In this document: positions 1 through 64,000 of the stretch, piece after piece
How the letters are laid out: each line of letters opens with the position of its first letter
Numbering within the stretch: the first letter of the stretch is position 1
From: Dipodascopsis uninucleata var. uninucleata
Lineage: Eukaryota; Ascomycota; Lipomycetes; Lipomycetales; Lipomycetaceae
Assembly (NCBI GenBank): GCA_030568195.1
Contig: JAJLTO010000004.1
Location: 1,448,147 to 1,512,146 of the forward strand
DNA length: 64,000 nucleotides
Reading direction: 5' to 3'
Position numbers and translations under genes: made by a program
The notes under the pieces: model-generated
The model's database searches: none
What the model saw: only the letters and a program-made list of their open reading frames with translations
What the model was told of the DNA's origin: nothing

Positions 1-778
1 CAACCGATAGTCAGAGACTAAGATCCATAAGCTGGCAACCTGCATAAAATCATGAAGTTAAATATATTACTGTACTTTGTTGAAGCCGCATACTTTACTG
101 ATACTCTTTACCACGACCGAGACCTGGCAAAACTACAACTGTGCCTTAGCAGCACTGCAGAACCACTTCAGCTACAGCGGTCAAGCTGCTAGGCCATAAA
201 AAAGTTATATACTTGTACGTTCCTCCACTTGGTAATCTCAGTGGAGACGACCATAGGTAAAAGCAAGAAGATTGCAAAACGATGTTGTATCACGTTTAGA
301 GGTGAACAAATGTTCAATGTGTATGGGCAGGCTCAACAGCCATGTGCTATTTAGTGTATACACATCCAAATATACCATAAAACTATCGTACCAATATTAA
401 GAGTGAAAATGAGATCCGATAAAAGTACGCTAGTCTAGACATAAACGATACGCTTGAACGAATTTTAATTAATTTCTACGTGAGTATATGTAATTATGTG
501 ATTTTCTGTCGATTCAGAGTGCTTTGTCAACTAGGCCACTCTGAGTGCAGCGAATGTATCGTGCTCGGTCATATGTTTATAGCAAGATTTATCATTATAG
601 TGCACATCAACAGCAACAACGTCCACTAGTATAGAAAGCAAAAGGGGACACTCGGAAAAGTATTTAAAGGTCTGGATTTTCCCTTGCTCCTCAGTCTGAT
701 CCACTATCTATTCTGTGAGGTGTTTCTAAAGTAATCATATCCTTTAAAATAGCCTACATAATCTACTAGAGTACCGGG
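1..778. other. Intergenic / promoter region of the secreted propeller gene
   Basis: I see no credible coding region here. The last 120 bases look like the core promoter of the following gene: a TATA-like TATTTAAAG lies at about 660-668, followed by a pyrimidine-rich stretch (about 678-715), and the ATG is at 779. Confidence 0.5.
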
Positions 779-1993
779 ATGTTATACAGAAAGATTGCTT
801 TGCTTGTTGCTGGAGCTGCTGTTGCCTCTGCTGGTGTTACTACTAGCACTGCTGAGACTTCTTACCCAGTTCCTTCAATCGTTCTTTCATCTGGAGACAC
901 GGTTGCCTCTACATATGATGTCGGAAATGCTCTCAATACAAAATTTAAGATCTATGAAACTCTTGACTTCGGCTATCTAAATGACTGGTCTAATGGTTAC
1001 CTCCTTTATAGAGGTGCTGGTGGTCTTTGCAGTCTCGCTAACCGAAATATCTGGTTCACTGGTCAGACCAAGGTCCTCAACAAGAATACTGGAAAAACCC
1101 TTGCTACTCTAGACAGTAGTGCTACTATTGCTACTAAATTCGACCATGCTTGGACTTTGGATTTCACTTCCAACCTTACAACTGGACTGTTCAATCCTAT
1201 TCCCTACACTCTTAACGAGCTGGATGATAATACCCATGCAGACTCCAAAGTTGTTCTTTCAGCTCACACCAACTGTGTTCCGGTCAGTGATACAGAAGCT
1301 GCACACTTCTGGACTAGAGAACAATACTGGGACTTAGTTTCCAAGAGTATCAAAGGTAACACTCTTGCCTACTACACTCTCAATCCTACAACTAACACTC
1401 TTGATGTACGACGTGATACTGAAACTTTCTTCGACTCCAGCAAGACTTACAGATATGGTTCCTTTGCTAATGTTGTCGTCAACAATATTGCGTACCTTTA
1501 CGCTGTTGATGATAAGCACGGATACTTTGATATCCACGTTGCATCTGTTCCAGTCTCTACTATCCGCGACCAGACCACATACAAGTACTACGACAATAGC
1601 AACGGTCAATGGGATACCTCTGCTCCATCTAATTCTAACCGTCGTGAATCGCAGGCAATCCTTGGATGGTGGCAAGGATTTGGAAGTGGTTCCGTCTTCT
1701 ATTCTGAGTATCACAACGCTTATTTGTTTATTTTCTTCACTCATGCCCAGGACAACAAGTTCCATATATACTACTCTTCGACCCCAGTTGGACCATGGAA
1801 GGGACCATATGACCTTTACACCACTACTACTGGCACTTTACTCAATGATCATGGTGTTGCTACTCCAGTTTACTATGATCACACCTATGATAATTTGCCT
1901 GGTGGAAAAGAGATCTTGCTTACTTACACTCACACAGTCTCTGATATTGGCCCAGAGAAGTACATCAAAGCCATTAAGATCAAGTTTGCCTAA
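779..1993 (+). CDS. Secreted beta-propeller protein, DUF4185 / glycosidase-like
   Basis: Single-exon gene of 404 aa. The first about 20 residues are a clear signal peptide (basic start, then an Ala/Val-rich core ending in AVASAG), so the product is secreted. The mature part has repeated Gly/aromatic blade-like segments. Examples are NRNIWFTGQT near residue 90, GSGSVFYSEYHNAYLFIFF near 305 and IYYSSTPVGPWKGPYDLY near 335. The last two resemble the blade motifs of five-bladed propeller glycosidase-like folds and the DUF4185 family. There is no GPI tail. Codon choice is strongly biased (GCT, GTT, ACT), suggesting high expression. Enzyme activity is not established; a GH43-like arabinanase relative is an alternative. 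Secretion is well supported, family assignment only moderately. Confidence 0.6.
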   Translation: MLYRKIALLVAGAAVASAGVTTSTAETSYPVPSIVLSSGDTVASTYDVGNALNTKFKIYETLDFGYLNDWSNGYLLYRGAGGLCSLANRNIWFTGQTKVLNKNTGKTLATLDSSATIATKFDHAWTLDFTSNLTTGLFNPIPYTLNELDDNTHADSKVVLSAHTNCVPVSDTEAAHFWTREQYWDLVSKSIKGNTLAYYTLNPTTNTLDVRRDTETFFDSSKTYRYGSFANVVVNNIAYLYAVDDKHGYFDIHVASVPVSTIRDQTTYKYYDNSNGQWDTSAPSNSNRRESQAILGWWQGFGSGSVFYSEYHNAYLFIFFTHAQDNKFHIYYSSTPVGPWKGPYDLYTTTTGTLLNDHGVATPVYYDHTYDNLPGGKEILLTYTHTVSDIGPEKYIKAIKIKFA

Positions 1994-2397
1994 AGTAGAG
2001 AGACTGATACTTCTTCCAGGACTGAATTTTAAATACTATCATTTTATCTTTATTTTATGGTTTCTGCAATTACTTATTTTAAGAGGTCCTTTATTTCTTC
2101 ATAGAAAGATGTAACAGTTATGTATATCTAACAAACACATGATCTATATACAATAATATATACATTTTAAGATTAAACTGAACTTTAATTTAATTTGAGT
2201 TGATTTAGATGGCAGTAGTAAAACCTTAACTGTAGTTCGGAATTGTGAATTAACGTGACCAAAATAAAACCATGAACTTCGCATGTGAGAATGTATAATT
2301 AAGTTGGATATTTCCGTTAGTTAAGATGCTATAATTGAATATATGCATCGCTGCCCTTTATAATGTACTGTGTATTGTGATTGCCGGTGTCCTTCCT

Positions 2398-3864
2398 TTA
2401 AGCACTAGAAGTTCCAAACATAGTCATCCAGCTATTCCTCTTCTTCTTTCCAGATTTGGAGTTTTCCTCATCGGGCGATGACGCAGACATATTTCCAGCG
2501 GAAACAGGACGCTCTTTAGTTCGAGGCAGCTGTGCCAGAGTAGGAGATTTACCATCTGCTAACAGAAGTGGTCGTAGACTTGTCTGGCCGCCAGAAGCAA
2601 CTCTTCTATAATTTGAATTCTGAGATTGGACGCTATTAGGAGATAGAGGCCCGCCAGGAGATAGAGGTCCTGGAAAAGAGACAGAGCGTGCAGATGACTG
2701 TGCACTTGAAGGAACTGCAGATATTTGCTGAGATTGACTACTCGCCAATATCGGGGTTGATACAGGAGAGAATACTGAGTCCTTAGTAGATGGATTGATG
2801 ACGATCCCTATACCAAGGGGCTTTTTCTTCTTTTTCAATTCTCGCTTCTCTGAGTGTGATTTTGAGTTTGCTGTAGAAGACTCTAGTATATGCTCGAGTG
2901 CCTTGTTATCTAGTAGTTTCTGAATAATTCTCTCTATATAGGTCGCCATCGCCAAATTTGACTCTCTGAGATCCTTATTCTCTTTTTCGAGATCATTGAA
3001 AACAGTCGCATTTTTGGGAACATTTGCAGCTGCCAAAATTTCCTCAGCTAGCGAGGAAACTGCTTTAAATTCATTAATATCGAAAGATGATGTGCTCTCT
3101 GTTGATGGAGAGTGATGCTTTGTCAATTTCTCAGGGGATGTTGTATGCGGCGTTGCAGGTGAAGTAGGAGTAGGAGATGTCCTTGCACCAGAGAGACTAT
3201 CCAGCTCACTAAGCTCTTCAGTAAGTTGTAAATTCGTCATACGGGCTTCAAGCAAATCCTGCTCTAGTTTATTTACAGTGGCTTTATGCTGTGATTCGAC
3301 ACTTATTAGTTGTAAATGTAAATCTGCAAGCTCAAGCCTAAGCGACTCAATCTCGGATCCAGCAAGGTTTGATTTTGCTCGTGATTCATCAGATTCAATA
3401 ATACCCAAATGGGATGCATCATTAGAGACAACGGTGCCGCTTCCGTTGTTTGATTCATAATGACCATCGCTATCTAAATTATCGTAATCATCTTTTTGAT
3501 AATTGCTATGCGCCTCATCATCATCTTCACGTCCAGCTAGCTTTTGTTGTCGTGATACACTTTTGTCACGGGCCTTATTATACATCCCATCGCTGTGACA
3601 TTTTCCAGCTTCTTTAACCTGCGCGTATAGCCTTGACGCTTCTTCACGCTCATCGGCAAGCTCGTGCCGTAGCTTTGAGTTCTCTGATTTCAATTCAGCT
3701 ACACTTTTCTTTAGCGCCTCCAATTCACACTCCCTCTGCTGTAAATCATCCTCCAAAAATGCGTGCGATCTTTCCAACTCAGAAAATCTCTCTTCCGCTC
3801 TTCTTGCTGCCAAATCAAGCCGAGAAAACTCGGCTTGCGCTTCTGGTGAAAGGTTGGAAAGCAT
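2398..3864 (-). CDS. Coiled-coil, Ser/Pro-rich fungal protein (M-protein-repeat / Rab11-FIP-like)
   Basis: Single exon, 488 aa. Residues about 10-95 form a long heptad-rich coiled coil. An acidic, Ser-rich linker follows, then a second coiled coil at about 170-220. A conserved-looking block follows at about 268-325: SLAEEILAAANVPKNATVF, then a helix containing NLAMATYIERIIQKLL and the ending EHILESS. A similar helix occurs near the C-terminus of fungal proteins annotated as M protein repeat and resembles Rab11-FIP Rab-binding helices; this comparison is from memory. A basic RELKKKKKPLG patch and a long Ser/Pro-rich tail ending in GKKKRNSWMTMFG complete the protein. A role in vesicle traffic or polarity is inferred only. 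Confidence 0.65.
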   Translation of the reverse strand: MLSNLSPEAQAEFSRLDLAARRAEERFSELERSHAFLEDDLQQRECELEALKKSVAELKSENSKLRHELADEREEASRLYAQVKEAGKCHSDGMYNKARDKSVSRQQKLAGREDDDEAHSNYQKDDYDNLDSDGHYESNNGSGTVVSNDASHLGIIESDESRAKSNLAGSEIESLRLELADLHLQLISVESQHKATVNKLEQDLLEARMTNLQLTEELSELDSLSGARTSPTPTSPATPHTTSPEKLTKHHSPSTESTSSFDINEFKAVSSLAEEILAAANVPKNATVFNDLEKENKDLRESNLAMATYIERIIQKLLDNKALEHILESSTANSKSHSEKRELKKKKKPLGIGIVINPSTKDSVFSPVSTPILASSQSQQISAVPSSAQSSARSVSFPGPLSPGGPLSPNSVQSQNSNYRRVASGGQTSLRPLLLADGKSPTLAQLPRTKERPVSAGNMSASSPDEENSKSGKKKRNSWMTMFGTSSA

Positions 3865-6331
3865 TATGCGAATATGTGAATATAAGAGGCACGACTCGTT
3901 TAGCTTGTCTGCAGTAAATGTTTATAACTAGCTTGGTCTAGACGTCGTGGATCACCAAGGCGTTGTCGTGGATCACCTGAGTGTTGTAGATTATACTAAA
4001 GTTGTGTATCTCTGCTACAATCGAGAAATGTCAATAACATCAGCCTACCTATCAGTCCTGGCTGCAGCCCTTCTGTATATCAAAGGATTTATATGCCAGC
4101 TAGAGATAATAGAAATATGATCCAGAACGAGTTTTGACAGGCTACAAGACTTCATATACAGGAAGCTTCAGATCTTAATGAGAAAACCCCTGTCCCAGAT
4201 TCCTTCTCCTGTATTAAAATTTGAGTGAATTAAAGGAAATTCAATAATAATTAATATACCAAAGATCAGGTATAGCAGTTAAGCCGATGATGTACCTGCA
4301 ATAGGATAAAAACAGTTTATTGCCATTTGATAGCCGATTGAAAGAGACGGTAGAAGTTTGAGTAGAAATATCGATCTTGTAGTCTCCTGTCTTCTTGGTA
4401 TTATTGTATTTTCCTCAGATAATGAAAAATTAGTCGCTGATAGGTTTGGAAGGTAATAATTGTAAATATCAGTCACTAGAAATACCACGCTCCACACTTT
4501 GTTTCGTCGAGATGTTGAGACAGCTGTTACTAAAGCTGCCGTAGGCCAATTTGAAATTGATATCAGAATCAAATCGAAATCTCCGAGAGCGCCACTCCAC
4601 CATGAAATAGTAGTAACAAACACTAACGGAAGAACCACAGCACAATAAACGAATATACAGTACAGCGAGCCAAAGAGATTTAAAATTTTCGAAAGACTCT
4701 AATAGGTGAGTACAGATGTAGTGATATATATAATCAGCCCAAACGTTTTCATATGACTGAAGCCGCACAGCTTTAGGGTCTAAATTGTATCATATATCAA
4801 TTGCTATCTTTTTCCATGTAGCACAACTCAGTTTCAAAGTTATTCTAGACTATTAAGTCCTTCTGACGACAAGAGAAATCAGCGTGGAATATGATACGTC
4901 AAAACCCGGAATGAGATAACTAGTACTACTTGTAGAAAGTTTGAGGGTCCGACGGCTCCAGAACAATGGCTTACTGCAAGTGGCTGTCTTGGATATCATG
5001 TGTCTATCTAACCAGATAAGCAAAAATACTATGCAATTTTTGTTGGTGCTAGATCCTAATATTAGTTTATTATAATTGTAGATGACAGCTTTGTAGATAG
5101 TATTAAGGTAAGAATTGGAGTAGAGGCTGTTGGTATCGAAGATGTACTGATAATCCAGCGAAAGCATTAACCGTGAAACCCTATCTCATACAGCGGGTGT
5201 GACAGCGGAATGCAACTGGAATTTCGAGTTACCTCTTTCGTTTTGTTTGTTAGCAATAGCTGTATGAATACCATATTATTTACATGTGCGAGAAGTGCAT
5301 GTCACTTTGTGTCGTCTAATGGTTATTTTTGTCTGTACAGAAATGAGTGCTACATCTGTAGTTGGACATTGATTCATGCAATGCACATAACGAACAAAAA
5401 CAATTCGTAGCTGTTTTGTGTCGCGACTCATGGTATAACTAATAACGAAATTAACAAAAATTACGACTGCACCGATACCTAAAGCTATTTATGACGTTCT
5501 TAAATAAATAATATTATATATCAAATAATACAGTAATTAATATATATCATCTTAAGAACTCGCCGAGATTACTTTGCTCTTTATCTTATATTCTTTCTAT
5601 TTCACCTCTTTTACTATCTCGCTTTAAATATTCTATTTCGAGATGCTTTAACTTGCTTATTTCTAGGAAGTTATTCGCGTATATCTTACGTTGTGTTTCT
5701 GATCGCCGTGTTACGGCTGGTTATATATCCGCATCCTCCATACTACTCGTTGCAATTGTAAACACGTTATTTTCACGCGATTGCACAATGCAAACACAGC
5801 TCTACTGCACCTTCACTTCTAATCTCGATAATTTGTGTATACAATATGACATCTATCTTTCGTTTTCGAGTGACCTTGTGACTACAAGGCTCTGAGATTC
5901 GTTTACTGCTATGCGACGAAAATCCAATTAACTCCTACATGTAGAGTGAATCAAAAATGACGTAGTTCCACAAATTGATGTCATAGCTCTGAATCATCAC
6001 GGATGTAAATGAATCAAGAGCCTGTCAGAAGCAACAATGTAGTGAAATTAAGCAGAGCTCGACATGGTGTTAACAAACGGCGCGCAAACATATATCACCA
6101 TGACAACAGAGGTACAAAGTACAAAACACTCATTTGTTCGGACAAGAGGCGAAATTGTAGATACACAGCACAGATGACACAGAACTTTGTAGGATATGGC
6201 GTATTCGTAGAGTTGGAACAGTTAGTATGCGCTGGCGGCTTTGACCTTCCCAGCAATTTTTTTTTTCAGTCAAAGCAAGTAGCATTGTCTCCTGTTTCTT
6301 TTATATTCATTCATCAGCTCTTTCACATTGA
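3865..6331. other. Intergenic region, no gene supported
   Basis: This 2.5 kb AT-rich stretch separates two divergently transcribed genes. The open frames in it (minus strand 4279-4638, 4469-4768 and 4853-5167; plus strand 6009-6353) have low-complexity, unrecognisable translations, several without an ATG. The last about 200 bases should hold the pyrophosphatase promoter. Confidence 0.5.
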
Positions 6332-7368
6332 ATGTTGCAAACGATATCGATAGCTAGAAATCGATTGTCTCATATAGCTAACGCAATTTCTCAGAGAGAA
6401 TTTTCATCAATCACACCGAGAATGTCTTCTGGATACACTACCCGCAAGATTGGTCAAGCCAACACTTTGGACTACAGGATCTACATCGAGAAGGATGGCG
6501 TCCCAGTTTCTCCCTTCCACGATATTCCTTTGTTCGCCAATGAACAGGAGACTATTTTGAACATGATCGTTGAGGTTCCTCGATGGACCAATGCTAAGTT
6601 AGAAATTAGCAAGGAAGAAGTCCTCAACCCAATCAAGCAGGATACTAAGAAGGGCAAGCTTCGTTACGTCCGAAACTGCTTCCCACACCACGGTTACATC
6701 CACAACTACGGGTAAGTTGATGAGCAATTTGGCATCGTATTTGTTGTTAATTTACCCGATGGACTGATCTGCTAACCATCTCTAACTCCAGTGCACTTCC
6801 TCAGACCTGGGAGGACCCTAATTTTGAGCACCCAGACACCCGCGCCGCTGGTGACAACGATCCATTGGACGTCTGCGAGATTGGCTGGCAGGTCTCTTAC
6901 CCTGGTGAGGTCAAGCAGGTTAAGGTTCTTGGTGTAATGGCTCTATTAGATGAGGGCGAGACTGACTGGAAGATCATCGCCATCGATGTGCGTGATCCAC
7001 TTGCCCCTAAGCTTAATGATATTGAGGATGTCGAGAAGTACTTACCTGGTCTTCTCCGTGCCACTAACGAGTGGTTCAGAATCTACAAGATGCCTGATGG
7101 AAAGCCAGAGAACCACTTCGCTTTCTCCGGTGAATGCAAGAACAAGAAGTATGCTATGGAGGTTGTCAAGGAAACGTCTGAGGCCTGGAAGAAGTTGATT
7201 GGGGGCAAGACTGACCCTAAGGATATTTCTCTTGTTAACACTACCCTCAAGGATCAGACTGGTTATACGTCTGCTTCTGAGCTCAACATCCCTGAGGGCC
7301 AGGACCTTCCACCTGCTCCAATTGACTCTTCTATTGACAAGTGGTTTTTTCTTGCCGGTGCCAACTAA
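6332..7368 (+). CDS. IPP1: Inorganic pyrophosphatase, possibly dual-targeted
   Basis: Family I soluble inorganic pyrophosphatase, which hydrolyses diphosphate to phosphate and pulls biosynthetic reactions forward. Exons are 6332-6711 and 6792-7368; the 80-nt intron has a GTAAGT donor, TGCTAAC branch site (6770-6776) and CAG acceptor. The match to yeast Ipp1 is strong: [40 protein letters not shown], the metal-binding [12 protein letters not shown] and [19 protein letters not shown]. Cytosolic Ipp1 normally begins near the second in-frame ATG (6422). The extra 30 residues from 6332 are basic, nearly free of acids, and contain REF-SS, an Arg-3 presequence cleavage motif. The first ATG has a poor context (T at -3), the second a good one (A at -3), so leaky scanning could give mitochondrial and cytosolic forms. 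Confidence 0.95.
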
Positions 7369-7792
7369 GCATTTTCTTTCGAATTCTGATGTGGGTATTT
7401 TATCCACTCTGAAATCGAAGTTCTGAAAGACCTCTTTAGATGTTTACGAGGTATCAAATTAATAATCACGTATACTTAATATAAAAAGGAATCTGATGTT
7501 ACTAATCAGTTTGTGAATATAATTTGAAATAGCTATAAAGTGTAAATGTTACGTTTCTATTGCTACAAAACGTCTCAGGAAGACAAGAATAATTTTACGC
7601 CGTTTATCAAATCACCAAACCACCCAACAGGAATGAAGCAAAATTCTTGCCTGACATGTTATCCAACAAACAGCTTCCAAGTACAAAATCTTAAAAAAGT
7701 ACAAATTTCATCAATAACATCATAACTAAGTGATAGTATTTTACACGATATTGTACAAAGCTCACTTTGTCAATCGCAAATATGCAACATTA
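7369..7792. other. Convergent 3' region
   Basis: This AT-rich 424-bp stretch lies between the 3' ends of the pyrophosphatase gene and the convergent hydrolase-like gene. It presumably holds both 3' UTRs; no gene is seen. Confidence 0.5.
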
Positions 7793-9544
7793 TTATTTAG
7801 AAGTCTGGAAATGGGTCTCCATGACTTTGTGTCCTCGATTACGAGCAGCGATCATTGAAACTGCCTTAGCTATTTCTTCTTTACCTTTGTCAGACCGCCA
7901 GACCTCATGCGGAGAATTAACCATAGTCCATTCACCAATTGTAGTGTTAGAAACCCAGCCGGTCGCAAGCTTTCTCTGTTGCTCCGCCCAGCTCTTGACA
8001 TTCTCGGCCATTTGCACCGACGTGATAACGGCAACAGGCATATCGTCTGGCAAAATTTCACGTGCTACACCAATTTCACGTCTCGTGAAAGGTCGGGCGG
8101 CAATCTGTTCTTGCATGCGCGCGAGGCTCACATGGCCAGACTGACCAAAAGCCCTGCCGTAAATTCGATCAGCTGAAGTACGCCCTCTAAAGATCCAACC
8201 AATTTGCTTTTCAATTCCTAAAGGCGCGATCATACCACGCAAGAAGTAACCAAATCCGCGAGCAGGATTTCCAACGTGACTAATAAAGTAGTCCTCATGC
8301 ATGGTATCAACCAGAACTATGCCCTCGACATCACTAGCATGTCTTGAGGCAAAAATACGACTGTAGATGCCACCAACACCATGCGACACTAAAATATAGG
8401 GACCATAGTTACCAGTGTACGCAAGGGCATCGGATAAAATATCAACTGTCATTCCAGCAGAAAGAGGCGACGGAGCATTATCAGAGAAGGCATATCCTGG
8501 CCGATCCCAGTAGCAGTATCTGTAATCATACAGCATTGAGCCCTCATCCTTAGTCGTCTTCTCAAGCCACTCGTTGACAATAGTCTCAGAAGTAGTGGAG
8601 CCGGCTTCAAGAAGAATAGTTGGATCTCCGGAGTCATCAAAAGGACGAGAACAGTAAATATGAACAGAAAACTGTCCATCGTCAATTTCAACCATGGTAC
8701 CCGCGGGAGCAATTCGAGAATCATAAGCGCTAACAATAAGAGAAAGTGTGATCAAAACTATTAAAACTAATAAAATGATAAAGAGTATTAAAGTCCACAT
8801 AACGCTACACCACTGGCGCCAGGAACGGCGCACACGAGAAAAGTGAAGTGAATGACCAACGAATTGCTCCTCGAGACTCAAGCGCGATCGCTCGACCACA
8901 TGGTCGCAGAAAACAATCCATCCAATAGTGAACAGTGCCCAAAGCATGATGAGAATGCCAGTCACAGAACCCTCATAGTGGCGCAGTCTGGTTGTAGACA
9001 TGACGATAATGAAATTAATTAAGAAAAATACTACCATCAAGTATGTGACAACCCTTTGGCTCTTCGATGGGAGCTTGAATGTGAAAAGGGAGACAGATAA
9101 ATTGCCTATCGAGATCAACAAGTTGAAAAGCATCAGGAAATTTCCGCCGCGGGTCTCGAAGCCAGGAATGGTGAAAAATATAGACAGGAAATACAACAAA
9201 TATAAAGCCACAGCAAAGGCTAGGAAGAATTTGGTAGCGCGCCTAATGGTACGGACCCAGAATCTTTGATCCGGATCTACTGCAGGCTCATCGGCAGGAA
9301 TGAGTAGTCTTGTTTCCTCATCAGGTTCCGGGGAAAGCTCTCTTACTCTCTTTGGACCACCAGTGCCGTTAAGAATCCTGCCAGTACGGGATTCAAGTTC
9401 GTGATCATGATCATGATCATGATGATCTTCGAGGCCGCCATGTAGTGTGTTTGTGCTCGTATCAGAAAACGTAGCCTCCGAGGGGGAGGCTTCACGTGAG
9501 TGCTGGCGGCTCTGCTGGACGCTCTTGGAGTAGGGCGAAGCCAT
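7793..9544 (-). CDS. Polytopic membrane protein with alpha/beta-hydrolase domain lacking the nucleophile Ser
   Basis: Single exon, 583 aa. A Ser/His-rich cytosolic tail (about 1-100) includes an HDHDHDH run encoded by a short tandem repeat near 9407-9424. About five hydrophobic segments follow (roughly 104-128, 138-158, 166-185, 197-215, 249-275). An alpha/beta-hydrolase domain then fills about 290-565. It keeps the oxyanion-type strand (ILLEAGS), DRPGYAFSD, GIVLVDTMHED and a late NSPHEVW that could supply the His. The nucleophile elbow, normally G-x-S-x-G, reads S-H-G-V-G-G at about 386-391, with Gly where Ser should be. Similar fungal proteins are often annotated as mitochondrial integral membrane protein. 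Either the chemistry is altered or this is a pseudoenzyme. Confidence 0.75.
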   Translation of the reverse strand: MASPYSKSVQQSRQHSREASPSEATFSDTSTNTLHGGLEDHHDHDHDHELESRTGRILNGTGGPKRVRELSPEPDEETRLLIPADEPAVDPDQRFWVRTIRRATKFFLAFAVALYLLYFLSIFFTIPGFETRGGNFLMLFNLLISIGNLSVSLFTFKLPSKSQRVVTYLMVVFFLINFIIVMSTTRLRHYEGSVTGILIMLWALFTIGWIVFCDHVVERSRLSLEEQFVGHSLHFSRVRRSWRQWCSVMWTLILFIILLVLIVLITLSLIVSAYDSRIAPAGTMVEIDDGQFSVHIYCSRPFDDSGDPTILLEAGSTTSETIVNEWLEKTTKDEGSMLYDYRYCYWDRPGYAFSDNAPSPLSAGMTVDILSDALAYTGNYGPYILVSHGVGGIYSRIFASRHASDVEGIVLVDTMHEDYFISHVGNPARGFGYFLRGMIAPLGIEKQIGWIFRGRTSADRIYGRAFGQSGHVSLARMQEQIAARPFTRREIGVAREILPDDMPVAVITSVQMAENVKSWAEQQRKLATGWVSNTTIGEWTMVNSPHEVWRSDKGKEEIAKAVSMIAARNRGHKVMETHFQTSK

Positions 9545-12500
9545 GATGAGCAGTAAGATGTGTAGGAACGAACACTAGCTATTATAAAATGAGATGCAAT
9601 ATATAGGTTTCTGCTTATATGAACAAGTAGATATGTACACCAATCTGCTATTTCAAAGGGTAGCAGAATTCGGGATATATTGCTGAGAAAGGCTTTACTG
9701 TACGTCGAGCTCTTTTACTTGCTTTTTGTACTTTTCTAAAATATAGAATAGCACGGATGATTCAGATATTTCAGTTTCGAAAGGATATTGTGAAATATAC
9801 GGTCGATAGACTCGTTATATAGTAAGACGGTCATATGAAGCGGAGTGACGAAACACTCTCTCAGGTCCCTGCTCTCTGTGGATAATAAGTGATTTATTCG
9901 ATGACGTTTACCCACCCTTACAGACGTAGATCTCTATATATTTTTGTATATCATTAACTTGGAAACATTGGAGGTTAGGGTATTAATTCTAATTGGGCTG
10001 GTGGCTTGACTGGATGAGAATTGTTAAGTGAGTAATGGGCTCGAAGGCACTTGTATCGTTTAGAGCGGAGCTGGGATAGTCGGGGTGAGCGGCACAAAAG
10101 GGAGACAAAGCCCACGGTCCCTGACTGTAGCCTGCTAGCTATGGCGTGTACTCAGCACCTGGCCGCGTATCGCGGTCTTTGCCTGAGCACAGCAGCGCGC
10201 TGGAGTAGAAGAGTGCCCGGAAGTCAGAAACAGGGCTAGGTCGTTTTTACGGTTGACGCACATAGTCTAACGACTATATCGGGGTAGGGCAGGTCAGGAC
10301 GGGTAACCAATACGAGTCGATATCGTAAGCCTGTACGTAATGCGCCTGTACGTAATGCGCTGGAGTAAGGCAAGTTGGCTTAGGGCTATAATGGCCCTGA
10401 GTGCTTAGCTAAGAACAGATGAGGTGCATATGATTTCTTATATAAGTTTGGTGCTGACAGCGTGGGCGCGCTGACTGTGCCGATCTGAGGGACCTGGTTT
10501 AACAGCATGCTGCAGGTGACCAGGTGCTGAGAGACATTTGTTTCTGATGGGCTATAATAGAACGGGATACAGTTTTAGGATAAACCAACCAAAGCGATAT
10601 GGATCGCATTGCATTGTACGCCAGGAAGGCGCTGCCCGGAACGGAGATATGCACTATAGAGTAAAGAAGAGAGCGGAAAGGGAAGCTACAAGCCGATAGA
10701 AACGAAAAAACCAGAAAGAAGCCCATTAAAAAGAAAAGAACAAGCGAGCACGAAGGCGAATCGAACCGCAACAAGGTCTATTGGTGACGCGATTTGCCAG
10801 GAACAAGATGCAGGTCTAGTCATCGTGACCACAGCCAATTTAAGACCCGCTACGATCTGCTCTGAAGTCGCTTTCGATCCTGGAACCTCTAAGATTTGGA
10901 AAATTGCGTCTGCGCAGCGATCTCCTCATATCTGGTGCTAGATCGCGATCCATCTAGCCCACCGCGATCGCGCCCCCCACCCGGTTCCCCTCACGAAGTC
11001 GAGGATGTTCTCTGACATCCTCCGCACGACAGCAGCGATTAACGGTTGCTGGCAGCGCCATGCAGGCATATATTTTGCACGCAAATAAAAGTAAAAAACA
11101 GCGTAGCTATAGCCATGGAAACGCAAATAAACGAGAAGAATGGGAAAACATAGCAAAGAGCACCAGGAAAAATTAAAGAAAGAAGAGAATCAACAATACA
11201 CCGGAAATTAAAAAAAATTTATACACAGACTGACCTGTCTACATTCTTGTTTCAGTAGATACTGCAGACGCCCATATGCTTCGGCGCACATTAGTTCTCG
11301 CCAGAGGCAAAAGAGAGACAGCTGTATCATCCTTGATCTTGTTTAACTTTAGCCCCTGATGCAGATGTATGCAGATTTATCCGTGCGCCAGAGGACGCCC
11401 GCCGGCCTCTCAAGGCCATTCTACAATTTTAGCAGCCATCACGTCCGATAGTTGCCATTTGTCAGGACGTTTCCAGCCGATACCAAGAGCTTCAGACGTG
11501 AGAGGACTGGGGGACAGATCGATGCTGGCTGTCGGTTAAACTAGGAAAAAAAGGGAGAAAGCCGGTGGCCAGCTTTCTCCTCTTACGTGCTGATCTTCGC
11601 TGCTTTAGTTAATCGTTCTAGCGTGGCATTCTGTGCCATGTTTTGCCAGCTTAGCGAGTGAGCATTGTAGCAATTACAGAGTTGGGCTAAACCAGCTATT
11701 GTATTACGTCGTAGACGGAGTTAAAACCACCAAAGCTTCGCGACCTGCCGTAGTCTTTGAAACAGCGGCGCAATTTTTAATTCTCCTCTTATGCATGGCC
11801 TAAATCTTGCTCCTTTAGCCCCGAACTCTAAAATGTCCTGATTTTGTACGTCCTCTGCGCAAGTGCTACAGCACCGGCTACAGAAAGTCGGCTCTGCCGA
11901 GAACCTGCCAGTGGACTGACCACTGCAGCCGCAAGAATGGGCTGTTCAGGATTCACTAGCCAGAATGCGCTATACGAACACACTTTTACGACTGCACTCT
12001 GCGCTTGCTGCCATCACTGATTTCTTTGTTCTCCTCCTTCTGAAAATTGTGCCCTGCAGCGTGTCCTCGCCGCATGGAGTAAACTAACAGGAGGTCGCTC
12101 GGCGTAGAAAACAGGCTCTTCCCTCTGCTGAGCCTCTCCTTTAGGACCCTCTCGCGTTCAGAATCCTAGACCCTACACTATGCAGCTGGGGTCAGCCGCC
12201 CGTAGCTTCCTTACACTATAAAGTCACGTGATTCAATCGAGCTGTGCCCTTCTAGACAAGCGCTCTTTGAAAAGGGACAGCGCGCCGACTGACTAGCTCT
12301 CTGATCACATTGGGATAAAGCCGAGATGCTGCAACGCGCAGCATTGAATAGAAGACTACGTGATTAACGAGAATGTGACAAGAAATATAGCTATTGCGCT
12401 TGCTTGCTATGTAGTAAGTGCATGGTGCACGCAGCCTAACAGGTACAGAGCTCGCAGTGGCACGTTTCAAGAGATAAATACGGCTACAGATGTAAAATTA

Positions 12501-12875
12501 CAATACAGAATTTCAACACAGATGCCATGCATTCTGGGGTATTGTCTATACAGTATAAATATGTATACATCGTAGAGGAGCCAAAATGTATTATTGAGAA
12601 TATAGAGCTTTAGTTTCTCTAATTAAAACCATTCCAAAAAAGAGTTACCAAATTATAGTCACTTAAAAACCAAAAGCTTGAGAGAGTAATGAATTGATGA
12701 AACCCCGTAAAATGCATGAAATCATATAAACCAATAAAAGGGTAGATAAGTGTTTTGACAAGAATTCCGCAAGCAGCGTGCAAAGTAGATGCCGGTGAAA
12801 TAGCGCATATGAATTTTTAGTTCGCGAAGATATAACTAGCAATGATGACTAGAAAAAAACACAGCACCTATTAAA
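9545..12875. other. Gene-free stretch with GC-rich core
   Basis: The stretch is 3.3 kb. The flanks (9545-9960, 12500-12875) are AT-rich like other spacers. The core, about 9990-12300, is visibly richer in G+C and in short palindromes such as GATCGCGATC near 10947-10956. No open frame in it resembles a protein I know. A degraded mobile element, an unrecognised non-coding gene or a chromosomal landmark are all possible; nothing identifies it. Confidence 0.4.
10329..10358. repeat. 15-bp tandem duplication
   Basis: Two perfect head-to-tail copies of GCCTGTACGTAATGC (10329-10343 and 10344-10358) lie inside the GC-rich core. Confidence 0.9.
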
Positions 12876-14652
12876 TCACATCTCACCACCCAAATATGCC
12901 CACCTAATTATGCCCATTGCACCACCAATAGCAATGGATATCGGTGCCGGTATGCTGTACAGCTGGCTCATAACAAACGCCGTACCACTAGTCACATACC
13001 ACCACGGATCGTTGGAAAGTGACACACCTGACTGGTTTTCCTTCGAGAGAAATCCTGACTCCCAGATTCTATAAATCGCACACCACAATAGGCCAGTCGC
13101 GGAGGATGTGATTCCGCGTAGAATGCTTACAATAACAGGGATCTTCCGTAGTTTATGCCAGAATGTAAACATTCCGCTAGCAATCAGCATTCCAGGTGCA
13201 TACATGCCCAGAAAAGATACAATTGCACCAAGGATTAGACTCGATCCATTGTTGTGGTACGTCAGGGCCCCTAGATAGATGGCAAAATTGAAGTTCGGCC
13301 CTGGAAATGCCTGAATCAATGCAAGACCGATTGCAAAATCTCGAGACGATACCCAACCTTCACCAACTGTGTACTCTCGTAAGAGAGGAATCACAACTGG
13401 TCCACCTCCGAAAATAATGGTGCCAGCAAGATACATATTACTGAATAGCATATATGTCACCGGCGCATTCTTCACTACAGAGCGAATCACCATCACTATC
13501 ACAAATGACACAATAAAAAACAATACGACGCATATCCCAAGTAAAATTGGATAGTGAGGTTCAGACTCGATAGATCTTTCTCGCGTTAAGCTCTGCTCTC
13601 TATAATTTGATCCTGAACCTTGGGCAACGGCAGTAGTCCCTTCCATCGTCTCTATTACGACCTCGTTGGATGACACAATCGAATCTTCTGCTCTTTTCGT
13701 TGGAACATCATGTAGCAGCTCACTCTGCCTTTCCATCGCGCTAGAATTGATCTGTTCCAATTCTATAGATTCCTCCGTCTGCGCTGGTGGGCTCGTCTTA
13801 TATTTGTGATAGACCGTTGAAGCCACTACTGAAATAAGACGTAATAAACGTTTTGTATAAGGGGAATCATAGATCAGTGTTATTATACCACTAGAAATCA
13901 TGAGCACTGGAAAATACCAGAGCGCAGTATACATGATACCGAAGGCGCCCCCGAGAAAAATCAGTAGATAGCTCAGCTTATCCGTGACTGCTCGTTTGGA
14001 AACATCGATAGCAGCTAGTAAAATGACACCAACAATTGCAGAGTTCAACCCACTCAGAAGAGAATATACTGGAATAGGCAGTGTAGTTCCAACCTGCGAA
14101 ATACCTACTGCTAATATAAGCATTCCAATAGCGCCAGGTAAGGCCCAGAACAAAAATGATAACAGCGCAGGTAAGATCGACGTTCGCAGTAACGTAATGA
14201 TAAAGAGCATCTTAGTAGATGCTGACCCAGGGAGTGACTGAGCAACTCCAAAGAGTTCTTGATATTCTCTATCATCGAGCCAATGATATTTCTGGACAAA
14301 TATTTTATTAAACTGGTTTGAACCGTTAGTATGACATTCGACAAAACAAGAAGATAGCTAGAACGAAGAGTATATATCGAGAGAATTCTTGCTGCTAGTT
14401 TCTCAGTTTGCTTACATTAGAAAATCTATGAATTTGACGTTAGCAAATACTATTGGCAAACAATATGGAGTTTATAAATACTCACTGTACAACAGGACCG
14501 CCAAACGAAATGAAGCCGATATACCATTGTCTTTTGGTCACTTCGATAAGCTGTTCAGCTAAATTAACATTTCCTGCCTTCGAAAATAGATTAACGAATG
14601 CCTTTAGAGCTCGATTCAACGAGTATTTAAAGTTGCTTGATCCAGATTCCAT
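12876..14652 (-). CDS. CHR-family (chromate-type) transporter, three exons with a 10-nt microexon
   Basis: Exons, in transcript order, are 14652-14486, 14425-14416 and 14312-12876, giving 537 aa. Exon 1 ends in SFGGPVV plus two bases and a GTGAGT donor. The 60-nt intron 1 has a GCTAAC branch site. The 10-nt exon (ATTTTCTAAT) is followed by GTAAGC. The 103-nt intron 2 has a perfect TACTAAC branch (14331-14325). The spliced join reads FGGPVVQFSNFNKIFVQ then KYHWLDDREYQELFG and LPGSAST, with exactly the spacing of the first CHR repeat. The second repeat has FGGGPVVIPLL, then EGWVSS and GLALIQAFPGPNFNFA. Both halves are membrane-spanning, joined by a charged Ser/Glu-rich linker. ChrA-family members export chromate in bacteria; the fungal substrate is uncertain. 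Confidence 0.88.
14416..14425 (-). other. 10-nt microexon of the CHR transporter gene
   Basis: On the minus strand CATAG|ATTTTCTAAT|GTAAGC gives an acceptor, ten exonic bases and a donor. Skipping it joins exon 1 to exon 3 out of frame; including it restores the frame and the family spacing between FGGP and WLDD. Confidence 0.8.
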
Positions 14653-16061
14653 TCTTCAGTCAAGATCTTCAGAACACAGTGGCTAGTATTACTGCCAAAG
14701 ATTGTGCTTTTATAATGTCTCGTATCTGAGTGAAAATTGGGAAAAAAAAAAGGAAAACCAAAATTTACCTTTTTCGAACTTCCAACCGTCTCAAACAGAA
14801 CGAGTCGCCGTTACTAGCTAGACATTACGTTGAAGTCGAGAAAGTTAGTAATATCTGGATAAAATGTAATTTTCTTTGCAATAAGTATATATGAATGATT
14901 TAGAGAAAATTTCAGACCCATATCTATGTCCGTTGTAATAGAATATTAAACTAGAAAGGGTTATAGCGCTGATTCCGCTGGCTACGCAACTTCAAATTAC
15001 AAGCGATCGAGTGCTCTAGTAATATCAAAAGATTGTTTATTTTGCTTTCTTCTCGTTAGTAGGTGTTATGTATGAATGTATAGATCTGGTGGTAACTGAT
15101 TCATTAGGCTATTTCTTTTGGATGATGAGTTATATATACTGGTATCGAGATACTAATTCTCACTTTGTGTCATACGCTAATAAGGGCAATAATGTAGTTA
15201 TAGCTCCAAAGTAACTTACTATATGAGAGAAGGACAGATACAATTTGTACTTGTAAAATCTCAGTTGCTTGACGATATTAGGATATCATCTAATGTAGTA
15301 GGCTGACAAGTCGTAAGCAAATGATCAATAGCCTATGTGATTCATCTCACTCATTCTGGCCAAATCTCGGCCAAAATAAACTACATACTAGTAATGGTAT
15401 TTCCTCAACAGATTCGGCTGATCGCTTTCGCATTGGGGATGGTGCAACCTTAAAGAAATAACATCTATCATGAATCGACAATGATACGGCTTAAAAGCTC
15501 AAAATCAAGGTCTGTACTCTGGAGAGAATAATAATTGATAGTCTAGGACTAAGTTTCCTTCTATTGAATATGTCTGAATATGGTCTTTTCTCTCACGGCT
15601 TCTACATTCTTTGATGCAGCCAAGAAAGTAGTATAGGGAGTCAAAGCGTACTGACATCGTATTTTATTGTGGTCGCTCGAAGTTCAAGGCTAGAGTTTGT
15701 TGCAGTCCACATAGAAAAATATGATAAACGTATAGATATTTACGTGGTCCAGGTTCTTGAAGAAAATTGTATTTCAGTGTACTGTATGAAATTCAAAGGT
15801 AGCTGGGACGATAATTTATTCAGAGTTTGCCGTGAAAAGTTAGTTGACCTCTGATTGTTAAATACAGACGACACGCCGAACTCCCACTCATCGGTTCAAT
15901 ATACATCCCTAGATAACTAAATAAAAGAGTTTACAGATTGGATTCGAGTTGAAAATGAGCGATCTCATTTAATATATAATTTATTCTCAAAACGCTGCGG
16001 AACAGCTCTTATGTCCTATTAACAATAGAAATATATAGAATTATAACCCTGAAGAGCGAAC
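14653..16061. other. Intergenic region, no gene supported
   Basis: This AT-rich spacer lies between the 5' end of the CHR gene and the 3' end of the orphan membrane gene. A 61-codon frame at 15669-15854 lacks recognisable features. Confidence 0.5.
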
Positions 16062-16943
16062 TTAAGAGCAGGTAGTACCACCTAAGCAAGAAGAGTCGAT
16101 CTCATTGAATCCATTGAACAACAACATTCCATTGGTGATATCAGAAGAATCAGTGCAGTTGCTCTCGGAATTCTTTGTAAATCCAAAACAATACTGAGTG
16201 CCTGGGTTGCCAGTAATGAATGAACCTAATTTTCCAGCCAAAGAAATAACCTCTGTAATTTGTTGAATAATGTTGCTGAAATCGCCGATGTTAGAATTTT
16301 GGAAAACGTAAGTAAGCCAGGTTGGGATGCTAGTGTCAGAATTCGTGCTGAATCCATAGACAATATCCGAAAGGGCGGTCCAGATAGGATTGCTGGTATC
16401 ACCAATGATCATGTGGTTGAGACCAGAAGTAGTGTTATAGAGGAATCCGAGTCGAGCGGATCCGAGAAGACCCTCAATCGTATTTTCAACTCCATTAAAT
16501 CTTTCCAAAGTCATATTGGCAGGATTGAAATCGAAAAGATACCAAGCATCCGTGCCGTTAATGAGACCGAGCGACTGAAGATCACTGACAATCTCAGATG
16601 GGTTTGGAATATATTTCTGAGAGACAAAAAACAATCCCAAGAAAAAAAAGAGAACTCCTTCAATAAGAAAAACAATACAGAGTGGACCAAGTCCAGTAAC
16701 ACAATAGATTGAGGCCAAAGAAGCAAAAGTACCAGCAAGAGAAATGGCCACTCCTCCAAGAGCCGTGGTATCGAATGGAAGCAACTCACGCTTGTAGACT
16801 GCTAGCTCATGAAGCGGGAAAACAGTGGTAAGACCTTTGGAAGGACTGACTGAATCCAGGTAGTCTATAGCCATAAAGGTACCTACCAAAAGAAGGGTAG
16901 CTCCCGGCAAGATATACTGAAGAACGAGAGAAGTTTTGGTCAT
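16062..16943 (-). CDS. Orphan membrane protein with glycosylated C-terminal domain
   Basis: Single exon, 293 aa, ATG at 16943. I do not recognise the family. Three hydrophobic helices lie in the first 110 residues (about 7-27, 60-80, 84-107). The region after about 125 is soluble and rich in N-glycosylation sequons (NGT, NMT, NTT, NCT). Late cysteines, including the C-terminal CLGGTTCS, could form disulfides. This suggests a membrane-anchored protein with a lumenal or extracellular C-terminal domain. No catalytic motif is visible. Composition is ordinary for the region and the frame is intact, so I take it as a real gene of unknown function. Confidence 0.6.
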   Translation of the reverse strand: MTKTSLVLQYILPGATLLLVGTFMAIDYLDSVSPSKGLTTVFPLHELAVYKRELLPFDTTALGGVAISLAGTFASLASIYCVTGLGPLCIVFLIEGVLFFFLGLFFVSQKYIPNPSEIVSDLQSLGLINGTDAWYLFDFNPANMTLERFNGVENTIEGLLGSARLGFLYNTTSGLNHMIIGDTSNPIWTALSDIVYGFSTNSDTSIPTWLTYVFQNSNIGDFSNIIQQITEVISLAGKLGSFITGNPGTQYCFGFTKNSESNCTDSSDITNGMLLFNGFNEIDSSCLGGTTCS

Positions 16944-19900
16944 TTTGCTACTGGAAACTGCTTGGAGTTATTTTTCTACCAAAGAACTAGTTGAGACAGA
17001 AGAACTGTAAGAAAAGGAATAATGATATTAGTTATATATTTCATTCCTTCACGAACAAAGAATATTGATGAGTTCAAGGTTTCTCTGACATCTGAAATTA
17101 AGTCAATTGCATTCGACAAAAGTATATCTGATGATGCAGTATAATGCGCTGCTTGTACATCAATACATAATATTTAAGGAAGATTTAGGCGTCCGCACGG
17201 CTCCGAACTTTAGTATGTAATGCGAGAGATTTACTTTAACAAATGGCGTAGAGTTTTGGTAACGAATTCCAGTAATATGAATGAAAAGTGTTGCACCTCT
17301 CTACGACAAAGCTTCAGAGGATATCTCCAATAGCGATTTTGTTTTGCACAAACCTGCAATAAACGCTCAATTCTGGTCACTATTATAGTCATCTCCTACC
17401 AGCTATATATTTCAGGCAATGTAAATCAGAATACATAAAACTATACCTGTAAAATGCGGTAGCTAGACATCTTTGAGCCATCTTATAGTGAGTTTGCTAC
17501 CAGGTTTTCAGGAGGTAGTATCGCATAACATTTGATAGTGGTCCCTTACATGTGTTCGGATTAGGGTAACTAATGCAACATTAAATGCTAGCGCTGAGTT
17601 TAGAATATGGTTAAAATTTACGCCAGCAACGGGAATCGTCAATGTTTTCCCTGACTACAAGAACTGAATAGGCTTTCGAGAATCACCACATGGCATACGA
17701 TATTGTGATTATGCTATCTTTAATCGAGTTATAGAGAGTGTAAAAAGTTCGATTTAGAGCCATGTGATGTATGTGGCTCTGAGGGGCGAAACTAAGCCAA
17801 TTCCCACATAATCTGTTGCTCAAGTTTCGTTTCGTTTCGTATCAAATTTCCAGTTAACCATTACCAACTATCAGTAGACATTTTGATCTTCTACGGCTCT
17901 ATATTTGCGAGTTTATGAGATCAGTAAAGTGGTGGGGCGTTTTATGACATATCATCATCCTGTCTACACTGTAGTCGGCGATTGCGGAAGAAAGAGTGAT
18001 CCGAGTCTCCCCACATACAAAGTCTATTGCTTCCAGAAGCACATACTTTCGTTTAAAGTAGCTGTGACACATACGCATACCAGAAATTGCAGTAGTGCTC
18101 TACTGAGAAAGCTTTTTAGATAGGCCGCGAGAACCGAGGTTCCAGCGGCTCACTCACTTATCATATCTACCTTGCTGTGCCGGCGCTCATGTTGAAGACG
18201 AATCGTAGCCACCGCCGCACGAACCAAACAGACCGCAAGTTTACTCACTCAGATGCAACAACATGAGGCCCAAGCAGAACTATGGACTAGGGTAGAACAG
18301 TCAACTGGAAGAGGGCAATGCCATGATCATAGTTTAATTAGGGCAATGTGAAGAGCTTTGTATGGGTACATAATCGGGATATATAGAATTTTAAGTTGAC
18401 AAAGGTTTCCAGTGATGCGTATATTGGGGATATCGATGACATTTAGATGCTCTGGATAGAAAGGTGGACTTGCGCGGTCATAGCTATATTATAGAGTGAT
18501 AATTTATGAATTTATTTATATGTTAAAACTCATTGTTACGCTGCAAGCATTATGCTACTGATAGGAGTTCGTCTCTTGATCCGAACGCACTGTCTATTCA
18601 ATTGAAGTTTACCTTTCTACATTTATAGGCTTATACTTGTGCTCGGGAGTGTATATGCCAACTGTAGAGATAGCTATTTTTGTTCATTATCTGCTACTGT
18701 AAATCCTAGCGCGTAAATTTCAATGGTTTCGCCCATCGAGAGCCGTTCGAGCTCAAACTCTAGAGATTTAGATGTCTGAAGAATATTGAGTTACGGGTGA
18801 AGCGGAAGCAGCTGCGGCTCCCCTTGTGGAAGTATAATTTATATTCTCTTATAGTCCATAGATGAATCCTTATGATACTTTCCTGAAAAAAGCCATATAA
18901 GGTGGTGGATTTCAATTCTGCTTTTATATCTAGCAGCTGTTTTCTATGATCGTCGCGCCGAGGAGCTTATAACGAGCGTTGGTCCAGACGAGTGATGTAC
19001 AGAGGGCCGCGCAAATATACATATGCATTTGCACAGACTCGAGATTTGTCTAATCAATAGACCAAATATCGGTCAGTCCCAGAACACTCATTCTACAAAT
19101 ATAAAACCGATTATCATATTAAACTAATATCTTATGATATGACAATAACGTGTGAAATACCTATTTTTCAGCAGCCTATTCCAGCAGAGCTTTTGGCGCT
19201 AAATATTAAGGGTATTAATAGTGCACTGCGTGACATATGGTAAAGACGCTAAATTTTCGATAGCAAGTGACTAAATCACAAGGCAAGCACTGAGTTTGCT
19301 ATCTAAACACAGTATTTCTTCTCGCGAGTTTATCTGATAAAGACTATAGCATCTAACAAAGCCTTTAACCATTGCCACGAGATGTTATCCGTACTCTACA
19401 AATATCAACTGCTATGTGTATTCAGATCGTAAATATGCGCGAGAATACATTTGCAATACAAGACGGACTTCAAGGGCCACTCAGTTGCGTTAATAGTATT
19501 TTCTTCGTCTAAGTTCATTCAATTAATGTTGTGTGAACTTTAGTAAATATAGAGATCATGCAAGTAGGTTAGCGATCATGCCAAGAATCAATTATAGTGC
19601 TTCTCTTTGCGGAGTAAGATCTTTAGTTTATCAGCCTGCCACTCTTGTAGCATAGGAGAGGAGTCATGCATAGCCAGAATAATAGAAGAAGACTTTCAAC
19701 GTTGTGGATATACAAATGCAGAAGATTACTTTGTAATTATAAATAGTTATTTCTTCGCTATAGACGATATAATAGGCTATTTAAGAATTTCTATTATTCA
19801 TAATGGGAGAATTTAGCTACAAGAGCCTAATGAAGCAGCTGAGCTCATTCCTTACACTGCGAAGCTTGTCCCGTTGACCATACATGGTAGAAAAAGGCTG

Positions 19901-21262
19901 TTCACTCTACAAGCTTTTCAGTCTGTAGAACACTAAGTTTGCTCGCACTAATCCCCGTTCTATACTGCCAACTCTTATTAGAATATGAACTATGGCAGCA
20001 TAACCAGAGCTAGTCCGTTTAGCAACACAGAAGATGGGACTTGTTAAGATCGCGTTCCATTCACCTGAGTCCGGTGCTAGACCGGAATTGGTGTGTTCTA
20101 GGCTCGGAATGCATCAGAGCTTGCCGAGCAGCAGTTTAGCAGATGCACAACTGAGCGAAAGTATAGCCAATAGTAGGACATTTGTGACTACAAAGCAAGC
20201 ACTACATATCGGTAGACTTCGGAGTAGAATTGACTGTGAAATATTAGTCGTATTCATGTCGCAAGTGATAAGAGTGCTGGCCACTAGATCAGATCCTGTT
20301 TGTACCGATAGCTCCAACAGGATCTAGGAACTATCATTTGTTTCGTTGAATTGGATTCCTAGTCGACGGCACCATAGTGCGATAACTTCAAGTGTGTCAA
20401 GTTGGTGAGAGTTATGCATGAAGTGTATACAACGTCGAGACTATAAATGAAAAAAGAGTCTGCAAAAACATACATGCAAAAATACTTGGTCTCGTGCACA
20501 GAACATGCGAACGTCAGCCTTCCAACATGTTAGATGTTCGAGATCGTATCATCTGGTAGAACAACAGCATGAAGCTGGGCCAAATATGGAAAGGAAGTAC
20601 TGTTTGTAGCGGCAGATATAAAAGCTTCCTTGCTCTCATTTGAAAGCGGCTGAGAAGAGTTTGTAGATGCCTAGCATTATGGCGCAGAAAATAAACGTGA
20701 AGACTTTATTTCCAAAAGTCCCCATTTGTGTTGTTCATACCATTTCTTGCTCTTTACCTACGTTCCTATATTTTTAATACTAGACAGATTTTCGTTGAGT
20801 TTACTTAGCGTAATATTAGTCAATCATCTAGAGCATACTATTCACAAGCTAGTGTTCGAAAATTATATTGTATATCGTCTTTAGATCTTAATTGTAATAT
20901 TAAATGCTTGGTATATTCTTAATACACATATATATAAATATGACAGTCTTATCATTTCGTAAGATCTACACCAAGCGGAGACCATTGCTTGCCAAGAAGA
21001 AATTCTTTTCTTTACTATTGGTAAGTTAATTGCATCTATGAAAGTGCATATTTCTCTGTATTTACATAGGATTCATAAGCTGAGTGTATATGCTAGATAA
21101 TTGATACGAGCAGCCTGAAAAAATTAAGAATCTTGTGACGGCAGACAAATAACTGAAGAGTCTAGCTACAGGAAACAAGAAAAGTGACAATTAAATTTTG
21201 ATTATTATTAACAAGAGTCATTATTAGTCATTATTAGTCATTATAGGAGTTCAGCTGCCGTT
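16944..21262. other. 4.3-kb region without a supported gene
   Basis: Only short open frames occur (for example 17905-18123, 19607-19816, 20034-20327), none with a recognisable product. A GC-richer patch lies near 18120-18260. The end of the stretch should hold the promoter of the aspartic protease: a TATATATAAATA stretch is near 20930. A GTAAGTTAATT...TTACATAG pair (about 21024-21069) could be a 5' UTR intron; the evidence is weak. Confidence 0.4.
21216..21244 (+). repeat. Three tandem 10-bp repeats just upstream of the protease start
   Basis: Two full copies and one nine-base copy of AGTCATTATT end 18 bp before the ATG. At the unit junctions TTAGTCA appears, the complement of TGACTAA, a variant of an AP-1/Gcn4-like core. 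It could be a bZIP site or simply 5' UTR slippage. Confidence 0.7.
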
Positions 21263-22942
21263 ATGAAGTTTGGTGGTATCTGTTCTGCAATTTTTCTAGG
21301 TTGCCATGTAGCTGCGGGCCTGGCTGGAGCTGTCAATACACCAGTAGACGGAGTACTTCAGCTTGACTTTATCGGTGAAAAGAGTGCGTCCGCAAAGCAA
21401 TCGATTTACACTCTTCGCCATAGAGATCATCTCATCAAGCGTGCGACTTCTAAACCTGTTTTGGAGGCCATTGACAATGCACTGTATCTTTACTATGCCA
21501 ATGTTTCTGTTGGCACCCCAGCACAGGATCTCCGTCTGCTAATAGATACTGGATCTGCAGATGTTTGGTTTCAGACTAGTGAAAATCCTTTTTGTGAAAC
21601 TGATACTGATCCATGTGCAATTAGTGGTCAATTCAATTATGACGAGTCTAGTACTTACGATCCAATAGAAAATGTTACATTTTCCATTCATTATGCGGAC
21701 AAAACTTACGCTCGTGGTGTCTATGCTAGAGACACTTTTGAGATTGGAGGTGCAGTTATTGATAACTATATCATGGGCGTATGTTTCGAGGGCAATAGTA
21801 CTCAAGCTATCATGGGCATTGGCTATAATACCGACGAGTCAATTGCTAGCTCGGGCACAGTGTACAAAAACGTACCACAACGATTGGTTGACTCGGGTTA
21901 TATCAAAACTCCTGCTTATTCTCTTTGGCTGAATGATTTGGAATCTTCCACGGGTAATGTTTTGTTTGGTGGTATTGATACCGAGAAGTTCTCGGGTGAG
22001 CTTGTTCAGATCGCTATTGATTATAATAAGGGAGGACGTTACTCGCGTTCTGAATTCTTTGTTAGCCTGACAGGATTTTCCGTAACTAGTAACGACACTA
22101 CTACGCAGATTACGGATGATTCATTTGAATTATCTGGTCTACTCGATTCTGGTACTTCTTTCACGTTCTTGCCTAATGATATTGTTGAAGCTTTTGCCGA
22201 AATGACAGACAGTATTTACGACGAAAAACATGATGGATATATCACCATATGCAACGAATCATCATTGCCTATTTCGTTGAATTATATATTTGGTGATGTT
22301 ACCATTCCAGTTAGTCTGAATGAATTATTTATTCCTACAGGTGAAGTATTAGATGGCGATCTTCCGTTGTGTTTAATGGGTATTTTCGACAACTCCAAAG
22401 TTGGACATACTATTTTGGGTCAAAATTTCTTGAGATCGGCTTATGTCGTTTATGATATGAGAAATAGCGTTATTGCTATGGCTCCTACAGTTTTCAACAG
22501 TTCAAAGTCTAATATAGTCGCGATATTGGATAATATTCCGGATGTCAGTATCGATGACAGTGCTACCGCGTCAACTATTTATAAACCTACTGATGCTCCT
22601 ACCACCGTCGCTGGATTGGAGCCCGAGGAAGTCAGTGAGGCTGTCTATCAATTATCCACGCTAATGACATCGTTATGGAATGCTGTAGAGTATGACATCA
22701 CTGCAACGGATAGTACATATACGACCACCGCTAAATCAGAAAGTGCCATATATACTATGTACACTAGCATCACCAGCTCTCAAAATATTACAAACGTAAC
22801 TCTCACCGGTTCTGGTGCTGCAAGTAGCACTTCAGCTTCTGCGGGAACCATTGCATCATCTCCTCTAAGTCCTGGTTCTATGACCATAGCTGTAACTGTC
22901 GTTTCTGCTTTTGCCGTTGGATTACTTGGAGTGATTTATTAA
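21263..22942 (+). CDS. GPI-anchored yapsin-like aspartic protease
   Basis: Single exon, 559 aa. A signal peptide (about 1-22) precedes a propeptide with a dibasic site, HLIKR near residue 58, suited to Kex2-type processing. The A1-family bilobal protease carries both catalytic aspartates: DTGSADVWF at about 95-103 and LDSGTSFTFL at about 294-303. Supporting features include YANVSVGTP, the flap-region Tyr in IHYADKTYARGVY, and GHTILGQNFLRSAYVVYD near the end of the second lobe. The tail is Ser/Thr/Ala-rich and ends in a hydrophobic segment after SPLSPGS, a typical GPI signal. The product should act at the plasma membrane or cell wall. Closest functional class: fungal yapsins. Confidence 0.92.
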   Translation: MKFGGICSAIFLGCHVAAGLAGAVNTPVDGVLQLDFIGEKSASAKQSIYTLRHRDHLIKRATSKPVLEAIDNALYLYYANVSVGTPAQDLRLLIDTGSADVWFQTSENPFCETDTDPCAISGQFNYDESSTYDPIENVTFSIHYADKTYARGVYARDTFEIGGAVIDNYIMGVCFEGNSTQAIMGIGYNTDESIASSGTVYKNVPQRLVDSGYIKTPAYSLWLNDLESSTGNVLFGGIDTEKFSGELVQIAIDYNKGGRYSRSEFFVSLTGFSVTSNDTTTQITDDSFELSGLLDSGTSFTFLPNDIVEAFAEMTDSIYDEKHDGYITICNESSLPISLNYIFGDVTIPVSLNELFIPTGEVLDGDLPLCLMGIFDNSKVGHTILGQNFLRSAYVVYDMRNSVIAMAPTVFNSSKSNIVAILDNIPDVSIDDSATASTIYKPTDAPTTVAGLEPEEVSEAVYQLSTLMTSLWNAVEYDITATDSTYTTTAKSESAIYTMYTSITSSQNITNVTLTGSGAASSTSASAGTIASSPLSPGSMTIAVTVVSAFAVGLLGVIY

Positions 22943-23742
22943 GGAAATTAAGATTGTTCATAACTTTGTAATTAGCAATGCTAGTTCATACTCGATCTAT
23001 AAAAGTCATTATTGAAATTTCATGCGATCATTTTGTTTACTTTAAATTTTTCAATATTTTTAAACTCATTACTTACTGATGTTAAATAATAGAGTGGAAG
23101 ACCAGCATTTTCAAATATGAATATCATAGTGAAATTTAAAATTAAGCATTTTTTGGTAAATTTGTATAATTTTGTTAAATATAAGCAATTCTGGGTTGAG
23201 TACTGTTAAGTAACACACGTAGATAAGTCATAGTTTTTTGCTTGGACAAGGCGTTCTTTTATTCGTTATCTTTTGGTACCTTAAGCTGTTCTCACAACGC
23301 TCTGACGCCTTCGAGTACTAGAGACAATGATATAGAGCAGTCTCATGGTTGCTGTTTTCTGCACTACTTTTCTAATATTTATAAGAAAGGAACATATGAG
23401 CAAAATACAAATGAAAATTGAATGTGGTTTATTTTATATATTAATTTTAGTCTAAAAGGGAAAAATCAGATCGAATAAAATAAGGAATTGCTCCGGGAGA
23501 TTTTAACTTTAGCTTCGAAATATCTCTCAGCTCTGAATATAGGCATATTGAGATGATAGAGTAATTCATACTATTAGTAATAATACACGATAAAGAATTG
23601 AGAATATATAATTATGAGATTATTAACTTCTTTCATAACTTATATCGCTGCACTACAGTTTGTTAATAAAGAATTACACATGATAGCAGAGATTAATACA
23701 GCTTAGCATATAGAAAAGAAACACTTGCGTAGATTAATCAAT
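22943..23742. other. Intergenic region / promoter of the DHA2 transporter
   Basis: Very AT-rich 800-bp spacer between two genes on the same strand. No gene seen. Confidence 0.5.
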
Positions 23743-25536
23743 ATGACTGATAGATTTGAATCACAGGCTCGATTTGAAGATGATATTGAAGTGACAGAGT
23801 CAGTGCCTTTATTAGAAGAAGAAAATCACCAGAATGATAAACCAGTAACGAACCAAGAAACAGATGAGCAGCGAGAAGCTCGTGAAGAAGAGGAGATTCA
23901 AACGACCTCTATTGCAACAGTTTTCATCTCGCTTTATGTTGGGATGTTTCTATCAGCACTTGATAGTACTATAGTCGCTACCTTACTCTCTCACATTGCA
24001 TCGGATTTCAATCAGTTCAAATTGGTATCATGGATTGCTACTGCTTATATGATCAGTCTTGCAGCTATCCAACCAGTTTATGGAAAGCTTTCGGTATGTA
24101 AATATATGTTGAGTCATTTATGATGAAATACTAATTATAATTAGGATATTTTTGGTAGGAAGCCACTGTTACAATTCTGCAATGTAAGTACAGTACTAGT
24201 ATCAGCTTGACATTTTAATCTAAAAATTTTATGTACTAAATGCTTTCTTTACAAATAGATCGTCTTTGGTATTGGCTCTGTTCTTTGTGGTATTGCACCA
24301 AATATGACCTTCTTGATTTTTGCTCGCCTAATTGCTGGCTGTGGGGGTGGCGGTCTTTGGTCACTAACTTCAATTGTTTTAACTGACATAGTACCATTGC
24401 GTCAGAGAGGTGTTCTTCAAGGAATAGGAAATATTGTGTATGGTTCTGGAGCAGCTCTCGGGGGTGTGGTTGGAGGTCTTGTTGCTCAAACTGTTGGATG
24501 GAGATGGGCTTTCATAGTTCAGGGTCCTATCATCCTGCTTGCAATCATTGCTGTACAGCTAAACTTGCCGGCCCTAAAGCAAGATGAGAATGTAGATATT
24601 AAATCTAAGCTTCGCAGAATTGACTTTGCAGGATCTCTATCATTATTTTGCACTTTGTCTCTTTTCCTGCTTGCTATAAGCATTGGGGGTAATTTTGCCC
24701 CATGGTTTAGTCTCCAGGTGATCCTGTCCCTGGTCTTCTCAGCTATATTCTGTTGCATATTCATCTACATTGAACTATATATTGCAGCAGAGCCCATTAT
24801 TCCACTGGAGATACTCAAGAACCGGACTGTTTTGGGCTCTTGCAGTACAGCCAATGTTATGAACATGATATACTATGCACATCTATACTACATGGCCATA
24901 TACTACATTAGCGTTCGTGGCAGTTCGCCGACCAATTCAGGATCAAGCCTAATTCCTATGTTCGGTGGAAATTCACTCGGATCTTTAACAGCTGGTCAAT
25001 ACATGAGGTCTACTGGTAGATATACGCCTATAGCAAGAGCAGGTAATTTTGTTATGCTACTAGCTACTACTAGTCTGGTATTTATTGGCAAATCTACTTC
25101 GTCAGTTTATATTTTCGCGGGAATGTTCTTTTCTGGATTTGGATACGGAATCTTAGGTACTGTAAACGCAATATCACTTGTGGCTGCTGTCCCCATTGAG
25201 AAACAGGCTGTGGCGACAAGTTTGCAATACGTGTTCAAGGCTTGTGGATCCACTATTGGAATAGCGATTGCTGCTGCTGTATACCAAAATGTGCTATCAC
25301 ATGAGCTGTTCGAGCGGATAACTGGTCCGGGTGCTGATGAATTCATTGATCGCATTAAGCAATCTATGGATGAGATATCCAGAGTCCCCATTGAATATCG
25401 AACAGCAGTGATAGAATCATATTTGATGAGCTCCCGGGCTGTATTCTTTACTGCTGTTATCTTCTCCATTACATGCTTTGGAACTCAGTTACTGTGTAAG
25501 GAATACGCTCTCCACAATAAAATTACAAGAAGGTAA
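23743..25536 (+). CDS. MFS transporter, DHA2 / Vba-like (14-TMS drug or amino-acid type)
   Basis: Exons 23743-24093, 24145-24183 and 24259-25536 give 555 aa. Both introns (51 and 75 nt) have GTATGT or GTAAGT donors and TACTAAT/TACTAAA branch-like sites. The middle exon is only 39 nt and encodes DIFGRKPLLQFCN, completing MFS signature motif A (YGKLSDIFGRKP) across the junctions. The acidic N-terminal tail is cytosolic. TM1 carries LDSTIVATLLSHIASDF, the DHA-family motif. The next TM region has SGAALGGVVGGLVAQ and WRWAFIVQGP. This family includes vacuolar basic amino-acid transporters (Vba) and multidrug exporters; the substrate cannot be read from sequence. An upstream in-frame TTG is not a eukaryotic start, so ATG 23743 is chosen. 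Confidence 0.88.
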
Positions 25537-27742
25537 ATGAGTAATGATCAATATCGAAAAGTCGGTCTTTAAAATTCAGAGGCGTGAAAATTTTGGTAGT
25601 GCTGGCTAGTACGTTTTTATTCTATAATAAAGAGTATAGTAGAATGGATCACTAGTTTGCATAATTAATGGACAGTTTTAGTTTTTTGGGAATGACGCTA
25701 CGAGTTTCTAGAGCATGTAATGATTATTCGATATTTGCAGCTGGTATCTTCTATAAGCAGATATCATTGTTTATGTTTACTTAACAGGTAACTTACCTGA
25801 TGGATGACGTTAATATAAGATTATGAAAACAATGATCGCTGTTTAAAGCTTGTTATATATTGACCATTGTAGAACTACAAAATAAGGTTTACACGCGTAC
25901 ATTGGTGAACATCCCTTAATTAACCTTAAATTTGTGCGAAATCAGTAGCATCAAAGTATAAGATTATCGTATTTCTTTCAATTTAACGTCGCTTGACGCG
26001 TGTGTACTACAAATAATTTGTCTTTTCAGTCTAATTCAAACGTATTATTGATGCTGTTATTAATTAGAATTAGCACGATCAGATCATAGATGAAAAGACC
26101 GTATGGAATAATATAATATGCACTCGAATTTTCGGTTAGAGTTCGCTTTGTCAACGTGCAATCTACTGTCGCTACTAAAGCTTATACCCAAAGGAATATT
26201 ACACAGTACCCTGTTCATTTCTATATCTAATTTCCAAGTCTAGCATGTCACTCTAGCTAGCTCGGGACTAGAATATGTGTTACTGTTATCATCTTTGAGT
26301 ATTCCGTCAGCTTGAACTAGATGCGAGTAACAGATAAAAGTGAGACATCTTTTATTAAATCTACCAGTCGATATGTAACTAGGCAATTTTGTACTATATG
26401 CTATAAAAGAGGAATAGGCGCGCGCGACTGGCATTGTTTATTGCATTGCATATTGAATGAAATCAAGATCTTGATATGGACAAATCAAGCATCTGCTGTG
26501 AACTTCAGTTGTCAGCTTCGACAAGAAAAATAAGATTCAGGGTGTCCTATAATCTCCGAGAAACACCTAAACCGCTACAGTGGTTCTGCAATCTAAGCCA
26601 CCTCTAATTCCGCGACATGGTAGGATGTAGCGAAAGTGGGAAATTAATTAAAGAGTCCTGCTTCGATCGAAGACAGTAGTAAAAATCTGTAAGTGAATAT
26701 AGTATTAAATAATGTCGTAGTTAATGTAAGGTAATATGCATGTCGGTATTTTTGACTATGATGCTTCATTCGCTGAGGCAATGATGTTCTCGATTGCGAA
26801 TACAATACTGGGTCGGATCACGATTACGAAGGATGACTGTATTCTGTATTTGTTAACTTTTTAAAGTGGATTTTCTTTAAAGTCAGATACGTTTGGTTCA
26901 TTTTACTGAGATCTGCAGTATACCTGTGATCACTGTTTTGTGTACAGTTCAATGTCAACTAAGAATTGTACGCGAGGAAAATATAACATCAGAAACTATT
27001 CATTCTACTGGCTCCAGTGTTTAGTATCATTACGAGTGCTAAAATGAATTTCTCTAAATTGTCCCGTTGGCAAAAGAAGATAAGTATCCAAACGCTGGTC
27101 TCAAATCCCTATCTAAATTATTTATCAGCAGTGAGTTAACTCTACTGATAGCAGGAACTGGTGTTGTTATGCTTGCTGTCAATATCAACAAACCAAATGT
27201 TGTGAAGTATGACAAAATTGTTGCTACCGTAGATATAACTGTCCAACTTTATTGATTCCTGCTCTTCATTTGCACTTTTTGCTATATTTATCTTGAAAAT
27301 AAAGAAAATCATACTCTAGAGACTGTCAATAGTATTGATGGAAGAAGCACAGGACTGGGATCTACTCTCGTATAGTATTTTTGGCTCGTACGATATTTGT
27401 CTCATTCAGCTTTGCATCAACTACAAGATCGCTACAATCAATGCAGTTTAATGATACTTCTACGTTTTTAACAGCAACAACGAGTAACTGGAAGCTATAA
27501 TTATTTAATTATGTTTGTATTTCCTGAGTAACTCGAGTAAACATGTAAGGGCAATATTTAGCCTTTATTAAATTTCGCAGATGTCTAAAATAGCGCCATT
27601 TTCAGTATATGTCAATCTATACACACACATAAATCCTTCCGTATTTCACATGATATAAACATTAATTAACCAGGTAACAATTGCTCTCGTAAGAACAATA
27701 ATTCAGTTTAATTCAGCATCAAAGTAGAGATGTATGACAAGC
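25537..27742. other. Intergenic region, no gene supported
   Basis: This 2.2-kb AT-rich stretch lies between convergent genes. A 62-codon frame at 27067-27255 lacks an ATG and has no recognisable motif. Confidence 0.45.
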
Positions 27743-29239
27743 TCACTCCTCATTCATTAAGTACTGCCAGCCATGCTTTCTTAAATAGTCACTAAGCCAC
27801 TTTAACTCATACCTAGGCCTCCCATTCCACCACCATAATCTACGCTTCAAAAACCCAGCCATTTCCACAGCACGCCAAAAATGATATAAAATGGCGACAG
27901 CTATTTTGTCACCTGAGTTTAGAGATTCTATAAATTCATGATCCATAATACCAGGAAAAGACATAATGACAAATACAAGTTTCCGCCTTCGCACGTTTTC
28001 AAGGGAAAACTCGTTTGTAGACGTGGTATGGAAATCTCTGAGCATGTTGTGAATGTTAGACACCACATGTAAAGGATAAGGCGCAGGTATCTGAAGTATA
28101 TCATAGTACTCAAATATTACTCGCAATTGAGGAGCTCGACTATAAATAGAATTTTGCTGCATGTTGACTTCCGTCTTTGTATGACTAACGACAATTTGCG
28201 CAAACACACTGCTGCTCAGCTGGGGGGAATTTTTGATCATCTCGACCATATTAAATAATAAAGACAGCAAATTAATGAAACTATTTCCATTCGTATAGCC
28301 AATCCACTCGACATCATCCTCTACCGACCCTACATCAGTTACAAGTGGTTCGGCAAAAGTGAATGAATGAACACTGAGAAGGATCGCCGTTACCATGAGA
28401 ATATCCATGCACTCACTCTGCAAATAAGCCAATGAGCGTCGAAGAAAGGCCAAAGAGAGCCGCCTGTGTTTAATTTCTCGCTCAATCAGAATTGAATGTA
28501 GTGATCTATCTATAGCATAGCTTTCACATGTAACATTATTACTCAATAGGTATGAAGCAGATATTGTGAGAAGCGCGTGTAGCAAACCACACAAACAGCT
28601 GTCCGTTTTATCCATCTCAGCATCTTCATTTTCAAACAGTTCGGATTGGCTGAGCAGATAATTAAATGATTCATTTCTAGCCTTGCAGGAACTGATGAGA
28701 ATGAAAAGTAGGGGCCGCCGATGATCTACTATTATACTTGGAGAGCTCGGACAACCTGCGAGTGCATCCTCAAGTAGACCCCAGTCATCGTCCTCTATTA
28801 CAAACGTTTCATGCTCTTTAGAGGAGGAAAGTAAGGTTACAATTCTGACAAATGTATTTCTAATTTCTTTGCATCGTTTACCGTCTGGTGTAACCGAGAT
28901 CGAGCAAACTTTAGGATCGATTGGCTTGCAGTTCCAGAAAGGCGGTTCTGTGATATTGCGATAAGTACACTTAAGTCCAGCTTTCAAGCAGCGTCCGCAG
29001 AAGGGCCTTTTTTCGTCGCACTATAATGGTAGTGTTAGATACATTAAAGTGCTTCTCAGATGTTGCGCTAAGTCTATCTTAGACCAACTACTCGCCTTGA
29101 TATGGCGGCTCTTGCATCTTGCACAACCGTTCCTAGATTTTGAGTGCGACTTTCGCTGGTTTTTTGGATATCTTTTTGCAGACTCAATTAGCTCCTTAGC
29201 GTCCTCGACAGACATAACATTGAAAATATCTTTGTTCAT
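27743..29239 (-). CDS. Zn2Cys6 fungal transcription factor
   Basis: Exons are 29239-29096 and 29020-27743, giving 473 aa. The 75-nt intron begins with GC, not GT (AAG|GCGAGT), has a CTAAC branch site and ends in TATAG. Splicing joins NGCARCKSRHIK to CDEKRPFCGRCLKAGLKCTY, recreating a full C6 binuclear cluster. A nearby GT donor would break the frame. The cluster lies at about residues 38-67, the linker is short, and the rest (about 85-473) is the helical middle and C-terminal part usual for this class. It is the only DNA-binding regulator seen in the window and lies 1 kb from the start of the proposed pectin cluster, so it is a candidate regulator by position only. Confidence 0.85.
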
Positions 29240-30273
29240 TGTAGGCCCTATGCGCCTATCTAGGTGCGGAGACCTTATTATGTCACAGATTACGATGCTC
29301 TGATGACTTATAGCTCGTTAAATTTATTTGCTAGTACGGTAAAGAGCGATGAACCTGTTTTGAATACGACGGTAGTATTAAATTACCATAACCCTGATAC
29401 CATGCCTAAAACGATACGAGGTGAGAGAGCGATTGCCCTAAATTCCGAGCTTGTGCAAGCGAAGCTGACTAAAATCTAACAAATCTAAGGCATTTGCATT
29501 ACGACGCGGAATACATCTGTGACATAGAGCTAGTTGACTATATTATATATAGTTGGAGGAGATGGCTGTGCTGAATCTGATCTATACTTAGCACTCATAC
29601 ATGTGTTATTTCCGCTCCGAACTCGGAAAGACTGTTAAAGCCTTGTATCAAGGCGCAGTGATTACCTACCGTCGTTTGCTCAGGAAGTTCAATGAAATGA
29701 GTGCGTTGCCTGCCCGTTCTCACAAATGTAGGTGTGGACAGTGCGCTGCAGTATTGTAGAGAGACATAGAATAATACCAATGAGTATATAAAATCCCAAT
29801 ATCGCATATGCGAGAAAAAAGGTAGTATATTTGGGAAAACAAGTCTGTGGTCTCCCAAAGTACCGCGATGCTGGGGACAGCCGCCGACGAAGAGAGCATA
29901 ACAAGAGCTCATGACTATATTAAAAGGAATATAATAGAACAGACTTATGGAGAGTAATGGCTTCGAGGTCCATGAACCATTAGCATGACTCACTGGTACT
30001 ATCTATTCTGATTTACAGGGTTCGATTAATTAATAGAAAGATACATGCAATCGCTTCGCAGTGCTGAAGCTAAGATCAGATCTTGAAACTTTAAATTAAA
30101 CGACATACAAAAACACGATGAAAGCACTGGTATGCACTATTTCAGATGGTATAGACTGATTAACAGGCTGGATTCCTATACACAAGAGGTACTGCAAAGT
30201 AAATAAAGCTTTGCGCACATAATGCGAACTTTTTCAAGAACTCAAAGAAGCTAAGTAATAGATATTGTAAGCA
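29240..30273. other. Intergenic region, no gene supported
   Basis: This 1-kb spacer separates two minus-strand genes. The minus-strand frame at 29595-29993 starts with GTG and has no recognisable domain, so I do not call it. Confidence 0.5.
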
Positions 30274-31012
30274 TTACTTGCGAAGTTTAGCAATAGTCGG
30301 ACCCAGCGGCTCGCCTGCGTGGAGCGCTTCAAAGGTAGCATCATCAATTTTCTTTCGCGCGACACAGAATTCAACCACTTTCTCAACAAGACTTGGAGGG
30401 ACTACTACAACACCATCGACGTCGCCAATCAGGTAGTCGCCAGGATGAATCCATAGGTCGCCCTTAAACTTGACAGGAACATTGATTTCCGATGATCGAG
30501 TAAAAGAGTTGGAGCCGAGAATACTGGATCCACGAGCGAATAGAGGAAATCCTATCTCCCGGTGCTCGTTAATGTCTCTAAAATTGCCATCGACAACGAC
30601 ACCCTCAGCGCCCAGATACTTTGCGCGCGTGGTCATCAAACCACCCCAGCATGCAGAGTAGAACTCCTTCGGTTGTGAAATAAACATGATCTTGCCGCGC
30701 GAGGCACTGTCAACGTAATGACCTGCCGGTGAGGGCGAACTCGTGTCTTTAGCATCAACCATCTTTACTGTGATAGCCTCGCCAAAGATTTTAGTATCGC
30801 CTGCCTGGCGCTGTGGCGACCACATCGTCAGTCCCTCGAGAAACCCTCCGTAGGGATATTTCAGCTTTACGAGTGCATCTCCTATCTACTTGTCGTTAGC
30901 AGCCTTTATCGCAGTATTTGATGCGGACACCTGATGCTCTAGAGAAAGTTTTACTTACGTCACAAGTAGCAAAGGTCTTAAGAGTGCTAATAAGCTTTGG
31001 TGAGAGCGACAT
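30274..31012 (-). CDS. RraA-like / HMG-aldolase family protein
   Basis: Exons are 31012-30959 and 30885-30274; the 73-nt intron has a GTAAGT donor and GCTAAC branch site. The product is 221 aa, the family's normal size. The join gives TCD|IGDALVKLKYPYGGFLEGLTMWSPQRQ, the conserved start of fungal RraA-like proteins (compare yeast YER010C). Further family features are YSACWGGLMTTRAKYLGAEG, VVVDGNFRDINEHREIGFPLFARGSS, and GDLWIHPGDYLIGDVDGVVVVPPSL, which hold the metal and carboxylate-binding residues. Characterised members are HMG/CHA aldolases and oxaloacetate decarboxylases needing divalent metal. It is head-to-head with the Dal5-type transporter at 32763, so a role with an imported keto- or sugar acid is plausible but unproven. 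Confidence 0.88.
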
Positions 31013-32762
31013 TGCCTATGATTGCTTTTTCGATAATACAAGTAGTATATTGGTGTTTCGCGCTGGAAATCTGCAGCGATATGCGATTTGGCGATCGATT
31101 CTAGCGGAATAACGACGATGAATATGTGAAGACAAATTGGTAGAGAATATCGCTGTGGTTTGCGGATTGCTTCCAGCGCTGCTTACTTTTCAGTTGGGAC
31201 ATTGTCGGGAGCCAGCGTCCTCTCATCGTATATTCCATCCGTCCGAGATTTGGCAATTCGATATCTACAGCTACAGAAAATGCGCACTAGATACTGCAAA
31301 AGAAATTCGCAGATATATGCTCTGGAATTTCGTAATATATCCATTGTTGTGCCGCATAGAGCGGAAGTTGAAGGTGCAGACAGTCAACGCTGCGACATCG
31401 ACATCGTCTCTTGGACACCAAACACGGTCAGGCTTTTTACAAGCTAGCAGCAACATAGGTACGGTTCGGGCCGAGCCAATGGTATATCTTATGCTAAAAG
31501 AAACAAATACTGTTGACTGCATATGGCCATACTCTTACCACTTTCAGACACCCAGCGGCTACGAATATACGGAGCTGACCATTTCATACGTGTTTAGGCG
31601 CATGTATGCTAGATGTAATGTAAGGGTATAAAACTACAGATGGATATAGCGACAGCTATTGCAAAGTATGTCATTGTGCGAGAGTGCGGGGGTGGATAAA
31701 CAGGAACTGATGCTCGCTTCATCAACACCCCTTGCTGCTAGCAATTTTGCATATATGACCTGAGGTCTCAGATAGCACGGCTATCAAGCAAATGCCAGAA
31801 ACTTGACAGTACGATAGCAATAACCGGCGGAAAGGCATAGAGCGCAGCAGGCTTTCGCCAGTCTCTACTACAGTATTTTTGTGTTTTCGAATTTCCATGC
31901 TGCTCCGGAATATCGTTGCTACAAGGTGTTGCCTGCGTCACATGAACGCTCTGGAGTCTGCAAGCTAGCGAAAATACAGGTGCGAACAAACAGTGCTAAA
32001 GCAATTCGTAATAGTGTGTATAAAATAGCGTAGATTCGGTCCTTGAGCAGATATCTAGCAGTAACGATTGCCGCGTTTATTTTAGTATGGAAACAATGCG
32101 CACAATGACAGGCTATTTGCCGTCCAAAACCGACGGATAGACAAAGATGTATTTACTTTCGAACGTACACGCATATTCACGCGCACACAACGTATATATA
32201 TATATACATACTTGCGAACTCACATGTACAGTATGGGCATAGTATATTTTATTTAAGATTTTTCAGAGCAGCGAACTTGGAACATCCGAATAGAGAATCT
32301 CTGACGTGTTGGGTATATGCTAAGGTACAACTAAGCCACAAGTCCTGGAGTTTATCTGTCATAAGCTCATAGCAAAGATCGCCGCGTGATGACTAAGCCT
32401 GGAGTCGCTTCTCAAATACTCACATGGCAACTGTGAGACGCAAAAATATCTACCCCGCTCGATTCTGGGGATTTTTTAAATTCTCCAACTATACCCCAGC
32501 CAACGGATAAGGACGGCTATAGACAAAATTAACCACTTGCGAAGAAAAGCTGCTTTGTCGATGTAGCGCTAGGAGATCTAAGGAACGCTCTATGCACCCC
32601 AGACTGAGGTCAACTCGCCCTGGCTAACCATATGGTAGTTTATTTAAACTGTTCCTGTCGCTCTTACTGAATTGTTGTCTCCATAGTACTTTTTCACACT
32701 TCCTGTACTATATATACTAGTTTATCATAACTCTGCAGGGTCGCTCGTGTGCAAGCGGTAAT
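31013..32762. other. Divergent promoter region (aldolase / Dal5-type transporter)
   Basis: This 1.75-kb spacer lies between head-to-head genes. A TA-dinucleotide run lies at about 32192-32207 and a TATATATA near 32709-32716, close upstream of the transporter ATG. I searched it by eye for CGG-N9-CCG as found in the later promoters and saw none. Short frames at 31137-31631 are not convincing genes. Confidence 0.45.
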
Positions 32763-34316
32763 ATGGCAACTAAAAGACAAAGTGTCGATTCTACTAAGAT
32801 AGACGCAAAGGCAACTGCTGGCCAATACGAGAACCTTACAATCCTAGAGCCTGGTGCATACAATGGAGAATTCGACGGAGTGTCTCTTCCACCAAAGGGC
32901 TCGCCCGAGCGCGATGCTCTAGAAAAGATACTGAAGCGAAAGATCGACTTCACAATCTTACCTATTGTCTTCTGCATGTACATTCTCAACTATCTAGATC
33001 GCAATAACATTGCTGCCGCAAAATTGGGCTCGCTGTTGGAGGATCTCAATCTTACTGGTACACAGTATTCAACATGTGTATCGATTTTGTTTGTTGGCTA
33101 CATTCTGATGCAGATTCCATCAAATTTGATTCTTGAGCGTCTTGGCCGCCCTTCATTATATCTACCTGCCGCCATGGCAGTGTGGGGTATTTTGTCTGCC
33201 TGTACAGGTGCTGTGCAATCCTATGGCGCGCTTGTCGCCATTCGTTTTTTAATCGGTTTTTTTGAAGCCGTCTTCTATCCTGGCGTTGTCTTTTATCTCT
33301 CCTGCTGGTACACCAAGTACGAGATTGCAAAGAGATCGGCAATTTTCGTTTGTGGCTCCTGGATGTCTGGTGCATTCTCTGGCCTTATCAGTTACGCAGT
33401 GCTGAAGGATCTGGATGGAAAGCGCGGTCTAGCGGCCTGGAGATGGCTTTTTATCATCGAGGGTGTTGTCACTGTGGTGTTCTCTGTGTTCGCTATGTTC
33501 ATTATGCCTGAGCTACCAGCTACAACAAAATGGCTGTCGAAAGAGGAGAGACTTTTGGGTGTTATTAGAATGATTGAGGATGTTGGTGTTGAGGATAAAG
33601 ATGAGGCCGCTAGCCCAGAAGAAATTCATCCTGATCCAAAAACGGTTTTCGAGAAACTCAGAATTGCACTTGTAGGGTTTGAGATGGCAATCAAGGATCC
33701 AAAGGCTGTTAATTCGTTTGCGATCATGTTCAGTATTGCGGTGTCTGCCGGGGTAAACACTGTGTTCCCGACTATTGTTAATTCTCTAGGATATGGTAGA
33801 GAGGAAACGCTTCTTCTCACTGCCCCACCATGGTGTTTGGTTGCAATAACGTCTGTGTTAAATTCATATCATTCTGATGCCACGGGTGAACGTTTCCTCC
33901 ATATGATCTGGGGTCCAGTTCTCTCTTTAACAGGGTTTTTGATTGCACTTGTCACGACTAAGACAGCTCCTCGTTATGTGGCAATGATGCTCATTCTTCA
34001 GATATACAATTCCTGGGCACTTGGTTATGCATGGTTATCTTCTACAATTCCGAGACCGCCAATAAAGCGAGCAGCAGCCGTAGCATTCGTGAATACCGGA
34101 GGAAATATTCCCAATGTTTTTGTGCCTTATCTATTTTACAGCACGGCAACACCACACTATTACGCGGGCTTTTCTGTTTGTCTCTGCTTTGCAGCCATTA
34201 GTATGATTGGTTGTATTTTTCTTAAGCTTCAGCTTAATAGAGTTAACAAAAGGCTCGCTCGTGGTGAAACAGTCAGTGGAATGGATGGTAGCACAGGCTT
34301 CCGATTTATGTCCTAA
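32763..34316 (+). CDS. MFS transporter, Dal5-type (anion:cation symporter family), copy A
   Basis: Single exon, 517 aa, 12 predicted TM helices. Family features are DFTILPIVFCMYILNYLDRNNIAAAKL (TM1 with the usual LDR-N), a QIPSNLILERLGRP motif, FYPGVVFYLSCWYTKYEIAKR and GLAAWRWLFIIEG. Dal5-type symporters carry organic anions such as allantoate, vitamins, sugar acids or dipeptides in fungi. It is head-to-head with the RraA-like gene and tail-to-tail with the GH106 gene, so a sugar-acid or oligosaccharide substrate linked to pectin breakdown is a reasonable hypothesis. It is clearly homologous to copy B at 38437 but diverged and differs in gene structure (no introns). Confidence 0.9.
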   Translation: MATKRQSVDSTKIDAKATAGQYENLTILEPGAYNGEFDGVSLPPKGSPERDALEKILKRKIDFTILPIVFCMYILNYLDRNNIAAAKLGSLLEDLNLTGTQYSTCVSILFVGYILMQIPSNLILERLGRPSLYLPAAMAVWGILSACTGAVQSYGALVAIRFLIGFFEAVFYPGVVFYLSCWYTKYEIAKRSAIFVCGSWMSGAFSGLISYAVLKDLDGKRGLAAWRWLFIIEGVVTVVFSVFAMFIMPELPATTKWLSKEERLLGVIRMIEDVGVEDKDEAASPEEIHPDPKTVFEKLRIALVGFEMAIKDPKAVNSFAIMFSIAVSAGVNTVFPTIVNSLGYGREETLLLTAPPWCLVAITSVLNSYHSDATGERFLHMIWGPVLSLTGFLIALVTTKTAPRYVAMMLILQIYNSWALGYAWLSSTIPRPPIKRAAAVAFVNTGGNIPNVFVPYLFYSTATPHYYAGFSVCLCFAAISMIGCIFLKLQLNRVNKRLARGETVSGMDGSTGFRFMS

Positions 34317-34439
34317 ATTCTGTTTTTTATTTGCTTTTGTATCTTAAAAATGGTTTGATAAATAGTTAATCTATGACATATAGGATTTTGTTGGCATATC
34401 ATGTCCACGTTGCGTTGAATATCGTAGTATTTAAAGTTA

Positions 34440-37400
34440 CTATTGTACTGGCCTCCTTCTTTCTAAGCCGAGTCTCGAAACAGTGTACTTCTCCTTTCCT
34501 TCTATCAGAATTCTGGGGGTAAGTAGAACACCAAGAGGTTCCAGATTGTATTCGTCGGACCACCAGTCGTGCTCCGTTCTAAATGCTCTTGGTCCAAAAT
34601 ACTGCGTCATTCCTTTTCTTAAGTGAATAGCTCCGAAAGAATTATTTCTATGACCATAGCAAGTTATTGAAGCCTTATGTTTCCCAATGACCAAGTTGTT
34701 CAACTCAATCATCCGAGGATCGAAAGCCACAATTCCCATATCGACATCATCAATAGAAACCCTTAGAACTGGTGATGCAAATTCTGGAATAAAAAGCGCA
34801 TATTTTGCTTCCCTGTCAATCTCGAATTCGACATTGTAAATAATATTTCCCACGTAGAATGGAAGAAGCTGGAAGCGGACATCTCCAAACTGCAGTCCGT
34901 CAGAATACGGCTTAACAATTTCAGATTCCTTCCCTCTACAGGATACGCCAAAAGAGCCTAATATATAGAGACGCTCCAGTGATGTCAAGGGATTATAGTC
35001 GTACCTTACTTCAAGAGTGTGATGTCCAGTGCTGATATATGGTAATTTCACGGTATGAATTTCTTCATCAACCCACCATCCAGATTTCTCTGAGCTAACT
35101 ACAAATCCGTCAAGCTGCAGAGTCACGCTATTTGAGTTCTCAATTGCCAATAAAGCATCGGTTACGTCAATCTCTGTCTTAAAGTCAAAAAGCAATATTA
35201 GTACCCCAAGAGACTCGCGCATTTCAGGCGTAAATGTCCATGGCTGACGAGATGTTTTATCTTTCACAGGAAGACCAAATCTCTGTCGCGTAATATTATC
35301 AATTCGCAAAACTTCTTCCTGTGGCTCGAATTCTTTATCTCCAGACATTTTAAAACGAGCATAGTCCAAAATCAGCACGTTTGGCTCAGAAAGTTGAACA
35401 TCTCTCAGCTGCACTGTAGAGTATGTTTTAAAATTTTCCAATTTACTAGACACTTCTTGGATTTCACTAGATTGCATTCCAGGAGCCAGCTTTAATAAGA
35501 TACTTCCCGTGGCATGAAAGTAGTGATCTATTACTGTGTTACCGGCCCTATATTGTCTATTGATCGGTTCTTCCTGCGCCGTGAACGTATTTAGTATGGT
35601 CGGTGTCCAGAGACCTTTGATAATGATTTGCGCATCACGCTGCGTCTCTCTGTCTGTATTACAAAGAAACAAATATTGCATATCTTCATCAACTCTAAGT
35701 TGATACATTACTCCTGTAGCAAGTGAGCCCTCTGGATTATCGAGAATTGAACTCTTGTTGATAACCTTAACGTCTCTGTGCTCTTCAAGAGCATTCAATA
35801 TTATTTCTCTCGTGAAACTTAAGAACTCTGCATTCTGAAGATCAGGGATCGACCTACTTGCATCAGTAAATTCTGGATACCTGCCTGCTACAATAACGCG
35901 TCCACCACGTGCCATAAACTTCTGTAAGTGAGATAGTGTAGTGGACCTAATGGTTCTGAGGCATGGTAAGATAACGACATCATAATCACAATGCCCAACA
36001 GTAAACTTCGAGGATGAAGAATCTGCGAGTGGAGACATCTCTGGGAGAAGACTCTCGCTAACGTAGTCAAAATCTATGTTAGCCAATACAAGCCACTTTG
36101 AAAGGTCCATAAACGAGTTTTCAAGCAGATCTTGTTCATAGTTGCTGGTATTCATAGGTCCTCGTGTCATCCAATACGATTCTATAGGATGTATCACAGC
36201 TACTCTGCAGACTGGACGACCCAACGTCATTGCATACGTTACTCTGGATAAATGGTCCTCAATAATTTTGAATTCCTTGTACCAGCAAGACTGATAACCA
36301 ATACACGGCGGGTAGTCTCTCTTTGCGTCACCTGCCATCGTAATCCAGGTAAGATGAGGAACTCTTAGCGTGACCCCAAGAGCTGATTGCCAGTCACCTT
36401 GACCTTTATATCCGTCAAATGAAAATGTATAGCCAGTAACTCCATATATTTCACACATTACACCTTTGAGTCCTCTCTGCCTAGAAACACTTTGAGCTTG
36501 TTTAACTGTATTGATCTCCAGGTTGTCGCAGAGCATATCTATCCCTGGAAGACCCATATTTCGATAGCATCGCATACATTCTCCTCCAGTCTTCTTCGAC
36601 TGGTCATAAAGGTAGGCCTCGCCTTCCATATGTCCAAGTAGCAAAAGGTTATGATCATTGCACCACTTTGCAATTTGATCCACGTAAGAAACAACTAGCT
36701 GCTCGCAGGCAAAATCATAAAGATGATACCTACTTGAGTTCGGAGCGAGCTTGTCTGCTAGATCCCAAAACACCTCAGGTAACTTATCAAGTATATCATA
36801 GCCATACCGAGACGAAAACAATTTTTCCCAGTCAGTTGTCCATGCAATAGATATATCTTCGTCGGTAAAAGCGTTGTAGAATCTCGAGTTGTGGTATGAG
36901 CGGGGCTCATCAGTGAAAATGGATGGAACAGATTTTCCAAATTCACTTGAAAACTTTTCATTGTAGACCTCGTGTGTAATATCAATGAACCTTCGTACGG
37001 CCTCTGGATTAAGATTATCCGCATATGTTCCGCCATTATAAGGATCAGAAGGAACTGCCGATTCTAAATATGCGTACCATATCTTCCCATTAGTGAGATT
37101 GCCTGGGTAGTCATCATCTAGCCTGACAAACGATTGCAATTTTCCATCATCGTTCACCTCAACGAGATAACGTGCAAGAAGCGTTCCATTATCCGTGCGA
37201 TGGAAAGACCTTGTTTGAGTTAGTTAGACGGTCAAATTTTATACAATGAATGACGCAGTATAAATCTTACCCAGTAGGATGTGTCCCATATGGATATCTT
37301 GTAAACAAAAGATGTTTGCATCTATACTGCGGGTAGTCTTTGCTAACCATTCCACCTGCGGCACCGCTTGGCCATCTGTCCTCGTCGTATAGACATGCGT

Positions 37401-37674
37401 ACATATTCATCTTTTTAGCCTTATTAATGCATGATTCTACTGCAGCGAGGAACTCCACGCCAAGATACTTAGTATCCAAACCACATCTAACGTGCATGTG
37501 AAATCCGCCCATGCCCATTTGGTCAAAATAGTCGATTTGTCGGAGGAGAATATCAACATCCAGTGCTGTATTCCATGCCCAGAATGGCATTCCTCTATAC
37601 TCTGCAGTTGGATTTTTGAAGAGGTCTGTATTAAATGGTCCTTGAGACCGAGGATACGAGAGTGGATTAGACAT
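34440..37674 (-). CDS. GH106-type putative alpha-L-rhamnosidase, intracellular
   Basis: Exons are 37674-37271 and 37209-34440, giving 1057 aa. The 61-nt intron has a GTAAGA donor, CTAACTAAC branch region and AAG acceptor. N-terminal hallmarks are EYRGMPFWAWNTALD, MGMGGFHMHVRCGLDTKYLG and LYDEDRWPSGAAGGMV (about 25-115). The barrel-like region has FTDEPRSYHN, LLLGHMEGEAYLYDQ, GIDMLCDNLE and a long catalytic domain to about 620; beta-rich carbohydrate-binding-like domains follow. This matches the large GH106 class, known for alpha-L-rhamnosidases acting on rhamnogalacturonan. There is no signal peptide, so it should act in the cytosol on imported oligosaccharides. It is head-to-head with transporter copy B over a promoter with CreA-like boxes. 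Activity is inferred from family. Confidence 0.82.
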
Positions 37675-38436
37675 GGTACCTGGATACTAGTGGGACTTAA
37701 GTGCGAATGTGACGAGGTTCTATACAAAGCGGTTTAAGAATCTCAAATCGCTAATATCAATGACTATTTTTAGTCTATTCTAAGTCCCTGAATGAGATGT
37801 CAATGGCCTTATATCTAGATATCTAATGACTACTACATGCTTGCCAGCGAAGTTGTGATCTCGGCAGATCGCATCGCAGAGTATCCGTTGGACTTTTCCG
37901 CTCTTTTCCGCAAAAAGTGGGGGGTATATATCCTTGTAGTGTTAGCAGTTTGGAGTTCTCTGTAGCTACAAAAGCCTAGGCGCCCGTAGTCCTCTGGCCA
38001 AAAGCATGAATAGAGTGCTGAAAGAGGATGGCTCGAGTCATTTATGAGCCGACGTCAAAACATGACACAGAAGTCAAATTAGCTCCCGTTTGTGGGGAAT
38101 GCGGCTTGCCAGATATTCCCCACAAACAGACTGGATACAAAGTTGTCACTAAAAATCCTAAATTTCTGTCGCTTGCTCCACACTGCTCATAAAGAATCGC
38201 GGATAACAAGATGAATCAGCAGGGATCAAGGAGAAAAACTGGATTTTGCGATATTGATTTATGGAAAAGCTGAGAGGAAGACAGAGTGGAAAAGTCGAAA
38301 TAACAAAATATAAAATGATATTCAACACCTCGTAAAAGAAACCAGATTCTCGGCCATAAGTCGTAGTTCATCTGATAATAATATCAAAATATAACTATTC
38401 ATATTGCTCGTAAAAAGAAGTTTCATATAAGGAGAT
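37675..38436. promoter_or_regulatory. Divergent promoter of GH106 gene and Dal5-type transporter B
   Basis: This 762-bp head-to-head spacer contains two direct TTTTCCGC half-sites (about 37894-37910), a GTGGGG box (37917-37922), a TATATA stretch (37925-37930), a perfect 13-bp inverted repeat (38088-38127) and AT-rich TATA-like runs before the transporter ATG (38303-38395). Confidence 0.6.
38088..38127. promoter_or_regulatory. Perfect 13-bp inverted repeat with paired CreA/Mig1-like boxes
   Basis: GTTTGTGGGGAAT (38088-38100) is followed after 14 bases by its exact complement ATTCCCCACAAAC (38115-38127). Each arm holds GTGGGG, which fits the SYGGRG core of CreA/Mig1 carbon-catabolite repressors. 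Its place between a glycosidase and a transporter gene fits repression by glucose. Confidence 0.6.
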
Positions 38437-39962
38437 ATGGGTGATACAATTCCAGAAAATATAAACCTTGAAAAGGCTGAAGATGAACATTTAGATTACT
38501 CAGGTACAACTGCTCAAGTCTCTGAGGTAGAGAAGAGGCTAGTGCGTAAGGTTGACTTCATTTTGCTACCAATGCTCTGGCTTATGTATTTCCTTAACTT
38601 CATGGTAAGGCTATTTGAGACTATAATAGAATATCAGTATTTCAGACTAATACTGCTGCGATAGGATCGACAAGCCATTACTAATGGTAAATTGAATACT
38701 CTTGAAGAAGACTTAAACTTGAAAGGTATCGAGTACAACACATGTATATCGATTCTCTTTGCAGGCTACCTCTTTGCGCAAATCCCCTCTAATATGATAA
38801 TCACTAGAGTGAGACCAAGGTATTATCTGTCAAGTAAGTAATTGGTGATCGTGTAATTGGTGAAATTATTAACTAGCAGTACCTAGTATGCATGATGACC
38901 TGGGCACTAGTTTCGGCGTTGACAGCGCTAGTCCACAACTATACGGGCATGATTTTAGTAAGATTCTTTTTAGGAGTAGTAGAAGCGCCATTCTATCCTG
39001 GAGCATTGTACTTGCTTTCATTATTTTATACGAAGAAGGAGCTTTCATTTCGTATTGCCATTATTGGTTCTGGAAACGTGCTGGCTTCATCATTTGCTGG
39101 ACTTATAACTATTGGTATCTTCAAACATCTCGACCAAGCTCATAATATCGCTGGATGGCGTTGGTTGTTTATTATCAATGGAGCCATGACTTTCTTCATT
39201 TCTTCTCTTGCTCTGATTGTTCTAGCGGATACTCCATTAACTACATGGTGGCTGAGTGAATCAGAGAGACAGCTTGCATTTGAAAGAGTCTTAAAGCAAA
39301 CCACAGAAGAGTCTGGCTCTGTAAACGTCTGGCGTGGGCTTAAGCAAGCTGTATTGGATCCAAAAACTTGGCTCCTCTCTTTAATGATGAACTTCCACGT
39401 TATGGCAGATGGCTTTAAAAACTTTTTCCCTAGCGTAGTGAAGACTTTAGGATTTTCTACAACTATTACGCTAGTTATGACAAGCCCTCCATATCTTGCC
39501 GCAGTTGTAGTATCATTTTTATTGTGCTACTCGTCCGGTAGATTCAATGAGAGAGCATGGCACATTACAACTGCTACTGTTGTTGCGCTAGTTGGTTTCA
39601 TTATAGGGGCTTCGACAACCAATGTGGCTGCTAGATATACTGGAATGGTTCTTTTCACAATGTCTACAGCAGGAACTCAGAATATTTGTCTTGAATGGAC
39701 TGCTTCGACTTTAGGGCAAACAGTCGAAAAGAAGGCTGTTGCATTGTCCATGGCAAATACCATTGGAAATTTAGCATCGGTATATTCATCATATCTCTGG
39801 CCTAATTCAGACGCGCCTAGGTATGCCATGGGTATGAGCGCATCAGCTGCATTCTGTTTTGCTTATATAATCTTAGTGTGGATAATGAGAACATTAATCG
39901 TTCGAGAGAACAATAGGATCAAGAGAGAAAATCCCCATGAAATGGTGCTATATGCTTACTAG
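38437..39962 (+). CDS. MFS transporter, Dal5-type (anion:cation symporter family), copy B
   Basis: Exons 38437-38604, 38665-38833 and 38887-39962 give 470 aa; introns are 60 and 53 nt. The first join gives YFLNFM|DRQAITNGKL, the TM1/DR motif of the family. The second gives YYLS-I-CMMTWALVSALTAL, which is in frame only with the acceptor at 38885-38886. Further motifs are QIPSNMIITRVRPR, FFLGVVEAPFYPGALYLLSLFYTKKE and GWRWLFIINGAMT. The protein is shorter than copy A mainly in the N-terminal tail. It shares a promoter region with the GH106 gene, so it probably imports a sugar acid, rhamnose-containing oligomer or related compound. Substrate unknown. Confidence 0.88.
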
Positions 39963-40255
39963 TTTTCAGTCATTTCTTATTTGCTTATCTACTGTCATGG
40001 TTATATATAGTACTTATATTACTGTACTCTGAGAGTTTTAGTTCAAAGTAATAGCTTAATTTTTATTATAAATTATACAGTAGAAGACGCTTTTCCAAAA
40101 ATGAGAGTACATATAGCCGAACTCAAAAACAACCTAATTTTAATTGCTCTAGTCATTATTCTCAAGGAAGACATGTCCCTGAGCTAGGAGAATAGGTAGA
40201 ACAATAGATGAACAAGAGCGACAAGAGCAACACGTACTAATAAGAACTCCTCTCT
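39963..40255. other. Convergent 3' region
   Basis: AT-rich spacer between the transporter and PEBP 3' ends; nothing seen beyond presumed 3' UTRs. Confidence 0.5.
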
Positions 40256-40856
40256 TTAATTGCTTGTGAAGTAGTTCACGGCCAAACAATCAGCTAAATT
40301 AGCCTTTACTATCCAGTCATCTAAGCTGAATCTCATTCGATACCAATTGCTTAGGTTTTTACCATCAGACGGGGCGAACTTAGATCCATCAAAATCAGCA
40401 GGCTGTTTATAGAGGATGAAAACATATCGGTGTGGTGTGCTTCCCGGAGGTGGAGCTGGTCCTATATAATTAGCCACAAAAGGAGCGGACACTTTGAACG
40501 TTGACTGTCCATTGCTAGTAATCTCAGGCTTCAATCCAGGTTGTATCCAGTGTAAGATAGGACCTAAAATGGGAAGTGACGGGAATGGTGCATCAATATC
40601 GATACCTATAACCATATACGTATCACTATTGGAATGAACATTAAAAGATAAATCCGGCGGTGACTGGGCCTCTAAAAATATATTGAATTAGCTTATATTT
40701 TGTGTATTCCGCTCATTGAAATCGAGTTGCTTCTTTACCTGCTCTTGGAATGTACATGCCAGGTTTGACAGTGTGTCCACCGACGACGAGACCAAGAACT
40801 TTTGAGGAGTCTTCCGCGAAAGTCAGAGCCTTAGTTATGCTAGAATTTGCAGGCAT
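40256..40856 (-). CDS. PEBP-family protein (Tfs1-like)
   Basis: Exons are 40856-40739 and 40671-40256; the 67-nt intron has a GTAAAG donor and TTTTTAG acceptor. The product is 177 aa, normal for cytosolic PEBP proteins. The ligand-pocket motifs are present: VIGIDIDAPFP (DPDAP-type, with Ile for Pro) and LHWIQPGL, then PPPGSTPHRYVFILYKQP, the GxHRY-type motif. Yeast Tfs1 inhibits carboxypeptidase Y and Ras-GAP; the role here is unknown. It lies among the pectin-related genes but has no evident link to them. Confidence 0.9.
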
Positions 40857-43800
40857 TGTTATCAGTTACTAAGTAATTGAAGCAAGAAAAGAAGTATAGC
40901 AATTATAGAGATTTCTCTGCACTGGTACACAGTTATATAAGAGTTGATTTAGAGAATATTTGGACAAATGGATTTAACAGTGCCGTTCGTTAATTCCGCA
41001 CCGGCGATACCTACAAGAAACATTGTATCCGAGGGTATCTCAATTCCGCACCCTTTTTCTTTTAAAAAAATCTCTTATTTCTTTGAAATCGCTTGATAAT
41101 ATTTTGACCCCACAGCAATATTTGTTCTTAGCTAGTCCGTTCATAATATGGGAGACTTGAAATCTATTGTATTCTTAAGCGATATTGATGCAATCTTGAC
41201 GTCAGGTGTGATATAATTCCTAAAAAGGGTAATATACAGTAAATCTCGTTCCTTTCATTAGATATATCTGAATGTGCCTAAATTGAGTTATTAACGCTGG
41301 CGACTGAAGACTGTAATTTTTGACAATGTCAAATTATCCATTACAATCAGTAGACACCGGTAGCTATTGTCACATACGTCCAGACGATAGATATTGGCCG
41401 ACGTGAATTACATGCTACATCCACAAAACTCCTCTAGTTTATGAATAAATTGCCCACTGTCCTGGAATTAATAGTCAGAGGGTAGAATCTGCTTTCATAC
41501 AAAGAGAAAAATCTCTAATAGCGGTAAAAGCGACTGAATATAGCAATTTGGAGATTTTTACAAGCCAAGCAGGAGTAGCCTTCTTTAAATCTATACTCCC
41601 TCATCACGATTTTAGACAGTGTAAGCTAATACTAACACATTTTGAGGTAAATTATGTATCAAGGTTTTCTGCATACTGAGCTCAAATCGTAGCTAAGCTT
41701 TTTTTTGCTCAACCAGTACTAACCTTCAGCAGGCGGTAACTAGTACAGAAGAGATTACAAGTAGTCAAGATCAGATAAGCTTAATCGTTAGTGGGCAATA
41801 TTCCTAGAGATGACAACTTCCTCCCACACTTATGATCTTATACATAGACTGATTAAGTTCTAGACAATCCAAGTGATTATAGATGCATTGGTTAGTCGGA
41901 AAAATTCAATAACATTAAGAGAGTGTGTATATCAAATGAAATAAAGTATAGAGTTTACAGAGCGACGGAACTGTTATTAAATCTTTGTTTCCACATGACA
42001 CTCCTAACCGTATGAGTTATGCAGTCCCGTTGACTGGAACTGGATCCTTCGTGAATATCAAGCCACGCAGGATATTAGGTGAATGTAGCTTAACAATCTG
42101 ATACAAAAATGCTTATTCAATATAGCTGACACTTCAAAATTGAAGGCGAAATATATAATGCCAAAATTTTTATTCTACAATCTCGAAATAGTGTTACCTG
42201 ATCTAAAGTTAAGCGTCGCATTTATCAGCAGCATGCAAAGGGTTGAAATTATACTGTCTTCAACTATAACTCAAATAAAGCAGCAAACGAAGCGTTTCGG
42301 GATCTCTAAGAAAATTGTTCAAATTCAAGATTATCTGAAACGTTGGGGACTAATTTGCATACTCTAAATCTCATGACGACTTGAGATGCGTTCATTTGCG
42401 AAGCTGGCGAATACTTGGCATAACGCTTTCTCGGAATGTTTTAATCTGTATATATAAATTCATAAGCGCCGACTTTGGACCAGTCTCGTTCGCTGTAGCT
42501 TGATGCTAGCAGAATTTTAGTAGTTTCATCAGTAATGTTGTTATCGGCGACAGCTATTACTTCCAGAGAAAGATAGAATCGAGTCCGCTTAAGAAAGCAT
42601 ACAGGGAACATCAATACAGGTGTGCGTGATATATAACACGCCAAGCCCTCGATATTAGAATGGTTCGAAGTCTAACACGGATAAGAAGAGCCAATAGAAG
42701 TCCAAACAGATGTACAGCGAAAAGAGCACAACTTGAGGCTCGAGCAACTATAGTTTAAGAGGGTCCCATTTATTGTAAATGACGCTAATATAGAGCGTAA
42801 TGAATCGATTGCGTTGTGATAAAATTACTTATAAATAGCTTCTGGTTAGTTATGTTCGCCAGTGCTATGTAATCTGGAATATCTAGCTCCCTTTTGCCAT
42901 ACATAGAAACTCTGCCCCTCACTGCTTGACACAATCGTTCTATATCGCTGAATAATTCGAGCCTCCTCTAACAAGAATACTTGAAATTTCGGCGGACCTT
43001 AAGAGATTTATGTTCGTGATATGTCGTCTTGTAACCGGCCACCACCATGATGGCAGCATGCAGCAACGTCAATGCCTATGCAGTAGGTCCAATGTTCTAC
43101 TGAGCTGGTGCGCGTATATCGAGAAAGAATATTGCAGCTACAAATTTGGACTAATATCATTCTAATATAGATATAACGGTATATACTATTGTATATTTAG
43201 CTTCATTACTTACACAACTCTACTGAGAAGCTGACGTTTGTAAGCACGTACACTCCATTACTTTTGGAAATATCCTTCTAGAAACATTATCGAAATATTG
43301 GTTGCCCTAAGGAGTTTAGTCTATGCGAGTTATCGACTGACCATATGATATTGGGTGGTTGTATAGTGGCAGGATAGATATTTATCACCTGCTGTATTTC
43401 GAACAGCCAGTAAACTTCTTTCTAGCAGCCTCAATGATTTATCAGTGTCCACATTAGCTATATTGCAAATATTAACAGTATCAAGGCCTGCTTTTTGGCT
43501 CTCAATCCAATTGGAATTAATTTACGAATATTTAATGACACGATTGTCGCATCCAGTGCGATCAGCTGCTAGAGCAGCTAAGAGGAGAACCCATGGTGAT
43601 CAGAGAGACTTGTGATGATTAGCGAGCACGGCTATTCTTGCCGTGTCTCTGGTGTGTGTCATCATTTGGGAGAGAGACCAGTACCAAAACTTTAACAAGT
43701 CAGGGTCGCCTTGTCTAGCAACCATCACAGCTGAAAGAAAAGGTTTAGAAATTGATAATATGTTCCTGATTTAACTTGAAAGAACTGACATAATAAGCTG

Positions 43801-44718
43801 GAATAGTATGGAGAACACCTATAGTATTAAAAGATCTAATAAAAGTAACAGTATAACAACAGCTATGACATTGACAGCAATGATAGTTACAAAAATTAAC
43901 AATGGTAAAATCCAGCGCATACAAGACTAATCACGCCAGTAAAATGAAGTATTTTAAAGACAATAAAGAACAAAATTCACTTTCTCTATGGCTCTCATTC
44001 ACAGGTGGCGGCTTTGCCCGTATATCTCGACGAGCTTGCTGCCTAATCTGCATTGCATCACTGCAGCATTAACGGCCGTTTGGCTCTCGCAATTTTTATT
44101 TGTTCCGAACAAGAGTTTATCCTATCTTGTATTAGAAGGCTAAATTTAGATAAGGTTTACCTCTCACCTCGGAGTCGATCTACGTCATAATACTCAGCTG
44201 CCTTAGTACAGAAAGAGGGTTCGCTCGCATCAGCACAACATCACGCGGTTCGCACGGCTAATTTTAGTGCACTCTATTAGGTCTGTAGCGCAACAAGCAA
44301 TGGTATAATATATTTAGCTCAATATATAGCTCTATTTACATGCAATATGGATGTCATCAATATGTAGTATGTGGCAAGACATGCTAGTGCATTTCAGTAT
44401 ATATGATCTATTGGCTATGGAAAAGGTGATGCTAGTTGACGACTTGCAAAGGTCTTGAAAGTGTGTTAAGAGACACTAGTTGACTCTTCTCGAGGCAAGG
44501 CTATTTCCATAGCCAAAACTCAGTTTCATTCCAGTTAAGGACCATTTCCGTACCGCAGGAGTTCTTGGCGCTGGACTGCAAGAATCTGCAGGTAAGCTGT
44601 AGCAGTGCTTTACCCTCTTTTCAAGGACACAAATATATATAGGAGTAGCAGCAGCTGCTGTTCGCATGTTCATTAAAAACAAGATCTCAGTCTAAATATC
44701 CAAAAGATTTTAGTCAAA
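40857..44718. other. 3.9-kb region without a supported gene
   Basis: Short frames only (for example 42140-42367, without ATG, and 42441-42644), none recognisable. The last 100 bases look like the promoter and leader of the GPI-protein gene: a TATATATA near 44633-44640 lies about 80 bp before its ATG. Decayed genes could be hidden here; I could not identify any. Confidence 0.4.
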
Positions 44719-45411
44719 ATGAAATTCGCTGTTGCTTTCGCCGCGCTTGCCGGATTGGCTTCTGCTGCAACCTCTTCTATCAACATCGTCCTTGAATCTT
44801 CCGACCCAAATTTCAACGGTAATGGCACTAGTTCGATCCACGAGGGTGCTGGTATCAACTACATGCTTGTCAGCTATGTTTCCCAGGGTCAGACCTTTGA
44901 TTACGACTCCTCCGCTGGAACTATCAGCTATCCTCTTACAGATGAGATTACCACTTACTTCTCCTCCTATGGTGGCATCTACCAAGTTTCTGTTTACGAT
45001 TCTGGTTACTTTTATTCGTTCGATAGCGATGGATACCTATTGGCTAACGGTACTATTCCACCAGCTTACGCTTGCAAGAATATGAACGATCCGTATCAGT
45101 ACACCACATATTCCTATGGCTTGGCTAACGTAACGTCTACTTTCAGTGACTGTCACGATGTTAAATTGAAGAAGGTTGATGTTTCTAGCTCTTCTACCAC
45201 TTCCAGCAGCACTTTGGTTCCAGTTACCACATCTTCTGCAGTTCCAACATACTCTTATCCTAACGCCACCAGCACTGGTAATGCTAGTATCATTGCTAGC
45301 GCTACTTATACTCCTATTACCGTCACCACTAACGCTGCTGTCTCTAACAATGCTGCTAATGGCGGTATCTTCGTTGGTCTTGCAACCTTCTTGTTCTTAT
45401 ATATGATGTAA
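44719..45411 (+). CDS. Small secreted GPI-anchored cell-surface protein
   Basis: Single exon, 230 aa. It has a textbook signal peptide (MKFAVAFAALAGLASA), a globular part with several Tyr/Gly/Ser-rich beta-type segments (about 20-145) and two cysteines near 114 and 138. A Ser/Thr-rich stalk follows, then a GPI signal: small residues (SNNAANGG) and a hydrophobic C-terminus. Codon use is as biased as in the secreted propeller gene at 779, suggesting high expression. I do not recognise the globular domain; a cell-wall mannoprotein is the best description. Confidence 0.8.
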   Translation: MKFAVAFAALAGLASAATSSINIVLESSDPNFNGNGTSSIHEGAGINYMLVSYVSQGQTFDYDSSAGTISYPLTDEITTYFSSYGGIYQVSVYDSGYFYSFDSDGYLLANGTIPPAYACKNMNDPYQYTTYSYGLANVTSTFSDCHDVKLKKVDVSSSSTTSSSTLVPVTTSSAVPTYSYPNATSTGNASIIASATYTPITVTTNAAVSNNAANGGIFVGLATFLFLYMM

Positions 45412-46059
45412 ATTAGCTAGCCGCATTATGTTATTACATATGCTCTGAATAATAATATTACGCTCTGAATTGAGTGACATTAATTTTTATACGATAGAAA
45501 TAAAATAGAATATGCTTTTTCTTAGATTGTTAGAGATTTCCTTTTTAGCAGTTCGCATTTACCAATTCGGCATTTATGTTGGAGTAGATTGCAGCCAATG
45601 CATGGTTCCTTTATCCGCTAGGAAAAATGCGGTTTGCATTTATTTCCGATGAAGAATAACTGGAGCTAGTTGAAGTAACGCCGCGTAAAAAGTATTAATG
45701 CAGTAGGTACTTAAATAGATTGTGTCTTGACCGATGTCTGGTACATGTAAGGCTTCACCTCGCAGTTCTTACCAATGCACGGTGAGCTTAAATCAACCAA
45801 CTTAATTCTATTTTTCGAGCAAAATCAGCTTTTTCTATACATGTATATGTATATAAGCTTTGGCTCTTGTGCTATAAATTGTGCATAATAACTGATCTCA
45901 ATCAACACACATATTGGGACTACAATGGAATATCCTACTAAAAATAGTGAGAAGCTAATAGGAAGGACAGGGATGAGCATTATTAACTATAAAGTGGTAA
46001 TACCTCTATTTTAAATTATTCTAAATTATTCTAAGTATTCAGATTCAACCAAGCCGCGC
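45412..46059. other. Intergenic region
   Basis: A 648-bp AT-rich spacer between convergent genes. It ends with a 10-bp tandem repeat (TAAATTATTC, two copies, 46012-46031) near the 3' end of the esterase gene. Confidence 0.5.
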
Positions 46060-46952
46060 TCAATCCAACGGTGGTCTCTTCCATGACGAAAGACTTTGCT
46101 TGGCATTTTCAGGATCTAAATCTTTAAAAGGCGGAATCAAGGAAGGTATATTGTCACTGGCAAGTGTTGGATAGCTCTCCAGAATGGCAGCCTTCAAGGT
46201 GTTATAAAAAAGCTGATAGCCCCTTGAAGCAAAATGAGTACCATCTACCAATAGTTCTTTCAAGTCATACAGCCCGAAAGATGAAGCCTCTCCAGGAATA
46301 GGCTTGCCTTCTGTCCACCCTAAATAAGAAGCAAATTCATTCCACAAGTCAACAAAAGGTACCGACAGCTCTTGGCTCAGCTCGCGAGCAGCTGCAGTGA
46401 ATATGCGGTTGCGCGAACTACTTCGTGGGTCAAAATCGTCAGTGTGCTCGTGAAGGCTAGGTCCTACTAAAACAGTACTTATTTTAAAGGAGTGCGCTCT
46501 CTTAACTATAGTACGCAAGTTATCCTGATACCTCTCAGGTGACACGCTTCTTGGAATTCCATACGCAGCATCATTCGTACCAAAAAATATCACCTATATT
46601 GTTATTGAGTCGGTACGCTCGTTAATAAAATATATTCTAGCTGTTTCTGGATTATCAAGACTCACCAGAAGCTTTATTTCTGACTCCTCTTTATGCAAGG
46701 CTTTCAGGAGTGGATCGATTAGGTGTATAGCCATTTCTGTTGTATATCCGTTAAAACCTCTAACAAGAACGTCCAATTTACAGCTGTAGTCTAGATATTG
46801 AGGTTGATCAGGACATAGCCCAACAGGAACACACTGTTCGTCTTACCATCTTGTAGTGCGGGGGCTAGATTAAAGCCAAGATTTTGTGAAAAACTACCGG
46901 TGATAATAGAGTCGCCGAACAGGACTACTTTGTCCAAGTTGAGATCTGTCAT
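46060..46952 (-). CDS. GDSL/SGNH esterase, Iah1-like
   Basis: Exons are 46952-46847, 46790-46666 and 46593-46060 (introns 56 and 72 nt), giving 254 aa. Block I is VVLFGDSIITGSF with the nucleophile Ser near residue 15. The first splice gives LQD-D-YSCKLDVLVRGFNGYTT, the second KLL|VIFFGTNDA (Gly and Asn of blocks II/III). The late LVDGTHFASRGY supplies the catalytic Asp and His. Layout and length match isoamyl-acetate-hydrolysing esterase Iah1. The second intron is a multiple of three and open until a TAG that overlaps its acceptor, so an unspliced reading looks like two ORFs. There is no signal peptide, so it is cytosolic. Head-to-head with GH28; it could deacetylate pectic oligomers (inference). 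Confidence 0.85.
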
Positions 46953-47636
46953 CTCGATGCTCGAAATATAATGAAGTGTACGTATATCGATGCTGGTTCT
47001 ACAATATAGTTGCTAATACAGCATTTATAAGCTCACATTTCTCTGACGATTCAAAAGAACTACAGTCAACATTGTGCCGACGCTCTCTTGTCATCAGTAG
47101 TATTCTCAAAATGAAACTATAACTGTTCTCTCTAGTAACATACCGTTCAGGTACTGTAAGAATACAATGTTGATACATAATTTTATTTCCTATGTATAGA
47201 TTGTAAATCCAGACCCCGCATTAGCTTTGACATGGATAACGGCAAATTTATCTCCTGGATGAACTATTTAGCCGTCGAGTCTGCCTATATCAGTCACTAA
47301 ACCTTTCTCAAGCAAGGATATATCATAGCAGCAGTTATGTTTCGCGGATATGAGATAAGAAGCATTACTATGCTATATTGACAATGAAAGAAGGCAAGCA
47401 ACCCAATTAAGGACAATCTTTATGGAAAGTGTTCTTGTGGATATGCGGGTTTGTGATCTGAAGATTGGGCGGAGGTTCAATCCGCAAAATATATGATATT
47501 GTCTAGGAAGTGGGAAGATGTTATACCGAGTTGATCTTGTATGACCGAGACTCTTCTCTTAGATAGGAAGCCCTATATAAATGGTGTATTATGTGTAATT
47601 ATATGTCAGATAGATAGGGATAATAGGCAATGAAAG
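46953..47636. promoter_or_regulatory. Divergent promoter of the GDSL esterase and GH28 genes
   Basis: A 684-bp head-to-head spacer. It contains GCGGA-N7-TCCGC at 47469-47485 and a TATATAAAT at 47574-47582, about 55 bp before the GH28 ATG. Confidence 0.6.
47469..47485. promoter_or_regulatory. CGG-N9-CCG palindrome (putative Zn2Cys6 site)
   Basis: The sequence GCGGAGGTTCAATCCGC has perfect 5-bp arms GCGGA/TCCGC and a 7-base spacer. The same arms and spacing recur at 52654-52670 in the PL26/transporter promoter. Inverted CGG triplets with fixed spacing are the classic target of Zn2Cys6 dimers. Confidence 0.6.
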
Positions 47637-48962
47637 ATGATACTGGATACACGCGCTTTTTTATCTACTGGTAGTGACTCAGTTCTTACTTCTGAATTCC
47701 AAGATGCTATAGATCAAATATGCAAATCTGGAGGTGGTGAACTTATTGTAAGTCCTGGATTATATACTCTGGGTAACATTAAACTAGGATCGAATATTAC
47801 AATTAACCTACATCCCGGTGCTACAATTATTTTAAGTGAGAATTATAATGACTTCACGTCTTTCACTACTGTTTCGCAGGCGGAGCGCTCAAATTCCGCT
47901 CTGTTGTACGCATATAAAGAGAAGAACATAAGTATTACTGGAGGTGGTAAAATATTTGGAAATGCCTTTAAATATTTTGATTCAGAGATCGACGAATACG
48001 GTTATCGACAGCCTCAGCCATATCGACCAAGAATAATTGTATTCGAGGACTGTGAAAATCTGTTTTTGGAGAAATTTACTATCCAGTCTGCTCCTATGTG
48101 GACTGTTCATTTGGTTAGTTGTCGTAATGTGGTGATCTCAAAAATTACAGTCGACAATGAGCTTACTACGCCAAATTCCGACTGCGTTGATATAGATAGC
48201 TGTCAGATCGTCAGAATATCTGATTGCTATTTGAGTTCTACCGACGATTGCATATGTATTAAAACTACGAAAAAGCCTCTTAATATGCAGCAGGATGTCA
48301 GTCAAATGACAGTTACAAACTGTGTTATGCGTACCAAAGGATGCGCAGTGAAGATTGGCACCGAGACATTTGGGTCTGTATCAGACGTAGCAGTTAGTAA
48401 CTGCGTTGTAAACGAATCGAATAGAGGTGTCAGCATAAGTTCCAGAGATGGTGGCGCTATTCGAGGAATCACATTTAATAACATAATCATGAATTGTACA
48501 ATGGCGGATGAGTGCCATTGGGGTAGAGCAGATCCGATATTTATTTCCAGTTTAAATAGGCATGAAGAGGTTAGGCCCGGTGTTGTTGAGTTCGTTAGTT
48601 TTAATAATATCATGGCGACTTGTGAGGGTGCTATTAACTTTTACAGTGAGCCCAGAGGACTAATTCGACATATTCAGGTCTGTCAGGTAAGTCTTAATCA
48701 GAAAGCAACTGATTCGCCTATGCAAGGTTTCTACGATATCCGGCCACCATGCGATCCTAGCCGTCCAACGTCAATGGGAATGGCGAACGCGTATGTCATT
48801 AACCCAGATACTCATATGCCATTCGGAGTACATAAATATGCTGGTGGTCTCCCTGCTTTATATTCCAAAGGCGTGGAAAATCTGACTGTACAAGATCTAA
48901 AGGTACTTAGACCTTCTCCTCTTCCTCAAGGATGGAATAATAAGTCTGAAATAGTTGAATAG
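47637..48962 (+). CDS. GH28 glycoside hydrolase (polygalacturonase/rhamnogalacturonase-like), intracellular
   Basis: Single exon, 441 aa. The right-handed beta-helix pattern is clear. The N-terminus, MILDTRAFLSTGSDSVLTSE, then GGGELIVSPGLYTLGNIKLGSNITINL, resembles the leaderless type common in bacteria rather than secreted fungal endo-PGs. Catalytic candidates are NSDCVDID (about 180-187) and the Asp pair in SSTDDCICIKT (about 203-204). The usual GHG is replaced by GCAVKIGTE, and RIK by GVSISSR, so substrate or mechanism details differ from classical polygalacturonases. No signal peptide is present. With PL26 and GH106 nearby it probably cuts rhamnogalacturonan or galacturonan oligomers in the cytosol. 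Confidence 0.85.
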   Translation: MILDTRAFLSTGSDSVLTSEFQDAIDQICKSGGGELIVSPGLYTLGNIKLGSNITINLHPGATIILSENYNDFTSFTTVSQAERSNSALLYAYKEKNISITGGGKIFGNAFKYFDSEIDEYGYRQPQPYRPRIIVFEDCENLFLEKFTIQSAPMWTVHLVSCRNVVISKITVDNELTTPNSDCVDIDSCQIVRISDCYLSSTDDCICIKTTKKPLNMQQDVSQMTVTNCVMRTKGCAVKIGTETFGSVSDVAVSNCVVNESNRGVSISSRDGGAIRGITFNNIIMNCTMADECHWGRADPIFISSLNRHEEVRPGVVEFVSFNNIMATCEGAINFYSEPRGLIRHIQVCQVSLNQKATDSPMQGFYDIRPPCDPSRPTSMGMANAYVINPDTHMPFGVHKYAGGLPALYSKGVENLTVQDLKVLRPSPLPQGWNNKSEIVE

Positions 48963-49658
48963 ACTGGATCAATTATTAGATTATAAATAATGAATTACTA
49001 ATTACACTGCAAATTACTATCATTTGGGCGTCAATGACAACTTAGAAGGCGGAGTTAGTCGCGCTTATATATCTAGCCAGTTCTCACGTATTTCGCAGAG
49101 CGATCTTATCAACCAGATCAATTCTCATATCCATTTTGTCCCAGATAACTCAGATCCTGCCCAGAATCAGTCCCATGCATCAATCCTGTTAGTCATGGTC
49201 TCCCGAGCAATGACGAGAGAGTGTTGGACTCTTCTGAGACCAAGAGAACTCTCGAACAGTACATAACCTAAAGCCATTAGGGCAAATCTTTCTCGCGATC
49301 TGATCACTCTGTCAGATCGATATCACAATTATTCTTTTATTGCTTGCGAAATATTTTGGCTATTTAGAGAATAAGTTTCTGCTCTGATGGCTTCTTACAG
49401 AGCTGGCTTCCAGCTACCAGGGATTTTCTCGAGGATCAGCGCTCTTGGATACCATAATGACCGAGGTGCTGGGCGCCATCCGCCATTATTGTGGTACATA
49501 CTGGTAGCATATGATGTAGAGTTACATATCTGATGGTGAATTTGTAGTTATAAATGAATAGAAGTGTGCATTACTATATAGACAATACCATCTGATGATT
49601 CTTACAATAAGTAATCAGGAAAGACTCCGTTTTTAACAATAGTAATATCTACTGTAAT
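48963..49658. other. Intergenic region
   Basis: About 700 bp between convergent GH28 and PL26 genes. An 80-codon frame at 49024-49266 lacks an ATG and is not called. Confidence 0.5.
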
Positions 49659-52316
49659 TCATAAGAATTTTAAGAACTGCCTAATTCTACCAAGATTATG
49701 TATTGCAGAAACGCCATACCTTGCGGCATGATTAGTTGAGAGCCAAGCTGCCTCTTCACCTTCTACAAAGCATTCTGGAGGATAAATATTTTTGGCCTCC
49801 CAGTCAATGTCAGAGTTTAGTCCATCTGTATGGAAGAATTGGTTCCATGCAGCGAGAGCTATGTCTTTACTTTCCTCGTATGCTGCTATGTCAGCAGTCA
49901 ATGTTGAATGACTCTGCTTCCAAGATGTGCGGTCTGCAGGAAATTCGAAGCCAAATTCTTTTATTTGTATAGCTTTATCGCCAGTATATGCCTTTCCATA
50001 CTTGAAATATTCCAATCTGAATTTATCAGCAGTTAACTTATCTACATCTGCAATAGCGTCGATGCTCTCAGAGAAAGCCTCCGGAAAGCCAAAGAGCATA
50101 GACAAGTGAGAGATGTTATATTCTGGTGTTGGAGGGCTAACTTCTTGTATTTCTCCTGTCTTTACGTTGAGTAGTATACTATTGGTAGCCAATCCATGTT
50201 TAAGAGATGCAATTCCATTGGTCATACGTATCAAAAGTTCCTTACATGTTTCCCAGTGCTGCGTTCTGCGTTCCCATCCAGTGAGCCATGCAGCAGCAAG
50301 AGCACCACAGTCGAGTCCAATATTCGTCATAGCAAATCCTGAAGGTATCATTTTAGGATCTTTTGCTTGAACTTTTCTATGCGAATCCAATGTCAAGATA
50401 GCATTCTGAGAAATTTCAAGCTCTTCCATGAGATCGCCGACCCGTTCATCTCCTGTCAAGTAGTAGTATATTCTGCGATAGAGAACATTAGACACTCTGA
50501 CTTGCTTAGAGCTATCCGCATAATGTAACACGCCATGACGAGTCCCAAATCCTTTGAAGCGCCCACTGTGATACACATCTACTTCACCAGTATGCCTAGT
50601 CATAGCCTCCGCCATCTTGAAAACATCTGCTCTGCCAGTATGCAAGAAGTACAGCCAAAGCCACAGATCTGTAGAAAGCTCAGAATTATCCCAGGCAAAG
50701 CCTCCGACATCATATCTCCATTCATGACGATATGGATCATATGTGTGTTGGATATCACCATAATCCCAGAATCCATACCATCTGTTCTGCTCGATTTGTT
50801 TTAGATAAAAATTAAATAAAAACTCAAGATTCTTTTCGATTGAGATCTCAATTGAGGAAGGTTCCCAGTCCGTTATCTTATAGCTAGGGACCCAGTAACC
50901 TCCGAAAACGCCCGTTGAATGCATGTAGGTTAAATCGACAAGAATCCTAGGTGGTGATCGCACCTCCTGAATAAAACCTGCTAGATTTGCCTTTGAAATT
51001 GACTTTGAACCATGAAAAGGCTCCAGAACAAATTGATTTGTGCGCGCAATTCCTTCTGCCGAGGAGAATCCCTCTTCATAATCTTCGTATGTAGTGAGTA
51101 CACCTTCGCTTTGCTTCTCATAAGTTTCGAGACCAGTTTTATCTCTGTAAGGAGATGTTTCCATGGGTTCGGCTGATGGTGCATACATCCACATTACCAT
51201 TTCTCCATCTTCATTCACTAAATCGTTCAAATCAATCTGTGTGGGATAGCGCTCCCAGAAATCGCACATTCCAGCAGCAAGTCCTCCATGGTGAGCAGAC
51301 CCCAAGTATGCTACGCCAGTAGCTCTGGAGCCGGCTGCAACTTTCACACTGTTGTATCCAGACTTTGTTCGTTTCTTAATCTCAAAGCCGTCACTGGATA
51401 GCTGCTTAAGCGAATATTCACTCCAAGATGGTACTCCTTCAAGACGTCGCCAGAATGTTTCGTCCCATTTTGAGGCGTCCAAAGGAGCTCCTTTTGCTTG
51501 ATTTGTTCGGTCCTCATCACTTGGACCTTTCCATAATCCAGTTAATCCCATTACTTGTTCATGAAGTATACCCAGGTCACTTCCACCGAGCATTATGTGT
51601 CTATCGTAGAGTGCTGCCTTATATAATGGAATAGTAACGGCCAATCCAAGCGACTTCATACTTTGTGTGCTCGGAATATCAAACACAAAGGAATGTGCAA
51701 TACGAATTGCTTTAGAGAAAGCATAGATATATACTCGTAAATCGAACGGTAGATGTTGCCTACCTTCTAATTCTAGCACTCCACTTATTTTCACAAGCAC
51801 ACGAGACCTTGTTTTTCGCTCAATCGCGACAGATTCCGACCGGCTGATATATTGACCATCGTTGTCGATATCAGATATAATGCGCGCGCCTTTGCATTTT
51901 ACATTTCCCTCAAGAGCAATTGTTCTTATTAGATTAGGTGAACCTACGGTACCAAAGTCAACTTTTAGTCCGCAGTTATTTTCTACGGTTAAATTTCCTT
52001 CCGTATCGAATGAAGTGGATATAAGAGTGTCATTGTTGTCTAATGAGGTAGAAACTGGGATAATCTCGTAGGATGGTGATATATCGATTTCATTGGTGAA
52101 GACATGCGCCGTCCACTTTAATGACCCATCAGGCCAATATGCTGTTGGCCATGAATCCAGTGGCCATGTCTTGCCGGAACTTTGAGTACTCCTAATTGAA
52201 AATCTCTGGGATGATGAATACTTTCCCTTTGGCCAAGAAATACCGAAGGTAACACCAGACCTAACAGACAAGTTCTCCGGCTGTTCCAGCCACGATGCTC
52301 TGACTATCTGACTCAT
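49659..52316 (-). CDS. PL26 exo-rhamnogalacturonan lyase-like protein, intracellular
   Basis: Single exon, 885 aa from the ATG at 52316 (MSQIVRASWLEQPEN). An in-frame ATG at 52367 would add 17 residues but overlaps a TATA-like TATTTATATG, so the downstream start is favoured. The beta-rich N-terminus has GVTFGISWPKGKY and SWPTAYWPDGSLKWTAHVF. The middle (about 510-660) is alpha/alpha-toroid-like, with WYGFWDYGDIQHTYDPYRHEWRYD, GGFAWDNSELSTDLWLW, DVYHSGRFKGFGTRHGVLHY and VLYRRIYYYLTGDER. This pattern matches the PL26 / YetA group, whose fungal member is an exo-rhamnogalacturonan lyase releasing an unsaturated galacturonosyl-rhamnose unit. No signal peptide. Head-to-head with an MFS transporter. 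Confidence 0.85.
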   Translation of the reverse strand: MSQIVRASWLEQPENLSVRSGVTFGISWPKGKYSSSQRFSIRSTQSSGKTWPLDSWPTAYWPDGSLKWTAHVFTNEIDISPSYEIIPVSTSLDNNDTLISTSFDTEGNLTVENNCGLKVDFGTVGSPNLIRTIALEGNVKCKGARIISDIDNDGQYISRSESVAIERKTRSRVLVKISGVLELEGRQHLPFDLRVYIYAFSKAIRIAHSFVFDIPSTQSMKSLGLAVTIPLYKAALYDRHIMLGGSDLGILHEQVMGLTGLWKGPSDEDRTNQAKGAPLDASKWDETFWRRLEGVPSWSEYSLKQLSSDGFEIKKRTKSGYNSVKVAAGSRATGVAYLGSAHHGGLAAGMCDFWERYPTQIDLNDLVNEDGEMVMWMYAPSAEPMETSPYRDKTGLETYEKQSEGVLTTYEDYEEGFSSAEGIARTNQFVLEPFHGSKSISKANLAGFIQEVRSPPRILVDLTYMHSTGVFGGYWVPSYKITDWEPSSIEISIEKNLEFLFNFYLKQIEQNRWYGFWDYGDIQHTYDPYRHEWRYDVGGFAWDNSELSTDLWLWLYFLHTGRADVFKMAEAMTRHTGEVDVYHSGRFKGFGTRHGVLHYADSSKQVRVSNVLYRRIYYYLTGDERVGDLMEELEISQNAILTLDSHRKVQAKDPKMIPSGFAMTNIGLDCGALAAAWLTGWERRTQHWETCKELLIRMTNGIASLKHGLATNSILLNVKTGEIQEVSPPTPEYNISHLSMLFGFPEAFSESIDAIADVDKLTADKFRLEYFKYGKAYTGDKAIQIKEFGFEFPADRTSWKQSHSTLTADIAAYEESKDIALAAWNQFFHTDGLNSDIDWEAKNIYPPECFVEGEEAAWLSTNHAARYGVSAIHNLGRIRQFLKFL

Positions 52317-53835
52317 TGTGTGGTTATGTGATTTAGGTTGATAGAGTATAGTACTTCTAATGCGCATATAAATATCGAGATTACCTGGTGATTCCGATCT
52401 ATTATTTGGCCGAGTCCAATTGCTAATACTAGGTAAGAGAGACGCTACTTCGACAGGGATAATTCACGATTTTACGATCTGGCCGAAAAGCTTTTTGCTT
52501 TCGTACTTATGTTACCGATCTCCTGGCTGAATAGCGAATGCAGAGACAATTAAGTCGATCTACGTATAATGATGACAACACAATGGATCATCGCTGAATT
52601 AAGGTTGACTTGTTGTTTCCATATGAATTCAGCATATACTGTACTTTAAAGCTGCGGAGCGTTTTTCCGCATCCTCTAAATCTCTTATAGTATTGTAGCA
52701 GTATCTTATGCCTAATCGGTGCCAAGATCATACGAACCAGTAGCATCCAGCATCGAGCGTCCAGGTGGTCGCCATCACTTCCCCACATATTCAAGTATAT
52801 TAAAGCATAATAACAGTTAAGAAAGTAATAAACACTATTGTGGGAGAGCTTTCAGTTAGGGCTCGACCCGATTACGTAGCCCGGCTAAATACACAGCATC
52901 AAGTCATCTTAGAAGCTGGTAAGACATTTCTAACGGCAGAAATCGATGACGACCGCAGTAATGTGGAAAAAGAATGCCGCCGCTACTAGTTGTCAGAGGT
53001 TCGTTCTCGATGAATTACGAACTTTAACTTTAAGCTTCACCAGGTTGAAGTATGTCAGCAGAAGCTAATTTTAACTTATGGCATAAGCACACTAGGAATA
53101 TAACAAGCTTCGTACTGGGACGATTCAGGGTAAAAAAGTTCAGATGACCTTCAAGACCTTCTAACATCACCGACAAGATGACCTTACCTAGTGAACCAAC
53201 AATTCCAAAGAAATATAGGTCATCGCTGATAATAACAGTCCGAAAGCACACCGTGTAACTCGTAAGCCAGAGAATCGCTTTGAAGTGCTTGCAGTAAGTG
53301 ATATTCTATGGTGGATCTTGTCTTTCAATGGATCAATTATCGAAAATGTCATTTGATTCGCACAGTCGGGGGGCATGTGGAACATTTCCCGTCAGTGGGA
53401 AAATGTATGAGGCATCTTTAACAGGGGAATACCCCAATACAGTAGTTGCGCCAAAAGTTTGCAAATCGTTAGGACATCCTGTGTTAAGATTGCCTGTATC
53501 TAGCACAGTTTTACTACGTAGAGCTCGGTTAGCAAGCCAGTGAACGTACTTGACCTTGTGATTATACTGAATACAGGAGCTACCTAACTGAGCATATGAC
53601 AGATTTCGGGTCGTAATTACATTCGTCCAGACATGCATTGTCGCTCACCGCTGAGCGAGCATACTTCTGATGCTCTCGTTCTTGTAATTATTCCGACCCT
53701 GCACTGCGGGGTAATGTCTATTCGCAACGTAAGTGTAGCAAAACATCAGAATGAAATGTAGAGTGTTATAAAGGCTACTTGAATTTCACGGAGTCTGTAT
53801 GGTTCTGAAAGCTTTGAACAAGGAAAGTCACAAAA
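52317..53835. promoter_or_regulatory. Divergent promoter of PL26 and MFS transporter genes
   Basis: A 1.5-kb head-to-head spacer. It holds the CGG-N9-CCG palindrome (52653-52671), a TATA-like element on the minus strand just upstream of PL26 (about 52367-52380) and TATAAAGG at 53767-53774 before the transporter. An 81-codon frame at 53298-53543 has no recognisable product. Confidence 0.55.
52653..52671. promoter_or_regulatory. CGG-N9-CCG palindrome (putative Zn2Cys6 site)
   Basis: The sequence TGCGGAGCGTTTTTCCGCA has perfect 6-bp arms with a 7-base spacer, the same core GCGGA-N7-TCCGC as in the GDSL/GH28 promoter. It lies about 340 bp upstream of the PL26 start. Confidence 0.6.
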
Positions 53836-55488
53836 ATGGCAGCTCATCAAGAAGATGTTAACGATCCTAACACTACCACAATCCAAACGGAGAAGTTGGA
53901 GGATGAGTTCTTAATGGAAAAGGATATGCTTCGGGAAGCAGCTCAGCGGACCGAAGTAGAACATAATATGTCTATAGTTGCAGCAGTAAAGTTGTACCCT
54001 TGGGCAGTGTTTTGGTCGTTATGGTTATCTACGGCACTGATTATGGAAGGATTCGATCATGCGTTCACAGGTGGATTTTATGCATTTCCAGCGTTCCAAA
54101 AAAGATACGGAGAACTCACCAGCGATGGAACGTTCCAGATCCCTGCAAAATGGCAATCTGCCATTGGAAACTGTGTCAACGCTGGTGAGATCTTGGGATT
54201 GCTTATTAACGGTATTGTTTGTGATATAGTTGGTTACAGATGGATGATGATTGGCTCACTTATATGTATGATCGGATTCATCTTTATCCAGTTTTTCGCA
54301 ACCAGTATTGAAATGTATCTTGCTGCAGAGCTCTTATTAGGCTTTCCTTGGGGTGTATTTCAAACTCTTACTACCACATATGCAGCAGAAATTTGTCCTG
54401 TAGTACTGCGCCCGTATCTCACAATGGCAGTGTGCCTTTGCTGGAGTGTAGGATACTTTATCGGATCTGCCACTCTGCGAGGGTTTTTGCATCTAACTAG
54501 CGAATGGGCATATAGGATTCCGTTCGCTCTGCAGTGGGTGTGGCCGATACCTCTTATGATTGGGATATATCTGGCTCCTGAATCCCCATGGTGGCTCGTC
54601 AGAAAGGGAAGGATTGATGAGGCTGAGAAAGTCATAGAGAAATTGATCTCTAAGGAGGATAATCGTGAAGATGTGCGCGCTACAATTGCTATGATGCTGC
54701 ATACTGACAAAGTAGAAAGAGAGATGAATAGCAAGAGTACCTATATCAACTGCTTCCAAGGAATTGACTTGCGCCGGACTGAAGTCACAGTGACGGTATA
54801 TATCATCCAGTACCTGTGTTCACCTCTAATGGCATACATCACTTATTTTCTGGAACAGGCCGGGTTAAGTACTTCATATGCATTTGACTTAACTATTGCA
54901 CAATACTGTATTGCAATTGTAGGAGTTATTTTGTCCTGGGCCACTGTCAAATACCTTAGAAGACGAACCATGTATCTTGGTGGTGTAGGTTTCGTGGCTT
55001 TAACTCTACTGCTTATAGGATTCTTAGGTATTCCAAATCCAAACACACATCCTAATATTGCTTGGGGAATTGGTTCTGTATTATTAGTACAAAATCTAGT
55101 GTTTTATTATTCTGTGGGAGCAATGGGATACACTATAGTGTCCGAGATGCCATCGAATCATCTACGCACAAAGTCGCTTGTACTGGCAAGAGGATTATAT
55201 AATGCTATAGGATTGGCATATGGTCAGTTAATTCCGAGAATGGTACAAAAAGCCTCATGGAATTGGGGGGCAAAGAGTGGCTTTTTCTTTGGAGGTATTC
55301 TAGCTATCTTTTTTGTCTGGGCCTTTTTTAGGCTGCCTGAAACTAAAGGAAGAACCTTCGCCGAAGTAGATATTCTGTTTAAAAATCGAGTTGCCGCGAG
55401 AAAGTTTGCTGATATGGTCGTTGATTTGGAAAATGAATCTGTACACAGGAAAGATGATGGACAATATCAAAGTCATGATCAAGTCTGA
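53836..55488 (+). CDS. MFS sugar transporter, alpha-glucoside/maltose permease type
   Basis: Single exon, 550 aa, 12 TM helices in the sugar-porter family. Family motifs are EGFDHAFTGGFYAFPAFQKRYGE (TM1 loop), YLAPESPWWLVRKGR at the end of TM6, and FRLPETKGRTFAEVD at the end of TM12. The TM1-2 segment places it with fungal maltose/alpha-glucoside permease-like proteins, which accept di- and trisaccharides. Sharing a promoter with PL26 suggests import of a rhamnogalacturonan-derived oligosaccharide; the substrate is inferred from context only. Confidence 0.9.
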   Translation: MAAHQEDVNDPNTTTIQTEKLEDEFLMEKDMLREAAQRTEVEHNMSIVAAVKLYPWAVFWSLWLSTALIMEGFDHAFTGGFYAFPAFQKRYGELTSDGTFQIPAKWQSAIGNCVNAGEILGLLINGIVCDIVGYRWMMIGSLICMIGFIFIQFFATSIEMYLAAELLLGFPWGVFQTLTTTYAAEICPVVLRPYLTMAVCLCWSVGYFIGSATLRGFLHLTSEWAYRIPFALQWVWPIPLMIGIYLAPESPWWLVRKGRIDEAEKVIEKLISKEDNREDVRATIAMMLHTDKVEREMNSKSTYINCFQGIDLRRTEVTVTVYIIQYLCSPLMAYITYFLEQAGLSTSYAFDLTIAQYCIAIVGVILSWATVKYLRRRTMYLGGVGFVALTLLLIGFLGIPNPNTHPNIAWGIGSVLLVQNLVFYYSVGAMGYTIVSEMPSNHLRTKSLVLARGLYNAIGLAYGQLIPRMVQKASWNWGAKSGFFFGGILAIFFVWAFFRLPETKGRTFAEVDILFKNRVAARKFADMVVDLENESVHRKDDGQYQSHDQV

Positions 55489-57587
55489 TATCGCTAAACA
55501 TTGAATTATCTGCAAATAAATAATACTACGGCGTTGCTTTTATCTATAAATTGTAGACTTATCAAACACATATACTTTTAATAATACCATATATTACCTT
55601 GGCATGAGCATTCACACTTTTAATATTGGCTCGACTGTCTAACTTTCTGAGACGCGCAAACTATGTGTAATGCTGAGATCTAAAATCAAATAAAAAGCGT
55701 AAGCTGAAAGTTTCACTGGGATGCATTAATTATTTTGTATAAGCATCTCTATACGAGTACATTATCGAAGTTATCTTTCCTATAGGTACCCTAGTATATT
55801 ATAGAGAGAAATGGCGTGTCTCTATATAGTTAGCTAGCAGGTGATACATATAACTACGTGATTATATAGACTGGCCTCCGCCAGCCTATCTTTCAACTTC
55901 AAATCTCGTACTATGCCAATAATTCACTGAGATGAAAATCATCAATGCCCGAAGCTCTCAAAGGTTGCAGCAGCTATGAGACTAGTGATAGTAAGAACCT
56001 GAGGTTCGATATTGTAGCTCTATATCTACAGCCATCACAGCATAGAACGGCTACTAATCTATTGCTTTTGAATCGCCTCTCTTGACAGTCAGTGAGAGAC
56101 GCTTACCGTCAAATGTCAAATTGATTCACAAGTTAAGAAGAGCAGTCGTCACAGAAAACTATTGGAGCTATTTGGATATGTATTCGAAATACAAAGAAGA
56201 TACTGTTAGTTCTAAAGCTTTGATGTTGCCTACAACCTACAACAGGAATAATGGTGTATTACTTCAACAAGGAATTGACTGTTATTTGGGCTTCTTTGAC
56301 GAAAACTGAAAACTATCGATAGAAGTGGAAGCTGGTAGTTTCAATGTCCAAATGTACGATTCTTGTCAAGGGTTGTCTCTGATATGGATAATATTCCACT
56401 AGAGTACAGAGTTTGCTGTCTGAGATCTTCCATATCAAAATACCGCTGCTAATCATATTCATTTAACATGATTTTACTAAGAGTGGTCTAATGACTATAA
56501 TTCTAGTACTGCGATTGCTCAATAAAGAGAAATAGCAACAATTTTCTCCAGCAGAGTTCCATTTCAAAGAGCCCTAGGTGTCACCCTACACCATGGTTTA
56601 ATGACCATATAAATGACCCAGAGCTATAGAGCAGCGTAGAATATAAACTATTTAGCGTGAAATAGCCCACGCTATCCATCATCTGGTACAGGACGAAATA
56701 TTCAGTGCACTTTTCCTTGACTCGAATAAGGTATATATATTGTTAACAAGGTCATGTAGATACAAAGTCGTAAATTTATATTGCTTACAATTAACTAGAA
56801 GTTGTTAATGTACTACCTGCTGTCTTGCTGGAGGATCTGAAATCACAAGCCGAACATTAAATACTCAGGCATTAGCTACTTACGTCTACAACTAATTGGT
56901 CCAAATTTGATCGACAATGCGAACAGATGTAGTAAGGGGGTCCAACTTCCTTGTATAATGGGCTACTACTATACAGGTGGTCAGTTGATTACAAGACGTA
57001 TGCCGAGCGGATGCTGTGTAAGCGTTTCATAAAGTTTGCTGAGTTAATTTATACCCATTCGTCATGCTGCATCCAGTATTACTATCAGATTCAATGGTTG
57101 CGAGACCTTTTCATGTTATTCAGTGTTTTGTAGAGATTGCTAAAGTTTGACAGCTTGAGCGTCTTTTGTCCTCATGTTTCCACCATGAAGTTTGCTGTCT
57201 TCTGACTTAAGAAGAAACCATGAGTAACAGTCTGAACAACATATAATGACGTCATATAGCGAACTAATCTGTTGGAGGTAAATCTGAAGGTAAAACGCAT
57301 AAACTTTGCTCAGAATAGCTTTGTGACTAAAATTTTTAGGACTGTGGCTTTATTGAGTCCGTAATCTGATAACCACCGAAACTAAAGTTATATCTTAATT
57401 TGTCTACGAAGCTAGCGAGAGAAGGTAGAAACTCGTCAATGAAAAACCAGACTAGCAATGTCAGTCAATAGGAGATTGGCATATTTCAAATCCCGACACA
57501 AAAATTATGAAATCAAGTAAATTCCTAGAGCATATTAAGATCTATAACTCAGGGCCCCTTGAAAATATATCCCCAGAAGATGTCAAT
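55489..57587. other. Intergenic region, no gene supported
   Basis: A 2.1-kb AT-rich stretch with short frames (for example 56082-56309, no ATG) that I cannot identify. Given the pseudogene directly downstream, other decayed sequence is possible. Confidence 0.4.
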
Positions 57588-58910
57588 AAAAGCTGGAAGG
57601 TTTTGACCGGCTTTACACTGCTTAGAGACGCCAATGCTTGGCTTTATGAAGTCACAGGCGCGTCCCGCTACGTATATATACTTGTTTATGCAACTAATAA
57701 ATATCACAGACTAAATTATAAAATATGTAATAATGAGCTAGTATTCATCTCTTACGCCATATACTTAGACTGCTGAATGCAAGATGTACAAAAGAGTAGT
57801 TATTTTATGGCATGTTCTTGTAAAACTACTACTATAATGTCGCTCTCAATGATTAATACCATGAAAAGTATGAAGGAAGCCTTGTTGACTGCAGAACTTT
57901 GAATAGGACTGAAGACAGCTGATCTACCTGTTGTAATGAACGTGACTCTGCACAGTAGCACTATGTCAAGTGCTATTGCAGAGTTATCAAGTAAGCTTAC
58001 TCAAAGATTCGTATAGAGCATATCGATAATATTATTTTGTTTACGTTGATGGCACTGAAATCTTACAGTGACTTCTAGCTAGACTGGATAAGGCAAATAA
58101 CTCTTTTCCCTGGCTCCACTAGAAATCGGAACCAAGATATCTTTCACAGGGTTATCTCCTTCTACGTTCCTGGATTTTTAATTATAAGACGTCTTTCTTG
58201 TGCATATAACTCTTATTACCTTATTTCGGAGATGCTAACAACTGATTATTTTTTTCGTAGCTTCTTATATGTGGTTTCCCTGTGGCCCTATAAGCGCTTT
58301 CAGTTTCTATTACAAATGGCTTGGAAGGGAAGCACTTTCCATATGCTAGCCTTCATATGATTTCATGTTCAGGATCGTATCTGTAACGTATGTTCTCAGT
58401 TGAGTCCTATTCCAATGGTTATATGAAATTTGGACCTGCTATTATAGAAACTCTTATTCTGATATTAGCATGGTGCTTTATCCAGGGATATTATTATGAA
58501 GCTTTTACAATTTTGCTTGTTATCTTGGCTATCACATCGATTATTCATGGCTTTACCTATGATATGTAATTGAACTTTGGTTACACCATGTACATTATAT
58601 AGCATTCTTGCACGGAACCTGATAATTCTACAATTGGCTCGTGTAGTATGAATAATGGCACGTGAAGTATGGATGCTGAGGTAGTTGGCGAAAACTTTCT
58701 CAGAATCTGTACTTTAATCATTGGCACCTTTCAAAATTCTATTCAAGTTCCCACACTTTTGTATGCTTTCTTCCACCGTTTTGTCAGTCCCATCCATACA
58801 CCAAATTTGCTCTAGTTAAGAAAGCAAATGAGTTTGTAGTGCAAGGAGCGTTCCAGGATGGAAGGCGCCTGACTATTTAAAGGCTGTAATGACTGCAGAA
58901 GGAACTAGAC
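57588..58910 (+). pseudogene. Decayed ferric reductase (FRE-type) pseudogene
   Basis: Translated fragments follow the intact reductase at 60969 in order but in shifting frames with stops. NAWLYEVTGASRY (near 57633) matches NAFYYNLVGQTCY. LNYKICNNEL matches LTYGGCDNEL. EKYEGSLVDCRTLNRT (near 57870) matches EKFEGRFVDYRTLNRT. LDWIRQITLFPG (near 58080) matches LNWFRQHIFLPA. AFSFYYKWLGR (near 58297) matches TFNFYHKWLGR. LILILAWCFIQGYYYEAF (near 58455) matches LIVILAWYPIRRYYYEVF. FVVQGAFQDGRRLTI (near 58830) matches IVVVGKVQAGMTRTI. At least four frame changes and several stops rule out function. The first 90 codons (from ATG 57507) are still open. Weak similarity may continue to about 59050. Confidence 0.85.
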
Positions 58911-60968
58911 ATAGGCAACTCAGCGAATATAAAATATAAAAGGGTGTGTTTCACTGATTTATGGAGTCACCTCGGAGACGCAAGTTGATCTTTCTTATTA
59001 CTACTGCCAAGGTCCGGAACATAGCTTTATTGAAGCTCTTAGATTTGTCTAGACCAGCGGCTCACCCTCTCTGTTGAATGAGCGACCAGATAAATCTGAG
59101 TGCACCCTGTAGTCCATTCATCCGTGAAGCAAATATTGTCAAGGTCGCAATCACTGAAACCACTGTCCCAGAATTCTTCCTTCCTTTAAATATATTCTAT
59201 GTCCATAGCGATTTCCGGCAGATGAACATCTTCTGATTGAAAGAATTTGCAAGGAGATTACAATAACAATGACATTGATAACGTGAGAAGTGTTACTCAA
59301 CGAGGATGTGATTTTATTATGTAAATGCCAAGGCGGCGCAGGATACGGCTGCTCGTCCAAATATGACAAATGCTCCACAGCTATGCCAAGCCCTGTAAAG
59401 TTCCGGCCGAGTGACCCAATTATTTCTGATTCTATTAAGATTACAACACAACGACAGTCTGAGTTATATCCCGAGCTCGCTTCCCTAACAGCAGTTGATA
59501 TCTTGGACTAGTGCCTACAAGCATATACTATATAGAAATAAACGTTTCGCTAGAATTATTTGGAAATGACGAAATTTTTCGGTAGACGATATTGAGCTGA
59601 AAGCTAATGATGAATCTCTCATTGTTGAGACATCTTCCTACGGGGATCTGTCTCAACGCAGAAATGTTTTAAACTGGCTCTCTTGATGTGGGTCAGGACT
59701 AGTGTATTATTGCATTTGTATTTGCTAAATCTCTACTCTAAAGACCGTGATGGCATATTTATCTTACACACTTAATAACATACATTGTTCATAATTGATT
59801 TCTGCTGATATTTAGGATCAAGAGATGTCAGTCACTAGATTCTTTAATTGTGCTGGAGCAAGTATTTGCTAGATAGCAGACAAGGCAATTGTGAGTCAAG
59901 AAAGACACAAGTATAGCCACCAAAATCACGCTATTGTTGTTTGATGACTATTAGCTTGGCCTAGATCTAAGGGAAACACGAGTAGTGCAAACAATCATCT
60001 TGTAGACGAGCAAGTCTCCAAACAAATTTTACCCGAAAACTGATAAGCATCTATTATTTGTCTTGACATAAGTCGACTACATTGGACGAATGTGCAAGTT
60101 ACGAACAGAAACTTAAATTTAACTTTGCCCAGGCCAACTAGAAAATCACTAAGTTACGGGAGTAAATTAGCCGTGCTGTCTGGAGACAGCAGATGGAATT
60201 AAAGATCCGATGCGATTGCTACGGCGTAGTTCACAACTACAAATATACTTATCGTCAATAGGTAAGATTTAAGGCGCATCAATCTTATGAATCCTATTAC
60301 TTATAGAGTAGCCTCATACTGGACTAAATTTGCTCTTTCTATTAAAACCTTTAGCGCCATGCAGACTCATGAGCTGAACTCACACTACTGCATATGCTAC
60401 TCAAAATTATCGAGCGAAAATGACATACAAATGGTATCCGGAGCCATATTTAATGCTATTGTCAGATGTTAAATGTATTGCATGGACGGTTCACATTCTC
60501 CGGCTTTGCTTTGGCGTAAACAACTTTTAAGGCGTAACTTCCGCGACTTAAACGTAACTCCAACTAAGAAGTAAGAAATCCTGATTCTGAACTAGTCAGT
60601 AGAACCTGAAACAGTTTCAGTATTTTACTATAGTGTAGTAACGTAGTTTGAAATGGCCTGGGTCATGGAGGTACATTAATATGCTTGAAATAGTTAGGCG
60701 AAGGTTTAAGTAATATAGATTATTATTGATTGTAGAATCTGATAATTATAAAAAATAAAGTTATCTTGATTTAATATAGATGCTAGATCCACTAGCGAGA
60801 ACCAAGCGGAAAGTAAATAATATAGAGTAGAAAGCGCCTAACGGAAATTCAGATCATAAGATAAAACTGCTAATTTCCTATATAAGGAATATATAAAGCG
60901 TGCAAATTCTCTAACTATTAATGAGGAAAGTAGAAGTCCTTAAATATCTATAAGAAAAATTTTTGAAA
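58911..60968. other. Intergenic region / promoter of the ferric reductase
   Basis: The first part may contain the last traces of the reductase pseudogene. No gene is otherwise seen. A double TATA (TATATAAGG at 60879-60887, TATATAAAG about 60890-60898) lies about 80 bp before the reductase ATG. Confidence 0.45.
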
Positions 60969-62990
60969 ATGGAGCTCAGGAACTGCAAGCTCTTAATCTT
61001 GTTTTCGCTCAGTTACCTACTGGTCGGTGCCAACGCCTTCTATTATAACCTTGTGGGCCAGACTTGTTATACTGTCACAAGTACTTATGCAGTTAATATG
61101 AATGTTACAGACCTTACTTATGGAGGATGTGACAACGAATTGCTTTGGGCCACGTTCGTGGAATGTGTCGTGACTGGTGAAGGAAAGATAGACAAGAAAG
61201 CGATTGATTATGCGATATACGTATGTAAAGAAAGCTATATGTACGAAAATATGAGTTTTAATGCTATGGTAGCTTCCTATGAAAAATTTGAAGGAAGATT
61301 TGTCGACTATAGAACACTGAATCGTACGAATATAATTGATCTGCCAGTTACAACGAACATGACTATATATGACGGAGAAATGAGTTATCTAAACGATTAT
61401 TACTATAATGTCATCAAATCAACTACCTTTGCAGAAATAATGTATGGCATGTGGATAGGATTGTTTTTAGTCGTCGGTTGCTACAATTTGCTCAGGTCGA
61501 TAGCTCCGAAATTTTATTATAATTATCTTCAGCTAAACTGGTTTCGCCAACACATTTTTCTTCCTGCATTGGCTGGAACGCGCCATCATAGAGCTATTCC
61601 ATTCCTTGGTTTTGTTCCCCTTCGATCGGAATTTCTGATTATCAGTATCCATATGATATATAATCTTCTTGTTTGTTCAGTACACTATACACCACATTAT
61701 CCTAACTACTTTTCGATCTCCCCTAAATTACTGGTAGAAATTTATATTTCTCACAGAACTGGTATTTTATCATTCGCACATATGCCGTTATTGATGATTT
61801 TTGCTTCTCGTAATAACTTCTTATCAGCTGTTACCGGATGGTCATTCAGTACTTTCAATTTTTACCATAAGTGGCTAGGAAGATTAGCTTTCGTACATGC
61901 TTCAATTCATGCTATTATGTGGTCATTAGACTATGGAGCTCAACTACCACTGGCATACACGTCTCCTTATATCCGATGGGGAGCAGTTGCTACTATTGCT
62001 GGTGCTCTTATAGTTATATTGGCATGGTATCCTATTCGAAGGTATTATTATGAAGTTTTTAAATATGTGCATATTGTCTTGGCTATCTTCTTTATTGTCG
62101 GTAGCTGGTACCATGTGGTTCTAGTTGAATTAGGATACCAACAATGGCTTATAGTGGCCTTTGCTCTATGGGCATTTGATAGAGCCTTAAGAATTGCTCG
62201 CATCTTCGTGAATGGTTGCAGAAAAGATGCTACAGTTGAAATTGTCGACGAAGACGTATTCCGAATAAGCATTGATTACAAGACCCCGACAAACATTTAT
62301 CCAGGATCCTACATATATATACATTTTCTGCTTCCTACTGTGTTTTATCAGTCTCATCCTTTTACTGCCTATCCTGAATATGGGGGCTCAAGTAAAATAG
62401 TCGTGGTTGGAAAGGTTCAAGCGGGAATGACACGGACGATTGAAAGAGCCGTGACCAGAGCTGGAGGATCCATGAAACTGAAAGTGTTATTAGATGGTCC
62501 TTATGGAGAATCTAAGAACCTCAATAGATTTGATTCGGTTCTGTTGATTGCAGGAGGAGTAGGAATTACAGGATTACTCTCGGTAGTTTTACCGCTTCTG
62601 AAAAGTGCTAAAAGTGTGCGAATTTCTGTGATATGGGCTGTTCGTGAACAGTCTGCTCTGAAATGGATTAGTCCAGAAATTCAATATTTGTGCAGTAACA
62701 AAAATCTAGACTTTAATATATATATATCTGGATCGCTTCCGGAAGAGAGTAAGGTGGAATCAGCTGAATCAATTAATGAGAAGGATTCTATTGAGATACC
62801 TAACATAACAAGGTCGCGACCAAATATAACTGAAGAGATAGCAAAGTTTGTGGGATCATCAGCTGGATCTGTTGCCGTGTTTTGTTGTGGACCAGCGGCA
62901 ATGAATGACGAAGCTAGAGCAGCAACTTCAATAAACTTAAGCGCTTGTAACGGAAAAGTGGAATATATTGAAGATGTTTTTAGCTGGTAG
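60969..62990 (+). CDS. Plasma-membrane ferric/cupric reductase (FRE family)
   Basis: Single exon, 673 aa; the ATG at 60969 is chosen because an upstream in-frame TTG is not a eukaryotic start. A signal peptide ends near LLVGANA. The extracellular part (about 24-155) has cysteines and glycosylation sites. Ferric-reductase-type membrane helices follow, with haem-ligand histidines in ISHRTGILSFAHMP and FYHKWLGRLAFVHASIHAIMW. FAD-binding HPFTAYPEY, the NAD(P)H-binding loop DGPYGES then LLIAGGVGITGLLSV, and CCGPAAMNDEARAAT near the C-terminus complete the module. Electrons pass from cytosolic NADPH through FAD and two haems to extracellular Fe(III) or Cu(II). A decayed copy lies about 2 kb upstream, so this locus was once a tandem pair. 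Confidence 0.95.
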   Translation: MELRNCKLLILFSLSYLLVGANAFYYNLVGQTCYTVTSTYAVNMNVTDLTYGGCDNELLWATFVECVVTGEGKIDKKAIDYAIYVCKESYMYENMSFNAMVASYEKFEGRFVDYRTLNRTNIIDLPVTTNMTIYDGEMSYLNDYYYNVIKSTTFAEIMYGMWIGLFLVVGCYNLLRSIAPKFYYNYLQLNWFRQHIFLPALAGTRHHRAIPFLGFVPLRSEFLIISIHMIYNLLVCSVHYTPHYPNYFSISPKLLVEIYISHRTGILSFAHMPLLMIFASRNNFLSAVTGWSFSTFNFYHKWLGRLAFVHASIHAIMWSLDYGAQLPLAYTSPYIRWGAVATIAGALIVILAWYPIRRYYYEVFKYVHIVLAIFFIVGSWYHVVLVELGYQQWLIVAFALWAFDRALRIARIFVNGCRKDATVEIVDEDVFRISIDYKTPTNIYPGSYIYIHFLLPTVFYQSHPFTAYPEYGGSSKIVVVGKVQAGMTRTIERAVTRAGGSMKLKVLLDGPYGESKNLNRFDSVLLIAGGVGITGLLSVVLPLLKSAKSVRISVIWAVREQSALKWISPEIQYLCSNKNLDFNIYISGSLPEESKVESAESINEKDSIEIPNITRSRPNITEEIAKFVGSSAGSVAVFCCGPAAMNDEARAATSINLSACNGKVEYIEDVFSW

Positions 62991-63284
62991 TTGAATGCTT
63001 ATCGTCATAATAACTATACGTGATTTATGTATTTCGCAAATTTTTATATCGTTAATTTATCTAAAGAGCGGCTTAATAGTGCCAAAATAAAGCTTAATTA
63101 TTCCTAACATATTTGACCAATGCATTTGTCAGTAATAAGTTTTAGATGGGAGAAGCTACAGTGGAATATTAGTTTTTGGTTCGTTTGAAATAATAAAGGA
63201 AATATTATTTTGAAGATATTTAGTGCTACCATTGCTATATGAAAGCCGATTTTTATTAAAATATTATTAAATAGGATAGGAGAA
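62991..63284. other. Convergent 3' region
   Basis: Very AT-rich spacer between convergent genes; no gene seen. Confidence 0.5.
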
Positions 63285-64000
63285 TTAAACATTATAAAAT
63301 AACTTTCTAGATATACTTATTCTTACAGCAAGCTGAGTTGCGGTCGCGCCAAGCAAAAAAACACCGACAAATATGGCAAGTTTGTCAAATCCTTCGACGC
63401 CTTGAACATTTTGATCTTGAGGTATAAATAAACCGCCACAGTAAGGACCTATAACGGCAGAAATGGAGCTGAAGGCAAAGAACAGTGATAGATAGGATTG
63501 CATGTCCTGAATTGGAAACAGATGGCCTATGCATGCAGGATACATGGAGACAAGAGCGCCGGAAGAGAATCCCCAGAAAATAGTGTAGCATAGGACTGCG
63601 GCAGTTGACTTTGCGGGAATCCAGAGTGCCAAAGGCAGGATTCCAGAAAGGAGCACCAGTGGAAACAAAGTATTCATTCTTCCTAACTTGTCTCCGACAT
63701 AGCCAGGAATAATTCGCCCAAATACAGAGGCGGCATTAATAATGGCAATGTTATAGTCTTTGACACCTTGGTTCAGGTTTGGCAGTCTGTTGCAGTATAA
63801 ATCGATGTAAAAGAGTCCAGGGAATAGACCAAAGCAACAAAGGACAAAGGATAGAGACATTGCGAGGAATCTAGCGTCGTTTAGCACAGAAAAGTTTATC
63901 AATAAGAAATTTTCGCCAGGCTTTCGTTCTCTTCTTGGGAGCCGAGGTCTTAAAAAGAAGGATATTGCCAGGACGGCAGGTAAATATACAAATCCAATGA
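63285..64000 (-). CDS. MFS monocarboxylate-transporter-type protein, partial (5' end outside window)
   Basis: The open frame continues to the window edge, giving the C-terminal about 238 residues: IGFVYLPAVLAISFFLRPRLP, a charged loop (RRERKPGENFL) and a second six-helix half. Family-like features are NAASVFGRIIPGYVGDKLGRMNTL (loop motif of fungal Mch-type MCT proteins), FWGFSSGALVSMYPACIGHLF and SSISAVIGPYCGGLFI. Fungal Mch-like proteins are related to monocarboxylate transporters; substrates are varied (for example riboflavin for Mch5). Adjacent to and convergent with the ferric reductase; no link is evident. The N-terminal half is missing only because the window ends. Confidence 0.85.
   Translation of the reverse strand, partial: IGFVYLPAVLAISFFLRPRLPRRERKPGENFLLINFSVLNDARFLAMSLSFVLCCFGLFPGLFYIDLYCNRLPNLNQGVKDYNIAIINAASVFGRIIPGYVGDKLGRMNTLFPLVLLSGILPLALWIPAKSTAAVLCYTIFWGFSSGALVSMYPACIGHLFPIQDMQSYLSLFFAFSSISAVIGPYCGGLFIPQDQNVQGVEGFDKLAIFVGVFLLGATATQLAVRISISRKLFYNV

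Follow-up and report, generated by a model that had tools for sequence, protein, structure and literature searches.

Candidate fungal gene cluster for the import and cytosolic breakdown of rhamnogalacturonan-I-type oligosaccharides

Eight genes recognised by Pfam lie within 25 kb of the window (the whole 64,000-nucleotide stretch of DNA that was analysed), encoding an RraA-like protein, a GH106-type protein, an Iah1-type esterase, a GH28 protein, a PL26 protein and three MFS transporters. They are arranged as four head-to-head pairs, RraA/MFS1, GH106/MFS2, Iah1/GH28 and PL26/MFS3, and the strands of the ten genes detected alternate (-,+). Given random orientation, four divergent pairs would arise with a chance of 0.5^8 = 0.004, and the chance of three single-copy genes falling inside one 10-gene run is 6e-6, a post hoc figure that assumes one copy of each among 6500 genes. 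A preliminary description of this DNA had listed the same gene content, which Pfam bears out, with several gene models corrected; splice sites were picked by eye from GT..AG boundaries and reading frame, with no transcripts. The eukaryotic origin of the DNA is evident from spliceosomal-type introns and a fungal Zn2Cys6 protein, and an exon at 6751-7365 best matches pyrophosphatase chains, the top ones of which we take to be the S. cerevisiae enzyme. Other MFS genes, as well as aspartyl protease and ferric reductase genes, are also present in the neighbourhood.

Out of 98 further open segments with at least 62 codons, 83 were scanned with Pfam. The 41 scanned below 24.2 kb gave matches to pyrophosphatase (two), MFS (one) and, weakly, poly(A)-polymerase (one), and the other 42, lying from 26.2 to 60.5 kb, gave none. 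The preliminary description had also noted the absence of GH88/GH105 and of rhamnose and galacturonate catabolic genes; indeed neither these nor CE12 were detected in the window by Pfam, a scan that genes made of short exons could escape. An LRA4-type aldolase was considered and rejected, there being no match in the Pfam scans to PF00701, the domain that LRA4 of S. stipitis is said to carry (PMC5674754).

The PL26 gene (49659..52367, minus strand, no intron) encodes a predicted rhamnogalacturonan exolyase of 902 residues, or 885 from the second Met, with no leader. Three PcRGLX domains extend over its full length (83, 341 and 513 bits), and it matches PcRGLX itself (5xq3), which we take to be the PL26 enzyme of Penicillium chrysogenum, over nearly the full length at 652 bits (E 1e-194). 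Judged by sequence, its membership of PL26, a family that acts on rhamnogalacturonan, is certain.

The gene for the GH106-type alpha-L-rhamnosidase (34440..37674, minus strand) is spliced from two exons, 37674-37271 and 37209-34440, into a leaderless protein of 1057 residues. We rejected its reading as a single 729-residue ORF, which by itself has no Pfam match at E 0.001, while the spliced protein matches PF17132 (Glyco_hydro_106) over residues 188-621 with 34.1 bits, above the curated cut-off of 29. Searching the PDB with the protein sequence returned nothing at E 0.001 and two chance-level matches at E about 1, and a single-protein scan of genome contigs gave 11 pattern matches, none of them a relative. 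A Lachnospiraceae relative, L046, shares 37% identity with the exon-2 row of the fungal protein and matches Glyco_hydro_106 with 47.6 bits. The three best PDB matches to its predicted fold (mean pLDDT 86.5) are the GH106 structures 6q2f, 5mqm and 5mwk, with E values from 6e-41 to 2e-34, TM scores of 0.53-0.58 and 11-12% identity; the next PDB match has E 3e-15. The GH106 assignment is thus supported at the level of predicted fold through this bacterial relative. Throughout the family alignments there is no variation at D235-E236 (in FTDEP) and E388 (in CEIYG), numbered as in the fungal protein; these residues were matched to BT_0986 by motif and position only. The GH106 general base is E593 in BT_0986 and E386 in Ts_Ram106B, and Ram106B has Asp-Glu where BT_0986 has D458-S459 (PMC6828813). 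The model of the RG-I rhamnosidase BT4145 (NF049897) gives the fungal protein 28.6 bits, far below its equivalog cut-off of 1300.

The GH28 gene (47637..48962, plus strand, no intron) encodes a leaderless protein of 441 residues that matches PF00295 with 97 bits and is of a bacterial type, PglB-like and found in rhi neighbourhoods. D182, D203 and D204, presumably the catalytic Asp residues of GH28, are invariant in 16 alignment rows. The GHG histidine and the lysine of R-x-K, which we take to be motifs of classic GH28 polygalacturonases, are both missing, and TKGCAVKIGTE and NRGVSISSRDGG stand in their place; the Klebsiella and Sinorhizobium rows deviate likewise. The best PDB folds for the predicted model (pLDDT 81) are exo-acting GH28 enzymes, namely the Yersinia and Thermotoga exo-PGs and the galacturonidase 5olp, at 18-21% identity. 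Its closest relative found, a leaderless Klebsiella protein with 48% identity, groups with it at 100/98. On these grounds (motifs, leader, fold neighbours and grouping) we rejected the protein as a typical secreted fungal polygalacturonase. In K. aerogenes NCTC10006 the relative's gene lies divergent from a rhiT/rhiN-type pair, a type that serves to take up and hydrolyse rhamnogalacturonides. The members of the pair, a transporter gene and RhiN, match Pfam MFS_2 and Glyco_hydro_88, checked on one piece of each. Importer genes adjoin the GH28-group gene in three of the four bacterial loci read, and a RhiN-type hydrolase in one. The Klebsiella GH28/rhi region had no match among 20,395 E. coli records searched in near-match mode.

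The families themselves admit a broader reading, namely an intracellular pectin and glycoside system in which GH28 would trim imported oligogalacturonides, GH106 would act on small rhamnosides (flavonoids, saponins) and PL26 on RG-I, the genes being clustered, perhaps under one regulator, with no single linear pathway. Such a system is favoured by the best named model for GH28, polygalacturonase PglB (NF051861), which matches over near the full length with 398.5 bits, below its cut-off of 600, and ahead of the BT4146 and BT4153 rhamnogalacturonidase models (118 and 116 bits; cut-offs 500 and 650). Agrobacterium PglB has a reported role in polygalacturonate degradation (PMC6683767). It is further favoured by the characterised Ram106B-type GH106 enzymes, which cleave pNP-rhamnoside and naringin, and whose natural substrate is called still unknown in the same source (PMC6828813). 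Among 80 GH106-type bacterial loci (3.6-23 kb, E 1e-6) there were no homologues of PL26, RraA, the esterase or MFS1-3 and a single weak GH28 match; because PL26 is found in 0/80 and GH28 only weakly in 1/80, bacterial context does not tie the GH106 group to RG-I. Against the broader system, the closest GH28 relative found sits beside a transporter and RhiN, its group is without the two polygalacturonase motif residues, and the family of the third enzyme acts on rhamnogalacturonan. We consider the broader system rather unlikely.

That the degradative enzymes have no signal peptide, as the preliminary description stated, holds for GH106, GH28 and PL26. Near the N-terminus their 10-residue hydropathy peaks at 0.81-1.07, as against peaks of 2.1-2.7 in three other proteins of the window that look secreted. 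Hydrophobic upstream exons were also sought heuristically, with no candidate for any of the three enzymes. A hydrophobic N-terminus is also missing in all four bacterial relatives of GH28 and in 78 of the 80 relatives of GH106. By their sequences, the GH28 and GH106 groups thus look cytosolic, and therefore support uptake followed by intracellular breakdown. Absent leaders could also mean that the enzymes leave the cell through non-classical secretion or when cells lyse, with only monosaccharides being imported. The leaderless bacterial groups argue against this, as do the importer genes beside GH28 in most of the bacterial loci read, and we regard such export as very improbable.

Each of the three transporter genes is on the plus strand. 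MFS1 (32763..34316, 517 residues) has as its best NCBIfam match the D-galactonate transporter TIGR00893, at 196 bits, and MFS2 (38437..39962, 470 residues, three exons and two introns), which is 36% identical to MFS1, matches the same model at 178 bits, both below the cut-off of 395. MFS3 (53836..55488, 550 residues) belongs to the sugar porter family, with 319 bits to TIGR00879 against a cut-off of 237.8. The Pfam matches are MFS_1 at 133 and 88 bits and Sugar_tr at 267 bits. Given their matches, MFS1 and MFS2 may have monomeric sugar acids as cargo.

The four divergent intergenic regions are RraA/MFS1 (31013..32762), GH106/MFS2 (37675..38436), Iah1/GH28 (46953..47636) and PL26/MFS3 (52368..53835), with five, three, one and two sites respectively for SYGGGG, which we take to be the Mig1/CreA core. 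These 11 sites in 4.7 kb compare with 2.2 +- 1.4 in shuffled sequence (at least 11 in 0/300 shuffles), a count to be read with the observation that a permuted motif also reaches 11 and that G-rich 6-mers are generally common in these four promoters. Elsewhere, the other intergenic DNA (21 kb) has five sites and other promoters (11 kb) have four. A perfect 13-bp inverted repeat (GTTTGTGGGGAAT / ATTCCCCACAAAC, arms 14 nt apart) lies at 38088..38127. No 9- to 12-mer is common to all four regions, and CGG-N11-CCG is absent from them; an 11-nt spacing is reported for N. crassa PDR-1 (PMC5469009). A Zn2Cys6 transcription factor just outside the cluster (main exon 27743..29020, minus strand, a partial model; PF00172 22.5 bits, cut-off 21) is a possible candidate regulator.

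The remaining genes are less specific. The RraA-like protein (30274..31012, minus strand, 221 residues; exons 31012-30959, after correction of the start to this upstream exon, and 30885-30274) matches PF03737 with 108 bits, and its nearest solved structure is the RraA-like YER010C (2c5q, E 1.3e-24), a match so generic that we rejected the protein as an established pathway member. The Iah1-like SGNH esterase (46060..46952, minus strand, 254 residues; exons 46952-46847, 46790-46666 and 46593-46060) matches GDSL lipase with 43.7 bits, its best PDB chain being the isoamyl acetate-hydrolyzing esterase 3mil (E 2e-23). Both belong to generic families. Two unrelated-looking genes, about 4 kb apart, break into the cluster: a PEBP-like exon (40259..40687, minus strand; PF01161, 59 bits) and a secreted protein (44719..45411, plus strand), possibly GPI-anchored, the anchor having been picked by eye. 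Between them, none of eight open segments (at least 62 codons) has a Pfam match. Such interpolated genes, the generic RraA and Iah1 matches and the other MFS, protease and reductase genes close by are what one would see in a chance neighbourhood, a gene-poor, transporter-rich and perhaps subtelomeric stretch of unrelated genes with RraA, PEBP and Iah1 as housekeeping members. Chance accounts poorly for three RG-I-type enzyme families inside 18 kb, for the regularity of the divergent pairing, and for an SYGGGG excess in the paired promoters and not in other intergenic DNA; we judge it improbable.

Pectin digestion by fungi is usually thought to be extracellular, with the sugars shared. We think it somewhat probable that the locus is instead a fungal catabolic cluster for the import of RG-I (or closely related pectic) oligosaccharides and their finishing in the cytosol. 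Short, charged oligomers would be brought in by MFS3 and/or the galactonate-transporter-like MFS1 and MFS2, and acetyl groups stripped by the Iah1-like esterase. GH106 and GH28 would alternately remove terminal rhamnose and terminal galacturonate from the non-reducing end, PL26 would release disaccharide units as an exo-lyase, and the freed sugars would enter rhamnose and galacturonate pathways encoded elsewhere. In each head-to-head pair one promoter could drive both genes, be they enzyme plus transporter or enzyme plus enzyme, and glucose may repress it. Of the uptake and cytosolic breakdown proposed in the preliminary description, the part that stands is a coherent set of leaderless backbone enzymes in head-to-head pairs with transporters, with relatives of cytosolic type for GH28 and GH106; RraA and Iah1 are too generic to add to it. 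A selfish strategy is not confined to gut bacteria: descriptions exist of xylo-oligosaccharide enzymes predicted to be intracellular in the yeast Trichomonascus (PMC13130702) and of a putative GH105 inside the cells of Neurospora (PMC5469009).

A further reading, which we regard as doubtful, is that the locus parallels, in a eukaryote, the loci with which bacteria use rhamnogalacturonides: a rhi-neighbourhood GH28 and a Ram106B-like GH106, one now intron-bearing, would have been acquired by the fungus and joined with PL26 and fungal transporters in head-to-head pairs, so that RG-I backbone oligomers are digested privately and completely in the cytosol. The other genes span 0.386-0.498 in GC and 0.330-0.556 in GC3. 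GH28 (0.401/0.333) and GH106 (0.421/0.386) fall within both spans, and thus lend no support to a recent arrival. Whatever its origin, a dedicated cluster in which leaderless backbone enzymes stand head to head with importers would amount to selfish use of pectin by a eukaryote. It would supply candidates for the transport of charged pectic oligosaccharides, and a ready-made module with which yeasts could exploit residues rich in RG-I, beet pulp and citrus peel among them. Whether bacterial intracellular glycosidases were recruited into a fungal cluster becomes a testable question. No yeast or fungal cluster for intracellular use of RG-I oligomers was among the literature matches listed, from a scope that excluded most subscription journals.

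Among known systems, PcRGLX is a full-length homologue of the cluster's PL26, but is a single enzyme. For GH115 and GH51 of Trichomonascus vanleenenianus, import of substituted oligosaccharides and their cytosolic hydrolysis are likewise predicted, but the substrate is xylan rather than pectin, and the part of that report drawn on here describes no enzyme-transporter gene cluster (PMC13130702). Fungal L-rhamnose clusters (RHA1-LRA4-TRC1 of S. stipitis, lraA-C/rhaR of A. niger and the A. niger pair in which rhtA adjoins rhaB) share with ours clustered sugar genes and a Zn2Cys6 regulator, in ours a candidate one (PMC5674754, PMC5161314). They differ in encoding monosaccharide catabolism or secreted GH78, and RhtA is of the FHS family, whereas the best model is TIGR00893 for MFS1 and MFS2 and TIGR00879 for MFS3. 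SusC/D is a feature of PULs that the fungal cluster does not have. The B. thetaiotaomicron RG-I PUL likewise brings together GH106, GH28 and PL26, in a source that states fungi to possess no PULs (PMC11409638), but the fungal cluster is without GH105 or side-chain enzymes, and its proteins score far under the cut-offs of the BT4145, BT4146 and BT4153 models. The enterobacterial rhiT/rhiN system, which combines a rhamnogalacturonide transporter with an unsaturated galacturonyl hydrolase of the cytosol, differs in having the GH88/GH105 protein RhiN beside its transporter, where none was found in the fungal window, and the fungal cluster differs in its other MFS types and in having GH106 and PL26. 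The two are alike in the K. aerogenes GH28 gene, closest to the fungal one and divergent from this pair, and in the uptake of rhamnogalacturonan oligomers followed by cytoplasmic breakdown, as reported for the enterobacterial system (PMC3870299) and proposed here for the fungus.

The DNA of the window is eukaryotic, with short introns of spliceosomal type and a GC content of ∼40%, and all eight genes named in the preliminary description are present at 30.3-55.5 kb once their gene models are corrected. The first block consists of the genes for the RraA-like protein (-), the transporter MFS1 (+), the GH106-type protein (-) and the transporter MFS2 (+), and the last of those for the Iah1-like SGNH esterase (46060..46952, -), GH28 (+), PL26 (-) and the transporter MFS3 (+). 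Between the blocks, a PEBP-like exon (-) and the gene of a secreted, possibly GPI-anchored protein (+) flank a 4-kb stretch in which no genes were detectable. Strand alternates along all ten genes detected, so that eight of them make four head-to-head pairs: RraA/MFS1, GH106/MFS2, Iah1/GH28 and PL26/MFS3. Were orientation random, the probability of obtaining four divergent pairs would be 0.004, a figure calculated post hoc. No Pfam match was found for any of the eight open segments of at least 62 codons at 40.7-44.7 kb (∼4 kb), nor for any of twelve such segments at 55.5-60.9 kb (∼5.4 kb). Ordinary neighbours in the window include a chromate transporter-type protein (12876-14210, -) and a DUF2417/hydrolase protein (7793-9544, -). 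A 404-residue, secreted-looking protein at 779-1993 (+) matched nothing in Pfam, nor in the PDB at E values up to 0.1, and is possibly another carbohydrate-active protein.

The claim that GH106, GH28 and PL26 lack signal peptides holds: their N-terminal hydropathy falls well short of the values for three secreted-looking proteins of the window, and a search upstream of each gene gave no hydrophobic exon. A hydrophobic start is also absent from all four bacterial GH28 relatives (hydropathy 0.73-1.39) and from 78 of the 80 GH106-type relatives scored (hydropathy < 2.0; the best 80 of 198), the two exceptions having long upstream extensions. Thus two of the three enzymes come from groups whose bacterial members also look cytosolic. 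According to the available text of PMC6828813, no signal peptide is predicted for Ram106B-branch GH106 enzymes either. Tat signals are annotated in two of ten records of bacterial PL26 relatives, and the fungal PL26 is unlike those proteins. All three PcRGLX domains are found in it by Pfam, and it scores 652 bits against the solved enzyme; judged by sequence, its identity is beyond doubt.

The GH106-type protein passes the Pfam cut-off only once its intron is removed, and a PDB sequence search returned no solved relative. Its 198 bacterial relatives were collected by a scan with two patterns, derived from the fungal protein and a Monoglobus protein; the best 80 are 36-42% identical in the best segment with nearly the whole query covered, and come mostly from Clostridia assemblies, many of animal-gut origin. 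A further relative (42%) lies on a Deinococcus plasmid, where the gene, adjoining a sugar ABC importer, is annotated as three overlapping pieces (11956-15058 of locus L001). The three best PDB matches of the predicted structure of L046, a Lachnospiraceae relative, are the GH106 structures 6q2f, 5mqm and 5mwk (the last two BT_0986), whose E values are better than those of all other matches by about nineteen orders of magnitude, though the TM-scores are only 0.53-0.58. The Asp-Glu and Glu-containing motifs of the fungal protein resemble those of the Ram106B branch, a correspondence by motif only (PMC6828813, available text). Around the 80 bacterial genes, no homologue of PL26, RraA, the esterase or MFS1-3 was found, and one locus has a weak GH28 match (E 1e-6 throughout).

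GH28 keeps three Asp residues but has neither the GHG histidine nor the R-x-K lysine of classic polygalacturonases. The fold neighbours of its model, which has low confidence in the C-terminal part, are exo-acting. In the plasmid collection GH28 is most closely related to a protein of Klebsiella aerogenes (48% identical over 96%), whose gene is divergent from genes annotated as a transport protein and RhiN, matching Pfam MFS_2 and Glyco_hydro_88 respectively on one piece of each. In this NCTC10006 locus (L004), the RhiN and transporter genes are each annotated in two pieces (7005-8101 and 8165-9585), and the adjoining GH28 gene is unbroken. An 18-row tree groups the fungal and Klebsiella proteins (support 100/98; the composition of the Klebsiella row is unusual), with three rhizobial-type proteins adjoining the pair (100/99). 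Among 299 Bacillota genomes, 16 have matches at E < 1e-30, reaching only 27-37%. We read four bacterial loci with a GH28 gene of this group; importer genes adjoin it in three of them and not in the fourth. The best named model for GH28, with a score below its cut-off, is the polygalacturonase PglB, which in Agrobacterium has a role in polygalacturonate degradation according to the available part of PMC6683767.

MFS1 and MFS2 are paralogues (36%); for both, the top-scoring model is that of a D-galactonate transporter, whose cut-off neither reaches, and they could be sugar acid carriers. Matches of RraA and the Iah1-like protein are generic. As first described, no GH88 or GH105 is found in the window. 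These enzymes would be expected to be needed for PL26 products; saturated oligomers could, by inference, be finished by GH106 and GH28 alone.

The four divergent promoters (4.7 kb of intergenic DNA inside the pairs) contain 11 copies of SYGGGG, the core motif recognised by the glucose repressor Mig1/CreA. Other intergenic DNA (21 kb) has 5 copies and other promoters (11 kb) have 4; shuffled versions of the four divergent promoters have 2.2 ± 1.4. One permuted G-rich motif also scores 11 in these four, so that the signal may be one of general G-richness. The GH106/MFS2 promoter carries a perfect 13-bp inverted repeat (38088-38127) with two GTGGGG-containing half sites of the SYGGGG type, and CGG-N11-CCG is absent from all four promoters. 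A Zn2Cys6 transcription factor (27743-29020, -), outside the reported cluster and 1.3 kb beyond RraA, is a candidate regulator.

The original observation stands, and we consider uptake and intracellular breakdown of rhamnogalacturonan-I (RG-I) oligosaccharides its best reading, at slightly better than an even chance; the bacterial relatives of the enzymes add support to it. We infer the substrate, the transport and the co-regulation of the cluster. Against a simple RG-I story stand the GH106 loci without PL26 and the other partners, PglB as the best named model for GH28, the generic RraA and Iah1-like proteins, the match of MFS1 and MFS2 to a D-galactonate transporter model, and the lack of GH88/GH105 in the window. 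Among the papers listed in our literature searches we found no fungal cluster in which GH28 and GH106 enzymes, both of a bacterial cytosolic type, are joined by PL26 and transporters, with the genes paired head to head. Systems of this kind are already known, as far as the available parts of the sources describe them, in the bacterial rhi (PMC3870299) and PUL (PMC11409638) systems, in an intracellular, putative fungal GH105 (PMC5469009) and in the predicted intracellular xylo-oligomer enzymes of a yeast (PMC13130702).
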